From Microglena sp. YARC (lineage: Eukaryota > Chlorophyta > Chlorophyceae > Chlamydomonadales > Chlamydomonadaceae), in assembly GCA_022414725.1 (NCBI GenBank), contig CM039462.1, positions 100,838,481-100,902,480 of the forward strand: 64,000 nt of DNA. Direction: 5' to 3'. Of the stretch, positions 1 through 64,000 are shown in pieces. Position numbers and translations under genes: made by a program. Position 1 is the first letter of the stretch; each line of letters starts with the position of its first letter. The notes below the pieces were generated by a model. That model worked only from the letters and a program-made list of their open reading frames with translations. It did not search any database and was not told the origin of the DNA.

Positions 1-95
1 TCTATATCAATATAGTTGGTAAGCAATACATCATACATATTGTGCCCCACCTATTAATTACCAATTGTTGAATTTTAACCGCATTTTATGTGTCT

Positions 96-500
96 GTTGT
101 AATTATTTCGTTGCTATATCACACAACCCTTTGGTAGCAAGCGGCTTCCAGTTTGCGTGAGGCATGTTTCATGGTCTTCAGGGAATAATACAAACCAGAT
201 ATTTATAAAAAACCCCAATAGTAATAAAAAAAACCAATAGGTAACCCTTGATGTTGCATTATGTTGTCTGTGATCCATTCAATAGCAGATCGCCCAACCC
301 TTTGCAGCAGCCGGCTCTAGTTGCGTTGGATAGGCATGTTGTAACACTACAGAGATATATATAAATAATTTAAAAATATTAGAACGAGTATGTATTCCAG
401 GATACAAATCCCTTATGTGTGTCTGGTGCATCCATTTTCGTGCAGATCGCGCAACCTTGCAGCAGCGCATCCGGCTGCAAGGAGGCATGTTTATGTAATA
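96..500 (+). repeat. Acceptor-edge copies of the exon at 591-804
   Basis: At least three degraded copies of a segment resembling the start of the downstream exon occur here, roughly 150 bp apart (near 115, 290 and 440). Each has the core CGCAACCTTTGCAGCAGC or a variant, preceded by a short CAG-like acceptor and followed by intron-like AT-rich sequence. They look like upstream tandem duplicates of the exon's acceptor side. Several carry indels and none has an open frame. Confidence 0.5.
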
Positions 501-590
501 ATACAGGTAATTAATAATAATTTAAAAAAAGGTTATGTGCCCATATAAAAAATCCCTGTACGTGTTTGTCTTGTGATCATTCGTTTGCAG

Positions 591-804
591 ATTCGCGCAA
601 CGCTTTGCAGCAGCGCATCCAGCTGCGAGAGGCCACGTTGATGTCTCCGGCCGATGTCCCTGCATTGAGGAGACAGGCTGTCCTTGCAATCTCAAGCATT
701 AGGCAGTCTTTTAAGACGGATCTGTTTCTGGCAGGAGCCGGACCTGATCGGTACTTGCAGCCATGGTCTCAGACCATGACCGATACTGATGTTACGTGTG
801 TCAA
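591..804 (+). CDS. Exon of an unidentified gene (left-edge gene)
   Basis: A TTTGCAG acceptor precedes 591 and a GTAAGT donor follows 804. The frame reads through residues such as LQQRIQLREATLMSPADVP and then RRQAVLAISSIRQSFKTDL. Two copies of its 3' half lie downstream; comparing the three suggests that an indel near 727 shifts the frame here, because the copies favour a frame reading SGRSRSLIGTAA after KTDL. I recognise no protein family. The length and composition fit a soluble, charged protein segment. The exon boundaries are well supported by splice consensus, but the function is unknown. It may belong to the same gene as the exons at 2028, 3212 and 3560. Confidence 0.45.
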
Positions 805-844
805 GTAAGTGGTAAAAAGATAGAGAATAGAGGGAAAACATGAC

Positions 845-1115
845 AATCTTGAAGCTTCTGGGCGGTCTTTTAAGATGGATCTGTCTGGCAGGAGCCGGAG
901 CCAGAGTCTGATTGGCTCTGCAGCCAAGGCTCAGAACATGACCGAGTACGTGTGAATCTTCGTATCTATAGAAGTTTTTTTTACACTAAAAACAAAAAAC
1001 AAAATACAAACTGTAAGCATCTGGGCGGTCTTTTAAGACGGATCTGGTCTGGGGCAGGAGCCGGAGTCTGATCGGTACTGCAGCCATGGCCTCAGGACCA
1101 TGACCAGTATGATAC
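845..1115 (+). repeat. Donor-edge copies of the exon at 591-804
   Basis: Two tandem copies (about 860-945 and 1018-1110) of the last ~90 bases of the exon at 591-804 lie downstream of it, each starting in the segment GGCGGTCTTTTAAGACGGAT or a close variant. They are about 80-90% alike by eye and are separated by AT-rich intron-like sequence. Confidence 0.6.
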
Positions 1116-1261
1116 GGTCAGGCAAGTTGTTTTTTCTTTCCGTTTGTTTGTGCGCAAGCACTTCCCTACATTGGTGCGTATGATTGACAAACTTCTACGT
1201 AACATGAGTTATAAATTGTATGCATATAATTTGTTTTTATATTTGTTCCACTGTTTGTTGT

Positions 1262-2027
1262 GTGCCAGGCAGCGTCCGATGTTCCGTTTGGTGCCCTAGG
1301 TAGCAGAAGAAACACTCCTCGTTGATGACGTAGAGCCCAGCCACCCACCCTGGTTGTGCACTACTAGTACTGATTTCTCTCACTGTTTTTGTCGTGCAGG
1401 GGCCACGTCTATGTCCGTTGGTGCCCTAGAAGCAGAGGAAAACTTCTCATTGATGACCCGAGTCAGCACCCACCCTGGTTGTGCACTACTGTGGTGATCA
1501 TGTATCTGTTTGTTTTGTGCAGGGCACGCCATGTTCGTTGCGTGCCCCTTAGATAGCAGATGGAAGAACTGCTTTGTTGATGACCCGAAGCCAGTACCCA
1601 CCCTGTTGTGCACTACTAGTGCTGATTTGTTTCACGTGTTTGTTTTGTGATGCAGGGCCACGTCCATATTCGTTTGCCCTAGAAGAGAGGACGACTCTTT
1701 GTTGATGACCCGAGCCAGTTACCCACCCTGCTGTTGTGCACTATAGTGGTGATTGTCTCACTGTTTTGTTCTGTTCCCGTGCAGCCATGTCCCTACCTTA
1801 CAATGATGTATTACAAAACTTCCACAATTACTGAGTATACATGTCCATGATTGTTTCCATGATTATTGTTTTTATGTTTGTTCCACTGTTTGTTGTGTGC
1901 AGGGCCACGTCCATGTTTGTTGGTGCCCTAGAAGCAGGAGGATGGACTCTTCAATTGATGACTAGAGCCAGCACCCACCCTGGTTGTGCACTTACTAGTG
2001 CTGATTTGTTCCACTGCTGTTTTTGCA
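1262..2027 (+). repeat. Acceptor-edge copies of the exon at 2028-2254
   Basis: Six tandem units of about 125-130 bp, near 1262, 1398, 1521, 1655, 1783 and 1901, each contain a TGTGCAG-type acceptor followed by GCCACGTCCATGTTCGTTGG or a variant and the ATSMFVGALEA coding segment. Each then decays into a common tail that includes CACCCACCCTGGTTGTGCAC. The true exon follows as the last unit. The 1783 copy is the most degraded. Confidence 0.7.
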
Positions 2028-2254
2028 GGGCCACGTCCATGTTCGTTGGCGCCCTAGAAGCAATGGAGACGACTCGTCGTGATGACTCGCGCAAGAGTAC
2101 GTACCAGGAGCGTCTGAGGGCAGGCTGGCGGGCCCAGGGAAACCTGGCGCTGTTGAAGTCAGCCGTTGGCTGGCCTGCTACGCCCCATGGGAGCCGACCG
2201 GCTACAGTGGCACCTTCCCCCCCGATGCCACAACTGGTGGTGCATTCTGCGAAG
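2028..2254 (+). CDS. Exon of an unidentified gene
   Basis: The exon opens after TTTTTGCAG and can end at GAAG before GTGCTT. It reads ATSMFVGALEAMETTRRDD, then a basic/polar stretch containing KSTYQERLRAGWRAQGN and a Pro-rich end (ATVAPSPPMP). Only the first ~35 bases are shared with the six upstream repeat units, so this is the full-length version. I recognise no domain. The strand is supported by the acceptor, the open frame and the orientation of the repeat series. The donor at 2255 is weak, so the 3' end is uncertain. Confidence 0.5.
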
Positions 2255-2454
2255 GTGCTTGTGTAACCCGGAACCGAGTGCGGAGCCCGGCTCCCCTCGT
2301 GTGGTGGATGAAGGGATGGGGGGATTGAAGGGAATTGGGCAGTTGAGGAAGTGGAGGCTGTCCGCTCCAGGGAGGGGAGAGAGGAGGGGTGGCACTTTTA
2401 AAAGACCAAGTGGGGCGGTCCTCTTTTAAAGACCATGAGGGGACGGTATCCCTA

Positions 2455-2935
2455 TAGGTGGTTGCAGGAGCTAGCAGTACACCTGGAAGATCTTGCCATC
2501 TGTCGGCGGTAATTGTGCCAGGAGGGGTATGGTCGCACGGAGCCCAGGTCAGTACACCTGCCAGCCCGAGCAGCTATCTGTCAGCGGTAATGTGCAGGGG
2601 GTTGGCGCAGGAGCAGCAGGCTACAACCTGCCAGCAGCCGAGCAGTACCTGTCAGCGGGAGGATGGAAGTCACGCTATGAAGCTTGGCAAAGAGGTTGGA
2701 TACTGGGGCCGCCGCCAATTGGAGGAGGCCTCACCAGCGGGGGATAGGGAGGAGGCGGTAGAGGCTGGTGATCGTGGTGTGAGGGTGCCAGCCCATCAAA
2801 AGGAAAACAGCAAGTGGCTGGGGAGAGTGGTGGTGAGCGACCAGCCCAGCAAAAGCAGCAGGAGGACAGTTGGTGAGGGCACGCAGCTCATCTAAAGCAG
2901 CAGTTGGCTGGGGTGTGGTGTTTGAGGGCACCCAC
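2455..2935 (+). repeat. Short imperfect tandem repeats, exon-like
   Basis: Two series are visible. One (2460-2680) repeats CAGTACACCTG ... TATCTGTCAGCGGTAAT about three times. The other (2780-2935) repeats a CCAGC-CA-C-AAA-AGCAG core followed by a GGCTGGGG or GGTGAGGGCA segment. Both resemble the exon-edge arrays elsewhere in the window, but I could not identify a full-length exon that explains them. Confidence 0.4.
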
Positions 2936-3211
2936 ACATCTGATGCAGCAGGGGGAGAGGTTGGTGCTGAATCATCGCAGGCTCAGTTCCCTGAGGCCAA
3001 TGCTTCGACTAACCCTGGGGGGGGCCAAATTTTTTACCTGGACACTCGAGGGTGGGCAGGCAGGTCCGATCATGCTGAGGTGCCTAAATCAGCTTGAGTG
3101 GCGCTTCCATCCCAGCTGAGGATGGGGCAGGCAGCTCTGATCAGGCTGAGGTGCCATGATCAGGCCATACGTAGTTGCTGCCCCCCTAGAATGAGGGTTC
3201 AGGGACCACAG

Positions 3212-3349
3212 GTTTCTGAGCGCCAAGCCACCTGATGGCAGTGGAAGCCCTGTTCCAGACCCACTAGCATCCATTGATTCTGCTGCTGAGCTGGCGTTTG
3301 CTGTAGATGAATCAGCTACTCCTAGCGGCTCACGGTCTGCGTCCCCCAG
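3212..3349 (+). CDS. Exon of an unidentified gene, Ser/Pro-rich
   Basis: The acceptor is GACCACAG before 3212 and the donor is CCCCCAG|GTACTT after 3349. The 138-nt exon is open in the phase that joins exactly to the next exon at 3560. It encodes a low-complexity Ser/Pro/Ala stretch, including LASIDSAAELAFAVDESATP and SGSRSASP. The composition suggests a disordered linker. Telomere-type CCCTAAA repeats lie in the intron just downstream. No family is recognised. Confidence 0.5.
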
Positions 3350-3381
3350 GTACTTATCTGGTTACCACTTAAAAGCTAAAC

Positions 3382-3445
3382 CCTTTACTCCTAAACCCTA
3401 AACCCTAAACCTTAATCCTAAACCCTTTTCCTAAACCCACGCTTA
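3382..3445. repeat. Interstitial telomere-like CCCTAAA repeats
   Basis: Degenerate CCTAAACCCTAAACCCTAAA repeats occupy about 60 bp of the intron between the exons at 3212-3349 and 3560-3679. Confidence 0.8.
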
Positions 3446-3559
3446 ACCGCTGAACAACACCAAACCCTAACACCACCTAAAACCCCCTGAACTACCTAAA
3501 TACCTAACCCACTTGTTAAACCCAAGTGCGACCAGCTTCCCCCTACCAACGTCCCCCAG

Positions 3560-3679
3560 CAAAAAGAAGAAGGGTGGCAAGAGCAGGTGGCAAGAGCAGC
3601 TGGCAAGCAAAGCGAAGCAAGAAGTCCAGCGCCAAGGCCGTGGTGAGGATTCTCCCAAAACAGCAGCAAAGTCGGCAAG
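3560..3679 (+). CDS. Exon of an unidentified gene, Lys-rich basic tract
   Basis: The acceptor is GTCCCCCAG before 3560 and the donor is GCAAG|GTATGT after 3679. The 120-nt exon begins with one base that completes the Ser codon split from the previous exon, then reads KKKKGGKSRWQEQLASKAK followed by QEVQRQGRGEDSPKTAAKS. This could be a nuclear-localisation or nucleic-acid-binding tail, but that is inference. At least two degraded copies of its 3' half follow downstream, before the assembly gap. Confidence 0.55.
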
Positions 3680-3699
3680 GTATGTATGAAGTCAGTATG

Positions 3700-4125
3700 T
3701 AAGGTTGCATTCAATAGTATTGAAGTCAGCAGGTGTTGTATGTTTTCACAGTCCAGGGGCACCAGCAGAGAAGACGGGTGTAAGCAGCAGTGGTAAGAAA
3801 GGATAGCAAGATGTCCAAGCAAGGCCATGGTTAGGGGTCTCCCAAACAAAGCGGACAGCAGTACGTATGTAGATCGAAGTTGTACGTAGGTCAACAGGGA
3901 TCGCCAGGTGCAGCCTCATCAATTATCGACTCCTGGCCTTGCGACTGAGCACGCACGAATCACGGTATACTCCACAACGACGAGACGCGCGCCACAGAGA
4001 CACCCTAGTGGCAAACAGCCAGTGGTGAGAAGAAAGGAAGCAGGGAAGCCAGCCGCTAAAGGTCATGGTGAGGCGTTCTCCTAAACGAAGCTAAGTCAGC
4101 AGGTATGTATGGAGTCAGTATGTAA
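3700..4125 (+). repeat. Donor-edge copies of the exon at 3560-3679
   Basis: Two copies (about 3750-3860 and 3985-4105) retain the motif AAGGC-ATGGT-AGG-TCTCC-AAAC-AAGC and a following GTATGTATG-type donor context. A third copy appears to start at 4140, just before the run of N. Confidence 0.55.
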
Positions 4126-4166
4126 GTATGCATTTTTACAGTCCAGGGTTCAGAGAAGAAATGACA

Positions 4167-5166
4167 NNNNNNNNNNNNNNNNNNNNNNNNNNNNNNNNNN
4201 NNNNNNNNNNNNNNNNNNNNNNNNNNNNNNNNNNNNNNNNNNNNNNNNNNNNNNNNNNNNNNNNNNNNNNNNNNNNNNNNNNNNNNNNNNNNNNNNNNNN
4301 NNNNNNNNNNNNNNNNNNNNNNNNNNNNNNNNNNNNNNNNNNNNNNNNNNNNNNNNNNNNNNNNNNNNNNNNNNNNNNNNNNNNNNNNNNNNNNNNNNNN
4401 NNNNNNNNNNNNNNNNNNNNNNNNNNNNNNNNNNNNNNNNNNNNNNNNNNNNNNNNNNNNNNNNNNNNNNNNNNNNNNNNNNNNNNNNNNNNNNNNNNNN
4501 NNNNNNNNNNNNNNNNNNNNNNNNNNNNNNNNNNNNNNNNNNNNNNNNNNNNNNNNNNNNNNNNNNNNNNNNNNNNNNNNNNNNNNNNNNNNNNNNNNNN
4601 NNNNNNNNNNNNNNNNNNNNNNNNNNNNNNNNNNNNNNNNNNNNNNNNNNNNNNNNNNNNNNNNNNNNNNNNNNNNNNNNNNNNNNNNNNNNNNNNNNNN
4701 NNNNNNNNNNNNNNNNNNNNNNNNNNNNNNNNNNNNNNNNNNNNNNNNNNNNNNNNNNNNNNNNNNNNNNNNNNNNNNNNNNNNNNNNNNNNNNNNNNNN
4801 NNNNNNNNNNNNNNNNNNNNNNNNNNNNNNNNNNNNNNNNNNNNNNNNNNNNNNNNNNNNNNNNNNNNNNNNNNNNNNNNNNNNNNNNNNNNNNNNNNNN
4901 NNNNNNNNNNNNNNNNNNNNNNNNNNNNNNNNNNNNNNNNNNNNNNNNNNNNNNNNNNNNNNNNNNNNNNNNNNNNNNNNNNNNNNNNNNNNNNNNNNNN
5001 NNNNNNNNNNNNNNNNNNNNNNNNNNNNNNNNNNNNNNNNNNNNNNNNNNNNNNNNNNNNNNNNNNNNNNNNNNNNNNNNNNNNNNNNNNNNNNNNNNNN
5101 NNNNNNNNNNNNNNNNNNNNNNNNNNNNNNNNNNNNNNNNNNNNNNNNNNNNNNNNNNNNNNNNNN
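4167..5166. other. Assembly gap of exactly 1000 N
   Basis: There are 1000 unresolved bases, probably a scaffold gap of nominal size. It sits between the exon copies of the unidentified gene and the start of the 60-bp satellite, so exons of either gene may be hidden here. Any open frames across it are artefacts. Confidence 0.99.
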
Positions 5167-5269
5167 CATGTGTTCTGCCATCAGAGCCTCGACTCCTATC
5201 TAAAGGATACAGCCAGAGTCTCATGGATGCGCTTTCTCGCCCTGAAAACAGACTTGTTTTCAGATCCAT

Positions 5270-8200
5270 GTCACATGATGTGGGTGGTGTATGTGCTGCA
5301 TGCAGTCGAACTCATTTTCAGACCAGTAATTGTGGTTGTATGACTGATGCGTACAGAGCTCACGTTTCAGACAGGTAATTGGTGGCTGTAATGACTGCAT
5401 GCAGTCTGAGTCATGTTTTCAGACCAAGTAACTTGTTGTATGTCTGCATGCAGTGCGAAGTTCATTTTTTCAGACCAGGAATGGTGGCTTGTATGTCTGC
5501 ATAGCATGTGCGAGACCTTCTGTTTCAGACATGTATGGTGTTGTATGACTGCATGCAGTGCGAAGCTCTGTTTTCAGACCAGTAATGGTGGTAGTATGTC
5601 TGCATGCAGTGCAGAGTCACGGTTCAGAACATTGAATCGAGTGTTTGTATGTACCTGCATAGCAGTGCTGGCTCATGTTTTCAGACCAGGAAATGGTGTT
5701 GTATTGTCTGCATGCAGTGCGAGTCATGTTTCAGTACCAGAATGGTGGTATGTATGACTGCATGCGGCTGAGCTCATGTTTAGACCAGTAATGTGTGTTA
5801 TGTCTGCTGCATGCTGCTGGTATGTTTCAGACCAGTAATGTCGTGGTTTTGTCGCATGCAGTTGCGCTCATGTTTTCAGACCAGTAGTGGTGTATGTCGT
5901 AGTCAGTGAGCTCATGTTTTAACATTTAGATGGTGGTTGTTGACTGCATACAGTGGTGCTCACGTTTTCAGTAACAGTAATGGTTTGTAGGTTGCCTGGC
6001 AGTGCGAGCTCATGTTTCAGCCAGATAATGGTGGTTGTATGGACTTGCATGCAGGTGCGAGCTTCATGTTCAGCCAGAATCGGTGGTTGTATGCTTGCAT
6101 GCAGTGCGCTCATTTTTGTTTCAACAGGTAATGGGTGGTTGTATTGACTGATTACAGTCAGCTCGATGTTTCAGACCAGTTAATGGGTGTTCTTGTATGT
6201 CTGCACTGCAGTGCGAGCTCAGGTTCAGACCAGGTAATGCGTGGTTGTATGTCGCATGCAGTGCGAGCTCATTGTTCAGGACCCAGTTATTGTTTTGATG
6301 CATGCGTGCGAGCTCATTGTTATCAGACCAGGTATGTGTTTGTATGACTGCTGCATGTGCGAGCCTCTGTTTCGGACAGTAATAGTGGTTGATGCTGCAT
6401 GCAGTCTGCTGAGCTCATGTTTCAGACCAGTAATGGTTTTATGACTGCAATACAGGCGAGCCATGTTTCAGACAGGTAATGTGGTTGTATGTCTGCATGC
6501 ATTGGCGAGCCGATGTTTCAGGACAGTAAGGTGGTTGTAGTCTGTATGCAGTTGGGCTTTCACGTTCAGACCATATGGTGTGTAGTCTGCTGCAGATTCT
6601 GAGCTCATGTTCAGACCAGGTAATGGTGGGTTGTGATGACTGCATTCATGCGAGCTCATGTTCAGGACCATGTAATAGTGTGGTTTGTCATGTCTGCTCG
6701 GCGTGCGAGCTCATGTTCAGACCAGGTTAAATGGTGGTTGTATGCTGCATGCAGTGCGATCATGTTTTCAGACAGGTTAAATGGTGGTTGTATGACTGCA
6801 TGCATGCGAAGCTCATGTTCAGACGCAAGTAATGTGGTTTGTATGACTGCATGCAGTGCGAGCTCAATGTTTCAGACCAGGTAATAGTGGTTGCTATTTG
6901 CATGCAGTGCGAGCTCGCTTTTAGACGCAGGTAATGGTGGTTGTATGATGCAATACAGTGCGAGCTCATGTTTCAGAGAGGTAATGGTGGTTGTATGTCT
7001 GCATGGCAGTGCGAGCTTCATGTTTCAGAACCAGGTAATGTGGTTGTTGTTGTATGGCAGTGCGGGCTCAAGTTTCAGACAGGTAAGGTGGTTGTATGGT
7101 CTGCATGCAGTGCGAGCTCATGTTTAGACCAGGTAATGTGTTGTACTGACTGCATGCCGTGCGAGCTCAATGTTTCAGACCAGGTATGGTGGGTTGTATG
7201 TCTGCATGCAGTGCGAGCTCATGTTCAGACCAGGTAATGGTGGTTGGTAGTGCTGCATGCCAGTGCGACTCAATGTTTCAGACCAGGTAATGGTGGGTTT
7301 GTATGTCTGCATGCAGGCGAGCTCATGTTTCGAACCAGTAATTGTGGTTGTATGACTGCATACAGTGCGACTCATGTTTCAGACAGGTAATCGGTGGTTG
7401 TATGTCCATGCAGTGGCGAGCTCATGTTTCAGACCAGGTAATGGTGGGTTGTATGTCGCAATGCAGTGCGAGCTCATGTTCAGACCACAGGTAATGGTGG
7501 TTTATGTCTGCATGCAGTGCGAGCTCATGTTTCAGACCCGGAAATGGTGGTTGTATGTCTGTCACATGCAGTGCGAGCCTCATGTTTCCAGACCAGGTAA
7601 TGGTGGTTGTATGACTGCATAAAGTGCGAGCTCATGTTTCAGACGCAAGTAATGGTGGTTGTTGCTGCATGCAGGTGCGAGCTCATGTTTCAGCAACCAG
7701 GTAGTTAAATGTGGGTTGTATGTCTGCACTTGTTATACGGCTGCGCCACGTGTTTCCGACCAGGTAATGGTGGTTGTATGACTGCTACAGTGCGAGCTCA
7801 TGTTTCAGACCAGGTAATGGTGGGTTGTATGATGCATGCAGTGGCAGCTCTATGTTTCAGACCAGGTAATGGTGGTTGTATGTCTGCATGCAGTCGAGCT
7901 CATGTTTCAGACCAGGTAATGTGGTTGTATGTCTGCAATGCAGTGCGACTCATGTTTCAGACCAGGAAATGTAATGGTGGTTGTATGTCTGCATGCAGTG
8001 CGAGCTCATGTTTCAGACCAGGTAATGGGGTTGTATTCCTGCATGCAGTGCGAGCTCATGTTTAACCAGGTGGTTTTGATATGTCTGCCATGCAGTGCCT
8101 GGCATTATCAGACATGCTCATGTTTCAGGACCAGTAATGGTGGTTGTATGTCCTGGCATGCAGGCTGCGAGCTCAGTGTTTCTTCATGTTCAGACCGTGA

Positions 8201-11200
8201 TGGTGGTTGTATACTTTTAGCAGTGCGACTCATGTTTCAGACCAGCGAAAGAAGTGGTAGATATGACTGTCACAGTGCGAGCTAAAAAAGATAATAAAAC
8301 AAAAAAAGTTATGGGAGTTGTATGAATGCATTGCACGATGCGAGCCATGTTTATACCAGTAATGGTTGTAATGTTCTGCTTGCAGTGCGGAGCTATGTTT
8401 CGACCAGTATATGGTGGTTCAATTGCAGACATGCTGTAGAGCTCTGTTTTCAGACCAGTAATGGATGAGTTCTGTATGTTCTGCATGCTCAGTTTCAGAC
8501 AGGTATGTGGTTGTTACTCAATGTTTTCATCACGTGGCACCAGGTAACGTTTTCAGCACCAGGTATGGTGGTATGTACCTGTCTGCAATCAGTGCGAGTG
8601 CGAGCTCATGTTTCAATACCAGGTACATGGTGTGCTGATATTGTCTGCATGCAGTGCGAGCTCATGTTTCAGACCAGGTAAATGCGTGGTTTGTATGGTG
8701 CTCGCATTTTGCGAGCCTTCATGTTCCAGACCACGGTAATGTTAGGTGTTGTTCATGCATGTCACTGCACGAGCTCATAGGTTTCAGATCACATCGGTAC
8801 ATCCGCGTGGTTGATACCTGTCCGCCTTGCTAGGCTGAGTCATGTTTCCAGACCAGGTAATGTGGTTTATGACTGGTCTAATGCCAATTGCCGCTGCTCA
8901 TGTTCAGACACAGTAATGGTTGAGTGTGACTGCATGCAGTTGCGACTCATGTTTCAGACACAGGTAATGGTGGTTTTGTAGTTGCATCGCAGGTGCTGAA
9001 GCTCTGTTTCAGACAGGTAATGGTGGTCGTATGACTAGCATGCAGTGCCAAAGAGATAATAACACGATTCAGACCACGGTGAATTGTTGCTGGTATACTG
9101 CATGCAGTGCGGAGCTCCATGTTCAGACCATGTAATTGGTTGGTTGTTATGTCTGCTGCATTGCGAGCTCATGTTTCAGGGACAAGTAATGAGTTGGTTT
9201 GTAGTTATGCATGCAGTGCGAAGCTCATGTTTCAGACCAGGAAATGGTGGTTGTATGACTTCTGCTTGCGTGCTGTGGAGCTTCCACTCGTTTCAGACCC
9301 AGTAATGTGTTGTGTAAATACGGTCATGCATTGCGAGCTCTGTTTCAGACCATGTGGTTAATGGTGGTTGTATGTCTGCATGCAGTGCGAGCTTCAGTTT
9401 CAGACCTAGTAACGTGTGTATCTGCAAATTGCAGTTGCGAGCTCTATGTTCAACCCAGGATAATGGTGGTTGTTATGTGACTGCCTGCAGTGCGAGCTCA
9501 TGTTTCAGACGCAGGTCATCGGTGGTCTGTATACTCGTGCATACAGTGCTCGGCTCAGTTTCAGACCACGGTAATTGTTGTGTTGTATGTCTGCAATTGC
9601 TAATGTGCGAGCCATGTTTCAGAACCAGGTATTGCGTGGTTATTTATGTCGGCATGCGTTGCGCAGGCTATTTCAGACAGGTACATGGTAGGTTGTATGT
9701 CTGCATGCAGTGCGAGCCTACCCATGTTTCAGACCAGGGTCAATGGTGGTTGTATCGACTGTTGCAGACAGTGCGAAGTCTCGTTTCAGACCCTGTTTCA
9801 GACCAGGAAATGGTGCTCTTGTTGGTCTGCATGCAGTGGCGAGCTATGTTCAGACCAGGTAATGGTGGTTGTATGTTCTGCATGCAGTGCGAGCTCATGT
9901 TTCAGACGCAGGTAATGGTGGTTTGTATAGTTGGCATGCTGCATTTCAGCAGTGCGAGGAGCTCATGTTTAGACCAGGGCACATGGTGGGTTGTATGATT
10001 CTAGCATGCAGCTCAGCGGAGCTCATTTTAAGACCAGCTAATGGTGGTTGTATGACTGCATGCAGTGCGAGGGTCTCAATGTTTCAGACCAGATTAACTG
10101 TGGCTCTCCGTTATCTCTTAGCATTGCCAGTCAACGGAGCTTTTCGTATTCAGACCATAGACTAATCTGCGTCTGTATTGCAGGTCATGCACTGAGCTCA
10201 TGTTGCAGACGGTTAAATTGGTGGTGTATGACTGCATGCAGTTCTTAGAGCCCATGTTTTCGACCAGGTAATGGTGGTTGTCTCTATCATGACTGCATGC
10301 AGTGCGAGCCTCTCATGTTTTCAGACCAGGTTAATGGGTGGTTGTATGAGCTGCATGCAGTGCGAGCTCATGTTTCAGACCAGGTAATGGTTGGTTGTAT
10401 GACTGCATGCAGTGCGAGCTTCATGGTTCAGACCAGGTAAATGGTGGACTTGTATGTCTGCATGCAGTGCGAGCTCATGTTTCAGCCAGGTTAATTGGTG
10501 TTGTATGGACTACTGCATACAGTGCGAGCTCATGTTTCAGACCAGGTAATGGTGGTTTGTTATGACTGATACATCAGTGCTTCATACGAAGCTCATGTTT
10601 CAGACCAGGTAATTTTGGGGGTTGGTGTATGTCTGCATGCAGTGCTCGAGCTCATGTTTCAGACCAGTAATGGTGGTTGTATGTCTGCATGCAGTGCGAG
10701 CTCATGTTTCAGACCAGTAATGGTAATGGCAGTGCGAGCTCCTTGTTGTATGATTATGACTGCATGCAGTTTAACGCATTTGTGAATTTTCATGCTCTAG
10801 CAGAGCTCATTGTTTTCAGACCAGGGTTCATTATGGTGGTTGTATGTCTGCAACAGTGCAGAGAGCTCAATGTTTCGACCAGCTCATGTTTAGTTATTGC
10901 TGAGCTGTTTGCAGCTGCCGAGCGCATTTTCAGACCTAGGTAATGTTGTGGTTGTATGACTGCAGTGCAGTGCGAGCTCATGTTTCAGACCACCCGGCTA
11001 ATGGTGGACCTTTCGCCACTGTTCTTATGTTATGACTGCACTGAGTGCTAGCCTCATGTTGACAGGTACGCGTGGTTGTACTGCTCGATGCAGTGCGAGC
11101 TCATGTTTTCAGACCAAGGTAATGGTGGTTGTATGTCTGCAATGCAGTGCGAGCTCATGTTTCAGACCCAGGTCATCTCCAATGTGGTGTATGTCTGCAT

Positions 11201-14200
11201 TCAGTCATTCTGCGAGCTCATGTTTTCAAACCAGGTTTATTGGTGCGTTTGTCACATGACCTTGCAGCATTGTGCGAGCTCATGTTTCAGTACAGGTATG
11301 TCTTGCGCATGCAGTGCGAGCTCATGTTTTCAGACCAGGTAAGGTGGGTTGTATGACTGCGAGGCTCATGTTCACAGACCAGCTGCATGCAGTGCGAGAC
11401 TCCAACCAAACCGCGAACTCGTGAGCCCCCGGGCGGTGGGTTGTACTGTGTGATGTGCTTGGTGGTTGCCCCATTTCATGTATTCACGAGGAATGTTGGT
11501 TTCTGTATGACCTGCCCCATGTCACATAAAACAGTGACCGAAGTTTCACGCACCTTCAAGCCTCACAACCTCAGCCCTCCAGTAATATCGGTGTTTCCAG
11601 ACCAGTGAGATATCGTCTGCATTCCCGACCACGGAAATGGTTTTAATGCGAGTATATCTTGCTGTCATAATCAGTTTTTTCAGACCAGGTAATGGATGGT
11701 TGTATGACTGCATAGTGCGAGCTCATGTTTCAGACCCGTGGTGTATGTCTGCATGCAGTGCGAAGCTCATGTTTCAGACCAGGTAATGGTGTTGTATGAC
11801 TGCATGCCAGTATCGAGCTCATGTTTCAGACCAGGTAATGGTGGTTGTATGTCTGCATGCAGTGCGAGCTCATGTTTCAGACCCAGGTAATGGTTGTATG
11901 ACTGCATGCAGTGCGAGCTCATGTTTCAGACCAGGTAATGGTGGTTTATGACTGCATGCAGTGCGAGCTCATGTTTCAGACCAGTAATGGTGGTTGTATG
12001 ACTGCATGCAGTGCGAGCTTCATGTTCAGACCAGTAATGGTGGTTGTATGTCTGCATGCAGTGCGAGCTCATGTTTCAGACCAGGTAATGGTGGTTGTAT
12101 GACTGCATGCAGTGCGAGCTCATGTTTCAGACCAAGGTGTTGTAATGGTGGTTGTATGTGACTGCATGCAGTGCCGAGCTCATGTTTCAGACCAGGTAAT
12201 GGTGGTATGTATGCTGCATACAGTGCGAGCTCATGTTTCAGACCAAGGTAAGGTGTGTACTGGTATGACAAAAGTCTGCATGCAGCTGCGAGGCTCATGT
12301 TTTTCAGACCAGGTAATGGTGGTTGTATGACTGCATGCAGTGCGAGCTCATGTTCAGACCAGGTAATGGTGTTGTATGACTGCATTGCAGTGCGAGCTCA
12401 TGTTTCAGACCAGTAATGGTGGTTGTATGTCTGCATGCAGTGCGAGCTCATGTTTCAGACCAGTAATGGTGGTTGTATGTCTGCATGCAGTGCGAGCTCA
12501 TGTTCAGACCAGGTAATGGTGGTGTATGACCTGCAATGCAGTGCGAGCTCATGTTTCAGACCAGGTAATGGTGGTTGTATGTCTGCATGCAGTCTGAGCT
12601 CATGTTTCAGACCAGTTCATTGATTAACTGCGTCATGTGCGAGCTCATGTTTCAGACCAGTAATTTGTATGTCTGCATGCAGTTTGCTTGCAGTGCTCAT
12701 GTTTCAGACCAGGTAATGGTGGTTGTATGTCTGCATGCAGTGCGAGCTCATGTTTCAGACCAGGTAATGGTGTGTATGTCTGCATGCAGTGCGAGCTCAT
12801 GTTTCAGACCAGGTAATGGTGGTGTATGACTGCATGCAGCGAGCTCATGTTTCAGACCAGTAATGTCATGGTGTTGTATGTCTGCAGTGCGAGCTCATGT
12901 TTCAGACCAGGTAATGGTGGTTGTATGACTGCATGCAGTGCGAGCTCATGTTTCAGACCAGGTAATGGTGGTTGTATGTCTGCATGCAGTGCGAGCTCAT
13001 GTTTCAGACCAGGTAATGGTGGTTGTATGTCTGCATGCAGTGCGAGCTCATGTTTCAGACCAGGTAATGGTGGTTGTATGTCTGCATGCAGTGCGAGCTC
13101 AGTTTCAGACCAGGTCATGTGGTTGTATGTCTGCATGCAAGTGCGAGCTCATGTTTCAGACCAGGTAATGGTGGTTGTATGACTGCATAATGCATGCGCC
13201 GAGCTATTGTTTCAGACCAGGTAATAGTGTTGTATGACTGCATGCAGTGCGAGCTCATGTTTCAGACCAGGTAATGGTGGTTGTATGACTGCATGCAGTC
13301 GAGCTCCCATGTTTCAGACCAAATGGGGTTGTATGTCTGCAGCAGTGCGAGCTCATGTTTTCAGACCAGGTAATGGTGGTTGTATGTCTGCATGCAGTGC
13401 GAGCTCATGTTTCAGACCAGGTAATGGTGGTTGTATGTCTGCATGCAGTGCGCAGCTCATGTTTCAGACCAGGTAATGGTGGTTGTATGTCTGCATACAG
13501 TGCGAGCTCATGTTTCAGACCAGGTAATGGTGGTTGTATGTCTGCATGCAGTGCGAGCTCATGTTTCAGACCAGGTAATGGTGGTTGTATGTCTGCATGC
13601 AGTGCGAGCTCATGTTTCAGACCAGGTAATGGTGGTTGTATGTCTGCATGCAGTGCGAGCTCATGTTTCAGACCATAAGGTGGTTGTATGTCTGCATGCA
13701 GTGCGAGCTCATGTTTCAGACCAGGTAATGGTGGTTGTATGACTGCATGCAGTGCGAGCTCATGTTTCAGACCAGGTAATGGTGGTTGTATGACTGCATA
13801 CAGTGCGAGCTCATGTTTCAGACCAGGTAATGGTGGTTGTATGTCTGCATGCAGTCATGCAGACCAGGTAATGGTGGTTGTTATGACTGCATGTTTCAGA
13901 CCAGGTGGTTGTATGTCTGCATGGTGGAGCTCATGTTTCATGTCTGCATGCAGTGCGAGCTCATGTTTTCATGACCAGGTAATGGTGGTTGTATGACTGG
14001 TCATGCAGTGCGACATGCAGACCAGGTAATGCGATACAGTGCTCATTCAGACAGGTAATTCAGACCACGGTAATGGTGGTTGTCTGCATGAGACTGCAGT
14101 ACAGTCATGCGAGCTCATACATGCGAGCTTTGTTTCAGACCATACAGGTAATGGTGGTTGTATGACTGCATACAGTGCGAGCTCATGTTTCAGACCAGGT

Positions 14201-14460
14201 AATGGTGGTTGTATGACTGCATACAGTGCGAGCTCATGTTTCAGACCAGGTAATGGTGGTTGTATGACTGCATACAGTGCGAGCTCGTGTTTCAGACCAG
14301 GTAATGGTGGTTTTATGTCTGCATGCAGTGCGAGCTCGTGTTTCAGACCAGGTAATGGTGGTTGTATGACTGCATACAGTGCGAGCTCATGTTTCAGACC
14401 AGGTAATGGTGGTTGTATGACTGCATGCAGTGCGTGCTCATGTTTCAGACTAGGTAATTT
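5270..14460. repeat. Satellite of about 60 bp with built-in splice-like sites (~150 copies)
   Basis: A tandem array of a ~59-60-bp unit runs for over 9 kb. In every good unit the core TGCGAGCTCATGTTTCAGAC sits between a CTGCATGCAG (acceptor-like) and ACCAG|GTAATGG (donor-like), giving a 23-nt micro-exon-like block. Two main variants differ at GTATGTCTGCATGCAG versus GTATGACTGCATGCAG. Units from about 11900 to 14450 are nearly uniform, while units from 5270 to about 11700 are full of one-base indels. At 14450-14500 the array passes into copies of NAXD exon A plus its intron, which share CCTGGTTGTG and AAGACTGCATGCA, so the satellite seems to derive from that exon's donor edge. There are no unique spacers. 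Confidence 0.95.
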
Positions 14461-15240
14461 CCTGCCTGGTTGTGTTAAGACTGCATGCAATGCGATGCTA
14501 TCTCATTTTTGACTTTCTTTTCTTTTCCTTTGATCACGCCCTCTGGAGTGGATGAAACGCCTGGTGGTCGTGGTAAGACTGCATGCAGTACGAGCTCATT
14601 TTGCAGCTTGCAAGTATTTTTTTCTTTTCTTTTTCTAATCACGCCCTCTGCTGACCAAGTGGATGAACTGCCTGAACTGCCTGGCCGTGGTAAGACTGCA
14701 TGCAGTGCAATGCTATCTCATTTTTGACTTCTCTTTTTCCAAAAATCACGCCCTCTGTGGTGGATGAAACGCCTCATCTGCCTGCTAGTGCTAAGACTGC
14801 ATGCAATGCGATGCTATCTATTTTTTTCTTTTTCTTTTCTTTTACCTTTAAGCACGCCCTCTGGTGTGGATGAAACGCCTCAACTGCCTGGTCGTGGTAA
14901 GATTGCATGCAGTACGAGCTCATTTTGCAGCTCGCAAGTGCCTTTTTTCTTTTCTAATCACGCCCTATGCTGACCAAGTGGATGAACTGCCTGGCCATGG
15001 TAAGACTGCTTGCAGTGCAAGCTCATTTTGTAATTTGCAAGTGACTTTATACAATTTTGAACTGCCTGGCCAATTTTGAACTGCCAAGCCAATTTTGAAC
15101 TGCCTGGCCAATTTTGAACTGCCTGGCCAATTTTGAACTGCCTGGCCATGGTAAGACTGCATGCAGTGCAAGCTCATTTTGTTATTTGCAAGTGACTTTA
15201 TACAATTTATTAAAACACAATTACGCCCTCTGCTGACCGA
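14461..15240 (+). repeat. Upstream copies of NAXD exon A donor edge and intron
   Basis: About five units carry the exon-A segment CACGCCCTCTGCTGACCAAG...CCTGG-CGTG|GTAAGACTGCATGCAGT, followed by the intron segment AGCTCATTTTGCAGCTTGCAAG. Some have frame-destroying deletions (GTGGATGAACTGCC in place of the longer form). At 15055-15145 a 20-bp unit, TTTTGAACTGCCTGGCCAA, is itself repeated five times. Confidence 0.75.
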
Positions 15241-15386
15241 GTGGACCAAACACCTCCCTAAACGGACTTGTTTTCAGACCAGGTAGTTTCCTGCAGCTCT
15301 TAAACTCCCCCTACCGGATTATTACTAGCTTATATTGGATTTATAAACTTATATTTGGAGGTTTAAAGCAGCCCTTGTTTCTTCTT

Positions 15387-16162
15387 CACAGATTGCACAC
15401 AGATCACACACCACACAGGTCACACACAGATCACACACAGGTCACACACAACACAGGTCACACACAGATCACACACAGGTCACACACAGATCACACACAG
15501 GTCACACACAACACAGGTCACACACAGATCACACACAGGTCACACACAACACAGGTCACACACAGATCACACAGGTCACACACAAACAACACACAGTCAC
15601 ACACAGATCACACACAGTCACACAAAACACAGGTCACACACAGATCACACACAGGTCACACACAACACAGGTCACACACAGATCACACACAGGTCACACA
15701 CAACACAGGTCACACACAGATCACACACAGGTCACACACAACACAGGTCACACACAGACCACAGATCACAGGTCACACACAACACACAGGTCACACACAA
15801 ACACAGGTCACACACAGATCACACACAGGTCACACACAACACAGGTCACACACACCAGGTCACACACAGATCACACACAGTCACACACAGGTCACACACA
15901 GATCACCTACAGGTCACACACAACACAGGTCACACACAGATCACACACAGGTCACACACAACACAGGTCACACACAGATCACGCACAGGTCCCACACAAC
16001 ACAGATCACACACAGATCACACACAGGTCACACACAACACAGGTCACACACAACACAGGTCACACACAACACAGGTCACACACAGATCACACACAGGTGA
16101 CACACAACACAGGTCACACACAGATCACACACAGGTCACACACAACACAGATCACACACAAT
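15387..16162. repeat. Minisatellite (CACACACAGATCACACACAGGT)n
   Basis: About 770 bp of interleaved CACACAGGTCACACACAGATCA and CACACAACACAGGT units ends 12 bp before the exon-A acceptor. It translates to a Thr/His/Gln/Ser repeat in one frame, which I regard as non-coding. Confidence 0.95.
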
Positions 16163-16174
16163 CCTCTTCTGCAG

Positions 16175-16267
16175 GAGGGACCTCTCACAGCAGAGCAGGA
16201 GCATCTGGTTGAGAAAGCACGCCCTCTGCTGACCAAGTGGATCAAACGCCTCAACTGCCTGGTCGTG
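16175..16267 (+). CDS. NAXD: NAXD exon A
   Basis: Ninety-three nt, phase 0 at both ends, between TTCTGCAG and GTAAGAC. It encodes [20 protein letters not shown] and ends at LNCLVV, the strand leading into the GPGMG loop of the next exon. It is the only copy that contains the EGPLTAEQE part; all other copies in the neighbourhood hold just the 3' half. Confidence 0.85.
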
Positions 16268-19200
16268 GTAAGACTTTTTAGCCCTTTTTCATTTTACGTT
16301 TTCAGGTGACTTTATATAATATTTACCAGGTATCGATATTTACTTTGTATACACGTTTTTTCTTTTGTCTTTCCTTTTTTGTTAATCACGCCCACTGTTG
16401 ACCAAGTGGATCAAACGCCTCAATTACCTGGTCGTGGTAAGACTTTTTAGCCCTTCCTCTATTTCATTTTCAGCTTGCAGGTGACGTTACATAATATATA
16501 CACGGCTATATAAAGTTGTTTTTCTTTTTCTTTTTCTTTTCTTTTCTCCTTGTTTAAAAGCACGCCCTCTGTTGACCAAATGGATCAAACACCGTAACTG
16601 CCTGGTCGTGGTAAGACCTTTAAGCCCTTCCTCTTTTTCATTTTCAGCTTGCAGGTGATGTTACATATTATATACACGGCTATATACAGTTGTTTTCCTC
16701 TTTCTTTTCTTTTCTCCTTGTTTAAAAGCACGCCCTCTGTTGACCAAGTGGATCAAACACCTCAACTGCCTGGTCGTGGTAAGACTTTTTAGCCCTTCCT
16801 CTTTTTCATTTTCAGCTTGCAGGTGATGTTACATATTATATACACGGCTATATACAGTTGTTTTTCTTTTTCTTTTCTTTTTTCCTTGTTTAAAAGCACG
16901 CCCTCTGTTGACCAAATGGATCAAACACCGCAACTGCCTGGTCGTGGTAAGACTTTTTAGCCCTTCCTCTTATTCATTTACAGCTTACAGGTGACTTTAT
17001 ATAATATATACCTGTATATACAGTTGTTTTTCTTTTTCTTTTCTTCCTTGTTTTTCCTTTTTTTTAATCACGCCCTCTGCTGACCAAGTGGATCAAACGC
17101 CTCAACTGCCTGGTCGTGGTAAGACTGGGTCGGGTTGGTGTATGGGAGCATAGATGTGGGGATTGGTTTGTTTGTGTGTCTGTGTGTGGGGGGGGTATGG
17201 GTGCATAATCGTGGTAAGACTGCATGCAATACGCTGTTTTTTTCCTGACGGCGCCTCTCTATTGTGTCGCTGCATGGCGATGCATGGGTCCAGCTAAAAA
17301 TGCCCCCCCGACCCCCCCCCCACCCCCAGGCTCCGAGCTCCCGAGGTTCGGGGGGCAGCGCGTTGCACTGGGGTCGCACTGAGTCGCTCAAGTTGCGACA
17401 TGTCCCACGGAAAAAAGTGAACTGCATGCAGTGCAAGCTCACTTTGCAGCCTGCAAGTGACTTTATACAATTTATTAAAAAAAAACTACGCCCTCTCCTG
17501 ACCACGTAGATAAAACGTCTCAACTGCCTGGTCCTGGTAAGACTGCATGCAGTGCACGCTCATTTTGCAGCTTGCAAGTGACCATATCAAATGTCTCTAA
17601 TGCATTTATTAAATAATGTATGCATGTATTAATTTATTTATGCATTTATCCGGCATGTATGCGTTTATTTATGCATGTATGCATTCATGAATTAATACGG
17701 CCCTGTACTGCCATATTATTATTGCTTGTGTGCTGCAGGGCCCAGGTATAGGAGATGACCCATTAGTACATGCGACAGATAGGGTCTCCATAAGACTGAA
17801 TCAAATGTCTTCAATGCATTTATTTATCAGATATTATTCATTTTACATCATTTATTATATCTTTATTTATTTTATTTCGCCATAGGACTGTGTCAAATGC
17901 CTTTAATGCATGTATTAATTATATATTATGAATTATTAATTATTTATTTATTAAATATTTATTTATTTATTTCGCTACAAGACAGTATCAAATGTCGTTA
18001 ATGCATTTATGTATTATATATTATTTTACTATATATATGGATTTATTACATATGTATTTATTATATATTTTTTTATTTTTTTTCGCCATTAGACCGAATA
18101 AAATGTTAAGAGAACGATGATTTGGCTAATTTGGCAGGACTTGGCTACCAGTTTTTTTGTTTTCAAATCAAAAAGAGGAAATCTTATTCCTTTTTCTTTT
18201 TTCTCCATTTTCCCTTGCAAAACAGGATCCTTATTCCGATTTTTGTCGATTGGGGTCATTTTTAGTCAATTGCAGTAAAAAAAAAAAAAAAAGGTTTCTT
18301 ATTCCGGCAGTTGGGGGCAAAATGGGGTCTCGTATTCCGATCGGTATATATTCCGTGAAAAAAATATCCCTGTTGGCTACATCTAATAAAATCAATGACC
18401 ACCTTAGTCATTAAATATGTATTGGCACCTATGCAACATCTAGTAAAATCTAGTAACTACATGCAACATCTCATCCAAGCTAATTTGGGAGGACTTGGCT
18501 ACCTACGTACCACAACATATCCATCTTACTTTTATATATGTATTCATGTTAATTTCAATTTTTTATATACACTCATGATCATTTGGGGGTGACCAATTAA
18601 TTCAATGCACCAACTTGTTCACAATAATTCTGCATAAATTGATAAATTGTGTAGGGCTCTCGGTGATTGGCACCAGCGCAAGCGAACAGGCTTGCCCCCG
18701 CAACCTCAGGCCTCGTCATAAGGTGTTTAATGCATTTATTGATTTATTAATTTATGCATGTATTAATTTATTCATTTATGCATGTATTAATTTATTTATG
18801 CACTTATGCATTAATACAGCCCTGTACCGCCATCTTATTATTGCTTGTGTGCTGCAGGGCCCAGGTATGGGAGATGACCCATTAGTACAGGCGACAGCTA
18901 TGGCCGCCATAAGAATTGCTCGTGAGCTGAACCTCCCACTCCTTGTTGACGGTAGTGGCATCAACGTCATTGTCAAGCATCCTGATTTGGTTCGTGTAAG
19001 TTTGAATGCTTGTGTTGCTTGTATGCACATCTTTTTTTCCGCTACGAGCAGCAGCTTCCAAGCAGCTTCCAAGCAGCTCCTTGAGCCAGCCGCCTAAGCC
19101 AGCCAAGAGCAGCTACGGTTGTGTGGTTCGTGTTTCTTTTTTTGTTGCAGTCCAAGTTGAGGGTAGTGGCATCAACGTCATTGTCAAGCACCCTGATTTG

Positions 19201-21027
19201 GTTTGTGTATGTGCTAATGCGTGTGCTGCTTGTGTGGTTTGTGTTTTTTTGTTCGTTGCAGTCCAGGGGGTACCCAACTTGGCTAACAGGACTCGCCCAA
19301 TCTCAATTAATCAAGAGAATAAGAGAGGATTATAGATTATCCTGAGCGGCTATTGCTTATGATTTTGGACATGCATGCTTATGCTTACAGTGCAGCAACC
19401 AACCAACCAACCAAACCAACCAACCAACCAACCAACCAACCAACCAACCAACCAACCAACCAACCAACCAACCAACCAACCAACCAACAACCAACCAACC
19501 AACCAAACCAACCAACCAACCAACCAACCAACTAACCAACCAACCTTCAGTTGCTAGCTGGTAGCTTGGTGTGGCGGGCCCATCGGTTTTATTGACTACG
19601 AGCATCAGCTTTCAGGTAGCTCACCTAGCTTGGCCCGGCTTAACTTGGCTTGGCCTGGCTTGGCTTTTAGGAAGCTCACCTGGCTTGGCTCGGCTTGGCT
19701 TGGCTTGGCCTGGCTTGGCTTTTAGGTAGCTCACCTGGCTTGGCTTTTAGGTAGATCACCTGGCTTGCCTTGAGTTTCCTTTCCTTTCCTTTCCTTTCCT
19801 TGCCTTGCCTTGCCTTGCCTTGCCTTGCCTTGCCTTGCCTTGCCTTGCCTTGCCTTGCCTTGCCTTGCCCTTGCCTGGCTTGGCTTGGCTTCTAGGTAGC
19901 TAACTGGCTTGGCTTGGTTTGGCTAACCCCCCACCCCTACCCACCCCATAACTGCCCCTTCCGCCCCCACCCCCAATAACCGCCCACCCCCACCCACCCC
20001 CCGTACCCCCTACCCCGCACCCCCACCCCATACAACCCCACCCCTACCCACCTTCACCCCCCATAACCCCTAGGAGACATAACCACGCCAGAATGCTTTT
20101 GCTTTCCTCAGGACTACCAAGAATGCGTCCTCTCCCCGAATTGAATTTGAATTTTGAAAATTCCTCGGGGCCACCAAGAATGACTTTGCTTCCCTCAGGA
20201 CTACCCAGAATGGGTCATCAGCCATGTAACAATTAAATTTAATCTATTTCTTTCTCAGGGCTACCAAGAATGCGTGCTCACCCCGAATTTGAATTTCAAA
20301 GTGAAAATTCCTCAGGGCTACCAAGAATGTGTGCTCACCCAGAATTTGAATTTGAAATTTCCCTCAGGACTACCAAGAATGCATGCTCACCCTGGCTTTG
20401 AATTTGAATTTGAAATTATCCTCAGGGCTACCAAGAATGCTTGCTCACCCCAAATTTGAATTTGAATTTAAATGTTTCCTCGGGGCCACCAAGAATGCGT
20501 GCTCACCCCAAATTTGAATTGAATTTGAACCTTTCCTCAGGGCTACCAAGAATGCGTGCTCACCCTGAATTTGAATTTGAATTTGAAACTTTCCTCAGGG
20601 CTACCAAGAATGCGTGCTCACCCAGAATATAAATTTGAATTTGAACTTTTCTCCGGGCTACTAAGAGTGCGTTCTCACCCCGAATTTCAATTTGAATTTG
20701 AAATTTCCCTTAGGGCTACCAAGAATGCATGCTCACCCTGAATTTGAATTTGAATTTGAAACTTTCCTCAGGGCTACCAAGAATGCGTGCTCAACCAGAA
20801 TATGAATTTGAATTTGAACTTTTTCTCCGGGCTACTAAGAGTGCGTTCTCACCCCGAATTTCAATACGAATTTGAAATTTTCCTCAGGGCTACCAAGAAT
20901 GCATGCTCACCCTGAATTTCAATATGAATTTGAAACTTTCCTCAGGGCTACCAGGAACGCATGCTCACCCCGAATATTGCGGAGCTAGGACGACTGGGTA
21001 CAACAGTAGGGGTGCCTCTGCCCGCCC

Positions 21028-21070
<43 letters not shown>

Positions 21071-24000
21071 ATCCCTACCCACCTCCACACCCCATACCCC
21101 CCACCCCCACCCCTACCCACCCCATAACTGCCCCCCCACCCCACCAGGGGTACCAAGAGTGCGTGCTCACCCCAAATATTGCGGAGCTAGGGCGATTGGG
21201 GACAACAGTAGGGGTGCCTCTGGAAGGACCAATGGGCAGCGGTTGGCAGAAACACACTGATGACATAGCCAAAGGTGGGTGAACCAAAATGCCAAATAAA
21301 AATGAACACCCCACACCCCGCACCCCACACCCCACACCTTTATGGGTGGGGCCAAATCAAAGTCTATCACACCTAAACATCTGGTTGAATCTTGGCCTTG
21401 GTGGGGGTAGTGGGGTGAAGGAGCCATGGGCTGTAGTTGGCAGAGACACACTGAGGACATAGCCGAAGGTGGGTGAACCAAGTGGGTTAGTGGGGGGATG
21501 GAAAGTGCTACCCACTTCAGAGCTGTTGTGCTTAACGTTGTATTTTGGCCTTGGTGGGGGTAATGGGGTGAAGGACCCATGGGAAGCAGTTGGCAGAGAC
21601 ACACTGATGTGGGTGAGCCAAGTGGGTTAGTGGGGGGGTGGAAAGTGGTGGGGGGAAGCTACCCTCCAGTGAGCTAGCATCCACAACCCAGATCCTCCTC
21701 GGGTTTAGGGTTTAGGGTTTAGGGTACAGGAGATCTGGCTTGTGGATGCTAGCTGACTGGAGGGTAGCTTCCCCCCTCCGTGGAAAGTGCTACCGGCTTC
21801 TTGGTTTTTCAGCTTTCAGGTTGTATTGTGGCCTTGGTGGGGTGGGTGGGTGAAGGAGCCTTGGGAAGCGGTTGTCAGAGACACACTGAGGTGGGTGAGC
21901 CAAGTGGGTTAGTGGGGTGATGGAAAGTACCACCGGCTTCTTGTTTTTCAGCTTTCAGGTTGTATTGTGGCCTTGGTGGGGTGGGTGGGTAAAGGAGCCA
22001 TGGGCACAGGTTGGCAGAAACACACTGCGGACATAGCTAAAGGTGGGTGAGCCATGTGGGTTGGTGGGGTGATGGAAAGGGCTACCTACTTCTTAATTTT
22101 TCGACGTTCAGGTTGTCTCTTGGCCTTGGTGGGGTTGGCAGAAACACACTGAGGGCATAGCCAAAGGTGGGTGAGCCATGTGGGTTGGTGGGGTGACGGA
22201 AAGTACTACCGGCTTCTTGTTTTTCGACGTTCAGGTTGTATTGTGGCCTTGGTGGGGGAAGTGGGGCGAAGGAGCCATGAGAAGAGGTTGGCAGAGACAC
22301 ACCGAGGTGGGTGGGCCAAGCGGGCTGGTGGGGGGATGGAAAGTGCTTCAGGCTTCTTAGTCTTCAACTTGCAGGTTGTATATAGGCCTTGTTGGGGGTA
22401 GTGGGGTTAAGGCGAATGGGAACCGGTTGGCAGAGACACACTGAGGACATAGCCAAAGGTGGGTGAACCAAGTTGCCAAATAATAATAAAAATAAACACC
22501 CCATTCCCCTCATCCCAGGCCTTTATGGGTGGGGCCAAATCAAACTCTATCACACCTATATATCCGGTTATATCTTGGCCTTGGTGGGGGTAGTGGGGTG
22601 AAGGAACCATGGGAAGAGGTTGGCAGGTAAATACTGAGGACATAGCCAAAGGTGGGTGAACCAAGTGGGTTGGTGGGGGGATGGAAAGTGCTACCCACTT
22701 CTTAGTTGTCAGCTTTCAGGTTGTGTCTTGGCCTTGGTGATTTAGTGGGGTGAAGGAGCCATGGGCACAGGTTGGCAGAGACATACTGAGGACATAGGCA
22801 AAGGTGGGTCAGCCAAGGGCCAACTAAAAATAAATAACCCATACCCACACCCCACACCCCACACCCCACACCCCACATTCCACACCCCACACCCCACACT
22901 CCAGCCCTCCAGCCCTCGCACCCCGCACCTCACACCCCACACCCCGCACCCTACACCCCACACCCCAGGCCTTTATGGGTGGGGCCAAATCAAAGTCTAT
23001 CACACCTATATATCTGGTGGTATCTTGGCCTTGGTGGGGGTCGTGGGGAGAAGGAGCCATGGGCACAGGTTGGCAGATACACACTGAGGACATAGCCAAA
23101 GGTGGGTGAACCAATTGGGTTGGTGGGGGGATGGAAAGTGCTACCCACTTCTTAGTCGTCAGCTTTCAGGTTGTATCTTGGCCTTGGTGATGTCGTGGGG
23201 TGAAGGAGCCATGGGCACAAGTTGGCAGAGACATACTGAGGACATAGGCAACGATGAGTGAGCCAAGGGCCAAATACAAATCACTAATAGGCAAAAACGC
23301 TAATAATAAAATCGCTGAACATCAAAGTCTATCGCACCTTTATGCCTTGGCCTTGGTTGGGGTAGTTGACCCATGAATAAGTAAACAAACAAATAGTCCG
23401 CCGTATTACAAGGCATGAGGTTGAGGGGGCCAGCCCGGTGTCTTGCACAAGAACCCATGAGATAAATAAATAAACAAATAGTACGCCGTATTACGAGGCG
23501 TGAGGTTGAGGGGGCCAGCCCGTTTGCTTGCACAAGGACCCATGGGCATCGGTTGGCAAATTGCTGGCTAAAGCTATGTAACCAAGTTCAATGCGGTTGG
23601 TCATACTATTTGGTAAGTAACCGAGTTCAAGTTCAATATGTTTTCAAACTTGCAGGTTGGGATGGCCCCCTTATTGTATCCAAAGGCCCCCAGGACTTAT
23701 TGGTCAGCAGCAGTGGAGCAATCGCCCGATGTGGGACTGAAGCTGCGCCAAAGCGCTCTGGGGGGCAAGGGGATGTTCTGGCAGGTGCGCTGGCTGATCA
23801 AGTAGTTTTGTTTTTTTACGAAGCTTTTTTTTCAAATAGCATGCGGGAAGTAGCATCCCCCGAAGTAGCATGTATGAAGGCATGTATGGCAGGTGCGCTG
23901 GCAGATCAAGTAGATATGTTTTAGTTAAAAAAAAAAAAAAAAAACTTATTAAATTATTTGTTCAGATAGCATGAGGGAAGTAGCATATCCCCCGAGTAGC

Positions 24001-27000
24001 ATGTATGAATGTATGTATGGAAGGTGCGCTGCCTGATCAAGTCTATGATATTTTTTTTACAAAGTTTAAAACTTTTTGGAACTTTCAATTATTTGTTCAG
24101 ATAGCATGAGGGGAGTAGCATCCCATGAGTAGCATGTATGAATGTATGTATGGCAGGTGCGCTGGCTGATCATGTGGTTTTTTTCCTAAGTTTTGATTTT
24201 TTTTTACGAAGTTGTTTTTCCAGATGGCACGAGGGAAGTAGCATATCCCCCGAGTAGCATGTATGAATGTATGTATGGCAGGTGCGCTGCCTGATCATGT
24301 CGTTTTTTTTTCCAAAGTTTCAAAACTCTTTTCACGAAAGTTTTTTTTTCAGATGGCATGAGGGAAGTAGCATATCCCCCGAGTAGCATGTATGAATGTA
24401 TGTATGGCAGGTGCGCTGGCAGATCAAGTCTATTATTTTTATTTTTTTACAAAGTTTTGAACTTTTTGGTACTTTCAATTATTTGTTCAGATAGCATGAG
24501 GGGAGAAGCATTCCCCGAGTAGCATGTATGAATGTTTGTATGGCAGGTGCGCTGCAGTCATTTTTTGAACTTTTGGGTACTTTCAATTATTTGTTCAGAT
24601 AGCATGAGGGGAGAAGCATTCCCCGAATAGCATGTATGAATGTTTGTATGGCAGGTGCGCTGCAGTCTTTTTTTATGGCGACGCGTCGCCACTGCGTCGC
24701 CCACCCGTCGTGGCTAGGCGACGCATGGGTTTGGCTAAACTAGTCAGAATTGGCCTTCCGTCGCCCACGGAGCTACGGAAGGCCATTGGCCTAGAGACAC
24801 ACTGTGCTGGCTGATCATGGCTTTTCTGCGCAATGATAAAGCGCAACAGGTTTCAAAATCTCAAAGTCTGTTACGCAACACGTATCGTGTAGAACCCTGC
24901 TCCCCTGATGCTACATGATCAGCCACATAGCTGTTTTCCAGCTACAAGCAGCAGCTTCTAGGCAGCTCCCCGGGCTCCTCGAGATACTGTCTACACATTA
25001 AAAAGCACATATAGAATATGGGTCAGCTAGCTGTATTCCGTACCCGTAAGATCTAGATTCAATACACGAACAAATCACACAAAGTCGTTTTAAGTAGCAT
25101 TGTAAGATTATTACTGAGCATTATTTACCTTTAACTAGGCCTTTAAAACCAGCAATGGTATCGGCAAAATCAACAAATTTTCCAGCCAAACCTGTAAACA
25201 CTTCTGCTGAACAGACTGCAGAGGTTATGAAAGAACATATACATACCTGTCACTTCATGCAAACCTTAAGCAACCTAGTGCACCTGGAAGACGATGTCGT
25301 CAGCTTTTCATTGCTCCTGCCATATTTGGGTCTGGACAGGTGGTGGTCTCAGGGAGCTGCCTAGAATAAACTGGTGGTACCTTGGAAAAACGTCATATGC
25401 AGCGTCGCAAGCGCCGCAGAAATTGGCGGAGAGTGTTGGCAACAGAACGCGAGGTGGCACTGACGGAAGCCAGTTAGTTATGATACAGGTGGCTGGTTGT
25501 CATCGGTTAGACAGACGCACGGACGCACAGACGGACAACGGGGGTGGATCTGGGGGCTCTCGCCCCCCAGAAGGGGGGGCTTCACCAAACAACTGTGTGG
25601 CTGATCAAGTCGCATCAGGGGAGCAGGTTTGCTCTACACGCTGCGAGTTGTGTATCATACGCACCTATCCCCCCCCCACACACACACCTACCCACATACA
25701 CACCTACCCACACTCACACCTACCCACACACACACCTACCCACACACACACCTACCCACACACACACCTACCCACACACACACCACCTACCCACACACAC
25801 ACCTACCCACACACACACCTACCCACACACACACCTACCCACACACACACCTACCCACACACACACCTACCACACACACCACTACCACACACACACCTAC
25901 CCACACACACACCTACGCACACACACACCTACCACACACACACACACCTACCCACACCACACACTAACACACACACCTACCCACACACACACCTACCACA
26001 CACACACCTACACACACACCTACTCACACACACTACCCACACACACACCTACCCACACACACCTACCCACACACACACCTACACACACACACACACACAC
26101 TACCTACCCACACACACACCTACCCACACACACACCTACCCACACACACACCTACCCACACACACACCTACCCACACACACACACCTACCGACACACACA
26201 CCTACCCACACACACCTACCCACACACACACCTACCCACACACACACCTACACACACACACACCTACACACACACACCTACCCACACACACACCTACACA
26301 CACACACACACACCTACCCACACACACACCTACCCACACATACACCTACCCACACACACACCTACCCACACACACACCTACCCACACACACACCTACCCA
26401 CACACACACACCTACCCACACACACACCTACCCACACACACACCTACCCACACACACACCTACCCCACACACGCACCCTACCCACACACACACCTACCCA
26501 CACACACACCTACCCACACACACACCTACCCACACACACACCTACCCACACACACACCTACACACACACACCTACCCACACACACCTACACACACACACA
26601 CCTACACACACACACACCTACACACACACACACCTACACACACACACCTACACACACACACACACACCTACACACACAAACACCTACACACACACACACC
26701 AACACACACACACACCTACACACACACATACCTACACACACACACACCTACACACACACACACCTACCCACACACACACCTACCCACACACACACCTACC
26801 CACACACACACCTACCCACACGCACACCTACCCACACACACACCTACCCACACACACACACCTACCCACACACACACACACCTACCCACACACACACCTA
26901 CCCACACACACACCTACCCACACACACCTACCCACACACACACCTACCCACACACACACCTACCCACACACACACCTACCCACACACACGCCTACCCCCC

Positions 27001-30000
27001 CCACACACACCTACCCACACACACACCTACCCACACACACACACCACAACCTACACACACACACACCTACCCACACACACACCTACCCACACACACACCT
27101 ACCCACACACACACACCTACCCACACACACACCTACCCACAGACACACCTACCCACACACACACACCTACCCACACACACACCTACCCACACACACACCT
27201 ACCCACACACACCTACCCACACACACACCTACCCACACACACACCTACCCACACACACACCTACCCACACACACACCTACCCACACACACGCCTACCCCC
27301 CACACACACGCCTACCCACACACACACCTACCCCCCACACACACACCTATCCCCCCCCCACTACACGGCCTTTCGCCACCAGGTTGCATGCTTGTGTGAT
27401 TTTAGCTGAGCAGAGAAATGTATCATATCATCACCATACACCTATTTGGATGCCTGTTGTCAAGTCTTGGACATAACTTTTTTTAGCTATGAGTAGCAGC
27501 TCCTAGGCAGCTCCCTTTCACTTTCCTTGGGCCTAACCTGAAGCTAGCATGTGTGTCTGCTAGCAAGCTGTCATGACAGGCGTTCCAACGCAGCTTACAG
27601 CTTTGGTCTTGATCCAGTGGCTGGCTCATGGAGCTGGCTGGAAGCTGCCATTCGTAGCTCAAAAAAGAAACAGCAGTCTTGTACGAGTCTGTCAATTTGA
27701 ACCTCCTAATATGCTTATTTTCACGTGTACACTCCACATTTGTATCCATGCAGGCCTTTTGCATATGTTTACTTGTATGCGCCTTTGACCATATGTTTAC
27801 CCATTAACGCCATTTACCCATACGTGCCGTATTTGTACGCAGATTCTTACACATATTATGGAGACCCCCAAAACAACCCTGCAGGGGAGTAGCATCTCCT
27901 GTGTAGTATGTGTATATGTGTTTATGTGTATGTGTTTATGTGTGTGTGTATGTGTATATGTGTTTATGTGTTTATGTGTGTATGTGTATATGTGTGTGTG
28001 TATGTGTATATGTGTTTATGTGTATATGTTTGTATGTGTATATGTGTGTATGTGTATATGTGTTGATGTGTTTATGTGTGTGTATATGTGTTTATGTGTG
28101 TGTATATGTGTATATGTGTTTATGTGTATATGTGTATATGTGTTTATGTTTATATGTGTTTATGTGTATATGTGTATATGTGTTTATGTGTATATGTGTA
28201 CATGTGTACATGTGTACATGTGTATCATGTTTGCGCTGGCTGATCATAGCTGTTCCTTTCAGCTACCTGCAGCAGCTTCCAGGTAGCTACTTGAAATAAT
28301 ATTTACAAGCTTACAAATAATATTGATAAGCTTCTAGGCAGCTCCCCTATCTAGCTATCCAGCCAATCCTACAGCAACTTCGTGCATACAGAAGCTGACA
28401 GAAGCATCTTTCCAGTAACTCAGTTCTGTTGAAATCTTGGGGTTTTGCCCAGTGGCTGTCTCAGGGAGCTGCCTAGAAGCTGCTGCTTGAGAGCGAAAAG
28501 AAAATCTCTGCGGCTGATCAAGTAGCATCAGGGGAGCAGCATCCCCTGAGTAGCATGTATATATGAACATGGGGCCAACCACCTGTGGGATCCTGTGGGA
28601 TCCTGTGTGACACTATATGTGAAATCATATGTGAAATCATATGTGAAATGATATATGAAATCATATGTGTAATCATATGTGAAATCATATGTGAAATCAT
28701 ATGTGAAATCATATGTAAAATCATACGTAAAATGATGTGTGAAATCAGGCGTCCTCTGAGAAGCACATGCATACACAGACACACACACACAGGCACACAC
28801 ACACACACACAGACACACACACATGCACACCAGGGTAATTAAAAGCGCGCGCTTTTGCGCTTTTGCGCGCTGACTTTTTGACCCCCTCTGCGCTTCAAGC
28901 GCAGTTTTTTGCAACCCCCTGTGGGCGCAGCAAGCAATTTTTGCGCTTTTTGCACTACAAAGCGCAGTTTTTTGTTTTCAAGTGCGCTAAAGCGCTGGCC
29001 AATTTGGCCATTTGAAGTACCCTGATGCACACACACGCACACGCACGCACGCACACCAACACACAGGAAGCATATATGTATACAATCCCCGTTTAAACTA
29101 ATGGCTCAATGGTAGAGCTCCTTGAATGAAGGTGCCGGGTTCGAATTCCTACGGGTGCGCTTTAGTGTTCGCGGTCGCTGTCAACCGCCATGGTAACTTT
29201 GTCCAGGTAAAGTAGCAGCCCGTTCTCCACCGCCGTTTGATGCTGCTATCGATAATAATATGATCTTCATCCCTAAACCCTAAACCCTAAACCCAGGCAC
29301 AGTAGCATCAATGATGTGTTGTCAAGCTGCAGCCTCTCAGCTGGCATCCTCAACCCTAATTCCTAAAACCTTAACCCAGGCACATGAGCGTCGATGATGT
29401 GTTGGCAAGCTGCAGCCTCTCAGCTGGCATCCTAAACCCTAAATCCTAAACACAGGCACAGTAGCGTCGATGATGTGTTGGCAAGCTGCTACCTGTCAAC
29501 TGGCATTCTAAACCCTAAACCCTAAACCCTAAACTCTAAACCCAGGCACAATAGCGTCGATGATGTGTTGGCAAGCTGCTACCTGTCAACTGGCATTCTA
29601 AACCCTAAACCCTAAACCCAAAACTCTAAACCCAGGCACAATAGCGTCGATGATGTGTTGGCAAGCTGCTACCTGTCAACTGGCATTCTAAACCCTAAAC
29701 CCTAAACCCTAAACCCTAAACTCTAAACCCAGGCACAATAGCGTCGATGATGTGTTGGCAAGCTGCTGCCTGTCAACTGGCATTTTAAACCCTAAACCCT
29801 AAACCCTAAACTCTAAACCCAGGCACAATAGCGTCGATGATGTGTTGGCAAGCTGCAGCCTCTCAACTGGCATCCAAAGAAGCAGAGACTTCCCAGGACA
29901 CACTTCAAATTTCAAGTGGGCATAAGTATGCGGCATCTGCCTTTGCTGCATGCTGTGTGGTGAGGGGAGCTGCCCATGAGGCTTTCAAACAGAAAGACAG

Positions 30001-30067
30001 GTCAATGGTGGCTGGAGATATCATTCCTCGTCTCAATGCGTCATTTAAGTCCCTCTCCCAGTACTGA
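16175..30067 (+). CDS. NAXD: ATP-dependent (S)-NAD(P)H-hydrate dehydratase, C-terminal five exons (partial gene)
   Basis: Exons are 16175-16267, 18858-18995, 21148-21274, 23656-23784 and 29823-30067; all junction phases agree and give 243 residues plus TGA. The enzyme dehydrates the damaged (S)-epimers of NAD(P)HX using ATP. Family landmarks appear in order: [15 protein letters not shown] (glycine loop), [31 protein letters not shown] and the nucleotide/catalytic motif GGQGDVLAG, then the C-terminal helix region [20 protein letters not shown]. The N-terminal third of the family domain (roughly 100 residues) and any transit peptide are missing and must lie in the satellite, the gap or further upstream. 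Introns of 2.1-6.0 kb are filled by exon-edge arrays and mobile elements. The family assignment is firm from motif order; function in vivo is inferred. Confidence 0.88.
16388..17560 (+). repeat. Donor-edge copies of NAXD exon A (six)
   Basis: Units at about 16386, 16559, 16728, 16897, 17068 and 17488 each hold CACGCC-CTGTTGACCAA-TGGATCAAAC...CCTGGTC-TG|GTAAGAC, followed by intron tails that include CTTCCTCTTTTTCATTTTCAG and GGTGA-TTACAT. Spacing is about 170 bp, except for a 420-bp GC-rich interruption (17120-17480). Confidence 0.85.
17560..18140 (+). repeat. Acceptor-side copy of NAXD exon B and ATTTATTTATGCATT-rich intron
   Basis: At 17690-17805 the intron end TGCTTGTGTGCTGCAG and the exon start GGCCCAGGTATAGGAGATGA are copied from the true exon B (18815-18900). 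The copy loses its frame after about 60 exon bases. Around it are AT-rich (TTTATTTATGCA)n tracts and three short units (CATAAGACTG-ATCAAATGTCTT-AATGCATT). Confidence 0.7.
18149..18372 (+). mobile_element. hAT-type MITE with 8-bp TSD (TTGGCTAC)
   Basis: The 224-bp element starts CAGTTTTTTTG and ends AAAATATCCCTG. The 8-bp target duplication TTGGCTAC is perfect at 18141-18148 and 18373-18380. It shares internal sequence (TTTTCAAATC near the left end; GGGGTC and CGATCG near the right end) with the elements at 61657 and 62424. It has no coding capacity. It is inserted in the NAXD intron upstream of exon B. Confidence 0.85.
18858..18995 (+). CDS. NAXD: NAXD exon B
   Basis: One hundred and thirty-eight nt (46 codons), phase 0 to phase 0, between TGTGCTGCAG and GTAAGTT. 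It carries [19 protein letters not shown] and [20 protein letters not shown]. These are the family's glycine-rich loop and the following strand/helix. Confidence 0.9.
19028..19115 (+). mobile_element. Terminal fragment of the GCAGCTTC-AGGCAGCTCC element family
   Basis: GCTACGAGCAGCAGCTTCC followed by AAGCAGCTCC and a matching inverted tail ending near CAGCTACGG resemble the ends of the MITE family seen whole at 27471-27674. This copy is short and probably internally deleted. Confidence 0.45.
19150..19345 (+). repeat. Donor-edge copy of NAXD exon B
   Basis: The last ~60 exon bases (GTAGTGGCATCAACGTCATT...CCTGATTTGGTT) recur at about 19157-19210, followed by a matching intron start. A further TTCGTTGCAG acceptor-like site at 19253 precedes about 80 bases of open frame, which is not needed for phase. 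Confidence 0.7.
19396..19546. repeat. (AACC)n microsatellite
   Basis: About 150 bp of CCAACCAACCAA with a few irregular units. Confidence 0.97.
19615..20075. repeat. (GGCTT)n, (CCTTT)n, (CCTTG)n and C-rich tracts
   Basis: A series of pentamer repeats runs from 19615 to 19925, with the unit changing from TTGGC to TTTCC to TTGCC and back. It is followed by a C-rich CCCCACCCC tract to about 20075. No coding signal is seen. Confidence 0.9.
20100..20990 (+). repeat. Acceptor-edge copies of NAXD exon D (about 16)
   Basis: About sixteen units of 57-60 bp each read CCTCAG|GGCTACCAAGAATGCG, then TGCTCACCCC-AATTTGAATTTGAATTTGAAA. The exonic part is the first ~30 bases of exon D (the [10 protein letters not shown] segment), and the rest is degenerate AATTTG-rich sequence. 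The last unit (from 20947) extends further into the exon ([15 protein letters not shown]) before a poly-C run. Confidence 0.95.
21029..21068. repeat. Poly-C run of about 40 bp
   Basis: A homopolymer immediately upstream of CA-rich intron sequence. Its length is likely unreliable. Confidence 0.95.
21148..21274 (+). CDS. NAXD: NAXD exon D
   Basis: One hundred and twenty-seven nt between CACCAG and GTGGGTG, starting in phase 0 and ending with one base. It encodes [17 protein letters not shown], then [19 protein letters not shown]. The TPN-E-RL motif is typical of the family. It is the only unit that joins the repeated 5' part to the repeated 3' part. Confidence 0.9.
21400..23260 (+). repeat. 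Donor-edge copies of NAXD exon D (about 11)
   Basis: About eleven units of 115-300 bp contain GGTGAAGGAGCCATGGGCA, then GTTGGCAGAGACACACTGAGGACATAG...GGTGGGTG. This matches the 3' third of exon D (the [16 protein letters not shown] segment) plus donor. Each is preceded by TTGTATCTTGGCCTTGGTGGGG-like intron sequence. A CACACCCCACACCC minisatellite (22840-22972) and several AATCAAA-TCTATCACACCTA blocks are shared between units. Confidence 0.92.
21651..21779. repeat. Perfect-arm hairpin with telomeric loop
   Basis: Two ~44-bp arms, 21651-21694 and 21733-21776, are reverse complements with two or three mismatches. One arm contains GGGGAAGCTACCCTCCAGT and AGCTAGCATCCACAA. The loop holds three TTTAGGG repeats. 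The flanks share GTGGAAAGTG on both sides, which could be a target-site duplication of about 9-10 bp, but that sequence is also part of the surrounding repeat unit. Confidence 0.85.
23300..23545. repeat. Two copies of a 65-bp unit
   Basis: AATAGT-CGCCGTATTAC-AGGC-TGAGGTTGAGGGGGCCAGCCCG is repeated at 23392 and 23479, each preceded by AAATAAA/GTAAACAAAC. Related CAACCTCA-GCCTCG segments occur at 18700, 37805 and 56520, so this is an interspersed repeat. Confidence 0.6.
23656..23784 (+). CDS. NAXD: NAXD exon E
   Basis: One hundred and twenty-nine nt between AACTTGCAG and GTGCGCTGG. It begins with two bases that complete the codon split at exon D and ends with one base. It encodes [20 protein letters not shown] and ends in GGQGDVLA, the conserved ATP-binding/catalytic motif. 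An alternative end at 23801 (donor GTAGTT) would add GALADQ, but the phase would then not fit exon F. Confidence 0.88.
23870..24670 (+). repeat. Donor-edge copies of NAXD exon E (seven)
   Basis: Units near 23887, 24016, 24149, 24275, 24400, 24538 and 24648 each read GTATGGCAG|GTGCGCTGGCTGATCA, preceded by a shared block (CAGATAGCATGAGGGAAGTAGCAT...AGTAGCATGTATGAATGTAT). The exonic part retained is very short (about GGCAG), so these are mostly duplicated donor plus intron start. Confidence 0.8.
24670..25160. other. Low-copy intron sequence
   Basis: A GC-rich stretch (24680-24800) with CGTCGCC and GCGACGC inverted motifs is followed by AT-rich sequence. A partial GCAGCTTCTAGGCAGCTCC element end lies at about 24935-24985. 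No gene is seen. Confidence 0.6.
25388..25595 (+). mobile_element. Non-autonomous element, GCGTCGCAAGCGACGC family, copy 1
   Basis: It opens with ATGCAGCGTCGCAAGCGCCG, continues AATTGGCGGAGAGTGTTGGCAAC, and ends in the hairpin GGGGGCTCTCGCCCCCCAGAAGGGGGGGCTTC. The same order of blocks appears at 39910-40092 on this strand and at 58302-58498 and 58746-58935 on the other strand. There is no coding capacity, and the transposon class is unknown. Confidence 0.75.
25668..27362. repeat. (CCCACACACACACCTA)n minisatellite, 1.7 kb
   Basis: A CA-rich array with the 14-16-bp unit CACACACACACCTACC. Long open frames of Thr/His/Pro/Tyr result from the absence of stops in the unit and are not considered genes. 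Confidence 0.97.
27471..27674 (+). mobile_element. MITE, GGCAGCTTCTAGGCAGCTCC family, full copy
   Basis: The left end (CTTTTTTTAGCTATGAGTAGCAG) and the right end (the inverse of GTTTCTTTTTTGAGCTACGAATGGCAGC) are imperfect inverted repeats. The flanks AGTCTTGG (27463-27470) and AGTCTTGT (27675-27682) match at 7 of 8 bases, as expected for an 8-bp duplication. Internal blocks (GAAGCTAGC-TGTG-TCTG, CATGACAGGC) recur at 58937 and, inverted, at 60521. Confidence 0.75.
27905..28232. repeat. (TGTGTATATGTGTTTA)n microsatellite
   Basis: A TG/TA-rich array of about 320 bp. It ends in GCGCTGGCTGATCATAG, a fragment like the exon-E donor repeat. Confidence 0.95.
28245..28505 (+). mobile_element. MITE, GGCAGCTTCTAGGCAGCTCC family, diverged copy
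   Basis: The inverted ends CAGCTACCTGCAGCAGCTTCC (left) and AGGGAGCTGCCTAGAAGCTG (right) enclose about 180 bp. A second TTCTAGGCAGCTCC inside suggests nesting. It lies between two exon-E-like CTGGCTGATCA fragments. Confidence 0.6.
28610..28748. repeat. 12-bp tandem repeat (GAAATCATATGT)n
   Basis: About eleven units, several with one-base changes. (CA)n follows to 28822. Confidence 0.95.
28831..29024 (+). mobile_element. hAT-type MITE with 8-bp TSD (ATGCACAC)
   Basis: The 194-bp element begins CAGGGTAATTAAAAGCGCG and ends with the inverse of CAGGGTACTTCAAATGGCC. The perfect 8-bp duplication ATGCACAC lies at 28823-28830 and 29025-29032. Its interior is a set of GCGC-rich palindromes (AGCGCAGTTTTTTG repeated). 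It does not resemble the other MITEs here beyond the CAGGG terminus. Confidence 0.9.
29095..29270 (+). mobile_element. tRNA-derived SINE, copy 1
   Basis: The head has an A-box-like ATGGCTCAATGGTAGAGC and a B-box-like GCCGGGTTCGAATTCC at tRNA spacing. The body, GGTCGCTGTCAACCGCCATG followed by TTTGTCCAGGTAAAGTA, is shared with copies at 41955 and 49685. It lacks a full acceptor stem, so it is not an intact tRNA gene. Confidence 0.75.
29272..29822 (+). repeat. Acceptor-edge copies of NAXD exon F with telomere repeats (six)
   Basis: Six units of 65-100 bp read CCCAG|GCACAATAGCGTCGATG, then TGTTGGCAAGCTGC-CCT-TCAACTGGCAT, and then two to five CCCTAAA telomere-type repeats leading to the next CCCAG. 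The exonic part matches the first ~50 bases of exon F. Telomere-type repeats therefore form the polypyrimidine/acceptor context of every unit, including the true exon. Confidence 0.93.
29823..30067 (+). CDS. NAXD: NAXD terminal exon F
   Basis: Two hundred and forty-five nt from the CCCAG acceptor to the TGA stop. Joining to exon E gives [20 protein letters not shown], a natural continuation of the family motif. It then encodes [20 protein letters not shown] and [20 protein letters not shown]. The closing helix with DII-L-A-F is typical of NAXD C-termini. Confidence 0.9.
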
Positions 30068-31295
30068 AGGCTGGATCAATCAGATGATTTGGCAGGTAGC
30101 TTGTCTCCCGTGGTCAACAGAGGTAGTGGTGAATGTTCGTTTGGTCAAGGGTCAGTATCTCCCACCGACCCTAAGTGCGCCTAGTTTTTGTAGGAGTGGC
30201 AACGCCATTCGAACTGAATCCTTGGTGTCGCTAGTTTGTGTAGGGAGACCCATCTCCTGGGGTGAAATTCCTTTCACAACCAGTAACGACTAAAAAAATG
30301 GGCAGATTCATGGGTCCATGGTGGCTAGAGATATCATTCCTCGTCTCAATGCGTCATTTAAGTCCCTCTCCCAGCGCTGAAGGTTGGATCAATCAGATGA
30401 TTTGGCAGGTAGCTTGTCTGCCGTGGTCAACAGAGGTAGTGGTGAATGTTCGTTTGGTCAAGGGTCTGTATCTTCCACCGACCCGAAGTGCGCCTAGTCT
30501 TTGTAGGAGTGGAAACGCCATTCGAACTGAATCCTTGGTGTCGCTAGTTTGTGTAGGGAGACCCACCTCCTGGGGTGAAATTCCTTTCACAACCAGTAAC
30601 GACTAAAAAAATGGGCAGGTTCATGGGTCCATGGTGGCTGGAGATATCATTCCACATCTCAATGCGTCATTTAAGTCCCTCTCCCAGCGCTGAAGGTTGG
30701 ATCAATCAGATGATTTGGCAGGTAGCTTGTCTCCCGTGGTCAAAAGAGGTAGTGGTGAATGTTCGTTTGGTCAAGGGTCTGTATCTTCCACCAACCCGAA
30801 GTGCGCCTAGTCTTTGTAGGAGTGGCAACGCCATTCGAACTGAATCCTCGGTGTCGCTAGTTTGTGTAGAGAGACCTACCTCATGGGGTGAAATTCCTTT
30901 CACAACCAGTCATGACTACAAAAATGGGCAGGTTCACGGGTCCATGGTGGCTGAGATATCATTCCTCATTTCAATGCGTCATTTAAGTCCCTTTACCAGC
31001 GCTGAAGGTTGGATCAATCAGATGGTCAGATTCACAGCAGGTAACTTCAGGAGGACCCCTAGCTCTGGTGCCTGAGACGCAACCAATAGTATAGCCTGCG
31101 TCCTGTGACGCAACGGACCCTTCCTTCTAGTCAACGGTCCCTCCCCACGTGTTGTCCTGCGGCGCAACGGACCCTTCGGTGCTGTGTCTGCGACGGAGGA
31201 CGCAGCGTCCTGAACACAGGTGTATGGTGGCTGGAAATATCATTCCTCATCGGAATGCGTCATGTAAGTCCATCTGTCAGTGCTTTAGGTTGAAT
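30068..31295 (+). repeat. Stop-codon-edge copies of NAXD exon F (about 310-bp units)
   Basis: The last ~70 bases of exon F (from ATGGTGGCTGGAGATATCAT to the TGA) plus about 240 bp of following sequence recur at about 30310, 30625, 30940 and, more degraded, 31215. Most copies end CCAGCGCTGA instead of CCAGTACTGA. The tail includes TTTGGCAGGTAGCTTGTCTC and ACCCAC-TCCTGGGGTGAAATTCC. Open frames through the units have no family support. Confidence 0.93.
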
Positions 31296-31582
31296 ACGCA
31301 GACGGCGGGGAGCCAAATTGCTAGCTGGAGCCGTGTAATCAAGTTCAAGTTAAGTCCATCTTGCAGCGCTGAAGGCTGGGTCCAGGGTTACGCAGACGGC
31401 GGGGAGCCAAATTGCTAGCTGGAGCCGTGTAATCAAGTTCAGGTTAAGTCCATCTTGCAGCGCTGAAGGCTGGGTCCAGGGTTACGCAGACGGCGGGGAG
31501 CCAAATTGCTAGCTGGAGCCGTGTAATCAAGTTCAGGTTAAGTCCATCTTGCAGCGCTGAAGGCTGGGTCCAGGGTTGTTCA
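31296..31582 (+). repeat. 90-bp tandem repeat containing a stop-edge remnant
   Basis: Three and a half units of AAGTCCATCTTGCAGCGCTGAAGG, then GGTCCAGGGTTACGCAGACGGCG and CAAATTGCTAGCTGGAGCCGT. The first block is a shortened exon-F end. The CAAATTGCTGGCTAAAGCTATG-like block also occurs at 23560, 31950 and 32265. Confidence 0.9.
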
Positions 31583-31586
31583 GGAC

Positions 31587-31728
31587 TAGGGATCGGCATA
31601 TCATATGATGTTGGCCAAAGGTACAAATACAAATTGCATCCTATGATATTTTATTTAAATGGTAACTTTAGCCTAGTCAGACTGCCATGGTGACATAATA
31701 TCATATGATGTCATATTGCCGTTCCCTA
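31587..31728 (+). mobile_element. hAT-type MITE, TAGGG-CGGCATATCATATGATG family, copy 1 (TSD TTCAGGAC)
   Basis: The 142-bp element has termini TAGGGATCGGCATATCATATG and the inverse of TAGGGAACGGCAATATGACAT. The 8-bp duplication TTCAGGAC is perfect at 31579-31586 and 31729-31736. The interior has AAATTGCATC-TATGATATT and AATGGTAACTTTAGCCTAG, shared with the copies at 40136, 42593 and 62928. Confidence 0.9.
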
Positions 31729-32620
31729 TTCAGGACGCTGTATCCTGCGTCGCAGACGCAATTACAAAGGGTCCGTTGCATCCTGAGGCGTAACGTGGGG
31801 AGGGTCCGTTGCGTCACAGACGCAGGCTACGGGTCCGTTGCGGAACGTTAGTGTCTCAGGATGCAGGCTTTGAAATTGGTTGCGTGTCAGGAGGACTCTC
31901 AGACGTAGAGCTGGGAGTCCTCCTGAACAAGCCTGGTTGGATCCAAAGACGGCAAGCAGCCAAATTGCTGGCTGGAGCCGTGTAATCAAGTTCAAGTTCA
32001 ATTGTAGTCCATCTCCCAGCGCTGAATGTGAACTTGTTAACAAAGATTCGGCCAGCAATTCGGCGGCTTGCCCTCTTCAGCAGTAAAACAAAATAGTCAC
32101 CAGGAAAATGTAAGCGCGGATTTGTGTGTCTTGTTCCATTACCCCGTATAATCCGAACACCCACTACATCTGAAGAAGCACAGAAGAAGAAAAAGATAAC
32201 ACCGGTATAACTTACCGGACCCACAGCCAGTCTGTCGTTATCCAACAGTGCAGATTTTATTTTGATTTTCTGGCTAAAGCTATGTCATGTTCAAGTTCAA
32301 GTTATCCAACAGTGCAGAAGCATGACTTGGTTACTTATGCCCATTTCCCAGCTAATTAATGGTTAGAACCCCCCCCCCCCACACACACACACACCCCACC
32401 CTGCATGTGTTCAGCGGGCTTGGGTCAACCATGGCCTGCCTATGACAATGTAATGTTAATAACCAAACGTGACGAATAGCGACGACACTAGTGGTGCTTA
32501 GGAAGGGTCACCGAGGTGTTATTACAGAGGGGGGTTACATCACGATCGCTGGACGCAGGTATAAGAAATCACGGATATCCGACGAAAACAGAAACAGTCA
32601 ACCATAGGGAAAACACTAAC
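31729..32620. other. Intergenic low-copy sequence
   Basis: It contains several GGGTCCGTTGCGTCACAGACGCAG-like fragments (also at 31080-31210 and 33600-33890), one copy of the CAAATTGCTGGCTGGAGCCGTG block with an exon-F-end remnant (31950-32030), and a C/CA run at 32368-32392. No gene is supported. Confidence 0.5.
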
Positions 32621-32804
32621 TGACTACTCAGATTGGACAGCGGCTGACACGAATCCTGCCGAAGGGTGAGGAACTGAAAATCTCAGCCAGTCGATTTTGG
32701 GACGGATTAGTCTGCTCATCGGCTTCATATAGTTGGTTCCGGGTTGGTTCAATAACTTATTTGCTACCATGTATGGTTGCTCAGGACGCTGCGTCCTCGG
32801 TCGA

Positions 32805-32885
32805 AGTGGGGGGAGTTGCGGGAACCGAACCCGCAACCTCTCGCAAGCAGATCGCGGTGTACAAATCGTGAGCCAAGTCTGTTGT
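32805..32885 (-). repeat. tRNA-like remnant
   Basis: On the minus strand, TTGCGGGTTCGGTTCCCGCAA forms a perfect T-arm with a B-box-like loop, preceded by a D-arm-like GGCTCACG. The acceptor stem does not pair, so this is probably a SINE head or tRNA fragment and not a gene. Confidence 0.4.
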
Positions 32886-32964
32886 TTGCGACTAGAGTTA
32901 TTCAAGACGCTGCGTCCTCCGCCCTTCTACAATATACACTTAATTCGCTAGTTTCTCTATCCCT

Positions 32965-33368
32965 TGGTAGTTTAAGCCTTTTAATTTGCTCTTTCGTGCG
33001 TTTTTTTGGAGGTCACCTCCTGGACCAGGTTCTGAGGGGTATGTTGCCCAAACCCTCACTGTTATAAAACTGTCCTGCTGCCCCGGCGCTGTTCAGTCTC
33101 GGCATTGATTTTTTCTGAGTATGTAACTATATCCTCTCTCTCTCTCGCCCGTGGTAAAGCCACCACGGGCGGAGGACGCATTGTTGTCGAGCCTTTTAAT
33201 TTGCTCTTTTGTACGCTTTTTTTGAGGTCACCTCCTGGACCAGATTCTGAGGGGTATGTTGCCCTAACCCTCAGTCCCTCACTGTTATAAAACTGTCCAG
33301 CTGCCCCGGCGCTGTTCAGTCTCGGCATTGATTTTTTCTGAGTATGTAACTATATCCTCTCTCTCTCA
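32965..33368 (+). repeat. Direct duplication of about 180 bp
   Basis: Segments 32969-33140 and 33193-33362 are nearly identical. Both run from CCTTTTAATTTGCTCTTT through CACCTCCTGGACCAG-TTCTGAGGGG to GTATGTAACTATATCCTCTC. The second copy has two small changes. Three further short GC-rich units with TTCGAG-CCC and GGGCGG-GGTGT-TCCACTGC follow to 33560. Confidence 0.9.
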
Positions 33369-33904
33369 AAGCCACCGCCTGCGGGAGTTCGAGCCCCTCT
33401 GCCGGAAGACAGCGGGTGTCTCGAGTCCGTTCCCTCGGGGGCGGTGGTGTCTCCACTGCCAGGATAAGGGGCCATTGTAATCTTTCTTTTCCTTTTCCGC
33501 CACGGCGCCCGAAATTCGAGCGCCACTGCCTCGAGGGCGGGGGTGTTTCCACTGCAAGACAAGTGCCACTCGTAATCATTTTTTAAAAATCCGTTGCAGA
33601 CAAAACGTCAGAGGGTCCGTTCCGTCACAGACGCAGCTTAAGTGGGTTGGTTGTGACTCCTATGGGTCAGTTGCGGGTCAGGACACAGGCTATGCAATGG
33701 GTTCCGTCTCAGGAAGCAGGCTATGCAATGGGTTCCGTCTCAGGAAGGAGGCTATGAAATTGGTTGCGCCTCCGTAAGGAGACTATGAAATTGGTTCCGT
33801 CTCAGGAAGGAGGCGTCACAATTGATTCCGTCTCATGAAGGAGAGCTGGAGGTCCTCCTGCACAACCCTGGTTGCCATAGTCCCTCCTAGTGGTAACATA
33901 GCTT

Positions 33905-34085
33905 TTCTTTGCAGCAGCAGCTTCTAGGCAGCTCCCTGAGACAGCCACTAGGCCAAGCCCCTAGATGACAACAATACAGGAACGCTAGGTGTTTCAGCTT
34001 CAAGGTGCACGAGGTTGCAGCAGGTTTGGCTGACAAGCCAGTCCGGGAGCTGTCTAGAAGCTGCTGCTCGTAGCTGAAAATACAA
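33905..34085 (+). mobile_element. MITE, GGCAGCTTCTAGGCAGCTCC family, copy
   Basis: The left end GCAGCAGCTTCTAGGCAGCTCC and the right end GGGAGCTGTCTAGAAGCTGC...TCGTAGCTGAA are inverted repeats enclosing about 130 bp. Borders and target duplication are not clear. Confidence 0.65.
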
Positions 34086-34099
34086 GTTTTAAATAGTAC

Positions 34100-34205
34100 G
34101 CACGCCTCTTCCACGCCTCTTCCAGCCGATGGTGTCGAATTAAGGGAGCTGGTAGCCGGAGTATCCATACCTGGTGATGGGCAATCCATGTAGATGTCAG
34201 ACAGT
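34100..34205 (-). CDS. Possible last exon of the multicopper oxidase gene
   Basis: An acceptor ACAACACAG lies above 34205 and the frame that continues the AG-ended exon at 35057 is open: LSDIYMDCPSPGMDTPATSS, followed by a Ser/Thr/Gly stretch. The frame then runs into the MITE, so the true end is unknown. Phase agreement is the only support. It could equally be chance. Confidence 0.25.
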
Positions 34206-34315
34206 CTGTGTTGTGACTTGAATTGCACAATAGCGTATTTTTCTTTTTTTCCTTTTTCTTTTTATGTTCGTGATGCCCCCCTTTTTTCTCTTTTTTGTTT
34301 GTTCATGAAATCATG

Positions 34316-34515
34316 AAGCCACCCATCATATGATATGATGCCCCAGGCCAAAGTTACCTAGTAAGACCGCCGGCATCATATGATATCATATTGCCGACCC
34401 CTAATCGCTAGGCTTAAGTTACCATTTTTGTACAAAATCATATCATACAATTTGAATGATATCATATGTATCATACTGGCCTTTGGTCAACATCATATGA
34501 TTTGCTGGTCCCTAC
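34316..34515 (-). mobile_element. Diverged CGGCATATCATATGATG-family MITE(s)
   Basis: ATCATATGATATGATG, CGGCATCATATGATATCATATTGC and GTCAACATCATATGATTTGC blocks are present but rearranged. They suggest one element inserted into or deleted against another. Termini and target duplication are not clear. Confidence 0.6.
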
Positions 34516-35010
34516 ATTACTCATGTTGTCGACCCATACCTTGGTGAAAAGGTTGGTGCTGTACCCACACCCACACCCCACGCACCCACACAGAATCCTA
34601 CTGGTTTGCTGTAAAGCGTAATTCGCCTCTTCTGAACCCAGTCCTTGAAGGGGTTGGTGTTGTACCCACACCCATACAGAATCGTACTGGTTCACTACAG
34701 AGCGTATCTTCCCAAGCATACGCATTTGGAAGTAAGAGGGGTACCATTTTTAATGGGAAATTTGTTACCAGTACCCAATTGGATGGAGATTTGGCAAATT
34801 GCAAAAAGGATTCAATTGCATAACTAACCTGTTATAAACCCAGTCCTTGGAGAAGGGGTTGGTGTTGTACCCACACACACACACCACGCACCCCCACCCT
34901 GAACCACATAGAATCTTACTGGTTTGCTGAAGAGCTTAACCCACCTCTTCTGGACCCAGTTATTTGTGAAGGGTTAGGAGTTGTATCCCCCATACCACGC
35001 ACCCCCACCC
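34515..35010 (-). repeat. Donor-edge copies of oxidase exon m11 (four)
   Basis: Reading the minus strand, four units (about 34525, 34630, 34835 and 34945) contain the end of exon m11 (AACCCTTTCACCAAGGACTGG or a variant, with GTC-ATA-CA-G) and a following GTGGGTTAAG-like donor. They then share a CACACAGAATCCTACTGGTT block (plus-strand reading). They lie downstream of the exon. Confidence 0.85.
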
Positions 35011-35056
35011 TGCACCTACAAAGAATCCTACAGGTTCGCAGTATAGCTTAACCCAC

Positions 35057-35172
35057 CTGTTATCGACCCAGTCCTTGGTGAAAGGGTTGGTGTTGAAGAG
35101 GCACTTCTTGGGGCATTTGGGAAATCCCTTAGGCTGCTTGGTCCACTTGTCTACCGACTCAATCATGTAGAA
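35057..35172 (-). CDS. Oxidase exon m11
   Basis: One hundred and sixteen nt between TGTGTGCAG and GTGGGTTAAG. It encodes [20 protein letters not shown] then [18 protein letters not shown]. Joined to m10 it gives [13 protein letters not shown], parallel to the MGMGVVFAEGV-type ending of plant ascorbate oxidases. It ends in split phase, so at least one more exon follows. Confidence 0.8.
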
Positions 35173-38100
35173 CTGCACACATACGAGTTTTCCGAAACTT
35201 GAGGAAAGTTTGTGAACAGATCTGCGTCTCAATATTCATGGTGTGTACACAACAGTACTTCCCAAATTGAAAGCAAGACACTCATGCAGGGATGTTTTGA
35301 AGTATGTATGTGTAAGTATACTAGTATATTTAGGATTTAGGCTAAAGGAGCTTGCCCATCCCCTAACAATCAAGATGAACGCATGCATGAAGACCTCATA
35401 TTCTGGAAACTCAAATGATTTTTGACTATTATAATTGGGGTGGAAATATTTGCTAACCATTCTTCAAAAATATTATTAAGGTATGGGCAAACCATTCGTA
35501 CAACATACTCTTTACAAAAAATGCGAACCATTCACAGGGTGTGTGTGTGGGGGGGAACTACTAACCAAAATGACACCATCCTCCAACTGTGTAGATATCA
35601 TAGAGAGGGTGAATAATCCGGTTTTATTTCATAATTTGGCCCAGTATAAAATAATGGTCCAAGGAATGGTCTTCCAAAGTTTGGGGCTGGAGGGGGAAGG
35701 GGGGGAGGGGGGGGGGGGGAATCCAACAAATCAAAAAATCAGTTTTTTCCGAAAATGCATACAAAATATTATACACAATATTTGCCAACCATTCATGCAC
35801 ATATTACAAACAATATTGCTAACCATTTATACAAAAATTATAAACATTATTTGAAAACCATTCATGCACATAAACCAAACAATATTGCTAACCATTTATA
35901 CAAAAATTATAAACAATATTTGAAAACCATTCATGCACATATTACAAGCAATATCGTAACCATTCATACAAAAATTATAAACAATATTTGCAAACCATTC
36001 ATTGACTCACACATTGAGGGGTTTTAGTATATTACTCGAGAATTGCAACAAACACAACAAACAGCGCTAACACACCTTTGAATGTTGCTGGAAGAGACAG
36101 CCAAGGGAAAAGTCAGAAACACCGACGACGCAGCAAACACACACCACACCAACAAACAGTGTAAGCTACTCGGAGTAAAGCAGAGAACAGTGAATGACAG
36201 AAGGAGATGAGGAGTCAAATTGAACAGCTCGGGGCAGAAGGGTATGCGGAAAGAAGGACAAAAAGACAGGACAGAGAGACAAAATAGTGGTACAGATAGA
36301 CATAAGAATAGAAGGACAGAACGACAGGACAGAAGGATTCAAACAGAGAACAGCACAGGACAGAAGGATGTACGGATAGAAGGACAGAAAGACAAGACAT
36401 AGATAAAAATAGTATAATCGAGAACAGCACGGGACAGAAGGAAATTGGGATAGCAGGGCATAATAGAAGAACTTGAACATAGAACAGCGCAGAACAGAAG
36501 GATATACATACATAAAGACAGGACAGAAGGAGTCAAACAAAGAACAATGCAGGACAGATTGATATAATAACAAGAGGAGTCAAACAAAGAAGAGTGCAGG
36601 ACAGAGTGATATAATAACATGAGGAGTCAAAAAGGGGACAGTGCAGGACAGAGTGATATAATAACAAGAGGAGCCAAAAAGGGGACAGTGCAGGACAGAG
36701 TGATATAATAACAAGAGGGGTCAAAAAGGGGACAGTGCAGGACAGAGTGATATAATAACAAGAGGAGTCAAAAAGGGGACAGTGCAGGACAGATTGATAT
36801 AAGAACAGGAGGAGTCAAACAAAGAACAGTGCAGGGCGGAATGATATAATAACAGGAGTTGAACAGAGAACATTGAAAGACAGATTGATATAAATAGTCA
36901 AACAGAGACGTGCCCACCCCCTGTCCCATGATTTTGAGCCAGAGGAAGTGGCAGCATAGCCTGAACTAGCCTGAAATAGACTGAAAATAGACTACCATAG
37001 CCTGAGACATCCTGAAATAGACTACCATAGCCTGAAATGGCCTTACAACATGATTGATAGGAGGAGCAAAACAGAGAAGTTCCCACCCCATGTCCCATGA
37101 TATGGTGCCAAAGGATGTGGCAGCATAGCCTGAACTAGCCTGGAATAGCCAACCATAGCCTGAAATGGCCTTATACATAACAAGAGGAGTCAAACATAGA
37201 AGTACCCACCCCCATTCCCATGATATGGTGCCACAGGATGTGGCAATGGAAGGGCCAGATGCCGGGGTTCTCGGCAACAAATCGAATCACCGCATAACCG
37301 TCTTTGAAAAGGGTGACGGTGTCACGGTATGGAGGGTCCTCCAAGTTCAGAGCGCCCACCATGGTCACGTTCTTAGGGTCCCACATGCCACTGCCTTGTC
37401 CCAGAACTGCGCATGCATGGTGAGGGTGGAAAGTGGTGCTGTTGGGAATTGGTGCTGTTAGTTCTTAGGGTCAAACTGTCAACTGCCCTGTCCCAGAACT
37501 GCAGGTGCATGGTGAGGGTGGGAAGTGGTGCTGTTCTTAATTGGTGCTGTTAGTTCTCAGGGTCAAACTGGCGACTGCCTTGTCCCAGAACTGCGCGTGC
37601 ATGGTGAGGGTGGAAATAGGTGCTGTTGGAAATTGGTGCTGTTAGTTCTTAGGGTCAAACTGGCAACTGCCTTGTCCTAGAACTGCACGTGCATGATGAG
37701 GGTGGGAAGTGGTGCTGTTACCCTGTACCGTTCTTGGGCCAATAGGTATATCACTGATAACCCTTCAGGTTTACTTCACGTATACTATTTTGTATGGAAA
37801 TTGTTACGCCTTGCCACGGGGCGTGAGGTTGAAGGAACCTATCCCATCGCTTGCACTGTTTACATCCATCCATCCACCCATCTGTACATAGGTAGATAAA
37901 TAGTCTGAATGTCTTGAGAACTCACCCCAGAATCTGTGGCCATAAAACTCACTCCAGACCCCCCAACTCACTCCAGACCCCCCAACTCACTCCAGACCCC
38001 CAACTCAATCCAGACCCCCAACTCACTCTGTGGCCCCCCAACTCACTCCAGACCCCCCAACTCACTCCAGACCCCCCAACTCACTCTGTGGCCATGCAAC

Positions 38101-41100
38101 TCACCCCAGAATCTGATGCCATCTATATATATATATAGGTAGATAAGTCTGGATGTCTAGAACTTACCCCAGAATCTGTGGCCATCTATATATAGCTAGG
38201 TAGATAACTCACATCAGAATGTCTAGAGAACTTACCCCAGAATCTGTGGCCATGCAAGTGAATGGGATGCTGATCCATGGCAGTACGGACGCCACGGTAG
38301 TCTCCATTGAACGAGTCTGGTGGATTGTTTTGAATCACCACTTCCACAGTGTCACCGCTCTGAATCATGGCAAAGTCCATCCCAATGGTTGGGTACTCAG
38401 GCATATCCTTGCTCACATCCATGATCCTGCGTGAAACCATTTGTTTTTGTTGTTGTTAATTTTTATGTTTTTTTAGCGCGTGAAACCAGGGGGGGGGCAG
38501 AAAGACAGATTTTGGACCGCACCTTCGATATGGTGTCCGATTCAGTTGGGAGTTGGAATTGTGGACGTTTCATACAAAAAGAGGGGGGAAATAAAGTTGG
38601 CTAAAAGTTTTTTTACCCCCCCCCCCCCCTCCCAAAACCCAATTACCTCACCCTACCCCCCCTAAAATGGGGGTCATTCGAAAGATCTTTTAAAGCCCAT
38701 TTCAGTTATGCTCTTACATCTTTCATGGGATTACCCAAACGTGATTTATCGCGAAGTTAAGATTTGGGCCGCTTTGGTTGAAAAAAACTTTGGACCCCTC
38801 TAACTCTTGTACAACTTTATTTTTGGCTAAAAAAAAACTTTTTTTTTATGTAGTTTGAGGATAGGCTCTATCCAAAGCGAAGGTGCGGTACGGCAGCTTT
38901 TTTCTTGCCCCCCCCTCGCGTGAAACCATTTGTTTTTGTTGTTATTAATTTTTATGTTTTTTTAATGTGTGAAACCAGGAGGTAGCATCCTCCACGAAAA
39001 GTTGAGCGTAGCCGATCAATTTATTCTGAATATAGACTGTATATGACATAATTATTTTCTATTTATTGAACATGTTTACAGATTTTTCTGGGCATTTAAT
39101 TTAGGGGGGGGGGGGGGGGGGGGGGGTAGGGGGGGGGTCAGCACCCCTCAGGTTTTTTAGGCTATACGTCTGGAGCTTTTATTTTTTACTCCTGGTGAAC
39201 CCATGTCGTTTACCGCCCTCTATGTACAAGAAACTCGTCGGTTACACTGGCTGCAGAGTCATTTAACCTGAAGGGTTCGCAAAGACACAGGTTTATCTCT
39301 CGAGCATCCATGATCCTGCGTGAAACCATTTTTATGTTTGATTTAGTCGTTAGATTTTTACGTTTTATTAATGAGTGAAACCATGTGTTGTTTTTTCTTT
39401 TCTGTTGGGTTGTTTTGAATGACCACTCTTGAGCAGGGCCATGGCCATACTGATGATCGGGTACTCAGGCATATCCTTGCGCACGTCCTTGATCCTGTGT
39501 AAAACCATATGTTTTTTTAAATGTGGTAACAATTGTTTCTTCTTATTTCTGCTGGGTTGTTCTGAATGACCACTTCTACGGTATCGGCGCTCATTGATGG
39601 TAAAGGGCAGACCAATGCTGAGCTTTTTGTTTTGTTTCCACGTCTACAAATTCATGGCTACAAATTCCCCGGGGATGTTCACCCCCCTCTGTCCTTCTTC
39701 ATCGCAGAGTTTTTTCTGTTTCAGAAAGGGGATCTTCTGGTAGCGATCAGGAATTCGGTATCTATCAAGGTTGGGCTCCAGGTAGCGATATGTGTAGGCG
39801 GCCTGAAGGGCTGGCCCAGGGGTTTTGGGGGGCAGGGCCAAGATTCGAGTCTCATGGTAGCGGAAGGTTTGGCTACAACAGGGTCCCTTCTGGTAGCGTA
39901 TCAAACAAGTTCTATGCAGCGTCACAAGCGACGCTAAAAAATGGCTGAGAGTGATTGCAAAGGAGCGACAGGAGGCAACGGAAGTGAGTTAGTTATGAGA
40001 CTGTTGGCTGACATTTCAGGCTTAGTCTTGGTCAGAAAACGGGGCGACCCTGGGGGCTCTTGCCCCCTTAAAGAGGGGGCTCCGACAATAAGCTCTGGAA
40101 AAGGCCATACCAATAGATGGGTACTTGAAAATGTCTAGGGATTGGCATATCATATGATGTAGACCAAAGGCGAGTATGATACCATAGGATATCATACAAA
40201 TTGCATCATATGATTTGTATATAAATGCTAACTTTAGCCAAGCCATACTTCTGGCATCATATAATATCGTATTGCCGTTCCCTGGGCATATCCCATATAC
40301 ATATATGTACCCATACCCACATACATGGTATATATAAACCACATACATACACTAGTATACCCATGTAGCGAATCTTCTTCTTCTTCTTCTTCTTCTTCTT
40401 CTTCTTCTTCTTCTTCTTCTTCTTCTTCTTCTTCTTCTTCTTCTTCTTCTTCTTCTTCTTCTTCTATACATACTACATACATATACTAGTATACCCACAT
40501 AGCGATTTTCTTTTTCTTCTTCTGTACATACTACTTACATATACTAGAATACCCGATGCGAGTCTAAGTCTTCTTCTTACCTGATCATGCTCCCACCTCC
40601 AACGTCTTTGCTTATGTTCAAAGACTTCTGGCCGGTGCCGTAGTTAAGTCCAGGTTGCATCTTCTGAAGATAGTTAGGGTCGATCTGGATCTCCTGGCGT
40701 TTTGCCTTACACGTGGGAGTGACTGGGTTCATCACGTTGTTCATAGCTGCCCTAAGATTGGCAGGGTGGTGGGTGGTGGGTGATGGGTTGTGTGGTCGGG
40801 TGAGGTTGGGTGGGGTGGGGTTGGGATCGGTTGGGTTTGGTTGGGTTGGGTTGGGGTTGGGGTTGGGTTGGGGTTGGTGCTGGACAAATTGGGTTGTGGG
40901 TGATGTGTGTGGGGGGTGGGGGGGTAGGTGCTGGACAAACTGGCTGGTGGTGTGTGGTGTGTTTGAGTCAGTCAGTTAGGGTATTTCTTTTTATCTCTTG
41001 GCATTTAGCCCCACACAAGGAATGGCATGCTTGGGAGGTCAGCATGCGTCTATGTTTGCACACCACTGCAAATACAGGGGTTCTTCTTCACCCCTTCCTG

Positions 41101-42386
41101 CACCCCTCTCACCCATAAGGCACCCTTTTAAGCAAACTATCACGAGGGAGGTGTTGGATTCATCACGTTGTTCATAGCCCACCTAGGAATGGCATACTTG
41201 GGAGGTCAGCATGTGTTTGTGTTTGCACACCACAGCAAATACAGGGGGTCTTATGCACCCTTTCCTGCATCCCTCTCACCCAAAAGTAGGGGTCGGCTAT
41301 GTTATATAATATAAGTGAATAAATATTATTAAATAAGATTATATTATATTAGTCGGACGTACCGTCTCTATTATTGTGACACTATAATAATATTAGTTCA
41401 TATTAGTTTTTCTAATACTGATATTAGTTGCCGTTCCATACCCATAGGGCACCCCTTCCAGCCAAATAAAGGGTGCCAAAGAGGCAAAGATTTCGCCCTA
41501 AACTCGCACACCTGAGGGTCGCACAGTGGTCGCACCTGGGTCGCTGATTTGGCGACGGGTCCCACAAAACAACACAGCCAAAGACCCCCAAATTGGCAGT
41601 CCAAGTAAGCGTCCAGTACCGCAAGTTGGCATGTGTTTGTGTTCAAGAAATTCGTGCAGCTGATGACCCTGAATTTAAAATTCAAATTCGTGCAGCTGAA
41701 GACCCTGAATTCGAATATTTCTACACTAACAACCTCCTTCTGGCATACTACATTGTTTTCCCTCTGGACCCCAGAGACATTGGAATCTGCTATGACCTAC
41801 CGTCTAAGGGTATTGTATACCCACACCCGTATAACACACATCCACCCAACCCACACCCACCCAACTTCTAGCATAAGTCTAACATAACACCAGAGACATT
41901 GGAATCTGCTGTGACCTACCGTCCAGGGGTATTGTATACCCACACCTGTTTCAGTGTTATATATTGGTCTAGTGGTACCCCAAATTGCTGAAACGAAGCA
42001 GGGTCGGGGGGTCGATTCCCCCTACGGTAAACCTGAGTGTTGCAGGTCGTTGTCAACTGCGATGGCAGGATAGCTTGTCCTGTTGTGGTAGACCGTTCTC
42101 TGCCCGCTTACGACGGGCTCTCTTAATACCACACCCAACCAGGCGTTATCATTTCTTTATACCCACACCCACATAACACACATCCACCCAAACCACATCC
42201 ACCCAAACCACACCCACCCAACTTCTAGCATGGGTCTTGGTAAGACCAACATGAATTTTTGTTTCAAATCTGGAAGTTTATGTTTAGCTTTTTAGTTTCA
42301 GGCCTCCTCCAGGAACAGTGTTTTACAGCCTTTTCTAGCTTTTAGAGCCATTTATTTTGTGTGTGTGTTTGTGTGTGTGTTCGTGT

Positions 42387-42453
<67 letters not shown>

Positions 42454-45400
42454 GGGCTTTATAGCGGCAATTGGGGCCAAACGGGGTCAAAAGTAGCGAT
42501 CACTGTATATAACGGGGACAAATCCCTCGTGACCTACCGTCCAGGGGTAGCCAGATAAGCAAAAAATACTTGCCTGATAAAGAACAAATAAGTAGGGGCC
42601 GGCATGTCATATGACTTTTACCTAAGGCGAGGTTGATACCGGTATCATATGGTGTCATACAAATTACATCATATGATATTGTATATAAATGGTAACTCTA
42701 ACCTAGGCAGACTGCCATCATATTGGCGTTCCCTACAAATAAGTGGGCTTTTCAAGTGCGACTGACAGAGTTCAGGGGACGTGAGGAGACCAGGAACGAA
42801 GTGTTTAGACAACTGGACAGTTAAAAGAGCCTAGGGACGCCTCTTGAGAGAGGAGTCCTGACGGCAAACCCCGGAACCCTTAGGTTACGGGGAAGGACAG
42901 ACGCGATAGGTTGCGTAGCCAATAGGACAGGTAGAACCAACGAACAGCTAAAGCTGACACTCCACCTGTTCTAACTGTCAAGGAAATTATACTTTCAAAC
43001 CTTTAACAATAAACTTCGAAAAAGAAATCTGAAACTCAAAAGCAAGCAGAAAATAAATCTAAGAGAGAGAGACATCCTCAAGGGCGACACCGATACTTCC
43101 AATATCATTCTAAGATTTAACCAACCTAAATGTTCATCTAGGGAGGGGAAAGAGCGCAGAATAGTACCACACTCCACCTAACTGAAGCAACCTCTATTTA
43201 AGCCAATCAGGGCTAAAAGAGGTAAAACAGTTACTCAGACCTTGCAGGCTCCATCCTTGGACCACAGGTGTAACAATCCCAAAACCAGGTGCAATTTCTA
43301 CCCAAAAGAGGGGAAATCAAACAAAAATAATAATAATTCCAAACAGATCTACCAGCGAGGTAGTCATGACCAGAGACTCGAGGTAAAATCAACCCCCAAA
43401 ATCCAGTGCGACAGGTCTATACAAACTACATACCCATTCACCATCGCTACAGGATTGGAGTCGTACAACACTCGAGGTGAAGCAAGGGGCAGTAGACCTG
43501 AAGCAAATTAATATTCTGAAATCACCGCAGGTGGGCATCGAAACCCGCGACTCCCGCAGAGAGCACAAACCTGAACTGCAGAAAAATCACTGTAAATCAA
43601 TAAACCTAGGGCGAAGCTTGTACTTGACCAAACCAAGCATACCATTCATACTCCAAAAAACCTCTGCGGGGAGAGGCTTAGTGAAAGTATCAGCCAACTG
43701 CAAGGAGGTATGCACCTTAGTAACACCGATGCGCTGGCTTAGAACCAAATCCTTGATGTAGTGATGCATTATATCTATGTGTTTAGCCTTGCTTTCAAGC
43801 TTGTAGTCCTCTGTCCAGGACAGAGCTACCGTGGCATCACATTTGATAGTAATCAAGTGAACAGGCAATCCCAGGTCTACCCTAAGATGCTTGAGCCACT
43901 GAACTTCCCTCGCACAACCAGCCAAAGCTTGATACTCAGCTTCCCCAGTACTAACTGCAGGGGTGATTTGTCGCTTGGATACCCAATTGACAATTCCACC
44001 AGAAGCTAGAAAAGCAAGACCAGTTTGAGATCTCCTGTCCTCCGGATCCTCACCAAAAGATGCATCACTGTAAGCAAGGAGCTCAAATTTTGGGTCATGA
44101 GTGTAGGCAATACCAATATAAGTATGCTTGCGAAGGTACACCAGAACCCTCAGAGCTGCATTCCAGTGAGCCTGAGTAGGTGCTGCTGTGAATCTAGAAA
44201 AGTTGACTAACAGCAAAAGCAATATCAGGTCTTGTGCACGTGGACAAGTAGATGAGGCTACCAACCAGAGATGCGTACAAAGTGTTGTTAGGTAGAACAG
44301 GACTGCCAATGGCATGAACTGTAACTGACTTAGACACCATGGGCACCTCAGACGTAGCCTTCAACTTCTCTTCCCCTGCATTAAGCTTGAACCGCTCAAC
44401 CATCCCATTAATAGCATTATGCTGACTGAGTACAATCTTCACACACCGCCCCTCATCATCAAGGGTAACATTACAGTCCAAAGAGAGGAACTGTTCAGGT
44501 ACTCCCATTTCTGTAATAACCCACCCGTTATTACGCAAGATGGTAATAAGTGCATCATAGAGCACGAGCTCATCAACAGCAATCCAAAAGTCGTCGACAT
44601 ATGTCAGGACCCAGGACCACAGGCCATCAGCATCCAGGCGCACAAAAAGTGCTGGATCAGAGAGCGTCGGTCGGAAACCTGCAAGGCGAAGAACCTGCAG
44701 GACATTGTCATGCCAAGCTCTAGGGGCCTGCTTCAATCCATACAAGCTCTTCACAATGCGACAAACCAGGGGTTTTCCATTAGGCCCAACCTTGATGAAG
44801 CCGTCAGGCTGCCTCAAGTACAATTTGAGGTTGGGATCTATCACTCCATGAAGGAATGCAGTCTTCACATCAATTTGCCTGGAGAACATCTTACGATGAA
44901 CAACACCTGCAAGTAACACCCTCAAAGTCGCTTTAGAGGTGACCGGAGCAAAAGTCTGGTCGTACTCAATACCAGGACGCTGCATGTAACCTCTAGCCAC
45001 AAAACGCGCTTTGTAGCGCTCCACTCTTCCATCCTTACCCAACTTTTTAGTAAATAACCATCTGGCAGACATAAGTCTGTACTCATCCCCAGGATGAGGC
45101 TCCAGAATCCAAGTACCATGACCCTCGAGGGAAGCGATTTCATCTCTCATTGCTAGCTGCCACTCTTCCCTCTCAGGGTTATCGAGCGCTATAGCTTGAG
45201 CATAAGAAAGCTCACACTGGATGGAGATAAAAGCAGCACCAACTGGTTCTGGTACCTCTTCTGCAGAACCATCAACAGACGGGGATGGAGGGGATCGCTC
45301 CACGTCATCAGAAGTATCACCAGCAATAGAAGGAGAAGGGGAAGGAACTAAAACATCAGGAACCATAACATCTGGCACTGAAGGGTATCGCTTCAATACC

Positions 45401-48400
45401 GATTCATCTAATAAACCAAACTCAGGAACCTCCCCACGCATCCTCCCACTTGATCTAACTCCAAGAGCAGAAGGAAGAGGGGGTGGACGAGGCTCCCGAG
45501 GTGTAACCTTTGAGAGCAGTGATTGTATCACTCTCCCAGGAGGTAGCTCTGGACGTCGAACGTCCGGCGCATCTCCCACATCACCTAACCCAATCCAACC
45601 TGGGGCTGGTATGCTCATAGCAGACGCTAGAGTAGAATCACTGGCTGTATCACTAGAGTCAACATTACCTAAGTCACTAGGCAGTTGCTCATCCCGAGCA
45701 ATAGGAAGCTGCAGAACCTCAGGCTCGAACAATGGGTTACCACTAACAAGGAAAGGAGTCTCTACAATTTTATCTAGGCCGCTAGCTCCACCTTCTCCCC
45801 TTAAATCACTAACAGCCAGGACAGAGGGTGGGAGGATAGAGAATGGAAGGCAGCGAGTCGGAATAATTTCCGCAGTCTTAGTGTCAGGCACAAAAACAGG
45901 GGAGACATTGGGGGCAGCAGCCTGCCGAGAACGTAGGTTCATATGGAAAACTGCTCCCACATCTGTTTCCATCTGCCCTGAGTCCTGTAGAAGATATTCT
46001 AATGCTGCCGGTTCAGTACGCCCCTCAGTGACGGCCAAGGGAGAACCAGAAGCAAAAGAACTCCCATCATACACCAATTGCCCATCGACGGGCACTGGGC
46101 CAGTGCCCTCAAAAAAGGTCACGTCACGAGCCTCAATCACTTTGTGCAACTTTGGAATCCAGACCTGGTAGGCCTTCGACACCACACTATACCCCACCAG
46201 TCTACCCTGGATACTCTTAGGATCTAATTTCCCCCGCTTCTTCCCATCTAGTAGGGTTACATAGGCTATACACCCAAAGACGCGGAGGTGGGACACCTCG
46301 GGGACGCGCTGATAGAAAAAGCTCATACGGAGTCTTTCCATCTTTCGTCTTTGTGGGTAACCGATTTCGAAGGTACGAAGCAGTCAAGAAGGCATAGGGC
46401 CAGAAACCCTTGCTCATCCCTGATTCTATCAGCATCGTACGAGCCATAGCAGCAACTACCCCATTGAACCTCTCAGCAACCCCGTTTTGCTGTGGGCAAT
46501 ACACGCTACTATGTTCGTACGTCGCATTTACCTCATGAAGCCAGTCAACAAACCATTTGACCAAAAACTCTTTTGCTTGGTCCCCCCTAAGCGTTCGAAA
46601 TGCTACCCCTAAAAGTTCCGCACTCCACTTCTTAATCGTAAATTGGATCTGCCATGCAGCATCCGATTTCAGTCTAATCGGAATAACCGCACTCCACCCA
46701 GAAAAATCATCAACTATGACAAGAAGATAAAGTTCCCCTCTCAACCCAGCACTGAACGGCCCCATGATATCAATATGTATCAATTCGAGCGGCGCGTGAG
46801 TATTCCTAGAACGATTTGGGTATGGTTTGCGTATGGCCTTACCCAAACAACATGCATCACAAGGGTCCTGTGAGAACTTTTGAAGTGCAGCCCTGGTAAA
46901 GTTGGGTCCGCCAGTAACAGTGCCGGAGTGCGATAAAATGTGCATAGCAGGTTGACCAGGGTGGCCAAATCTGCGGTGCCATATTTTCGCACTGCCACGA
47001 CAAGCAACTGTAGGATCGCCTTGACCAGGAGTAATAGTTTCAGCAGAAAACGCCGCAGGAGAGGGTCGAACTCGCGACGCCCGCGGATGAGAATCAGGGA
47101 TAGGGCAGTGCACTGATTCGAAGTCATAAACACCAGACGTGGTGGCTGGAACAGTCCAAAGAGTTCTAGACCCTCTGGTGGCAATACAACGATCTGCATC
47201 AAAACTAATGATACAACCCTGGGACCTAGCCGTAGCATTTACACTGAGAAGGTTAACAGGACAATTAGGTATGTAGAGCACATTGTCTATGGTAATGGGG
47301 GCCTCAAGCCACTCATTACATAGTTCAATGGTTCCAATACCAACTGCCTGCTGAACAACACCATCTCCAAATCTAACAGAGGGGCAATTTGCCTGATATC
47401 TGATGGATTTAAAGAGGGTGACGTCCCCAGTCAAACTCCGACTAGCCCCACTGTCTAAGTACCAGGTAGCTTCGACACAATCATCAGCCAGAGCAGGCGC
47501 CCAGGCTGTTACAACACTAATGAGAACGGGTAAGGGGGGGTTTGCATCTCACTTCTTTGCAAGTAGAGCCATCTGAGCCATCAATGCGGTATATTCAGCA
47601 CGGCTGACTGGTGCAGCTCCTCCTCCACCTCGTGGTGGTGGCTTCTTCTGACCGCCACGACCTCCACGAGCAGCACCACGAGGGCGAAGCTTCGGGAACT
47701 GCGTCCAGCAAGTTTCCGAAGCGTGTCCAGGGCGAGGGCAGTAGATGCACTGCGGCACTCCACTGCCCTGAGGTAATACTGCAGCAGCCATTGCTGGCAA
47801 AGGGGAGGGTAGGTGAGTGGGGGTTGATTTGACCCATGGTGGGTAGTGAGGGTGATTAGACAGCAGCCTCTGGTTTGCTGTGTCTATGGACTCATAACGA
47901 TATTGCACTTCAGCAAACGTGATCTGATTCTCAACAAACTCAGGACCACTGAACATGGTCAGCAAACCAGAAAATCGAGGATGAGATGCACCAGCGATCG
48001 CGATCTCAATACATTGAAATTCGGAAACTGTTGTACCCGATTTGAGTAGCATGAGTGCCAACCTTTTCACCCTATTGAAATAGGTTGTAGGGGATTCAGA
48101 GTAGGTCATCTGAACCGCCCTCAAATCAGCTACCAGTTTCGGTCCCAATCTACGAGCATGCTGCACTGCCCACGACTCCACCTCATCATAGATCTCCTGA
48201 CAAGAACCATAGTGCCTAAAGACCTCCTGTAACTCCTTGCTCATTGTGAGTAACATGTAGGAAAAAAGCCTTTTCCTCATTGCTAACCCACACATCAGAG
48301 CCATCATGTAACCTAAGCCTGGCCTCAGCCCCATCTAGAGCCCTGATGGCCTCAGCATCAGAAACACGATCAGGAAAATGAAAGTCAACAGGAGGCAGGG

Positions 48401-51400
48401 GTGTCCTAGAAGCCTGCTTGAGGCGCTGCAATTTTGACATCTGCTGATTCAGTTCAACTCGGTACGCCTCTACATTCCTATCCATTCTCTTCCTCCGTCA
48501 ACGGAATCAAATCAGGTCACCCCTCAAATCCCACTGAGCACTGCACTAGCGGACGTCTTACCCGCGAGGGGATTGACCCAAGAACGCCTGGCGGCATTCT
48601 CAGTATCAATCCCCGGTTCACCTCCACCTTCTTCACCAGCAATGCTGTCACAGAAGAGACCTCAGACGAGTCCTCAGGGAGAGGCTCGTTCCTAGCTCGC
48701 TCCTCCAGATCGGCAGGAGTAGGCCTGCGGAGCTTCCTGTAGGGCCGAAGGTCCTCATTGAAACAGAGCCCACCGGCAGCGAGGACTCCAGCGGTCACAG
48801 ACGATGCCGAAGGTCCGGCTCCTCCAGGTGGACAGAGCCCCTGGGCGGAAGAAATAGAGCGATGAAATGGCCGGCCAGGGTTACCCCCGCCGCAGTGCGT
48901 CCACATTGACCGCATGGTTGAGAAGCGCTCCCGCTTGTTGTCGGAGGTCGATTCCCAGCCGTAACACGACGTTGTAGCCACTGTGCAACTGCAGGCACAG
49001 CGCTCGGGACAACATGGTTGCCAAGGTTCGCCAAACGTAACGCAGGAATGACATTGAACTGGGGGGGGGAGCCACTCCTCATAATTCTCGTAGTCGAGTT
49101 TGGCGAGGTCCTTAATCATCGACAGGTTGACTGACGACATGATGCCTGAGCTTCTCAACGTCCGCAGTGGCGTACGCTTAGCTGCAACTGATGATAAGAA
49201 CTATACCTGACAGAGTTGCAGGGGACGTGAGGAGACCAGGAACGAAGTGTTTAGACAACTGGACAGTTAAAAGAGCCGAGGGACGCCTCTTGAGAGAGGA
49301 GTCCTGACGGCAAACCCCGGAACCCTTAGGTTACGGGGAAGGACAGACGCGATAGGTTGCGTAGCCAATAGGACAGGTAGAACCAACGAACAGCTAAAGC
49401 TGACAGCGACCTTTTAGATATCCAAATCAAACAAAAAGTGCAAGGTTTTAACTATATGGTTTGATGTGGATATCCAAATCAAACAAAAAGTGCAAGGTTT
49501 TCACTATATGGTTTGATGTGGATATCCAAATCAAACAAAAAATCTACAGGTTTTGGCTCCCTTGTAACAAATCTTACGGGTTTTGTCTCCCTTGTACAAA
49601 TCCAAACCATTACAAAAGTATACGGTTTAAAACTAAATTGGTTTTGTTTTGGTATATCCAAATAAAAAAAATGTATATGGTTTGATCTGGAGGTATAGTG
49701 TACAAATGGCTCAATGGTAGAGCCCGTTGCATCCATGAGATGGTTTTGTGGCGCAGCAGCAGGCGACCCAGCAGCACATGGCGCAGGATCAAAAGGCTCA
49801 ACAGCAGATGACCCTCCGACAGTTGGCTCAGCATCAGTCTGTGCAACGACAGATGCCCCAGCCCTACGGCTGTGCTTAAGTATTCCCGGTCGCTGTCAAC
49901 CGCCATGGTAGCTTTGTCCAGGTAAAGTATAAGCCCATTCCCTACCGCCGTAAAAGGGCTCCTTATACCACGCCTACTAGACATTATAATTATTTTTAGC
50001 GCACGATAGATCAATCACATGATATACCAGTATTCCACAATAATCTCGGAATCGTGCATTTCCAATAAACTTGTCGGATTTTTTCTTCTGATAATCAATC
50101 GGATCAATTTCCGATTTATTATCGGACCACTTGATAATCAATGGTCGGAAATCATTAGTTGGACGATGATCTTGACAACCTTACAACTAAGACAACTGTG
50201 TGTTCATGTATAATTTGGTTTGTCTTGGGTCAACACTGGCCTGCCTATCACAATGTAATTCCATGTATAAAGGGCTCCGAATCATTACCTGAAAATACCG
50301 GTGGCGTTAAATAGAGGCAAGGAGATGTCAGCACGGAGGACACGGTTGGCCTCTTGGGGGGGTACCAGGGGCATTGGGAAACCGTAAGGCTCTGGTTACT
50401 GGGCCCATGGAGCTTGACCTTGGTTGGAGTGTGGTCAGCTCCTTTTTGATTTTAATCTGCAGGCATATTGCATTACGTTGAATGGATTGAGGTTGGTGCC
50501 TGGTGGGTGGGTTGGGTGGGTTGGTGGGTGCAAGGAGAGCAAAAGGACAAGGCCTCTGGTATTGGGCCCATGGACTTGACCTTGGTTGGAGTGTGGTCAG
50601 CTCCTCTTTGATTTTAATCTGCAGACATATTGCATTACGTTGAATGGATTGAGGTTGGTGCCTGGTGGGTGGGTTGGGTGGGTTGGCGTGGGTGCATAAG
50701 GAGAGCAAAAGGACAAAGGCCTCTGGTATTGGGCCCATGGACTTGACCTTGGTTGGAGTGTGGTCAGCTCCTCTTTGATTTTTAATCTGCAGACATATTG
50801 CATTACGTTGAATGGATTGAGGTTGGTGCCTGGTGGGTGGGTTGGGTGGGTTGGGTGGGTGCAAGGAGAGCAAAAGGACAAGGCCTCTGGTATTGGGCCC
50901 ATGGACTTGACCTTGGTTGGAGTGTGGTCAGCTCCTCTTTGATTTTAATCTGCAGACATATTGCATTACGTTGAATGGATTGAGGTTGGTGCCTGGTGGG
51001 TGGGTTGGGTGGGTTGGGTGTGTGCAAGGAGAGCAAAAGGACAAGGCCTCTGATATTGGGCCCATGGACTTGACCTTGGTTGGAATGCAGCCAGCTCCTC
51101 TTTGATTTTAATCTGCAGACATATTGCATTACGTTGAATGGATTGAGGTTGGTGCCTGGTGGGGTGGGTTGGGTGGGTTGAGTGTGTGCAAGAGGGCAAA
51201 AGGACAAGGCCTATGGTATTGACTGCCAATGGATTTGAGCTTGGTTGGAATGCAGCAGCTCCTCTCTGATTTTAATCTGCAGACACATTTACATTGTCAG
51301 GACTTGTCCGAACCTGCTTTCGTATCTGGATCCCCCCCCGCCTTCTCCCAGATTGCAATGCAGGCTGTCGTTTGATGCTCATCAGTCTCTCTTAACTTAT

Positions 51401-52146
51401 ACATGGGGATTGCACACCAAGGAGTGTACACCATTGTATTAATTACTTCCACATTGTACAAATACTTGCACATTGTAGAAATCCGATGCCCGTAAGCACC
51501 CCTTCACTTGAACAACACGTTGCAGTAACGATTTGAGTCCAAGAGGGCACCAGGGTGCTACAATCATCATCACCATCGCTATCATTCCCACTCACACAAT
51601 TGCAAAACTCGCATGTCTGTAAGCCCCCCTTGACTTGAACATGTTGCTGTAACTTGTGGAGGCCAGGAGGCCAACAGGATGCTTCAATAATAACAATAAC
51701 AATATGAATCATGACTATCCCCATCCCCATTATCACCACTTACACCATTGTAGAAATTAAATGACGGACAGCAACACTTGACAAGTTGCTGTAACTTGTG
51801 GAGTTTGATAGGGCACCAGGATGCTGCAATCATAGCAATAACAATCATCACTATCCCCATCACTATCATCACCACCATTGTAGAAATCCATGCTGCAATC
51901 ATCATAATCATCATCACTATCCTCCTCCCCCTCTCCATCATCACCACTGACACCATTGTAGAAGTCCATGCTGCAATCATCACAATTGTCATCATCACTA
52001 TCCCCATCACTATCCCCCTCCCCATCATCATCATCATCATCATCATCACTATCCCCATCACTATCCCCATCACTATCCCCATCACTATCCCCATCCCCAT
52101 CATCACCACTTACACCATTGTAGAAATCCATGCTGCAATCATCACT

Positions 52147-52192
<46 letters not shown>

Positions 52193-52247
52193 CACCACCA
52201 TCATCACCACTTACACCATTGTAGAAATCCATGCTGCAATCATCACT

Positions 52248-52293
<46 letters not shown>

Positions 52294-53410
52294 ACACCAT
52301 CACCATCATCACCACTTACACCATTGTAGAAGTCCATGCTCCACATGGGTACTGCACTCGAAGGAGTCGGGGTCTCAGGAAAGGTGTTTACTGCTGCTCC
52401 TTCATAGGACAGCACGGCATATCCACTAGGGGTGCCAGCCCTGCACATCCAATACAGGCGAGAATGTTTTAGAATTGAAAGTAGAGCAAAGCATTTACAA
52501 ATGTAGTCATTAAAATGTTCTACAAATACTAATAGCAAAAATAAATCATGCGCCAACACGACGTAGACACTAGGGGTGCCAGACCTGCACAAAAAACACA
52601 GGCATGAGATTTGAAGAATTAAATTAGAGCAAAAGCATTTACAAATTCATGTTGCCGTCACACACATGTTCTAAAGATACTCAAAGCAAAAACAGATCAT
52701 ACGCTAACTCACACATCTGGTAGGGCTTCCAGACCTACACCCTGACCACATACGCATTCTATGGATGCTATGATTCATTGCGGATGCTGTGATTCGCTGT
52801 GGATACTGTGTAAGTTGTGGATGCTTTGATCCGCTGTGGACACTGAGTAAGTTGTGGATGCTATGATCCGCTGTGGACACTGTGTAAGTTGTGGATGCAC
52901 TATTGTGGATGCTGTTTCTTCTTATTAGTCATGCTTATATGAATAAACATTTAAAGTGGTTAAAACTCTATTGAATTTTATTAAACAATCAGAATATTGA
53001 AGAAGACCATACGCCAACACGGCAAATGTTCAAAAAATACTCACAGCAAAAACAGTGGATGCTGCTGTGGATGCTGTTTTTTCTTATAAGTCATGCTTGA
53101 AAGGAGGAACATTACAAGTTGACAAAACTCGATAGAATTGTATTAAATGATCAGAATATTGAAGACGACCCTGCGCCAACATGGTATGTCCGATGGGGCT
53201 CCCAGACTTACACACGAAACTCCGAGAACAAGAAGGGAGTGTGGTCAAGGGAACTGAGAGCATGACTGGTGCTAAGATGAGGAAGAGTCTATCGAGAAGG
53301 GGTAGAAGGGAGGTTGGGGGGATTCAGGTTAGGGGTAGTGCATGTATTTGAAGGGGGAGAACCCATATTCGCAATAATGTGGCCAACAGCCACTCATGCA
53401 GGGGGGGGGG

Positions 53411-53498
<88 letters not shown>

Positions 53499-53685
53499 GT
53501 ATACAGGATGTTCCACAGTACATGATGTCATAGAGCATGCTTTGTAGACAGCAGGCAGTGGGACTTAACCTACCTCTCCTGAGCATTAACACTGATCCAG
53601 AAGTTCTTCGCTACCATGGGGGATGTCTTGGTGTCGAGAATGACATCAGCCCTGCACAGAGATATGATATGAGACATGAGTATTG

Positions 53686-53732
<47 letters not shown>

Positions 53733-53784
53733 GGATATATGGGGATATATATAATAATATATATATATATATATGGGGATATAT

Positions 53785-53846
<62 letters not shown>

Positions 53847-55320
53847 TAAGCATTGGGTAGATAGGCATTGGAGAAATGGGCACTAGGGAGGTGACATCAA
53901 GCCTGCACATAGATATGATATGCGACATGAGTGTATATCTATATATATAAAGAAATCATGGTCGTGGTGGTCATGGTGGTCGTGGTGGTGTTATCGCGTG
54001 ACCGACTTAACCGACTTCCCGCCCAGCCAATTCCCGCCCAGCCAATTCACGCTTTTAATCCCTCCTGCTTCAACTTCTGCCTGATTGGCCCCCTGCGAAT
54101 TCTGCCTTATGCAACCTTCGCCTCCTGCGTATTCTATCTGTTGCGCATCCCGCCCGATTTCTCCTTTTCCCGCATGAGTTCATCCACCTGATTTCGGTAG
54201 CGCTACAGTTCGTCTTCCTACAAGCTTTTCCCCCTGCGTCTCTGCAAGACCTTTCCCTGGCGTCAAGAGACCTGTCGCTGCGCACAACGGGAGGTGACGT
54301 GGTGAGTCAGCGGACCTGTCAGAAATGTCCGAATCGCATCTATCCCATGTCACAAACTTAACTGCAAATTCTTCCCACTGTATTGAGAAACATGTCGCTC
54401 CGCATTGTGCCATAGCAAGTACGCATCAAAGTTGACCGAATGAAAAATCTCGCTGAGCATTCTCGCCCTAACTTGACCGAACATCTCAAATCGCAACTTG
54501 ACTGTAACTTCTTCCCACTGCATCGAGAAACATGTCGTCACTGTCGAGCACGCGGCAAAGTTGAATGGATGAACCTAGCGATGTTTCCAAGTCCCAGATC
54601 GAGTTGGCTTCGGGAGCAGTTGCGGTGAACAGGATTGTTCTTCGGCCGAACTGAATACATGATCGCTAAGAAGAAGCTTTAGTTGTATACAGTTGCGATT
54701 TCGCAGGTTCAGCTTTTTCAGTGGGGTCGACTATCGATCACAGCTGAGGTGGCAGGGAAGCAGGTCCGATGCTTTTAGCAGAGTCGGGTGATGCGCAAAC
54801 GTTGTCGATGCTCATCGTCCCGTTTGCCTTTCAGCTATGGCAAAGCCCACGGCTGAAGTGGAGGGGGGCAGATATGGAGTATGTGTGTGCTGGTGGGTGC
54901 ATGTAGGAGGGAGGGGAGGGATGAGAGTGGGGAGAGGGTGGGGCTGGTGGGATGGCTGGGGTGGGGGAAGGGAGTATGTTTGTGGCGGGGGTACATGGTT
55001 GGGTGGGGTGGGGGTGGAGATAACTAGGGTGGGTGGGTGGGTGGGTGGGGGGGGTACGGTGGTGTTTGTGTGCCTGTGGGTGCACAAGGGAGACCATCGC
55101 AAGGGATATGCGTCCGTCAATGTTTTAAGTTGCATGCACTGCAGAGAAAACCGTTTTGCAACCCAGCCCAAAACAGGTGTGGCCAACGGAGGGAAGGGGG
55201 GCGGATAATGTTTTGGTGGTGGTGGTGTGTGAATGGGGGGGGGGGGGGCTCCAAGTGTAAACCATTATGTAACCAGCCACAAATAGGTGTGGCCAAAGGC
55301 CAAACGGGCACCGTATTATG

Positions 55321-55358
<38 letters not shown>

Positions 55359-58300
55359 CTTCATGAGAGTAGATGTGGCCACCGGCCACACGGGCTACCG
55401 TACTAGTATATATATATATATATATTGGGGGAGCGTATATATATATATATATATATATATTGGGGAGATATGCATTGGGGTATATATGAAAGATGGGCAT
55501 AGGAATGGTGGCGTTGGTTTGTATACAACAGGTTTTTTTTAAATTGCATTGGGCGTCTGGTCAGCGACAATAATTACAACCGCTATGTGCAGAGAGATGG
55601 GTATAAGGGTGGCGGCATTGTTTAGTATACAATAGCTGTTTTCAAAAATTGCATTGGGTGTCTGATCCGCAACAACAATTACAACTGCAATGCGCAGAGA
55701 GATGGGCATTGGAATGGTGGCATTGGTTTTTTAGCATAAAAGTAGCTGTTTTCAAAAATTGCATTGGGCGTCTGGTCGGCGACAATAATTGCAACTGCTA
55801 TGTGCAGAGAGATGGGTGTTGGGGTGGCGGCACCGGTGTACATCACTGCTAATTTGGGGGGGCTTCGGCCCCCTTTTATTGGGCTTACATCACTGCTAAT
55901 TTGGGGGGGCTTTGGCACCCTCTCATTGGGCTTACATCACTGCTAATTTGGGGGGGCTTTGGCACCCTTTTATTTGGCTTTGGCTAAAGGGGGCGGCGAT
56001 GAATATTACGTAAACCCAGTGTAGAAACATGAGTGCTGGGTGGTGGCACCAGCCAAGCAGTAAGTCAGGAATACGTTACATTGGTGGTTAGTAAGTGGTT
56101 GGTGGTTAGTAAGTGGTTGGTGGTTAGTAAGTCAGGAATACGTTACACTGGTGGTTGTTAAGTGGTTGGTGGTTAGTAAGTCAGGAATACGTTACGTTGG
56201 TGGTCGGTGGTTGGTAAGTAGTTGGTGGTTAGTAAGTCAGGAATACGGTGCGTTTGTGGTGGGTGGTTGGTAAGTGGTTGGTGGTTAGTAAGTCAGGAAT
56301 ACGTTACATTGGTTGTCGGTGGTGGGTAAGTGGTTGGTGGTTAGTAAGTCAGGAATACGTTACGTTGGTGGTCGGTGGTTGGTAAGCGGTTGGTGGTTAG
56401 TAAGTCAGGAATACGTTACGTTGGTGGTCGGTGGTTGGTAAGTGGTTGGTGGTTAGTAATTCAGGAATACGTTACATTGGTGGTTGGCCCCAGTGCAAGC
56501 AAACGGGCTGCCCCCCCACAACCTCATGCCTCGCAGTAAGCCGTACTTTTTATTTATTTACTTATAATACGTTACATACGGTACTCAGCAAAACAATGAC
56601 AGGGCTGAAGAGTCGTTAAGTAGAGATTTTACTGGCCCATCTTAGTTGATTCTTGAGCATCGACAACAACATGATACTTGATATTCACAGACACACACAC
56701 AAACCAAAAAGCCTACCCAAAGCCTCCATAAAATACCACACCATGCTATGAACCTACCAAGAACCCTTAGTTGATTCTTGAGCATAAACTACAACGAGTC
56801 TCACATGGGACAATGTGATGAAGCACACCATGATGTAAAACATGATACAAGGCACACCATGATGTACAACATGATGTACAACAGGGAACACAAGCTTGAG
56901 TGGAGAACTCTCTTGAGTGGATCTAGCCACTCCTGAATATTGAACTTTGAACTGTGGATGGTGGATTTTGGACCGTGTACTGTGGACGATGTACTTAGTA
57001 CTTATGGTGGATCTGGCCACTCCTGGGCATTGGACTTTGGATGGTGGATTTGGGAGGGTGCACTGTGGGCGATGTACTTTGTAATGTGGACTGTTGTATG
57101 TGGACAGTGTACCTTGTATGGTGTGCCTTGTGCTGTGGACTGTGTACCTAGTCCTGTGGACAAATGTTCCATCATCATCATCATCATAAAACAGCAGATC
57201 ACATATGCCCGTTGTTCAGGTCCACACACTCTTACACTCATTGCTTATAAGAAGGGTTCCACACACTCTTACACTCTCAGCTCACCCCTGACCGTTGTTC
57301 AGGTCCACACACTCTTATAAGAAAAGGTTATAAGAAGATATTATATGAAGAGGTTATAAGAAGAGACCTGCACACATTTACACTCTTCTCTAATAAGAAA
57401 GATACCACTCACTCTTATAAGAAGAGGTTATAAGAAGGGTTCTACACATTATTACATTTCCAGCTCACCTCTGACCGATGTTCAGGTCCACACACTCTGT
57501 TGAGAAGGGCTCCACAGGAAGACCATCCAAAGCTATGACACTCACTTCATGGTTTTCAAAACAAATCGATGTGTACAAAAGGGAGGTGCTGGCAATCAGA
57601 CGGAATCGGTACGACATGCCCTCCTTCACGCTGAATGACGTATGGGTGCATCCTGACAGGGTGGCATGGGGGTGGCAGAGCTGGCATTAGCAAGCAAGTT
57701 TTTATTATGAGTGCATCCTGACAGGGTGGCATGGGGGTGTCAGAGCTGGCATTAGCTTGCATGTATTTGTTTGGGCATTCCGCCGAGAGGGTATGGATGT
57801 GTCAGAGCTGGCATTAGAATGCATGTTTTATTGGTGCAGCTTGATAGATTGGTATGGACGTGTCAGACCTGGCATTAGCATGCATGGTACCATAGATGCA
57901 TCTTGGCAGGTTGGCATGGAATTAGCAGATCTGGCATTAGCTTGCATGTATTTGTTTGTGCATTCCGACAAGATGGTATTGACGTGGAAGATATGGCATT
58001 AGCATGCATGGTTCCATAGGTGCATCCTGGCAGGTTGGTATGGAATTAGCAGATCTGGCATTAGCTTGCATGTATTGTTTTCTGCATCCTGTCAACATGA
58101 CATTTACTTACTGGAACATAAACACAGAGCTAACGCACGAGCTGCTGACATAACACACGGTAAAAATAGTGGGGGTAACATCTTTGGGCACGAGGATATC
58201 TTGCTGTATCCGTAGGTATTGTAAATTCTGAGGAGAGCATGGAATGTTGGAGCTATCAAACACAACACACTCCAGACAGTGGATCCAGTTCTAGTCACAG

Positions 58301-61300
58301 CAGCTTTTGTGGCAGAGCCCCCCTTATGGGGGGCGGGAGCCCCCTTTGTCACCCCATTGTCCGTTTTCGCAACCGACCTAGACCTGAGCCTGACACAACA
58401 GCAAACTGTCTCATAATAACTGGCTTCGGTCCGCTCCATTCAGTTGCCACCTGTCATTCCAATAGCCAACACTCTCCTCCAATTTCTGCCCCAATACTTG
58501 TATCCCTGTTAAGAGTTCCAGCATGAGCCTGCTAGTGCTGTGGATGCATGTTTCGTATTCCTCGTGCTTAGGATGGGCAGGTTGGTGGAGGTACATCTGG
58601 GTGTGTACGCTCGCGCGTTGGGTTGGGTTGGGGTGGGTGGGGTAAATCATGAATCCAGAATCCTTTAAAGTACAACATATATTTTAAAGTGCTACGAAAA
58701 TCGCATAATTATCTCAGCAGTATTTTTATCCAAGCCACTGTTTCTTTTTGGCGGAGCCCCCTCTTCAAGGGGGCGGAATCACCCATGTTTACCCATTTGT
58801 CCGTTTGTCCGACCGGAAAACAAAAATTGAAGCCCGACACATCAGCCAACGGTCAACTCCATCGTTGCCACCTTTCATTCCGTTGCCAACACACTCCGCC
58901 AATTTACTGCGTCGCTTGCGATGCTGCATAGGACTTGTTTGGGCTACGCATGGCAGCTTAGAGGCAGCTTCTTTCGCCCACCCTTGGGCCACACCTGAAG
59001 CTAGCTTGTGCATCTGTAGGATAGCATGACAGGCATATCGATGCAGCTGTAATCTTTGGGCTTGACTCAGTCGCTGGCTAATGGAGCTAGGTGGAAGCTT
59101 CTACACATAGCCCCACAAAGAAAAAGTGATCCCGGCATACCGCATGTAAAAAGTGATCCCGGCACACCGTATGTAAAAAGTGATCCCAGCACACCGTATG
59201 TAAAAAGTGATCCCGGCACACCGTATGTAAAAAGTGATCCCGGCACGCCGTATGTAAAAAGTGATCCCGGCCTACCGTATGTAAAAAGCATTGTACATAT
59301 AATACTTTAGGAATCCCTGTACTTAGTAAGGCTTACTCGCATGCATGCTCATCGAATATGGTTCTGACTATTCAAATATATTTTACAGCCATCCGGTGCC
59401 CCATGTACAGGCACACATTGGTTCAGGTCTTGTCAACACAAGCACTTCAGGAATCACTCATCTCTGCTAGAGCCAAGTTTGCTGCTCACAGTGTTCTGTT
59501 CTGCCAATTCAAATGAAAATTTCCATCTGTCTTCCCAAATAAAATGAATATCTACGGAATCACTCTGTTTTGTTAGGCTCACTTGCAATGCTCATCATGT
59601 TTGTCCTGCCTATTCGAATGAATGCTACTGTCCAGGGATAGCCAACTAGGCAGAAGGGACTTGCCCTTTGTCCTGCCAATTCAAATGTATGCTACTGTCC
59701 AGGGGTAGCCAATTAGGCGGAAGGGACTTGCCCTTTGTCCTGCCAATTCAAATGTATGCTACTGCCCAGGGGTAGCCAACTAGGCGGAAGGGGCTTGCCC
59801 TTCGTCCTGCCTATTCAAATGTATGCTACTGCCCAGGGGTAGCCAACTAGGCAGAAGGGACTTGCCCTTTGTCCTGCCAATTCAAATGTATGCTACTGTC
59901 CAGGGGTAGCCAACTAGGCGGAAGGGACTTGCCCTTTGTCCTGCCAATTCAAAGGTATGCTACTGCCCAGGGGTAGCCAACTAGGCGGAAGGGACTTGCC
60001 CTTTGTCCTGCCAATTCAAATGTATGCTACTGCCCAGGGGTAGCCAACTAGGCGGAAGGGGCTTGCCCTTCATCCTGCCTATTCAAATGTATGCTACTGC
60101 CCAGGGGTAGCCAACTAGGCGGGAGGGGCTTACCCAACCTCAAGCAATCATACTGTATGCATACTATCAGCAAAAGCTGGATAAACAAGCACTTGATGAT
60201 CTAGTCTCCAACAAAATGCGGTGGAGATGAAAGCTTAAGATATCAACTTTCCAAGAGCACCTACAATCTGTAACAAACAAGCACCCCCCAACAACTCGAT
60301 TGCCTCTCTTGCCTTCCTAGCCTTGAGCTAAGCGAAATGAGTGAATGCTGAACTGAGTTAAATGCTTAGCTTAGCAAAATATTTAGCTAGGCTTAACGCT
60401 CAGCTAATAAGCGACTTGGAAAACGCCAAGAGAAATAAGCTAATGAGGAATTGTGTCACGACAGAGTACCTGAAGTGTATCAAGTACTTTTAAAGAATCC
60501 AACTCTGTCCCCAGTACATGCACTGTTTCATTTTTGGGCTACGCGTAGCAGCTTCCACCCAGCTCTATTAGCCAGCGACTGAGTCAAGCCCAAAGATTAC
60601 AGCTGCATTGGAGTGCCTGTCATTCCCTCTTGTATACACACTTCCTAGCTTCAGGTTTGGCACAAGGGTGGGTGAAAGGAGCTATCTAGAAGCTGCTCTG
60701 TGTGGCTCAAAAACGAAACAGTGGGCATATGCCAAAAGCCATACTTGGATTGGTGTTGGAAATCCGTGGCTGAACCTCACTACGGCCTGGTGGAACAGCA
60801 AAACTTGAGATCATTTTTTTTTAAATAATCTAGCTTTGCCCCCAGCATACCCCAAAAGCCATGCCTGGATTGGTGTCAGACCCAAGACTGAACCTCACAG
60901 CAGCCTGGTCCAACAGTGAAATGGAGGCATTGCACAACATAAGATGCCCAAAACTCTAAAACCAAAAAGCCATACCTAGATCGGTGACGGAAAACCAAGG
61001 GTGGAACTCACTATGGCCTTGCGAAGAGTGAAGATGGAGGCATTGCACAACATAGGACACCCTAAACCCCAAACGCCTCAAGACATACCTGGATTGGTGT
61101 CAGATCCCCAAAGTCGGACCTCACTACGGCCTGGTTCAACAGTGAAGATGGAGTCATTGCACAACATAAGATGCCCTAAACCCTATAACCAAAAATCCAT
61201 ACCTGGATCAGTGTCGGAAACCCAAGGCTGGAACTCACTATGGCCTTTGCGAAGATCAAAGATAGAGGCATTGCACAGCATAGGACACTCTAAACCCTAA

Positions 61301-63223
61301 AACCAAAAAGGCATACCTGGATTGGTGTCAGAAGCCCAGGGCTGGACCACACTAAGACCTTTGCCGACAGTGAAGATGGAGGCATTGCACTGCGGAACAG
61401 CTCCTCCTCCAAACCCAGGGGCAAGGGGGCAGTCACCATAATAGCCATGGCCATTAATCAGAATGCCTTGGGGGTTGCCAGCCCACTTCCATGAGCCTGT
61501 GTTGTCTGTCACCATGGCTGCATCCAAAGGCCTGTGCGTGTATATGTTTGTGTCTGTGTCTGTGTATATGAGTGTATGTGCTTATGTGTGTGTATATATA
61601 TGTGTGTATATGTAAGGATGTGTACATGTGTGACTATATGTATGTCTACATCAAAACAGTGATTTTGTTTTCAAATCTGAAAGTGGGTTTCTCCTAGCTA
61701 TAATTTGTTAGGCCTCCTCCAGGGATGGCCTTTTAGTGCTTTCTATAGCTTTTTACAGCTGTTTGAAGTTTTTTAGGGCAATTTAGGGCAATAAACAAAA
61801 AACAAATTGTGTTTATACTTTTTTATAGCGATAATTTTGCAAAAACGGGGTCAAAACTAGCGATCGCTATATATAGCGGAAATAAAAATCCCTGCATCAA
61901 AACCTAAGCAATGTACATAAATATGTTCTTCTGAAAGTCCTGGATTCTCACGAAGAACACATATAGCGGGGGAATGGGCTTACCTGCTCAAACGCATGGC
62001 TAACACATTTGCTGGCGTATGGTACCAGTCACTGATGAAGAGCACATGCTCCTCATCATACTCGAAAGGCTCGGGATCATCCTCAGCAGGCATGATGATG
62101 AGAGGGCCTTGCAGTCCATCTGTCAATGGGTGAAGCCATTTCTTATTTTTTGTTATTATTTGTATTTTGCATTTGATCATTTTCTACTTTTATTTGCTCT
62201 GTAAGATGATGGGCTCCCCATCGTAATCAAAATTCTCGGGCTAATTCTCAGCAGGCAGAATGAAGAGAGGGCCTTGCAGTCCATCTGTCAATGGGTGAAT
62301 ATATTCATTATGATGTGTTATTATTTTGCATTTTATTAGATATTATTTCATTTGCTCTATAAGAGGACATGCTCCCGTCATAGTCAAAAGGTAAGGTATG
62401 CCGATTTACCAATTCGATATGCCCAGGGATTTTTAGTTCCGCTATATATAGCGATCGCTAGTTTTGACCCCGTTTTTGCGAAATTATCGCTATAAAAAAG
62501 AAAAAAAAGTTTGTCTTGTTTTTTGCCCTAAATTGCCCTAAAAAGCTTCAAAAAGCTATAAAAAGCTACAGAAAGCACTAAAAAGCCGTCCCTGGAGGAG
62601 GCCTAACAAAATATAGCTAGGAGAAACCCACTTTCAGATTTGAAAAAACATCACTGGATATGCCCAATAATCGAGCACTCTGCTTCACAAACAGTGAGTA
62701 TCCTGAAGACTCTTAGACACTGTCAGCAAGCCAAAACAGACCTAGACGGACACATCACTCACGATTAAGTACTTGCAAGCCTTGATGGCAAAGGGGTGAT
62801 TGTGGCAGGTGTATGTTCCAGCATACTGACACATCACTCACCACAAAGTACTTACCAGCCTTGAAAGAAAAGGGTAGATGTAGGTTCCAGCATATTGACA
62901 CATCATTCAGAATGAAGTGCTTACAAGTATGGAATGGCAATATATATGATATCATGTGATATCACGTCGTCATACGATATCATATAGTGCCGGTAGTCTG
63001 ACTAGGCTCAAGCAAGTTACTATTTATATACAAGATCATGTGACGCAATTTGTATGGTATCACATGATATCATACCTGCCTTGGGTCAACATCATATGAT
63101 ACGCCGGTACCTACTTACCAGCCTTGAAGGCAAAGGAGTGGTCATGCCAGAAGTAGGTTCCAGCATTAGTGTCAACCTTGATTGCGTAGGTGAAGTTGGT
63201 GCCAGGCATGATGGGGCATTGTT
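35057..63223 (-). CDS. Multicopper oxidase, ascorbate-oxidase type (eleven exons; N-terminus outside window)
   Basis: Exons m1-m11 are 63119-63223, 61984-62119, 61317-61531, 57469-57652, 53574-53651, 52322-52440, 50289-50391, 40581-40751, 38236-38426, 37210-37406 and 35057-35172; every junction keeps phase, giving about 538 residues. The family oxidises a reductant at a type-1 copper and reduces O2 to water at a trinuclear centre. The sequence shows TYFWHDH (second trinuclear His-X-His), [19 protein letters not shown]...ALDGLPVEP...[26 protein letters not shown] and [15 protein letters not shown], with Met ten residues after Cys as in axial-Met enzymes. The first HWHG motif would lie upstream of 63223. 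A secreted or vacuolar location is usual for the family but not visible here. Intron 7 (9.5 kb) holds a copia element. Confidence 0.9.
35755..36010. repeat. Tandem AACCATTCATGCACATATTACAAACAATATT
   Basis: About six units of 30-60 bp alternate AACCATTCATGCACATA and AACCATTTATACAAAAATTATAAAC. A similar AACCATTC motif starts at 35456. No coding signal. Confidence 0.9.
36215..36895 (-). repeat. Tandem GACAG-rich array from the oxidase intron 10 start
   Basis: Units of 45-60 bp contain GAACAG-GCAGGACAGA-GGAT or, at 36540-36800, five close copies of GTGCAGGACAGAGTGATATA then ATAACAAGAGGAGTCAAAAA. The ATAACAAGAGGAGTCAAACA block is the intron sequence next to the m10 donor, so the array is an extension of that donor-edge series. 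Confidence 0.85.
36897..37170 (-). repeat. Donor-edge copies of oxidase exon m10
   Basis: Two units (about 36905 and 37075) carry the end of m10 on the minus strand (ATGGGACA-GGGGTGGG-AC-TCTC) with its donor and a shared AATAGACTACCATAGCCTGA block. Confidence 0.85.
37210..37406 (-). CDS. Oxidase exon m10
   Basis: One hundred and ninety-seven nt between CATGCGCAG and GTGGGTAC. It encodes [20 protein letters not shown] then [20 protein letters not shown] and [20 protein letters not shown]. It holds the Cys-His bridge between copper centres and the axial Met. Confidence 0.93.
37412..37735 (-). repeat. Acceptor-edge copies of oxidase exon m10 (four)
   Basis: On the plus strand each unit reads TTAGTTCTTAGGGTCAAACT, then GTCCCAGAACTGC-CGTGCATG-TGAGGGTGG. 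The exonic part matches the first ~45 bases of m10. Units lie upstream of the exon at about 80-bp spacing. Confidence 0.9.
37918..38215 (-). repeat. Donor-edge copies of oxidase exon m9 and derived minisatellite
   Basis: Units with CTCACCCCAGAATCTGTGGCCAT (plus strand) copy the end of m9 plus its donor. Between 37940 and 38090 this decays into the ~19-bp unit CAACTCACTCCAGACCCCC repeated seven to eight times. Confidence 0.88.
38236..38426 (-). CDS. Oxidase exon m9
   Basis: One hundred and ninety-one nt between TTCACGCAG and GTAAGTTC. It encodes [20 protein letters not shown] then [20 protein letters not shown] and [21 protein letters not shown] supplies one type-1 and two trinuclear copper ligands. 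Confidence 0.93.
38488..38922. mobile_element. TIR-bearing insert of about 430 bp
   Basis: The ends GGGGGGGCAGAAAGACAGATT...GACCGCACCTTCG and the inverse of GGGGGGGCAAGAAAAAAGC...CCGCACCTTCG are imperfect inverted repeats of about 40-50 bp. GCGTGAAACCA flanks both sides but is part of the local acceptor-edge repeat. No coding capacity; class unknown. Confidence 0.55.
39295..39620 (-). repeat. Acceptor-edge copies of oxidase exon m9
   Basis: At 39303, 39440-39500 and 39555-39612, segments of the m9 start recur with their upstream intron (TCCATGATCCTGCGTGAAACC on the plus strand; GGGTACTCAGGCATATCCTTG). They lie upstream of the true exon. Confidence 0.8.
39644..39910 (-). CDS. Unidentified open segment
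   Basis: A minus-strand frame of about 90 codons includes [20 protein letters not shown] and [19 protein letters not shown]. The RYQK/RYHE/RYLEP/RYQKIP recurrence matches a repeated CTGGTAGCG on the plus strand. It is not needed for oxidase phase and I recognise no family. It could be a captured gene fragment or chance. Confidence 0.25.
   Translation of the reverse strand, partial: TCLIRYQKGPCCSQTFRYHETRILALPPKTPGPALQAAYTYRYLEPNLDRYRIPDRYQKIPFLKQKKLCDEEGQRGVNIPGEFVAMNL
39910..40092 (+). mobile_element. Non-autonomous element, GCGTCGCAAGCGACGC family, copy 2
   Basis: It shares ATGCAGCGTCACAAGCGACGC, GGAGCGACAGGAGGCAACGGA and the terminal hairpin GGGGGCTCTTGCCCCCTTAA...GGGGGCTCCG with the copy at 25388. 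No coding capacity. Confidence 0.75.
40136..40284 (+). mobile_element. CGGCATATCATATGATG-family MITE interrupting an m9 edge copy
   Basis: It starts TAGGGATTGGCATATCATATG and ends near TATTGCCGTTCCCTG. It separates CCATACCAATAGATGGGTACT from GGGCATATCC, which are contiguous in exon m9 and its other copies. A clean target duplication is not visible. Confidence 0.7.
40373..40466. repeat. (CTT)n microsatellite, about 31 repeats
   Basis: An almost pure CTT/TTC run within oxidase intron 8. ATACATACTACATACATATACTAG repeats lie on both sides. Confidence 0.98.
40581..40751 (-). CDS. Oxidase exon m8
   Basis: One hundred and seventy-one nt between CCAATCTTAG and GTAAGAAG. It encodes [20 protein letters not shown] and, near the end, [20 protein letters not shown]. 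Joined to m7 it gives [20 protein letters not shown], equivalent to the W-INN-S--P-TP segment of ascorbate oxidases. Confidence 0.85.
40765..40965. repeat. G/T-rich GGGTTGGG minisatellite
   Basis: Irregular GGTTGGGTTGGGG and GGTGGGTGG repeats immediately upstream of the m8 acceptor. Confidence 0.9.
40985..41286 (-). repeat. Acceptor-edge copy of oxidase exon m8
   Basis: GGATTCATCACGTTGTTCATAG (41157-41178, plus strand) copies the start of m8. The neighbouring block GCATGCTTGGGAGGTCAGCATG...CCCCTTCCTGCACCCCTCTCACCC is present twice, at 41025 and 41195. Confidence 0.85.
41287..41440 (+). mobile_element. MITE related to the TAGGG-CGGC family
   Basis: It begins TAGGGGTCGGCTATGTTATAT and ends TTAGTTGCCGTTCCATA. 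The flanks CCCAAAAG and CCCATAGG agree at 6 of 8 bases; comparison with the nearby duplicate suggests an original CCCATAAG. The interior is AT-rich and unlike the ATCATATGAT members. Confidence 0.65.
41697..41808 (+). CDS. Exon-like segment on the + strand inside an oxidase intron
   Basis: An acceptor TTCGTGCAG precedes 41697 and a donor context AAGG|GTATTG follows 41808. The frame reads [20 protein letters not shown] then [17 protein letters not shown]. One copy of its start (CGTGCAG|CTGATGACCCTGAA) lies upstream, and two to three copies of its end (GAATCTGCTGTGACCTACCG) lie downstream. This is the same arrangement as the true exons in this window. I recognise no family and no partner exons. 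Confidence 0.4.
41870..41955 (+). repeat. Donor-edge copy of the segment at 41697-41808
   Basis: CAGAGACATTGGAATCTGCT and GTGACCTACCGTCCAGGGGTATTG recur with the intron start TATACCCACACC. A shorter copy, TGACCTACCGTCCAGGGGTAG, is at 42529. Confidence 0.75.
41955..42158 (+). mobile_element. tRNA-derived SINE, copy 2
   Basis: The head has TTGGTCTAGTGGTACC and GGGTCGATTCCCCC. The body GGTCGTTGTCAACTGCGATGG and the tail TACGACGGGCTCTCTTAATACC match the copies at 29095 and 49685 in the same order. Confidence 0.8.
42240..42532 (+). mobile_element. Diverged MITE of the 61657 family carrying a (GT)n-(G)n expansion
   Basis: It shares TTTCAAATCTG, AGGCCTCCTCCAGG, AACGGGGTCAAAA and GCGATC with the elements at 61657 and 62424. 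About 95 bp of GT repeat plus poly-G (42358-42456) lies inside. The target duplication is not clear. Confidence 0.65.
42593..42735 (+). mobile_element. hAT-type MITE, CGGCATATCATATGATG family (TSD CAAATAAG)
   Basis: The 143-bp element starts TAGGGGCCGGCATGTCATATG and ends ATTGGCGTTCCCTA. The 8-bp duplication CAAATAAG is perfect at 42585-42592 and 42736-42743. It lies 20 bp from the copia insertion site. Confidence 0.92.
42763..42959 (-). repeat. Copia 3' LTR
   Basis: One hundred and ninety-seven bp with TG...CA ends. Preceded (plus strand) by the target copy GCGAC at 42758-42762. Confidence 0.97.
43587..44230 (-). pseudogene. Copia RNase H segment
   Basis: [19 protein letters not shown], then the RNase H motifs [31 protein letters not shown] and [16 protein letters not shown], and the usual copia ending LADTFTKPL. 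It overlaps the preceding frame by a few bases at about 44205. An intact element would read these as one polyprotein. Confidence 0.88.
44194..46300 (-). pseudogene. Copia reverse transcriptase segment
   Basis: An open frame of about 700 codons. A Pro/Ser-rich linker is followed by [15 protein letters not shown], then the RT core with [36 protein letters not shown] and the catalytic YVDDFW (about 44585-44610). It ends just after [13 protein letters not shown], where another frame break separates it from RNase H. Confidence 0.9.
46217..47548 (-). pseudogene. Copia protease-integrase segment
   Basis: This continues in the same frame as gag, after a single TGA (47549-47551). The protease active-site DSGAS is near 47443-47457. 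The integrase HHCC zinc region ([10 protein letters not shown] ... CDACCLGK) and core segments ([25 protein letters not shown]) follow. The frame is lost near 46300 within ELFLSARPR, where the next frame continues with [17 protein letters not shown]. Aspartic protease and integrase mature the particle and insert cDNA. Confidence 0.88.
47552..49139 (-). pseudogene. Copia gag region, frame-broken
   Basis: It probably starts at 49139 ([20 protein letters not shown]). The frame breaks at a G8 tract (49063-49070, plus strand) and again near 48240, after which an open stretch runs to 47552. That stretch contains [20 protein letters not shown] and the zinc knuckle [14 protein letters not shown] (CX2CX4HX4C), then a Gly/Arg-rich tail and QMALLAKK. 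Gag packages element RNA in virus-like particles. Which of the overlapping frames is used at the N-terminus is unclear to me. Confidence 0.8.
49208..49405 (-). repeat. Copia 5' LTR
   Basis: One hundred and ninety-eight bp, differing from its partner at two positions. Followed by GCGAC at 49406-49410. As the 5' LTR it should hold the promoter; none can be pinpointed. Confidence 0.97.
49411..49690. repeat. Tandem GATATCCAAATCAAACAAAAAGT
   Basis: Three to four units of about 50 bp read GATATCCAAATCAAACAAAA, then TGCAAGGTTT-ACTATATGGT-TGATGTG, and decay to 49690. The 5-bp copia target lies at the left end. Confidence 0.9.
49685..49990 (+). mobile_element. tRNA-derived SINE, copy 3, with internal insertion
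   Basis: The head AATGGCTCAATGGTAGAGCC matches copy 1. About 125 bp of CAGCA-rich sequence interrupts it. The body GGTCGCTGTCAACCGCCATGG and TTTGTCCAGGTAAAGTATAAG, and the tail GGGCTCCTTATACCACGCC, match the other copies. Confidence 0.75.
50289..50391 (-). CDS. Oxidase exon m7
   Basis: One hundred and three nt between AGTAACCAG and GTAATGATT. It encodes [20 protein letters not shown] then [13 protein letters not shown]. It corresponds to the linker between domains 2 and 3. Its start edge is repeated five times upstream. Confidence 0.8.
50392..51262 (-). repeat. Acceptor-edge copies of oxidase exon m7 (five, about 165 bp)
   Basis: Five units with GGCCTCTGGTATTGGGCCCATG (plus strand) copy the m7 acceptor and first exon bases. 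Each includes TTGACCTTGGTTGGAGTGTGG, TTTTAATCTGCAGACATATTGC and GGTTGGTGCCTGGTGGGTGGG. Units are more than 95% alike by eye in the middle of the array. They lie upstream of m7 on the minus strand. Confidence 0.93.
51480..52321 (-). repeat. Donor-edge copies of oxidase exon m6 (about eight)
   Basis: Plus-strand units read ACTTACACCATTGTAGAAATCC, ATGCTGCAATCATCA and (TCATCACTATCCCCA)n. The exonic part is the last ~20 bases of m6 (GGACTTCTACAATG on the minus strand) plus its donor. Three proximal units carry poly-C and CA runs (52149-52195 and 52252-52296). Distal units near 51500-51800 share GTTGCTGTAACTTGTGGAG. Confidence 0.93.
52322..52440 (-). CDS. Oxidase exon m6
   Basis: One hundred and nineteen nt between GATGTGCAG and GTGTAAGTGG. 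It encodes [20 protein letters not shown] then [26 protein letters not shown] matches the family's third strand of domain 2. A GTAAGT two bases further in is a rival donor, but only the GTGTAA site keeps phase with m7. Confidence 0.85.
52550..53220 (-). repeat. Acceptor-edge copies of oxidase exon m6 (three)
   Basis: At 52560-52590, 52710-52735 and 53185-53215, the start of m6 recurs (plus strand TAGGGGTGCCAGACCTGCACA or variants). Between them is a GTGGATGCT-TGATCCGCTGTGG array (52755-52925). Confidence 0.85.
53413..53496. repeat. (TA)n microsatellite
   Basis: About 82 bp of TA after a short poly-G, in oxidase intron 5. Confidence 0.98.
53574..53651 (-). CDS. Oxidase exon m5
   Basis: Seventy-eight nt between CTGTGCAG and GTAGGTTA. 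It encodes [20 protein letters not shown] then VNAQE. Joined to m4 it reads [12 protein letters not shown], as expected for the family. Confidence 0.88.
53688..53848. repeat. (TA)n with GGGGATATATGGGGATATA units
   Basis: AT runs with three short G4 interruptions, just upstream of m5. Confidence 0.97.
53890..53935 (-). repeat. Acceptor-edge copy of oxidase exon m5
   Basis: GTGACATCAAGCCTGCACATAG, then ATATGATATG-GACATGAGT, match 53640-53680. This is one upstream copy of the m5 start and adjacent intron. Confidence 0.8.
53990..54835. other. Low-copy intron sequence with one internal duplication
   Basis: Sequence without simple repeats. Two ~100-bp segments (54345-54440 and 54480-54570) resemble each other (TTCTTCCCACTG-AT-GAGAAACATGTCG; GCAAAGTTGA-TGGATGAA). 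No frame shows family motifs. Confidence 0.5.
54840..55460. repeat. G-rich and simple-sequence tracts
   Basis: GGTGGG-type repeats (54850-55060), two copies of AACC-GTTTTGCAACC/AACCATTATGTAACC with AGCC-AAA-AGGTGTGGCCAA, a poly-G run of about 35 bp (55323-55357), and two TA runs. Confidence 0.85.
55540..55985. repeat. 115-bp and 57-bp tandem repeats
   Basis: Three units of about 110 bp (GCATTGGGCGTCTGGTC-GCGAC, AATAATTACAAC-GC-ATGTGCAGAGAGATGGG) are followed by three units of about 57 bp (TTACATCACTGCTAATTTGG, then GGGGGCTT-GG). Confidence 0.93.
56070..56490. repeat. GTTAGTAAGTCAGGAATACGTTAC tandem repeat
   Basis: Eight units of 50-60 bp with GGTTGGTGGTTAGTAAGTCA then GGAATACGTTACGTTGGTGG. 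The end joins a CAACCTCATGCCTCG interspersed block. Confidence 0.95.
56890..57185. repeat. GTGGA-rich degenerate repeats
   Basis: GTGGATCTGGCCACTCCTG is present twice (about 56918 and 57008, second base context varying). GGATGGTGGATTT and GTGGAC-GTGTACCTTGT are repeated. Confidence 0.8.
57195..57468 (-). repeat. Donor-edge copies of oxidase exon m4
   Basis: Plus-strand GACCGTTGTTCAGGTCCACA, CACACTCTTACACTC and TTATAAGAAG units recur three to four times. The first block is the end of m4 (the CVDLN segment plus the GTGAGCTG donor), and units lie just downstream of the exon. Confidence 0.9.
57469..57652 (-). CDS. Oxidase exon m4
   Basis: One hundred and eighty-four nt between CCTGTCAG and GTGAGCTG. 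It encodes [20 protein letters not shown] then [20 protein letters not shown] and NIGQR. The YRFRLI and DG--VEPF-----D motifs are characteristic of the second domain. Confidence 0.9.
57653..58095 (-). repeat. Acceptor-edge copies of oxidase exon m4 (six)
   Basis: Units of about 70 bp read GTGCATCCTGACAGGGTGGCATGG, then GGCAGAGCTGGCATTAGC and TTGCATGTATTTGTT. The first bases copy the m4 start and its acceptor. Divergence increases with distance from the exon. Confidence 0.92.
58302..58500 (-). mobile_element. Non-autonomous element, GCGTCGCAAGCGACGC family, copy 3
   Basis: The hairpin end GGCAGAGCCCCCCTTATGGGGG lies at the left. GCCACCTGTCATTCCAATAGCC and AACACTCTCCTCCAATTTCTG follow. The order is the reverse of the copy at 25388. 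The GCGTCGC end is eroded. Confidence 0.7.
58746..58936 (-). mobile_element. Non-autonomous element, GCGTCGCAAGCGACGC family, copy 4
   Basis: The hairpin GGAGCCCCCTCTTCAAGGGGGC, then CATTCCGTTGCCAACACACTCC and CGCCAATTTACTGCGTCGCTTG. It directly abuts the next MITE at TGCATAGGACTTG. Confidence 0.75.
58937..59122 (+). mobile_element. MITE, GGCAGCTTCTAGGCAGCTCC family, copy
   Basis: TTGGGCTACGCATGGCAGCTT at the left and the inverse of GGGGCTATGTGTAGAAGCTTCC at the right. The interior CACCTGAAGCTAGCTTGTGC and CATGACAGGC-TA-CGATGCAGCTG are shared with 27471 and, inverted, with 60521. Confidence 0.75.
59125..59295. repeat. 27-bp tandem repeat
   Basis: Six units of GTAAAAAGTGATCCCGGCAC followed by ACCGTAT. 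It is open in one frame (KSDPGTPYV), which a 27-bp unit gives automatically. It probably grew from the GAAAAAGTGATCC at the MITE border. Confidence 0.95.
59600..60137. repeat. 67-bp tandem repeat (eight units)
   Basis: The unit contains GTCCTGCCAATTCAAATGTA, TGCTACTGCCCAGGGGTAGC and CAACTAGGCGGAAGGGACTT. It is preceded by two degraded units. No exon with this edge was found. Confidence 0.95.
60521..60723 (-). mobile_element. MITE, GGCAGCTTCTAGGCAGCTCC family, copy with extended inverted ends
   Basis: CACTGTTTCATTTTTGGGCT at the left pairs with the inverse CACTGTTTCGTTTTTGAGCC at the right. The interior is the reverse of the copy at 58937. A target duplication is not evident. Confidence 0.8.
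60737..61316 (-). repeat. Donor-edge copies of oxidase exon m3 (five)
   Basis: Plus-strand units of about 115 bp read CCATACCTGGATTGGTGTC, then GACCTCACTACGGCCTGG and GATGGAGGCATTGCACA, followed by ACATA-GA-ACCCTAAACCC. The exonic part is the last ~80 bases of m3 with its GTATGGC donor. All lie downstream of the exon. Confidence 0.95.
61317..61531 (-). CDS. Oxidase exon m3
   Basis: Two hundred and fifteen nt between CACGCACAG and GTATGCC. It encodes [20 protein letters not shown] then [20 protein letters not shown], and ends [20 protein letters not shown] plus DTNP. The ILING-G motif marks the second cupredoxin domain. Confidence 0.9.
61657..61894 (+). mobile_element. hAT-type MITE with 8-bp TSD (CATCAAAA)
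   Basis: The 238-bp element starts CAGTGATTTTGTTTTCAAATC and ends GGAAATAAAAATCCCTG. The 8-bp duplication CATCAAAA is perfect at 61649-61656 and 61895-61902. It includes the palindrome-rich ACTAGCGATCGCTATATATA block. It lies downstream of exon m2 on the transcript. Confidence 0.93.
61984..62119 (-). CDS. Oxidase exon m2
   Basis: One hundred and thirty-six nt between TTGACAG and GTAAGCC. It encodes [20 protein letters not shown] then [20 protein letters not shown], the conserved DGL-GPLI and SDWYH motifs of the family. It is flanked by an inverted pair of related MITEs (61657-61894 and 62424-62656). Confidence 0.9.
62230..62312 (-). repeat. Acceptor-edge copy of oxidase exon m2
   Basis: Plus-strand GAGAGGGCCTTGCAGTCCATC and TGTCAATGGGTGAA match the m2 start and acceptor (62100-62135). 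It sits upstream of m2. Confidence 0.88.
62424..62656 (-). mobile_element. hAT-type MITE with 8-bp TSD (GATATGCC), inverted relative to 61657
   Basis: The 233-bp element starts CAGGGATTTTTAGTTCCGC and ends GAAAAAACATCACTG. The 8-bp duplication GATATGCC is perfect at 62416-62423 and 62657-62664. It is about 85-90% like the element at 61657 by eye, in the opposite orientation. Confidence 0.93.
62745..62927 (-). repeat. Donor-edge copies of oxidase exon m1 (two to three)
   Basis: Plus-strand AAGTACTT-C-AGCCTTGA, GGCAAAGGGGTGATTGTGGC and GTATGTTCCAGCATACTGACACATCA recur at 62765 and, in part, at 62838 and 62900. They copy the end of m1 downstream of it. Confidence 0.85.
62928..63113 (-). mobile_element. 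CGGCATATCATATGATG-family MITE next to exon m1
   Basis: Ends TATGGAATGGCAATATATATG and GATACGCCGGTACCTA. The flanks CTTACAAG (62920-62927) and CTTACCAG (63114-63121) differ at one base. The right flank includes the m1 donor (ACTTAC), so the insertion duplicated the splice site region. Confidence 0.78.
63119..63223 (-). CDS. Oxidase exon m1
   Basis: One hundred and five nt between CCCGCAG and GTAAGTAGG. It encodes [20 protein letters not shown] followed by [14 protein letters not shown]. It carries the second copper His-X-His pair; most relatives have His-Ser-His here. Confidence 0.88.
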
Positions 63224-63266
63224 CTGCGGGGCAAGTGTGGGGAATGTAGATGAAAGCTTGAATGCG

Positions 63267-63329
63267 TAGGGTTTAGGGTTTAGGGTTTAGGGTTTAGGGT
63301 TTAGGGTTTAGGGTTTAGGGTTTAGGGCT
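63267..63329. repeat. Interstitial telomeric (TTTAGGG)9
   Basis: Nine near-perfect repeats, about 45 bp upstream of the m1 acceptor on the minus strand. Confidence 0.98.
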
Positions 63330-63335
63330 TAAGAT

Positions 63336-64000
63336 GATACCTCAGGAGCAGGAACAGGGGTAGGGGCGGGAGTAGGAGTAGGAGCAGGGGCGGGAGTAGG
63401 AGCAGGGGCGGAAGTAGGAGCAGGGGCGGAAGTAGGAGTAGGGGCAGGGGCGGGAGTAGGAGCAGGGGCAGGAGAAGGAGAGGGCAGGGGCGGGAGAAGG
63501 AGCAGGGGCGGGAGTAGGAGTAGGAGTAGGGGCGGGAGTAGGAGCAGGGGCGGGAGGAGGAGCAAGGGCAGGCGCGGGAGAAGGAGCAGGGCGGGAGTAG
63601 GAGTAGGAGCAGGGGCAGGAGAAGGAGAGGGCAGGGGCGGGAGAAGGAGCAGGGGCGGGAGTAGGAGTAGGAGTAGGGGCGGGAGTAGGAGCAGGGGCGG
63701 GAGAAGGAGCAGGGGCAGGCGCGGGAGAAGGAGCAGGGGCGGGTAGTAGGAGTAGGAGCAGGGGCGGGAGAAGGAGCAGGGGCGGGAGTAGGAGTAGGAG
63801 TAGGGGCGGTAGTAGGAGCAGGGGTGGGAGAAGGAGCAGGGGCAGGGGCGGGAGAAAAAGCAGGGGCGGGAGTAGGAGTAGGAGCAGGGGCGGGAGTAGG
63901 AGCAGGGGCAGGAGAAGGAGCAGGGGCAGGGGCAGGAGAAGAAGCAGGGGCGGGAGTAGGAGTAGGAGCAGGGGCGGGAGTAGGAGCAGGGGCGGAAGAA
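63336..64000. repeat. GGAGCAGGGGCGGGAGTA minisatellite
   Basis: A G-rich array of GGAGTAGGAGCAGGGGCGGG units runs off the window. On the minus strand it reads as Pro/Ala/Thr repeats and ends GCTCCTGAG|GTATCA, a possible donor. It could be a donor-edge array of an exon beyond the window or a Pro/Ala-rich coding linker. Confidence 0.9.

What the first reader, a model, noticed from the sequence alone, without database searches (positions are those of the whole stretch)
16175..63223. Exon-edge fans: arrays of copied acceptor edges upstream and copied donor edges downstream of nearly every exon
Seen directly. In two unrelated genes on opposite strands, the arrays before an exon contain only its first 20-50 bases with the adjoining intron end, and the arrays after it contain only its last 20-80 bases with the adjoining intron start. 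Clear cases are NAXD D (about 16 before, 11 after), E (7 after) and F (6 before); oxidase m3 (5 after), m4 (6 before, 3-4 after), m6 (3 before, 8 after), m7 (5 before), m9 (both sides) and m10 (4 before, 2 after). Copies face the exon in the correct direction each time. Introns seem to have grown by repeated local duplication spanning exon-intron boundaries, leaving one full exon in the centre. Possible consequences are massed decoy splice sites or buffering of splice-site loss. I know of no described system like this.
Basis: partly seen in the sequence, partly recalled or inferred. Interest (0 to 1): 0.95.

Follow-up and report, generated by a model that had tools for sequence, protein, structure and literature searches.

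The report
Tandem-copied exon edges in alga introns
In what looks like a large-genomed green alga, short DNA stretches have been copied head-to-tail so often that many introns hold rows of duplicated exon ends with their splice signals; the striking one-sidedness follows simply from how tandem duplication works, but it shows a splicing machinery living among many intact-looking false splice sites.

Summary
In the window, 73 boundary-spanning copies of exon edges lie on the predicted side, 4 on the wrong side (all of NAXD exon n1's donor edge), none inverted; 22 of 33 exon ends and 16 of 17 exons are involved. It recurs outside: the next oxidase exon, and two genes met in stretches taken at regular spacing: an ABC1/UbiB-like kinase about 96 Mb away (10 of 15 ends) and an elongation-factor-3-like gene (1 of 13). 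The explanation is simpler than a new system. About 45% of the sampled genome is local tandem duplication, as are the introns. A tandem duplication crossing a splice site, with one exon kept intact, must leave the spare edge on the side seen; untargeted duplications in simulation gave the same polarity. Over four genes exon ends are not clearly more often duplicated than pseudo-exons (32 of 64 against 26.8 ± 4.3, p 0.13), though the window alone shows a modest excess. Copies keep the splice dinucleotide in 77 of 86 cases. This is an extreme variant of a known process; whether any decoy is spliced cannot be told without RNA.

The parts
16175..16267 (+). NAXD exon n1 (first NAXD exon found in the window)
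   Evidence: homology and GT-AG
16384..17536 (+). six donor-edge copies of n1 downstream, spacing about 168 for the first five
14533..15256 (+). wrong-side donor-edge copies of n1, upstream of the exon
   Evidence: BLAST from 14637 on; unit at 14533 by alignment
18858..18995 (+). NAXD exon n2; acceptor-edge copy at 17739-17795, donor-edge copy at 19148-19206
20115..21020 (+). 14 acceptor-edge copies of exon n3 (period about 58)
21148..21274 (+). NAXD exon n3
21417..23558 (+). 12 copies of the 3' part of n3, 8 of them reaching the donor edge
23656..23784 (+). NAXD exon n4; tandem array 23811-24674 downstream, 5 boundary-spanning donor-edge copies
29271..29783 (+). six acceptor-edge copies of n5, in units that also hold CCCTAAA repeats
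29823..30067 (+). NAXD terminal exon n5
30313..31284 (+). four copies of the 3' end of n5 with 3' flank
63119..63223 (-). oxidase exon m1; two donor-edge copies at 62778-62893
61984..62119 (-). oxidase exon m2; acceptor-edge copy at 62213-62284
61317..61531 (-). oxidase exon m3; five donor-edge copies at 60746-61279
57469..57652 (-). oxidase exon m4; five acceptor-edge and two donor-edge copies
53574..53651 (-). oxidase exon m5; one possible acceptor-edge copy, may be chance
52320..52440 (-). oxidase exon m6; six donor-edge copies downstream, one acceptor-edge copy
50289..50456 (-). oxidase exon m7; five acceptor-edge copies at 50549-51276
40581..40751 (-). oxidase exon m8; one acceptor-edge copy at 41141-41178
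38236..38426 (-). oxidase exon m9; two acceptor-edge and two donor-edge copies
37210..37406 (-). oxidase exon m10; three acceptor-edge copies at 37461-37682, two donor-edge copies at 36918-37122
35057..35172 (-). oxidase exon m11; four donor-edge hits at 34524-34983, three of them boundary-spanning
34140..34170 (-). oxidase terminal exon m12; no copies found

Best explanation
The fans are the visible edge of a genome-wide process of local head-to-tail duplication. DNA segments of tens to a few hundred bases are duplicated in tandem again and again across this genome. Where a duplicated segment happens to span a splice site, the exon must stay whole on one side of the event, so the spare acceptor edge ends up upstream and the spare donor edge downstream. 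Splicing tolerates this if it keeps using the exon-proximal pair of sites; the spare edges then drift and are partly homogenised as ordinary minisatellites. Shown: copies, polarity, background level in the sampled genome, other genes, simulation. Inferred: neutrality, use of the proximal site, and the molecular cause (slippage, template switching or unequal exchange).
For: Tandem Repeats Finder independently reports arrays running into real exons (16214-17126, 29271-29873, 30000-31024, 60854-61390, 50386-51289, 37369-37719; against exons). Window introns are 47% locally duplicated; 16 stretches of 10 kb, every 6 Mb between 5 and 95 Mb of the contig, average 45% (range 7-85%). Simulated untargeted duplications, 254 of 400 runs with exactly one intact exon: 189 acceptor-upstream, 171 donor-downstream, 8 acceptor-downstream, 0 donor-upstream, 83 internal, 8 whole-exon copies. 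Copies occur in two genes met in stretches not chosen for them and are scarce where introns hold little duplication (eEF3-like: introns 22%, 1 of 13 ends; ABC1-like: introns 53%, 10 of 15). Exon ends against pseudo-exons, four genes: 32 of 64 against 26.8 ± 4.3, p 0.13 (five of the 64 ends are not splice sites). Identity falls only weakly with distance (pooled rho -0.28, p 0.03, 59 copies in 10 arrays). Copies differ from the exon by 0-25% (exonic identity about 0.88 overall), unlike assembly stutter.
Against: In the window alone exon ends exceed pseudo-exons (22 of 33 against 14.8 ± 3.2, p 0.015; p 0.028 at two stricter thresholds), as does the oxidase gene alone (15 of 24, p 0.029). Splice dinucleotides in copies are kept better than other dinucleotides (77 of 86 against 0.75-0.79; better at 27 of 32 boundaries, worse at 4, p 0.0003; against AG/GT elsewhere better at 25, worse at 5, p 0.001). 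Both can be explained because one partner of each comparison, the real exon edge, is under selection and cannot drift (inference, not tested), so selection on the copies is not excluded. The wrong-side n1 copies need an extra event. No RNA data. Only four genes were examined.
Confidence: 0.8

Rival explanations
1. Duplication is targeted to, or selectively kept at, exon ends because spare splice sites have a role: decoys, alternative or recursive splice sites, or intron-length control.
For: Window-only enrichment p 0.015-0.028; splice dinucleotides kept in 77 of 86 copies, more than controls; published excess of tandem repeats near intron-exon junctions in two other green algae (PMC3887541, abstract and passages read).
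Against: Four-gene enrichment not significant; polarity needs no targeting; better retention is expected if only the real site is constrained (inference); the eEF3-like gene has copies at 1 of 13 ends.
Confidence: 0.1
2. The arrays are an artefact of a noisy assembly.
For: The m7 exon puts the joined reading frame out of phase in the window whereas database protein P0022 reads through it, so base errors or strain differences exist; N runs lie in the window and in fetched stretches.
Against: Copies carry differing substitutions (exonic identity 0.75-1.00), the same pattern appears in several genes, and units include distinct intron sequence.
Confidence: 0.04
3. The arrays are remnants of whole-exon duplications that later lost one side.
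For: The wrong-side n1 donor copies would fit one such event; three of six upstream units (14533, 14850, 14956) are closer to the far downstream copy at 17483 (0.76-0.82) than to the other downstream units.
Against: The other three upstream units are closest to the unit of exon n1 itself (0.57-0.69). None of the 84 exon-only hits covers both exon edges; copies stop at similar exon positions within an array.
Confidence: 0.06

Closest known systems
Tandem genomic duplication as a source of introns (reviewed in PMC3443670; passages read)
   Same: Tandem duplication that copies splice-site sequence inside genes, after which splicing must pick one copy.
   Different: There a duplication within an exon creates a new intron; here duplications span existing boundaries and lengthen introns that are already there, in arrays, at 34 of the 63 exon ends examined.
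Tandem repeats concentrated near intron-exon junctions in Chlamydomonas reinhardtii and Volvox carteri (PMC3887541; abstract and passages read)
   Same: Green algae with introns rich in tandem repeats, more of them near the junctions.
   Different: In the passages read, the abundant intron motif of those algae is the dinucleotide GT/AC and copied exon edges are not mentioned; here the repeat units contain the exon edge itself.
Intronic minisatellites / tandem exon duplication (general knowledge, recalled)
   Same: Head-to-tail arrays of tens to hundreds of bases.
   Different: Tandem exon duplication copies whole exons with both splice sites; here only one edge is copied.

Membership tests
Minisatellite / tandem repeat array | Head-to-tail copies in one orientation with a common period | tested here: met
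   Tandem Repeats Finder arrays; 84 of 84 exon-only copies on the same strand
Intron gain by tandem genomic duplication | A new intron created inside a formerly continuous exon | not tested
   Intron positions were not compared with relatives
Introner / transposon-derived introns | Dispersed near-identical copies in unrelated introns | tested here: inconclusive
   Within the window no exon-derived copy lies 8 kb or more from its exon; intron parts of the units were not searched, and the genome-wide DNA search did not complete
Tandem (mutually exclusive) exon duplication | Whole exon copied with both splice sites | tested here: not met
   0 of 84 exon-only hits cover both edges
Functional decoy or recursive splice sites | Spare sites bound or used by the spliceosome | not testable with these tools
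   No RNA data; only retention of the splice dinucleotides was tested

The most novel reading that the evidence does not exclude
Spare exon edges are retained because they are used: arrays of intact acceptor and donor edges act as staging or recursive splice sites that let long, repeat-choked introns be removed stepwise, or set the rate of productive splicing, so copy number becomes a heritable dial on gene output.
Probability: 0.07. Interest if true: 0.85.

Novelty: new variant of a known kind. Interest (0 to 1): 0.52.

Why it matters
It gives a natural experiment on splice-site choice: 34 of the 63 exon ends examined sit beside one or more spare copies of the same site with its own flanking sequence, so the strength of the site itself may not explain which copy is used. 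It also documents intron growth by tandem duplication across splice sites, and warns that gene predictors could be misled by spare edges.

Tried and rejected
Targeting of exon ends: suggestive in the window, not supported over four genes. A first version of that permutation was wrong because two logical values were added; its p of 0 is discarded and one search replaces it. Divergence rising with distance from the exon: only weak. Selection purging decoys: not seen. An introner-like origin: no sign within the window, not tested genome-wide. Species: the best named NAXD relative is from Chlamydomonas eustigma, while the named oxidase relatives are mostly fungal laccases; 568 Mb and 46-54% GC in the stretches fetched resemble Chlamydomonas sp. 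ICE-L (541.9 Mb, 49% GC in a table of PMC11457085, passages read), but the organism was not established. NAXD exons before n1 were not found in the window or in the four neighbouring 10-kb stretches; they may lie in N runs. Gene finding by codon score gave one ABC1-like and one eEF3-like gene; the other candidates looked like retrotransposon, ankyrin-repeat or uncertain matter and were dropped. The names ABC1/UbiB and eEF3 are my recognition from the peptides; no family search was run on them (the ABC1 exons were also matched by tblastn to a recalled relative). The eEF3 exon join was out of frame, so at least one of its exon ends is misplaced by a base or so; its e7 acceptor is one. For the boundary-spanning counts outside the window no shuffle control was run. 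Papers: searches; none of the titles and abstracts listed there describes exon-edge arrays; passages were read in three papers, the rest were seen as listings only.

Full report
What is there. The window lies on a 195-Mb contig of a 568-Mb assembly. Two genes carry the finding: NAXD on the + strand and a multicopper oxidase on the - strand. I rebuilt their exons from database relatives and splice signals; every intron inside these models is GT-AG. Three database proteins with consecutive names (gene18222 to gene18224; P0005, P0011, P0022) match parts of these genes at 89-98% identity and appear to be predictions from the same or a very close organism. A Copia-like element occupies about 43.4-49.4 kb (open frames; the family name is my recognition).

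The copies. Searching each exon against the window gave 84 extra copies at a score that shuffled exons reach 0.047 times each. All 84 are on the gene's strand, and none lies 8 kb or more away. Copies of the exon's first bases are upstream in 33 of 33 cases; copies of its last bases are downstream in 39 of 42; 9 are internal (the last-base class includes four copies of the 3' end of terminal exon n5). Using queries that must span the boundary: 73 right side, 4 wrong side, 0 inverted, at 22 of 33 exon ends. The wrong-side copies all belong to n1's donor edge and lie near 14.5-15.3 kb. Of six upstream units aligned, three are closest, among the downstream units, to the distal copy at 17483 and three to the unit of exon n1 itself; an older block that included the exon may have been duplicated and one exon lost (inference).

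It is not confined to the window. The next oxidase exon, just outside (L004 985-1111, - strand), has three donor-edge copies downstream. Among 16 stretches of 10 kb taken every 6 Mb between 5 and 95 Mb, I recognised conserved cellular genes in two. The ABC1/UbiB-kinase-like gene (L006 and the adjoining L028, about 96 Mb from the window) has copies at 10 of 15 exon ends, 23 right side, 0 wrong side, and 3 inverted hits at one donor. The elongation-factor-3-like gene (L016) has them at 1 of 13 ends, two copies, right side (one of the 13 is the start codon). L028 was fetched to follow a gene already seen to have copies, so the ABC1 count is not a fully blind sample.

Why the polarity is expected. 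If a segment running from intron into exon is duplicated in tandem, the exon remains whole only at the second copy, so the extra acceptor edge is upstream; the mirror holds for donors. In a simulation of random tandem duplications, keeping the 254 of 400 runs with exactly one intact exon, edge copies were 189 acceptor-upstream and 171 donor-downstream against 8 acceptor-downstream and 0 donor-upstream, with 83 internal and 8 whole-exon copies. The observed polarity needs no targeting.

How common the background is. With one measure (a 40-mer with at least 28 matches within 3 kb on the same strand, low-complexity sites set aside) window introns are 47% duplicated (NAXD 60%, oxidase 40%), and the 16 spaced stretches average 45%, from 7% to 85%. 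No shuffle control was run for this measure; the values of L005 and L016 (5% and 7%) suggest that chance adds little. Exon ends against randomly placed pseudo-exons: in the window 22 of 33 against 14.8 ± 3.2 (p 0.015; 0.028 at two stricter thresholds); over four genes 32 of 64 against 26.8 ± 4.3 (p 0.13; NAXD p 0.39, oxidase 0.03, ABC1 0.49, eEF3 0.96; five of the 64 ends are not splice sites). The window signal is thus modest and does not hold up as a general excess in this small sample. Published work reports more tandem repeats near intron-exon junctions in C. reinhardtii and V. carteri (PMC3887541), so a mild excess would not be strange.

State of the decoys. In 86 copies aligned at least 10 bases on both sides (45 donor downstream, 1 donor upstream, 40 acceptor upstream), the splice dinucleotide is unchanged in 77, against 0.75-0.79 for other dinucleotides (at the exon outside the window the donor is GC). 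The difference is significant by boundary (27 better, 4 worse of 32, p 0.0003; 25 and 5 against AG/GT elsewhere, p 0.001), but the real site cannot change while its neighbours can, which by itself predicts a gap of about this kind (inference, not tested). What can be said is that decoy sites show no sign of being destroyed. Identity falls weakly with distance, as in arrays that turn over and homogenise.

Verdict. The interpretation reduces to a very active tandem duplication process, seen in most stretches sampled, meeting splice sites. It is a new variant of a known kind; its value is as a test bed for splice-site choice among near-identical neighbours.

Noticed in passing
window 5283-14460: A huge array of about 51-bp units reading ...TTTCAGACCAGGTAATG..., each with an acceptor-like and a donor-like motif; 60 TTTCAGAC..AGGTA sites between 5365 and 15272 on + and none on - in the whole window. 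Possibly the donor fan of an unseen earlier NAXD exon.
   Followed up: partly
window 29271-29820, 60854-61390, 63267-63331, 21701-21725, 3376-3438: CCCTAAA/TTTAGGG telomere-type repeats, some within the repeat units beside n5 and m3 and just before m1.
   Followed up: partly
window 50289-50456 (-): Oxidase exon m7 throws the joined frame out of phase in the window, while database protein P0022 reads through it: base errors or a strain difference.
   Followed up: partly
L004 985-1111 (-): The oxidase exon before m1 ends in a GC donor (GCAAGT); several of its donor-edge copies also show GCAAGT.
   Followed up: no
window 15375-16160: A long CACACAGGTCACACACAGATCA array runs up to the acceptor of NAXD n1.
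   Followed up: no
L015: Ankyrin-like repeats in a tandem array on the - strand, named from the peptide only.
   Followed up: no
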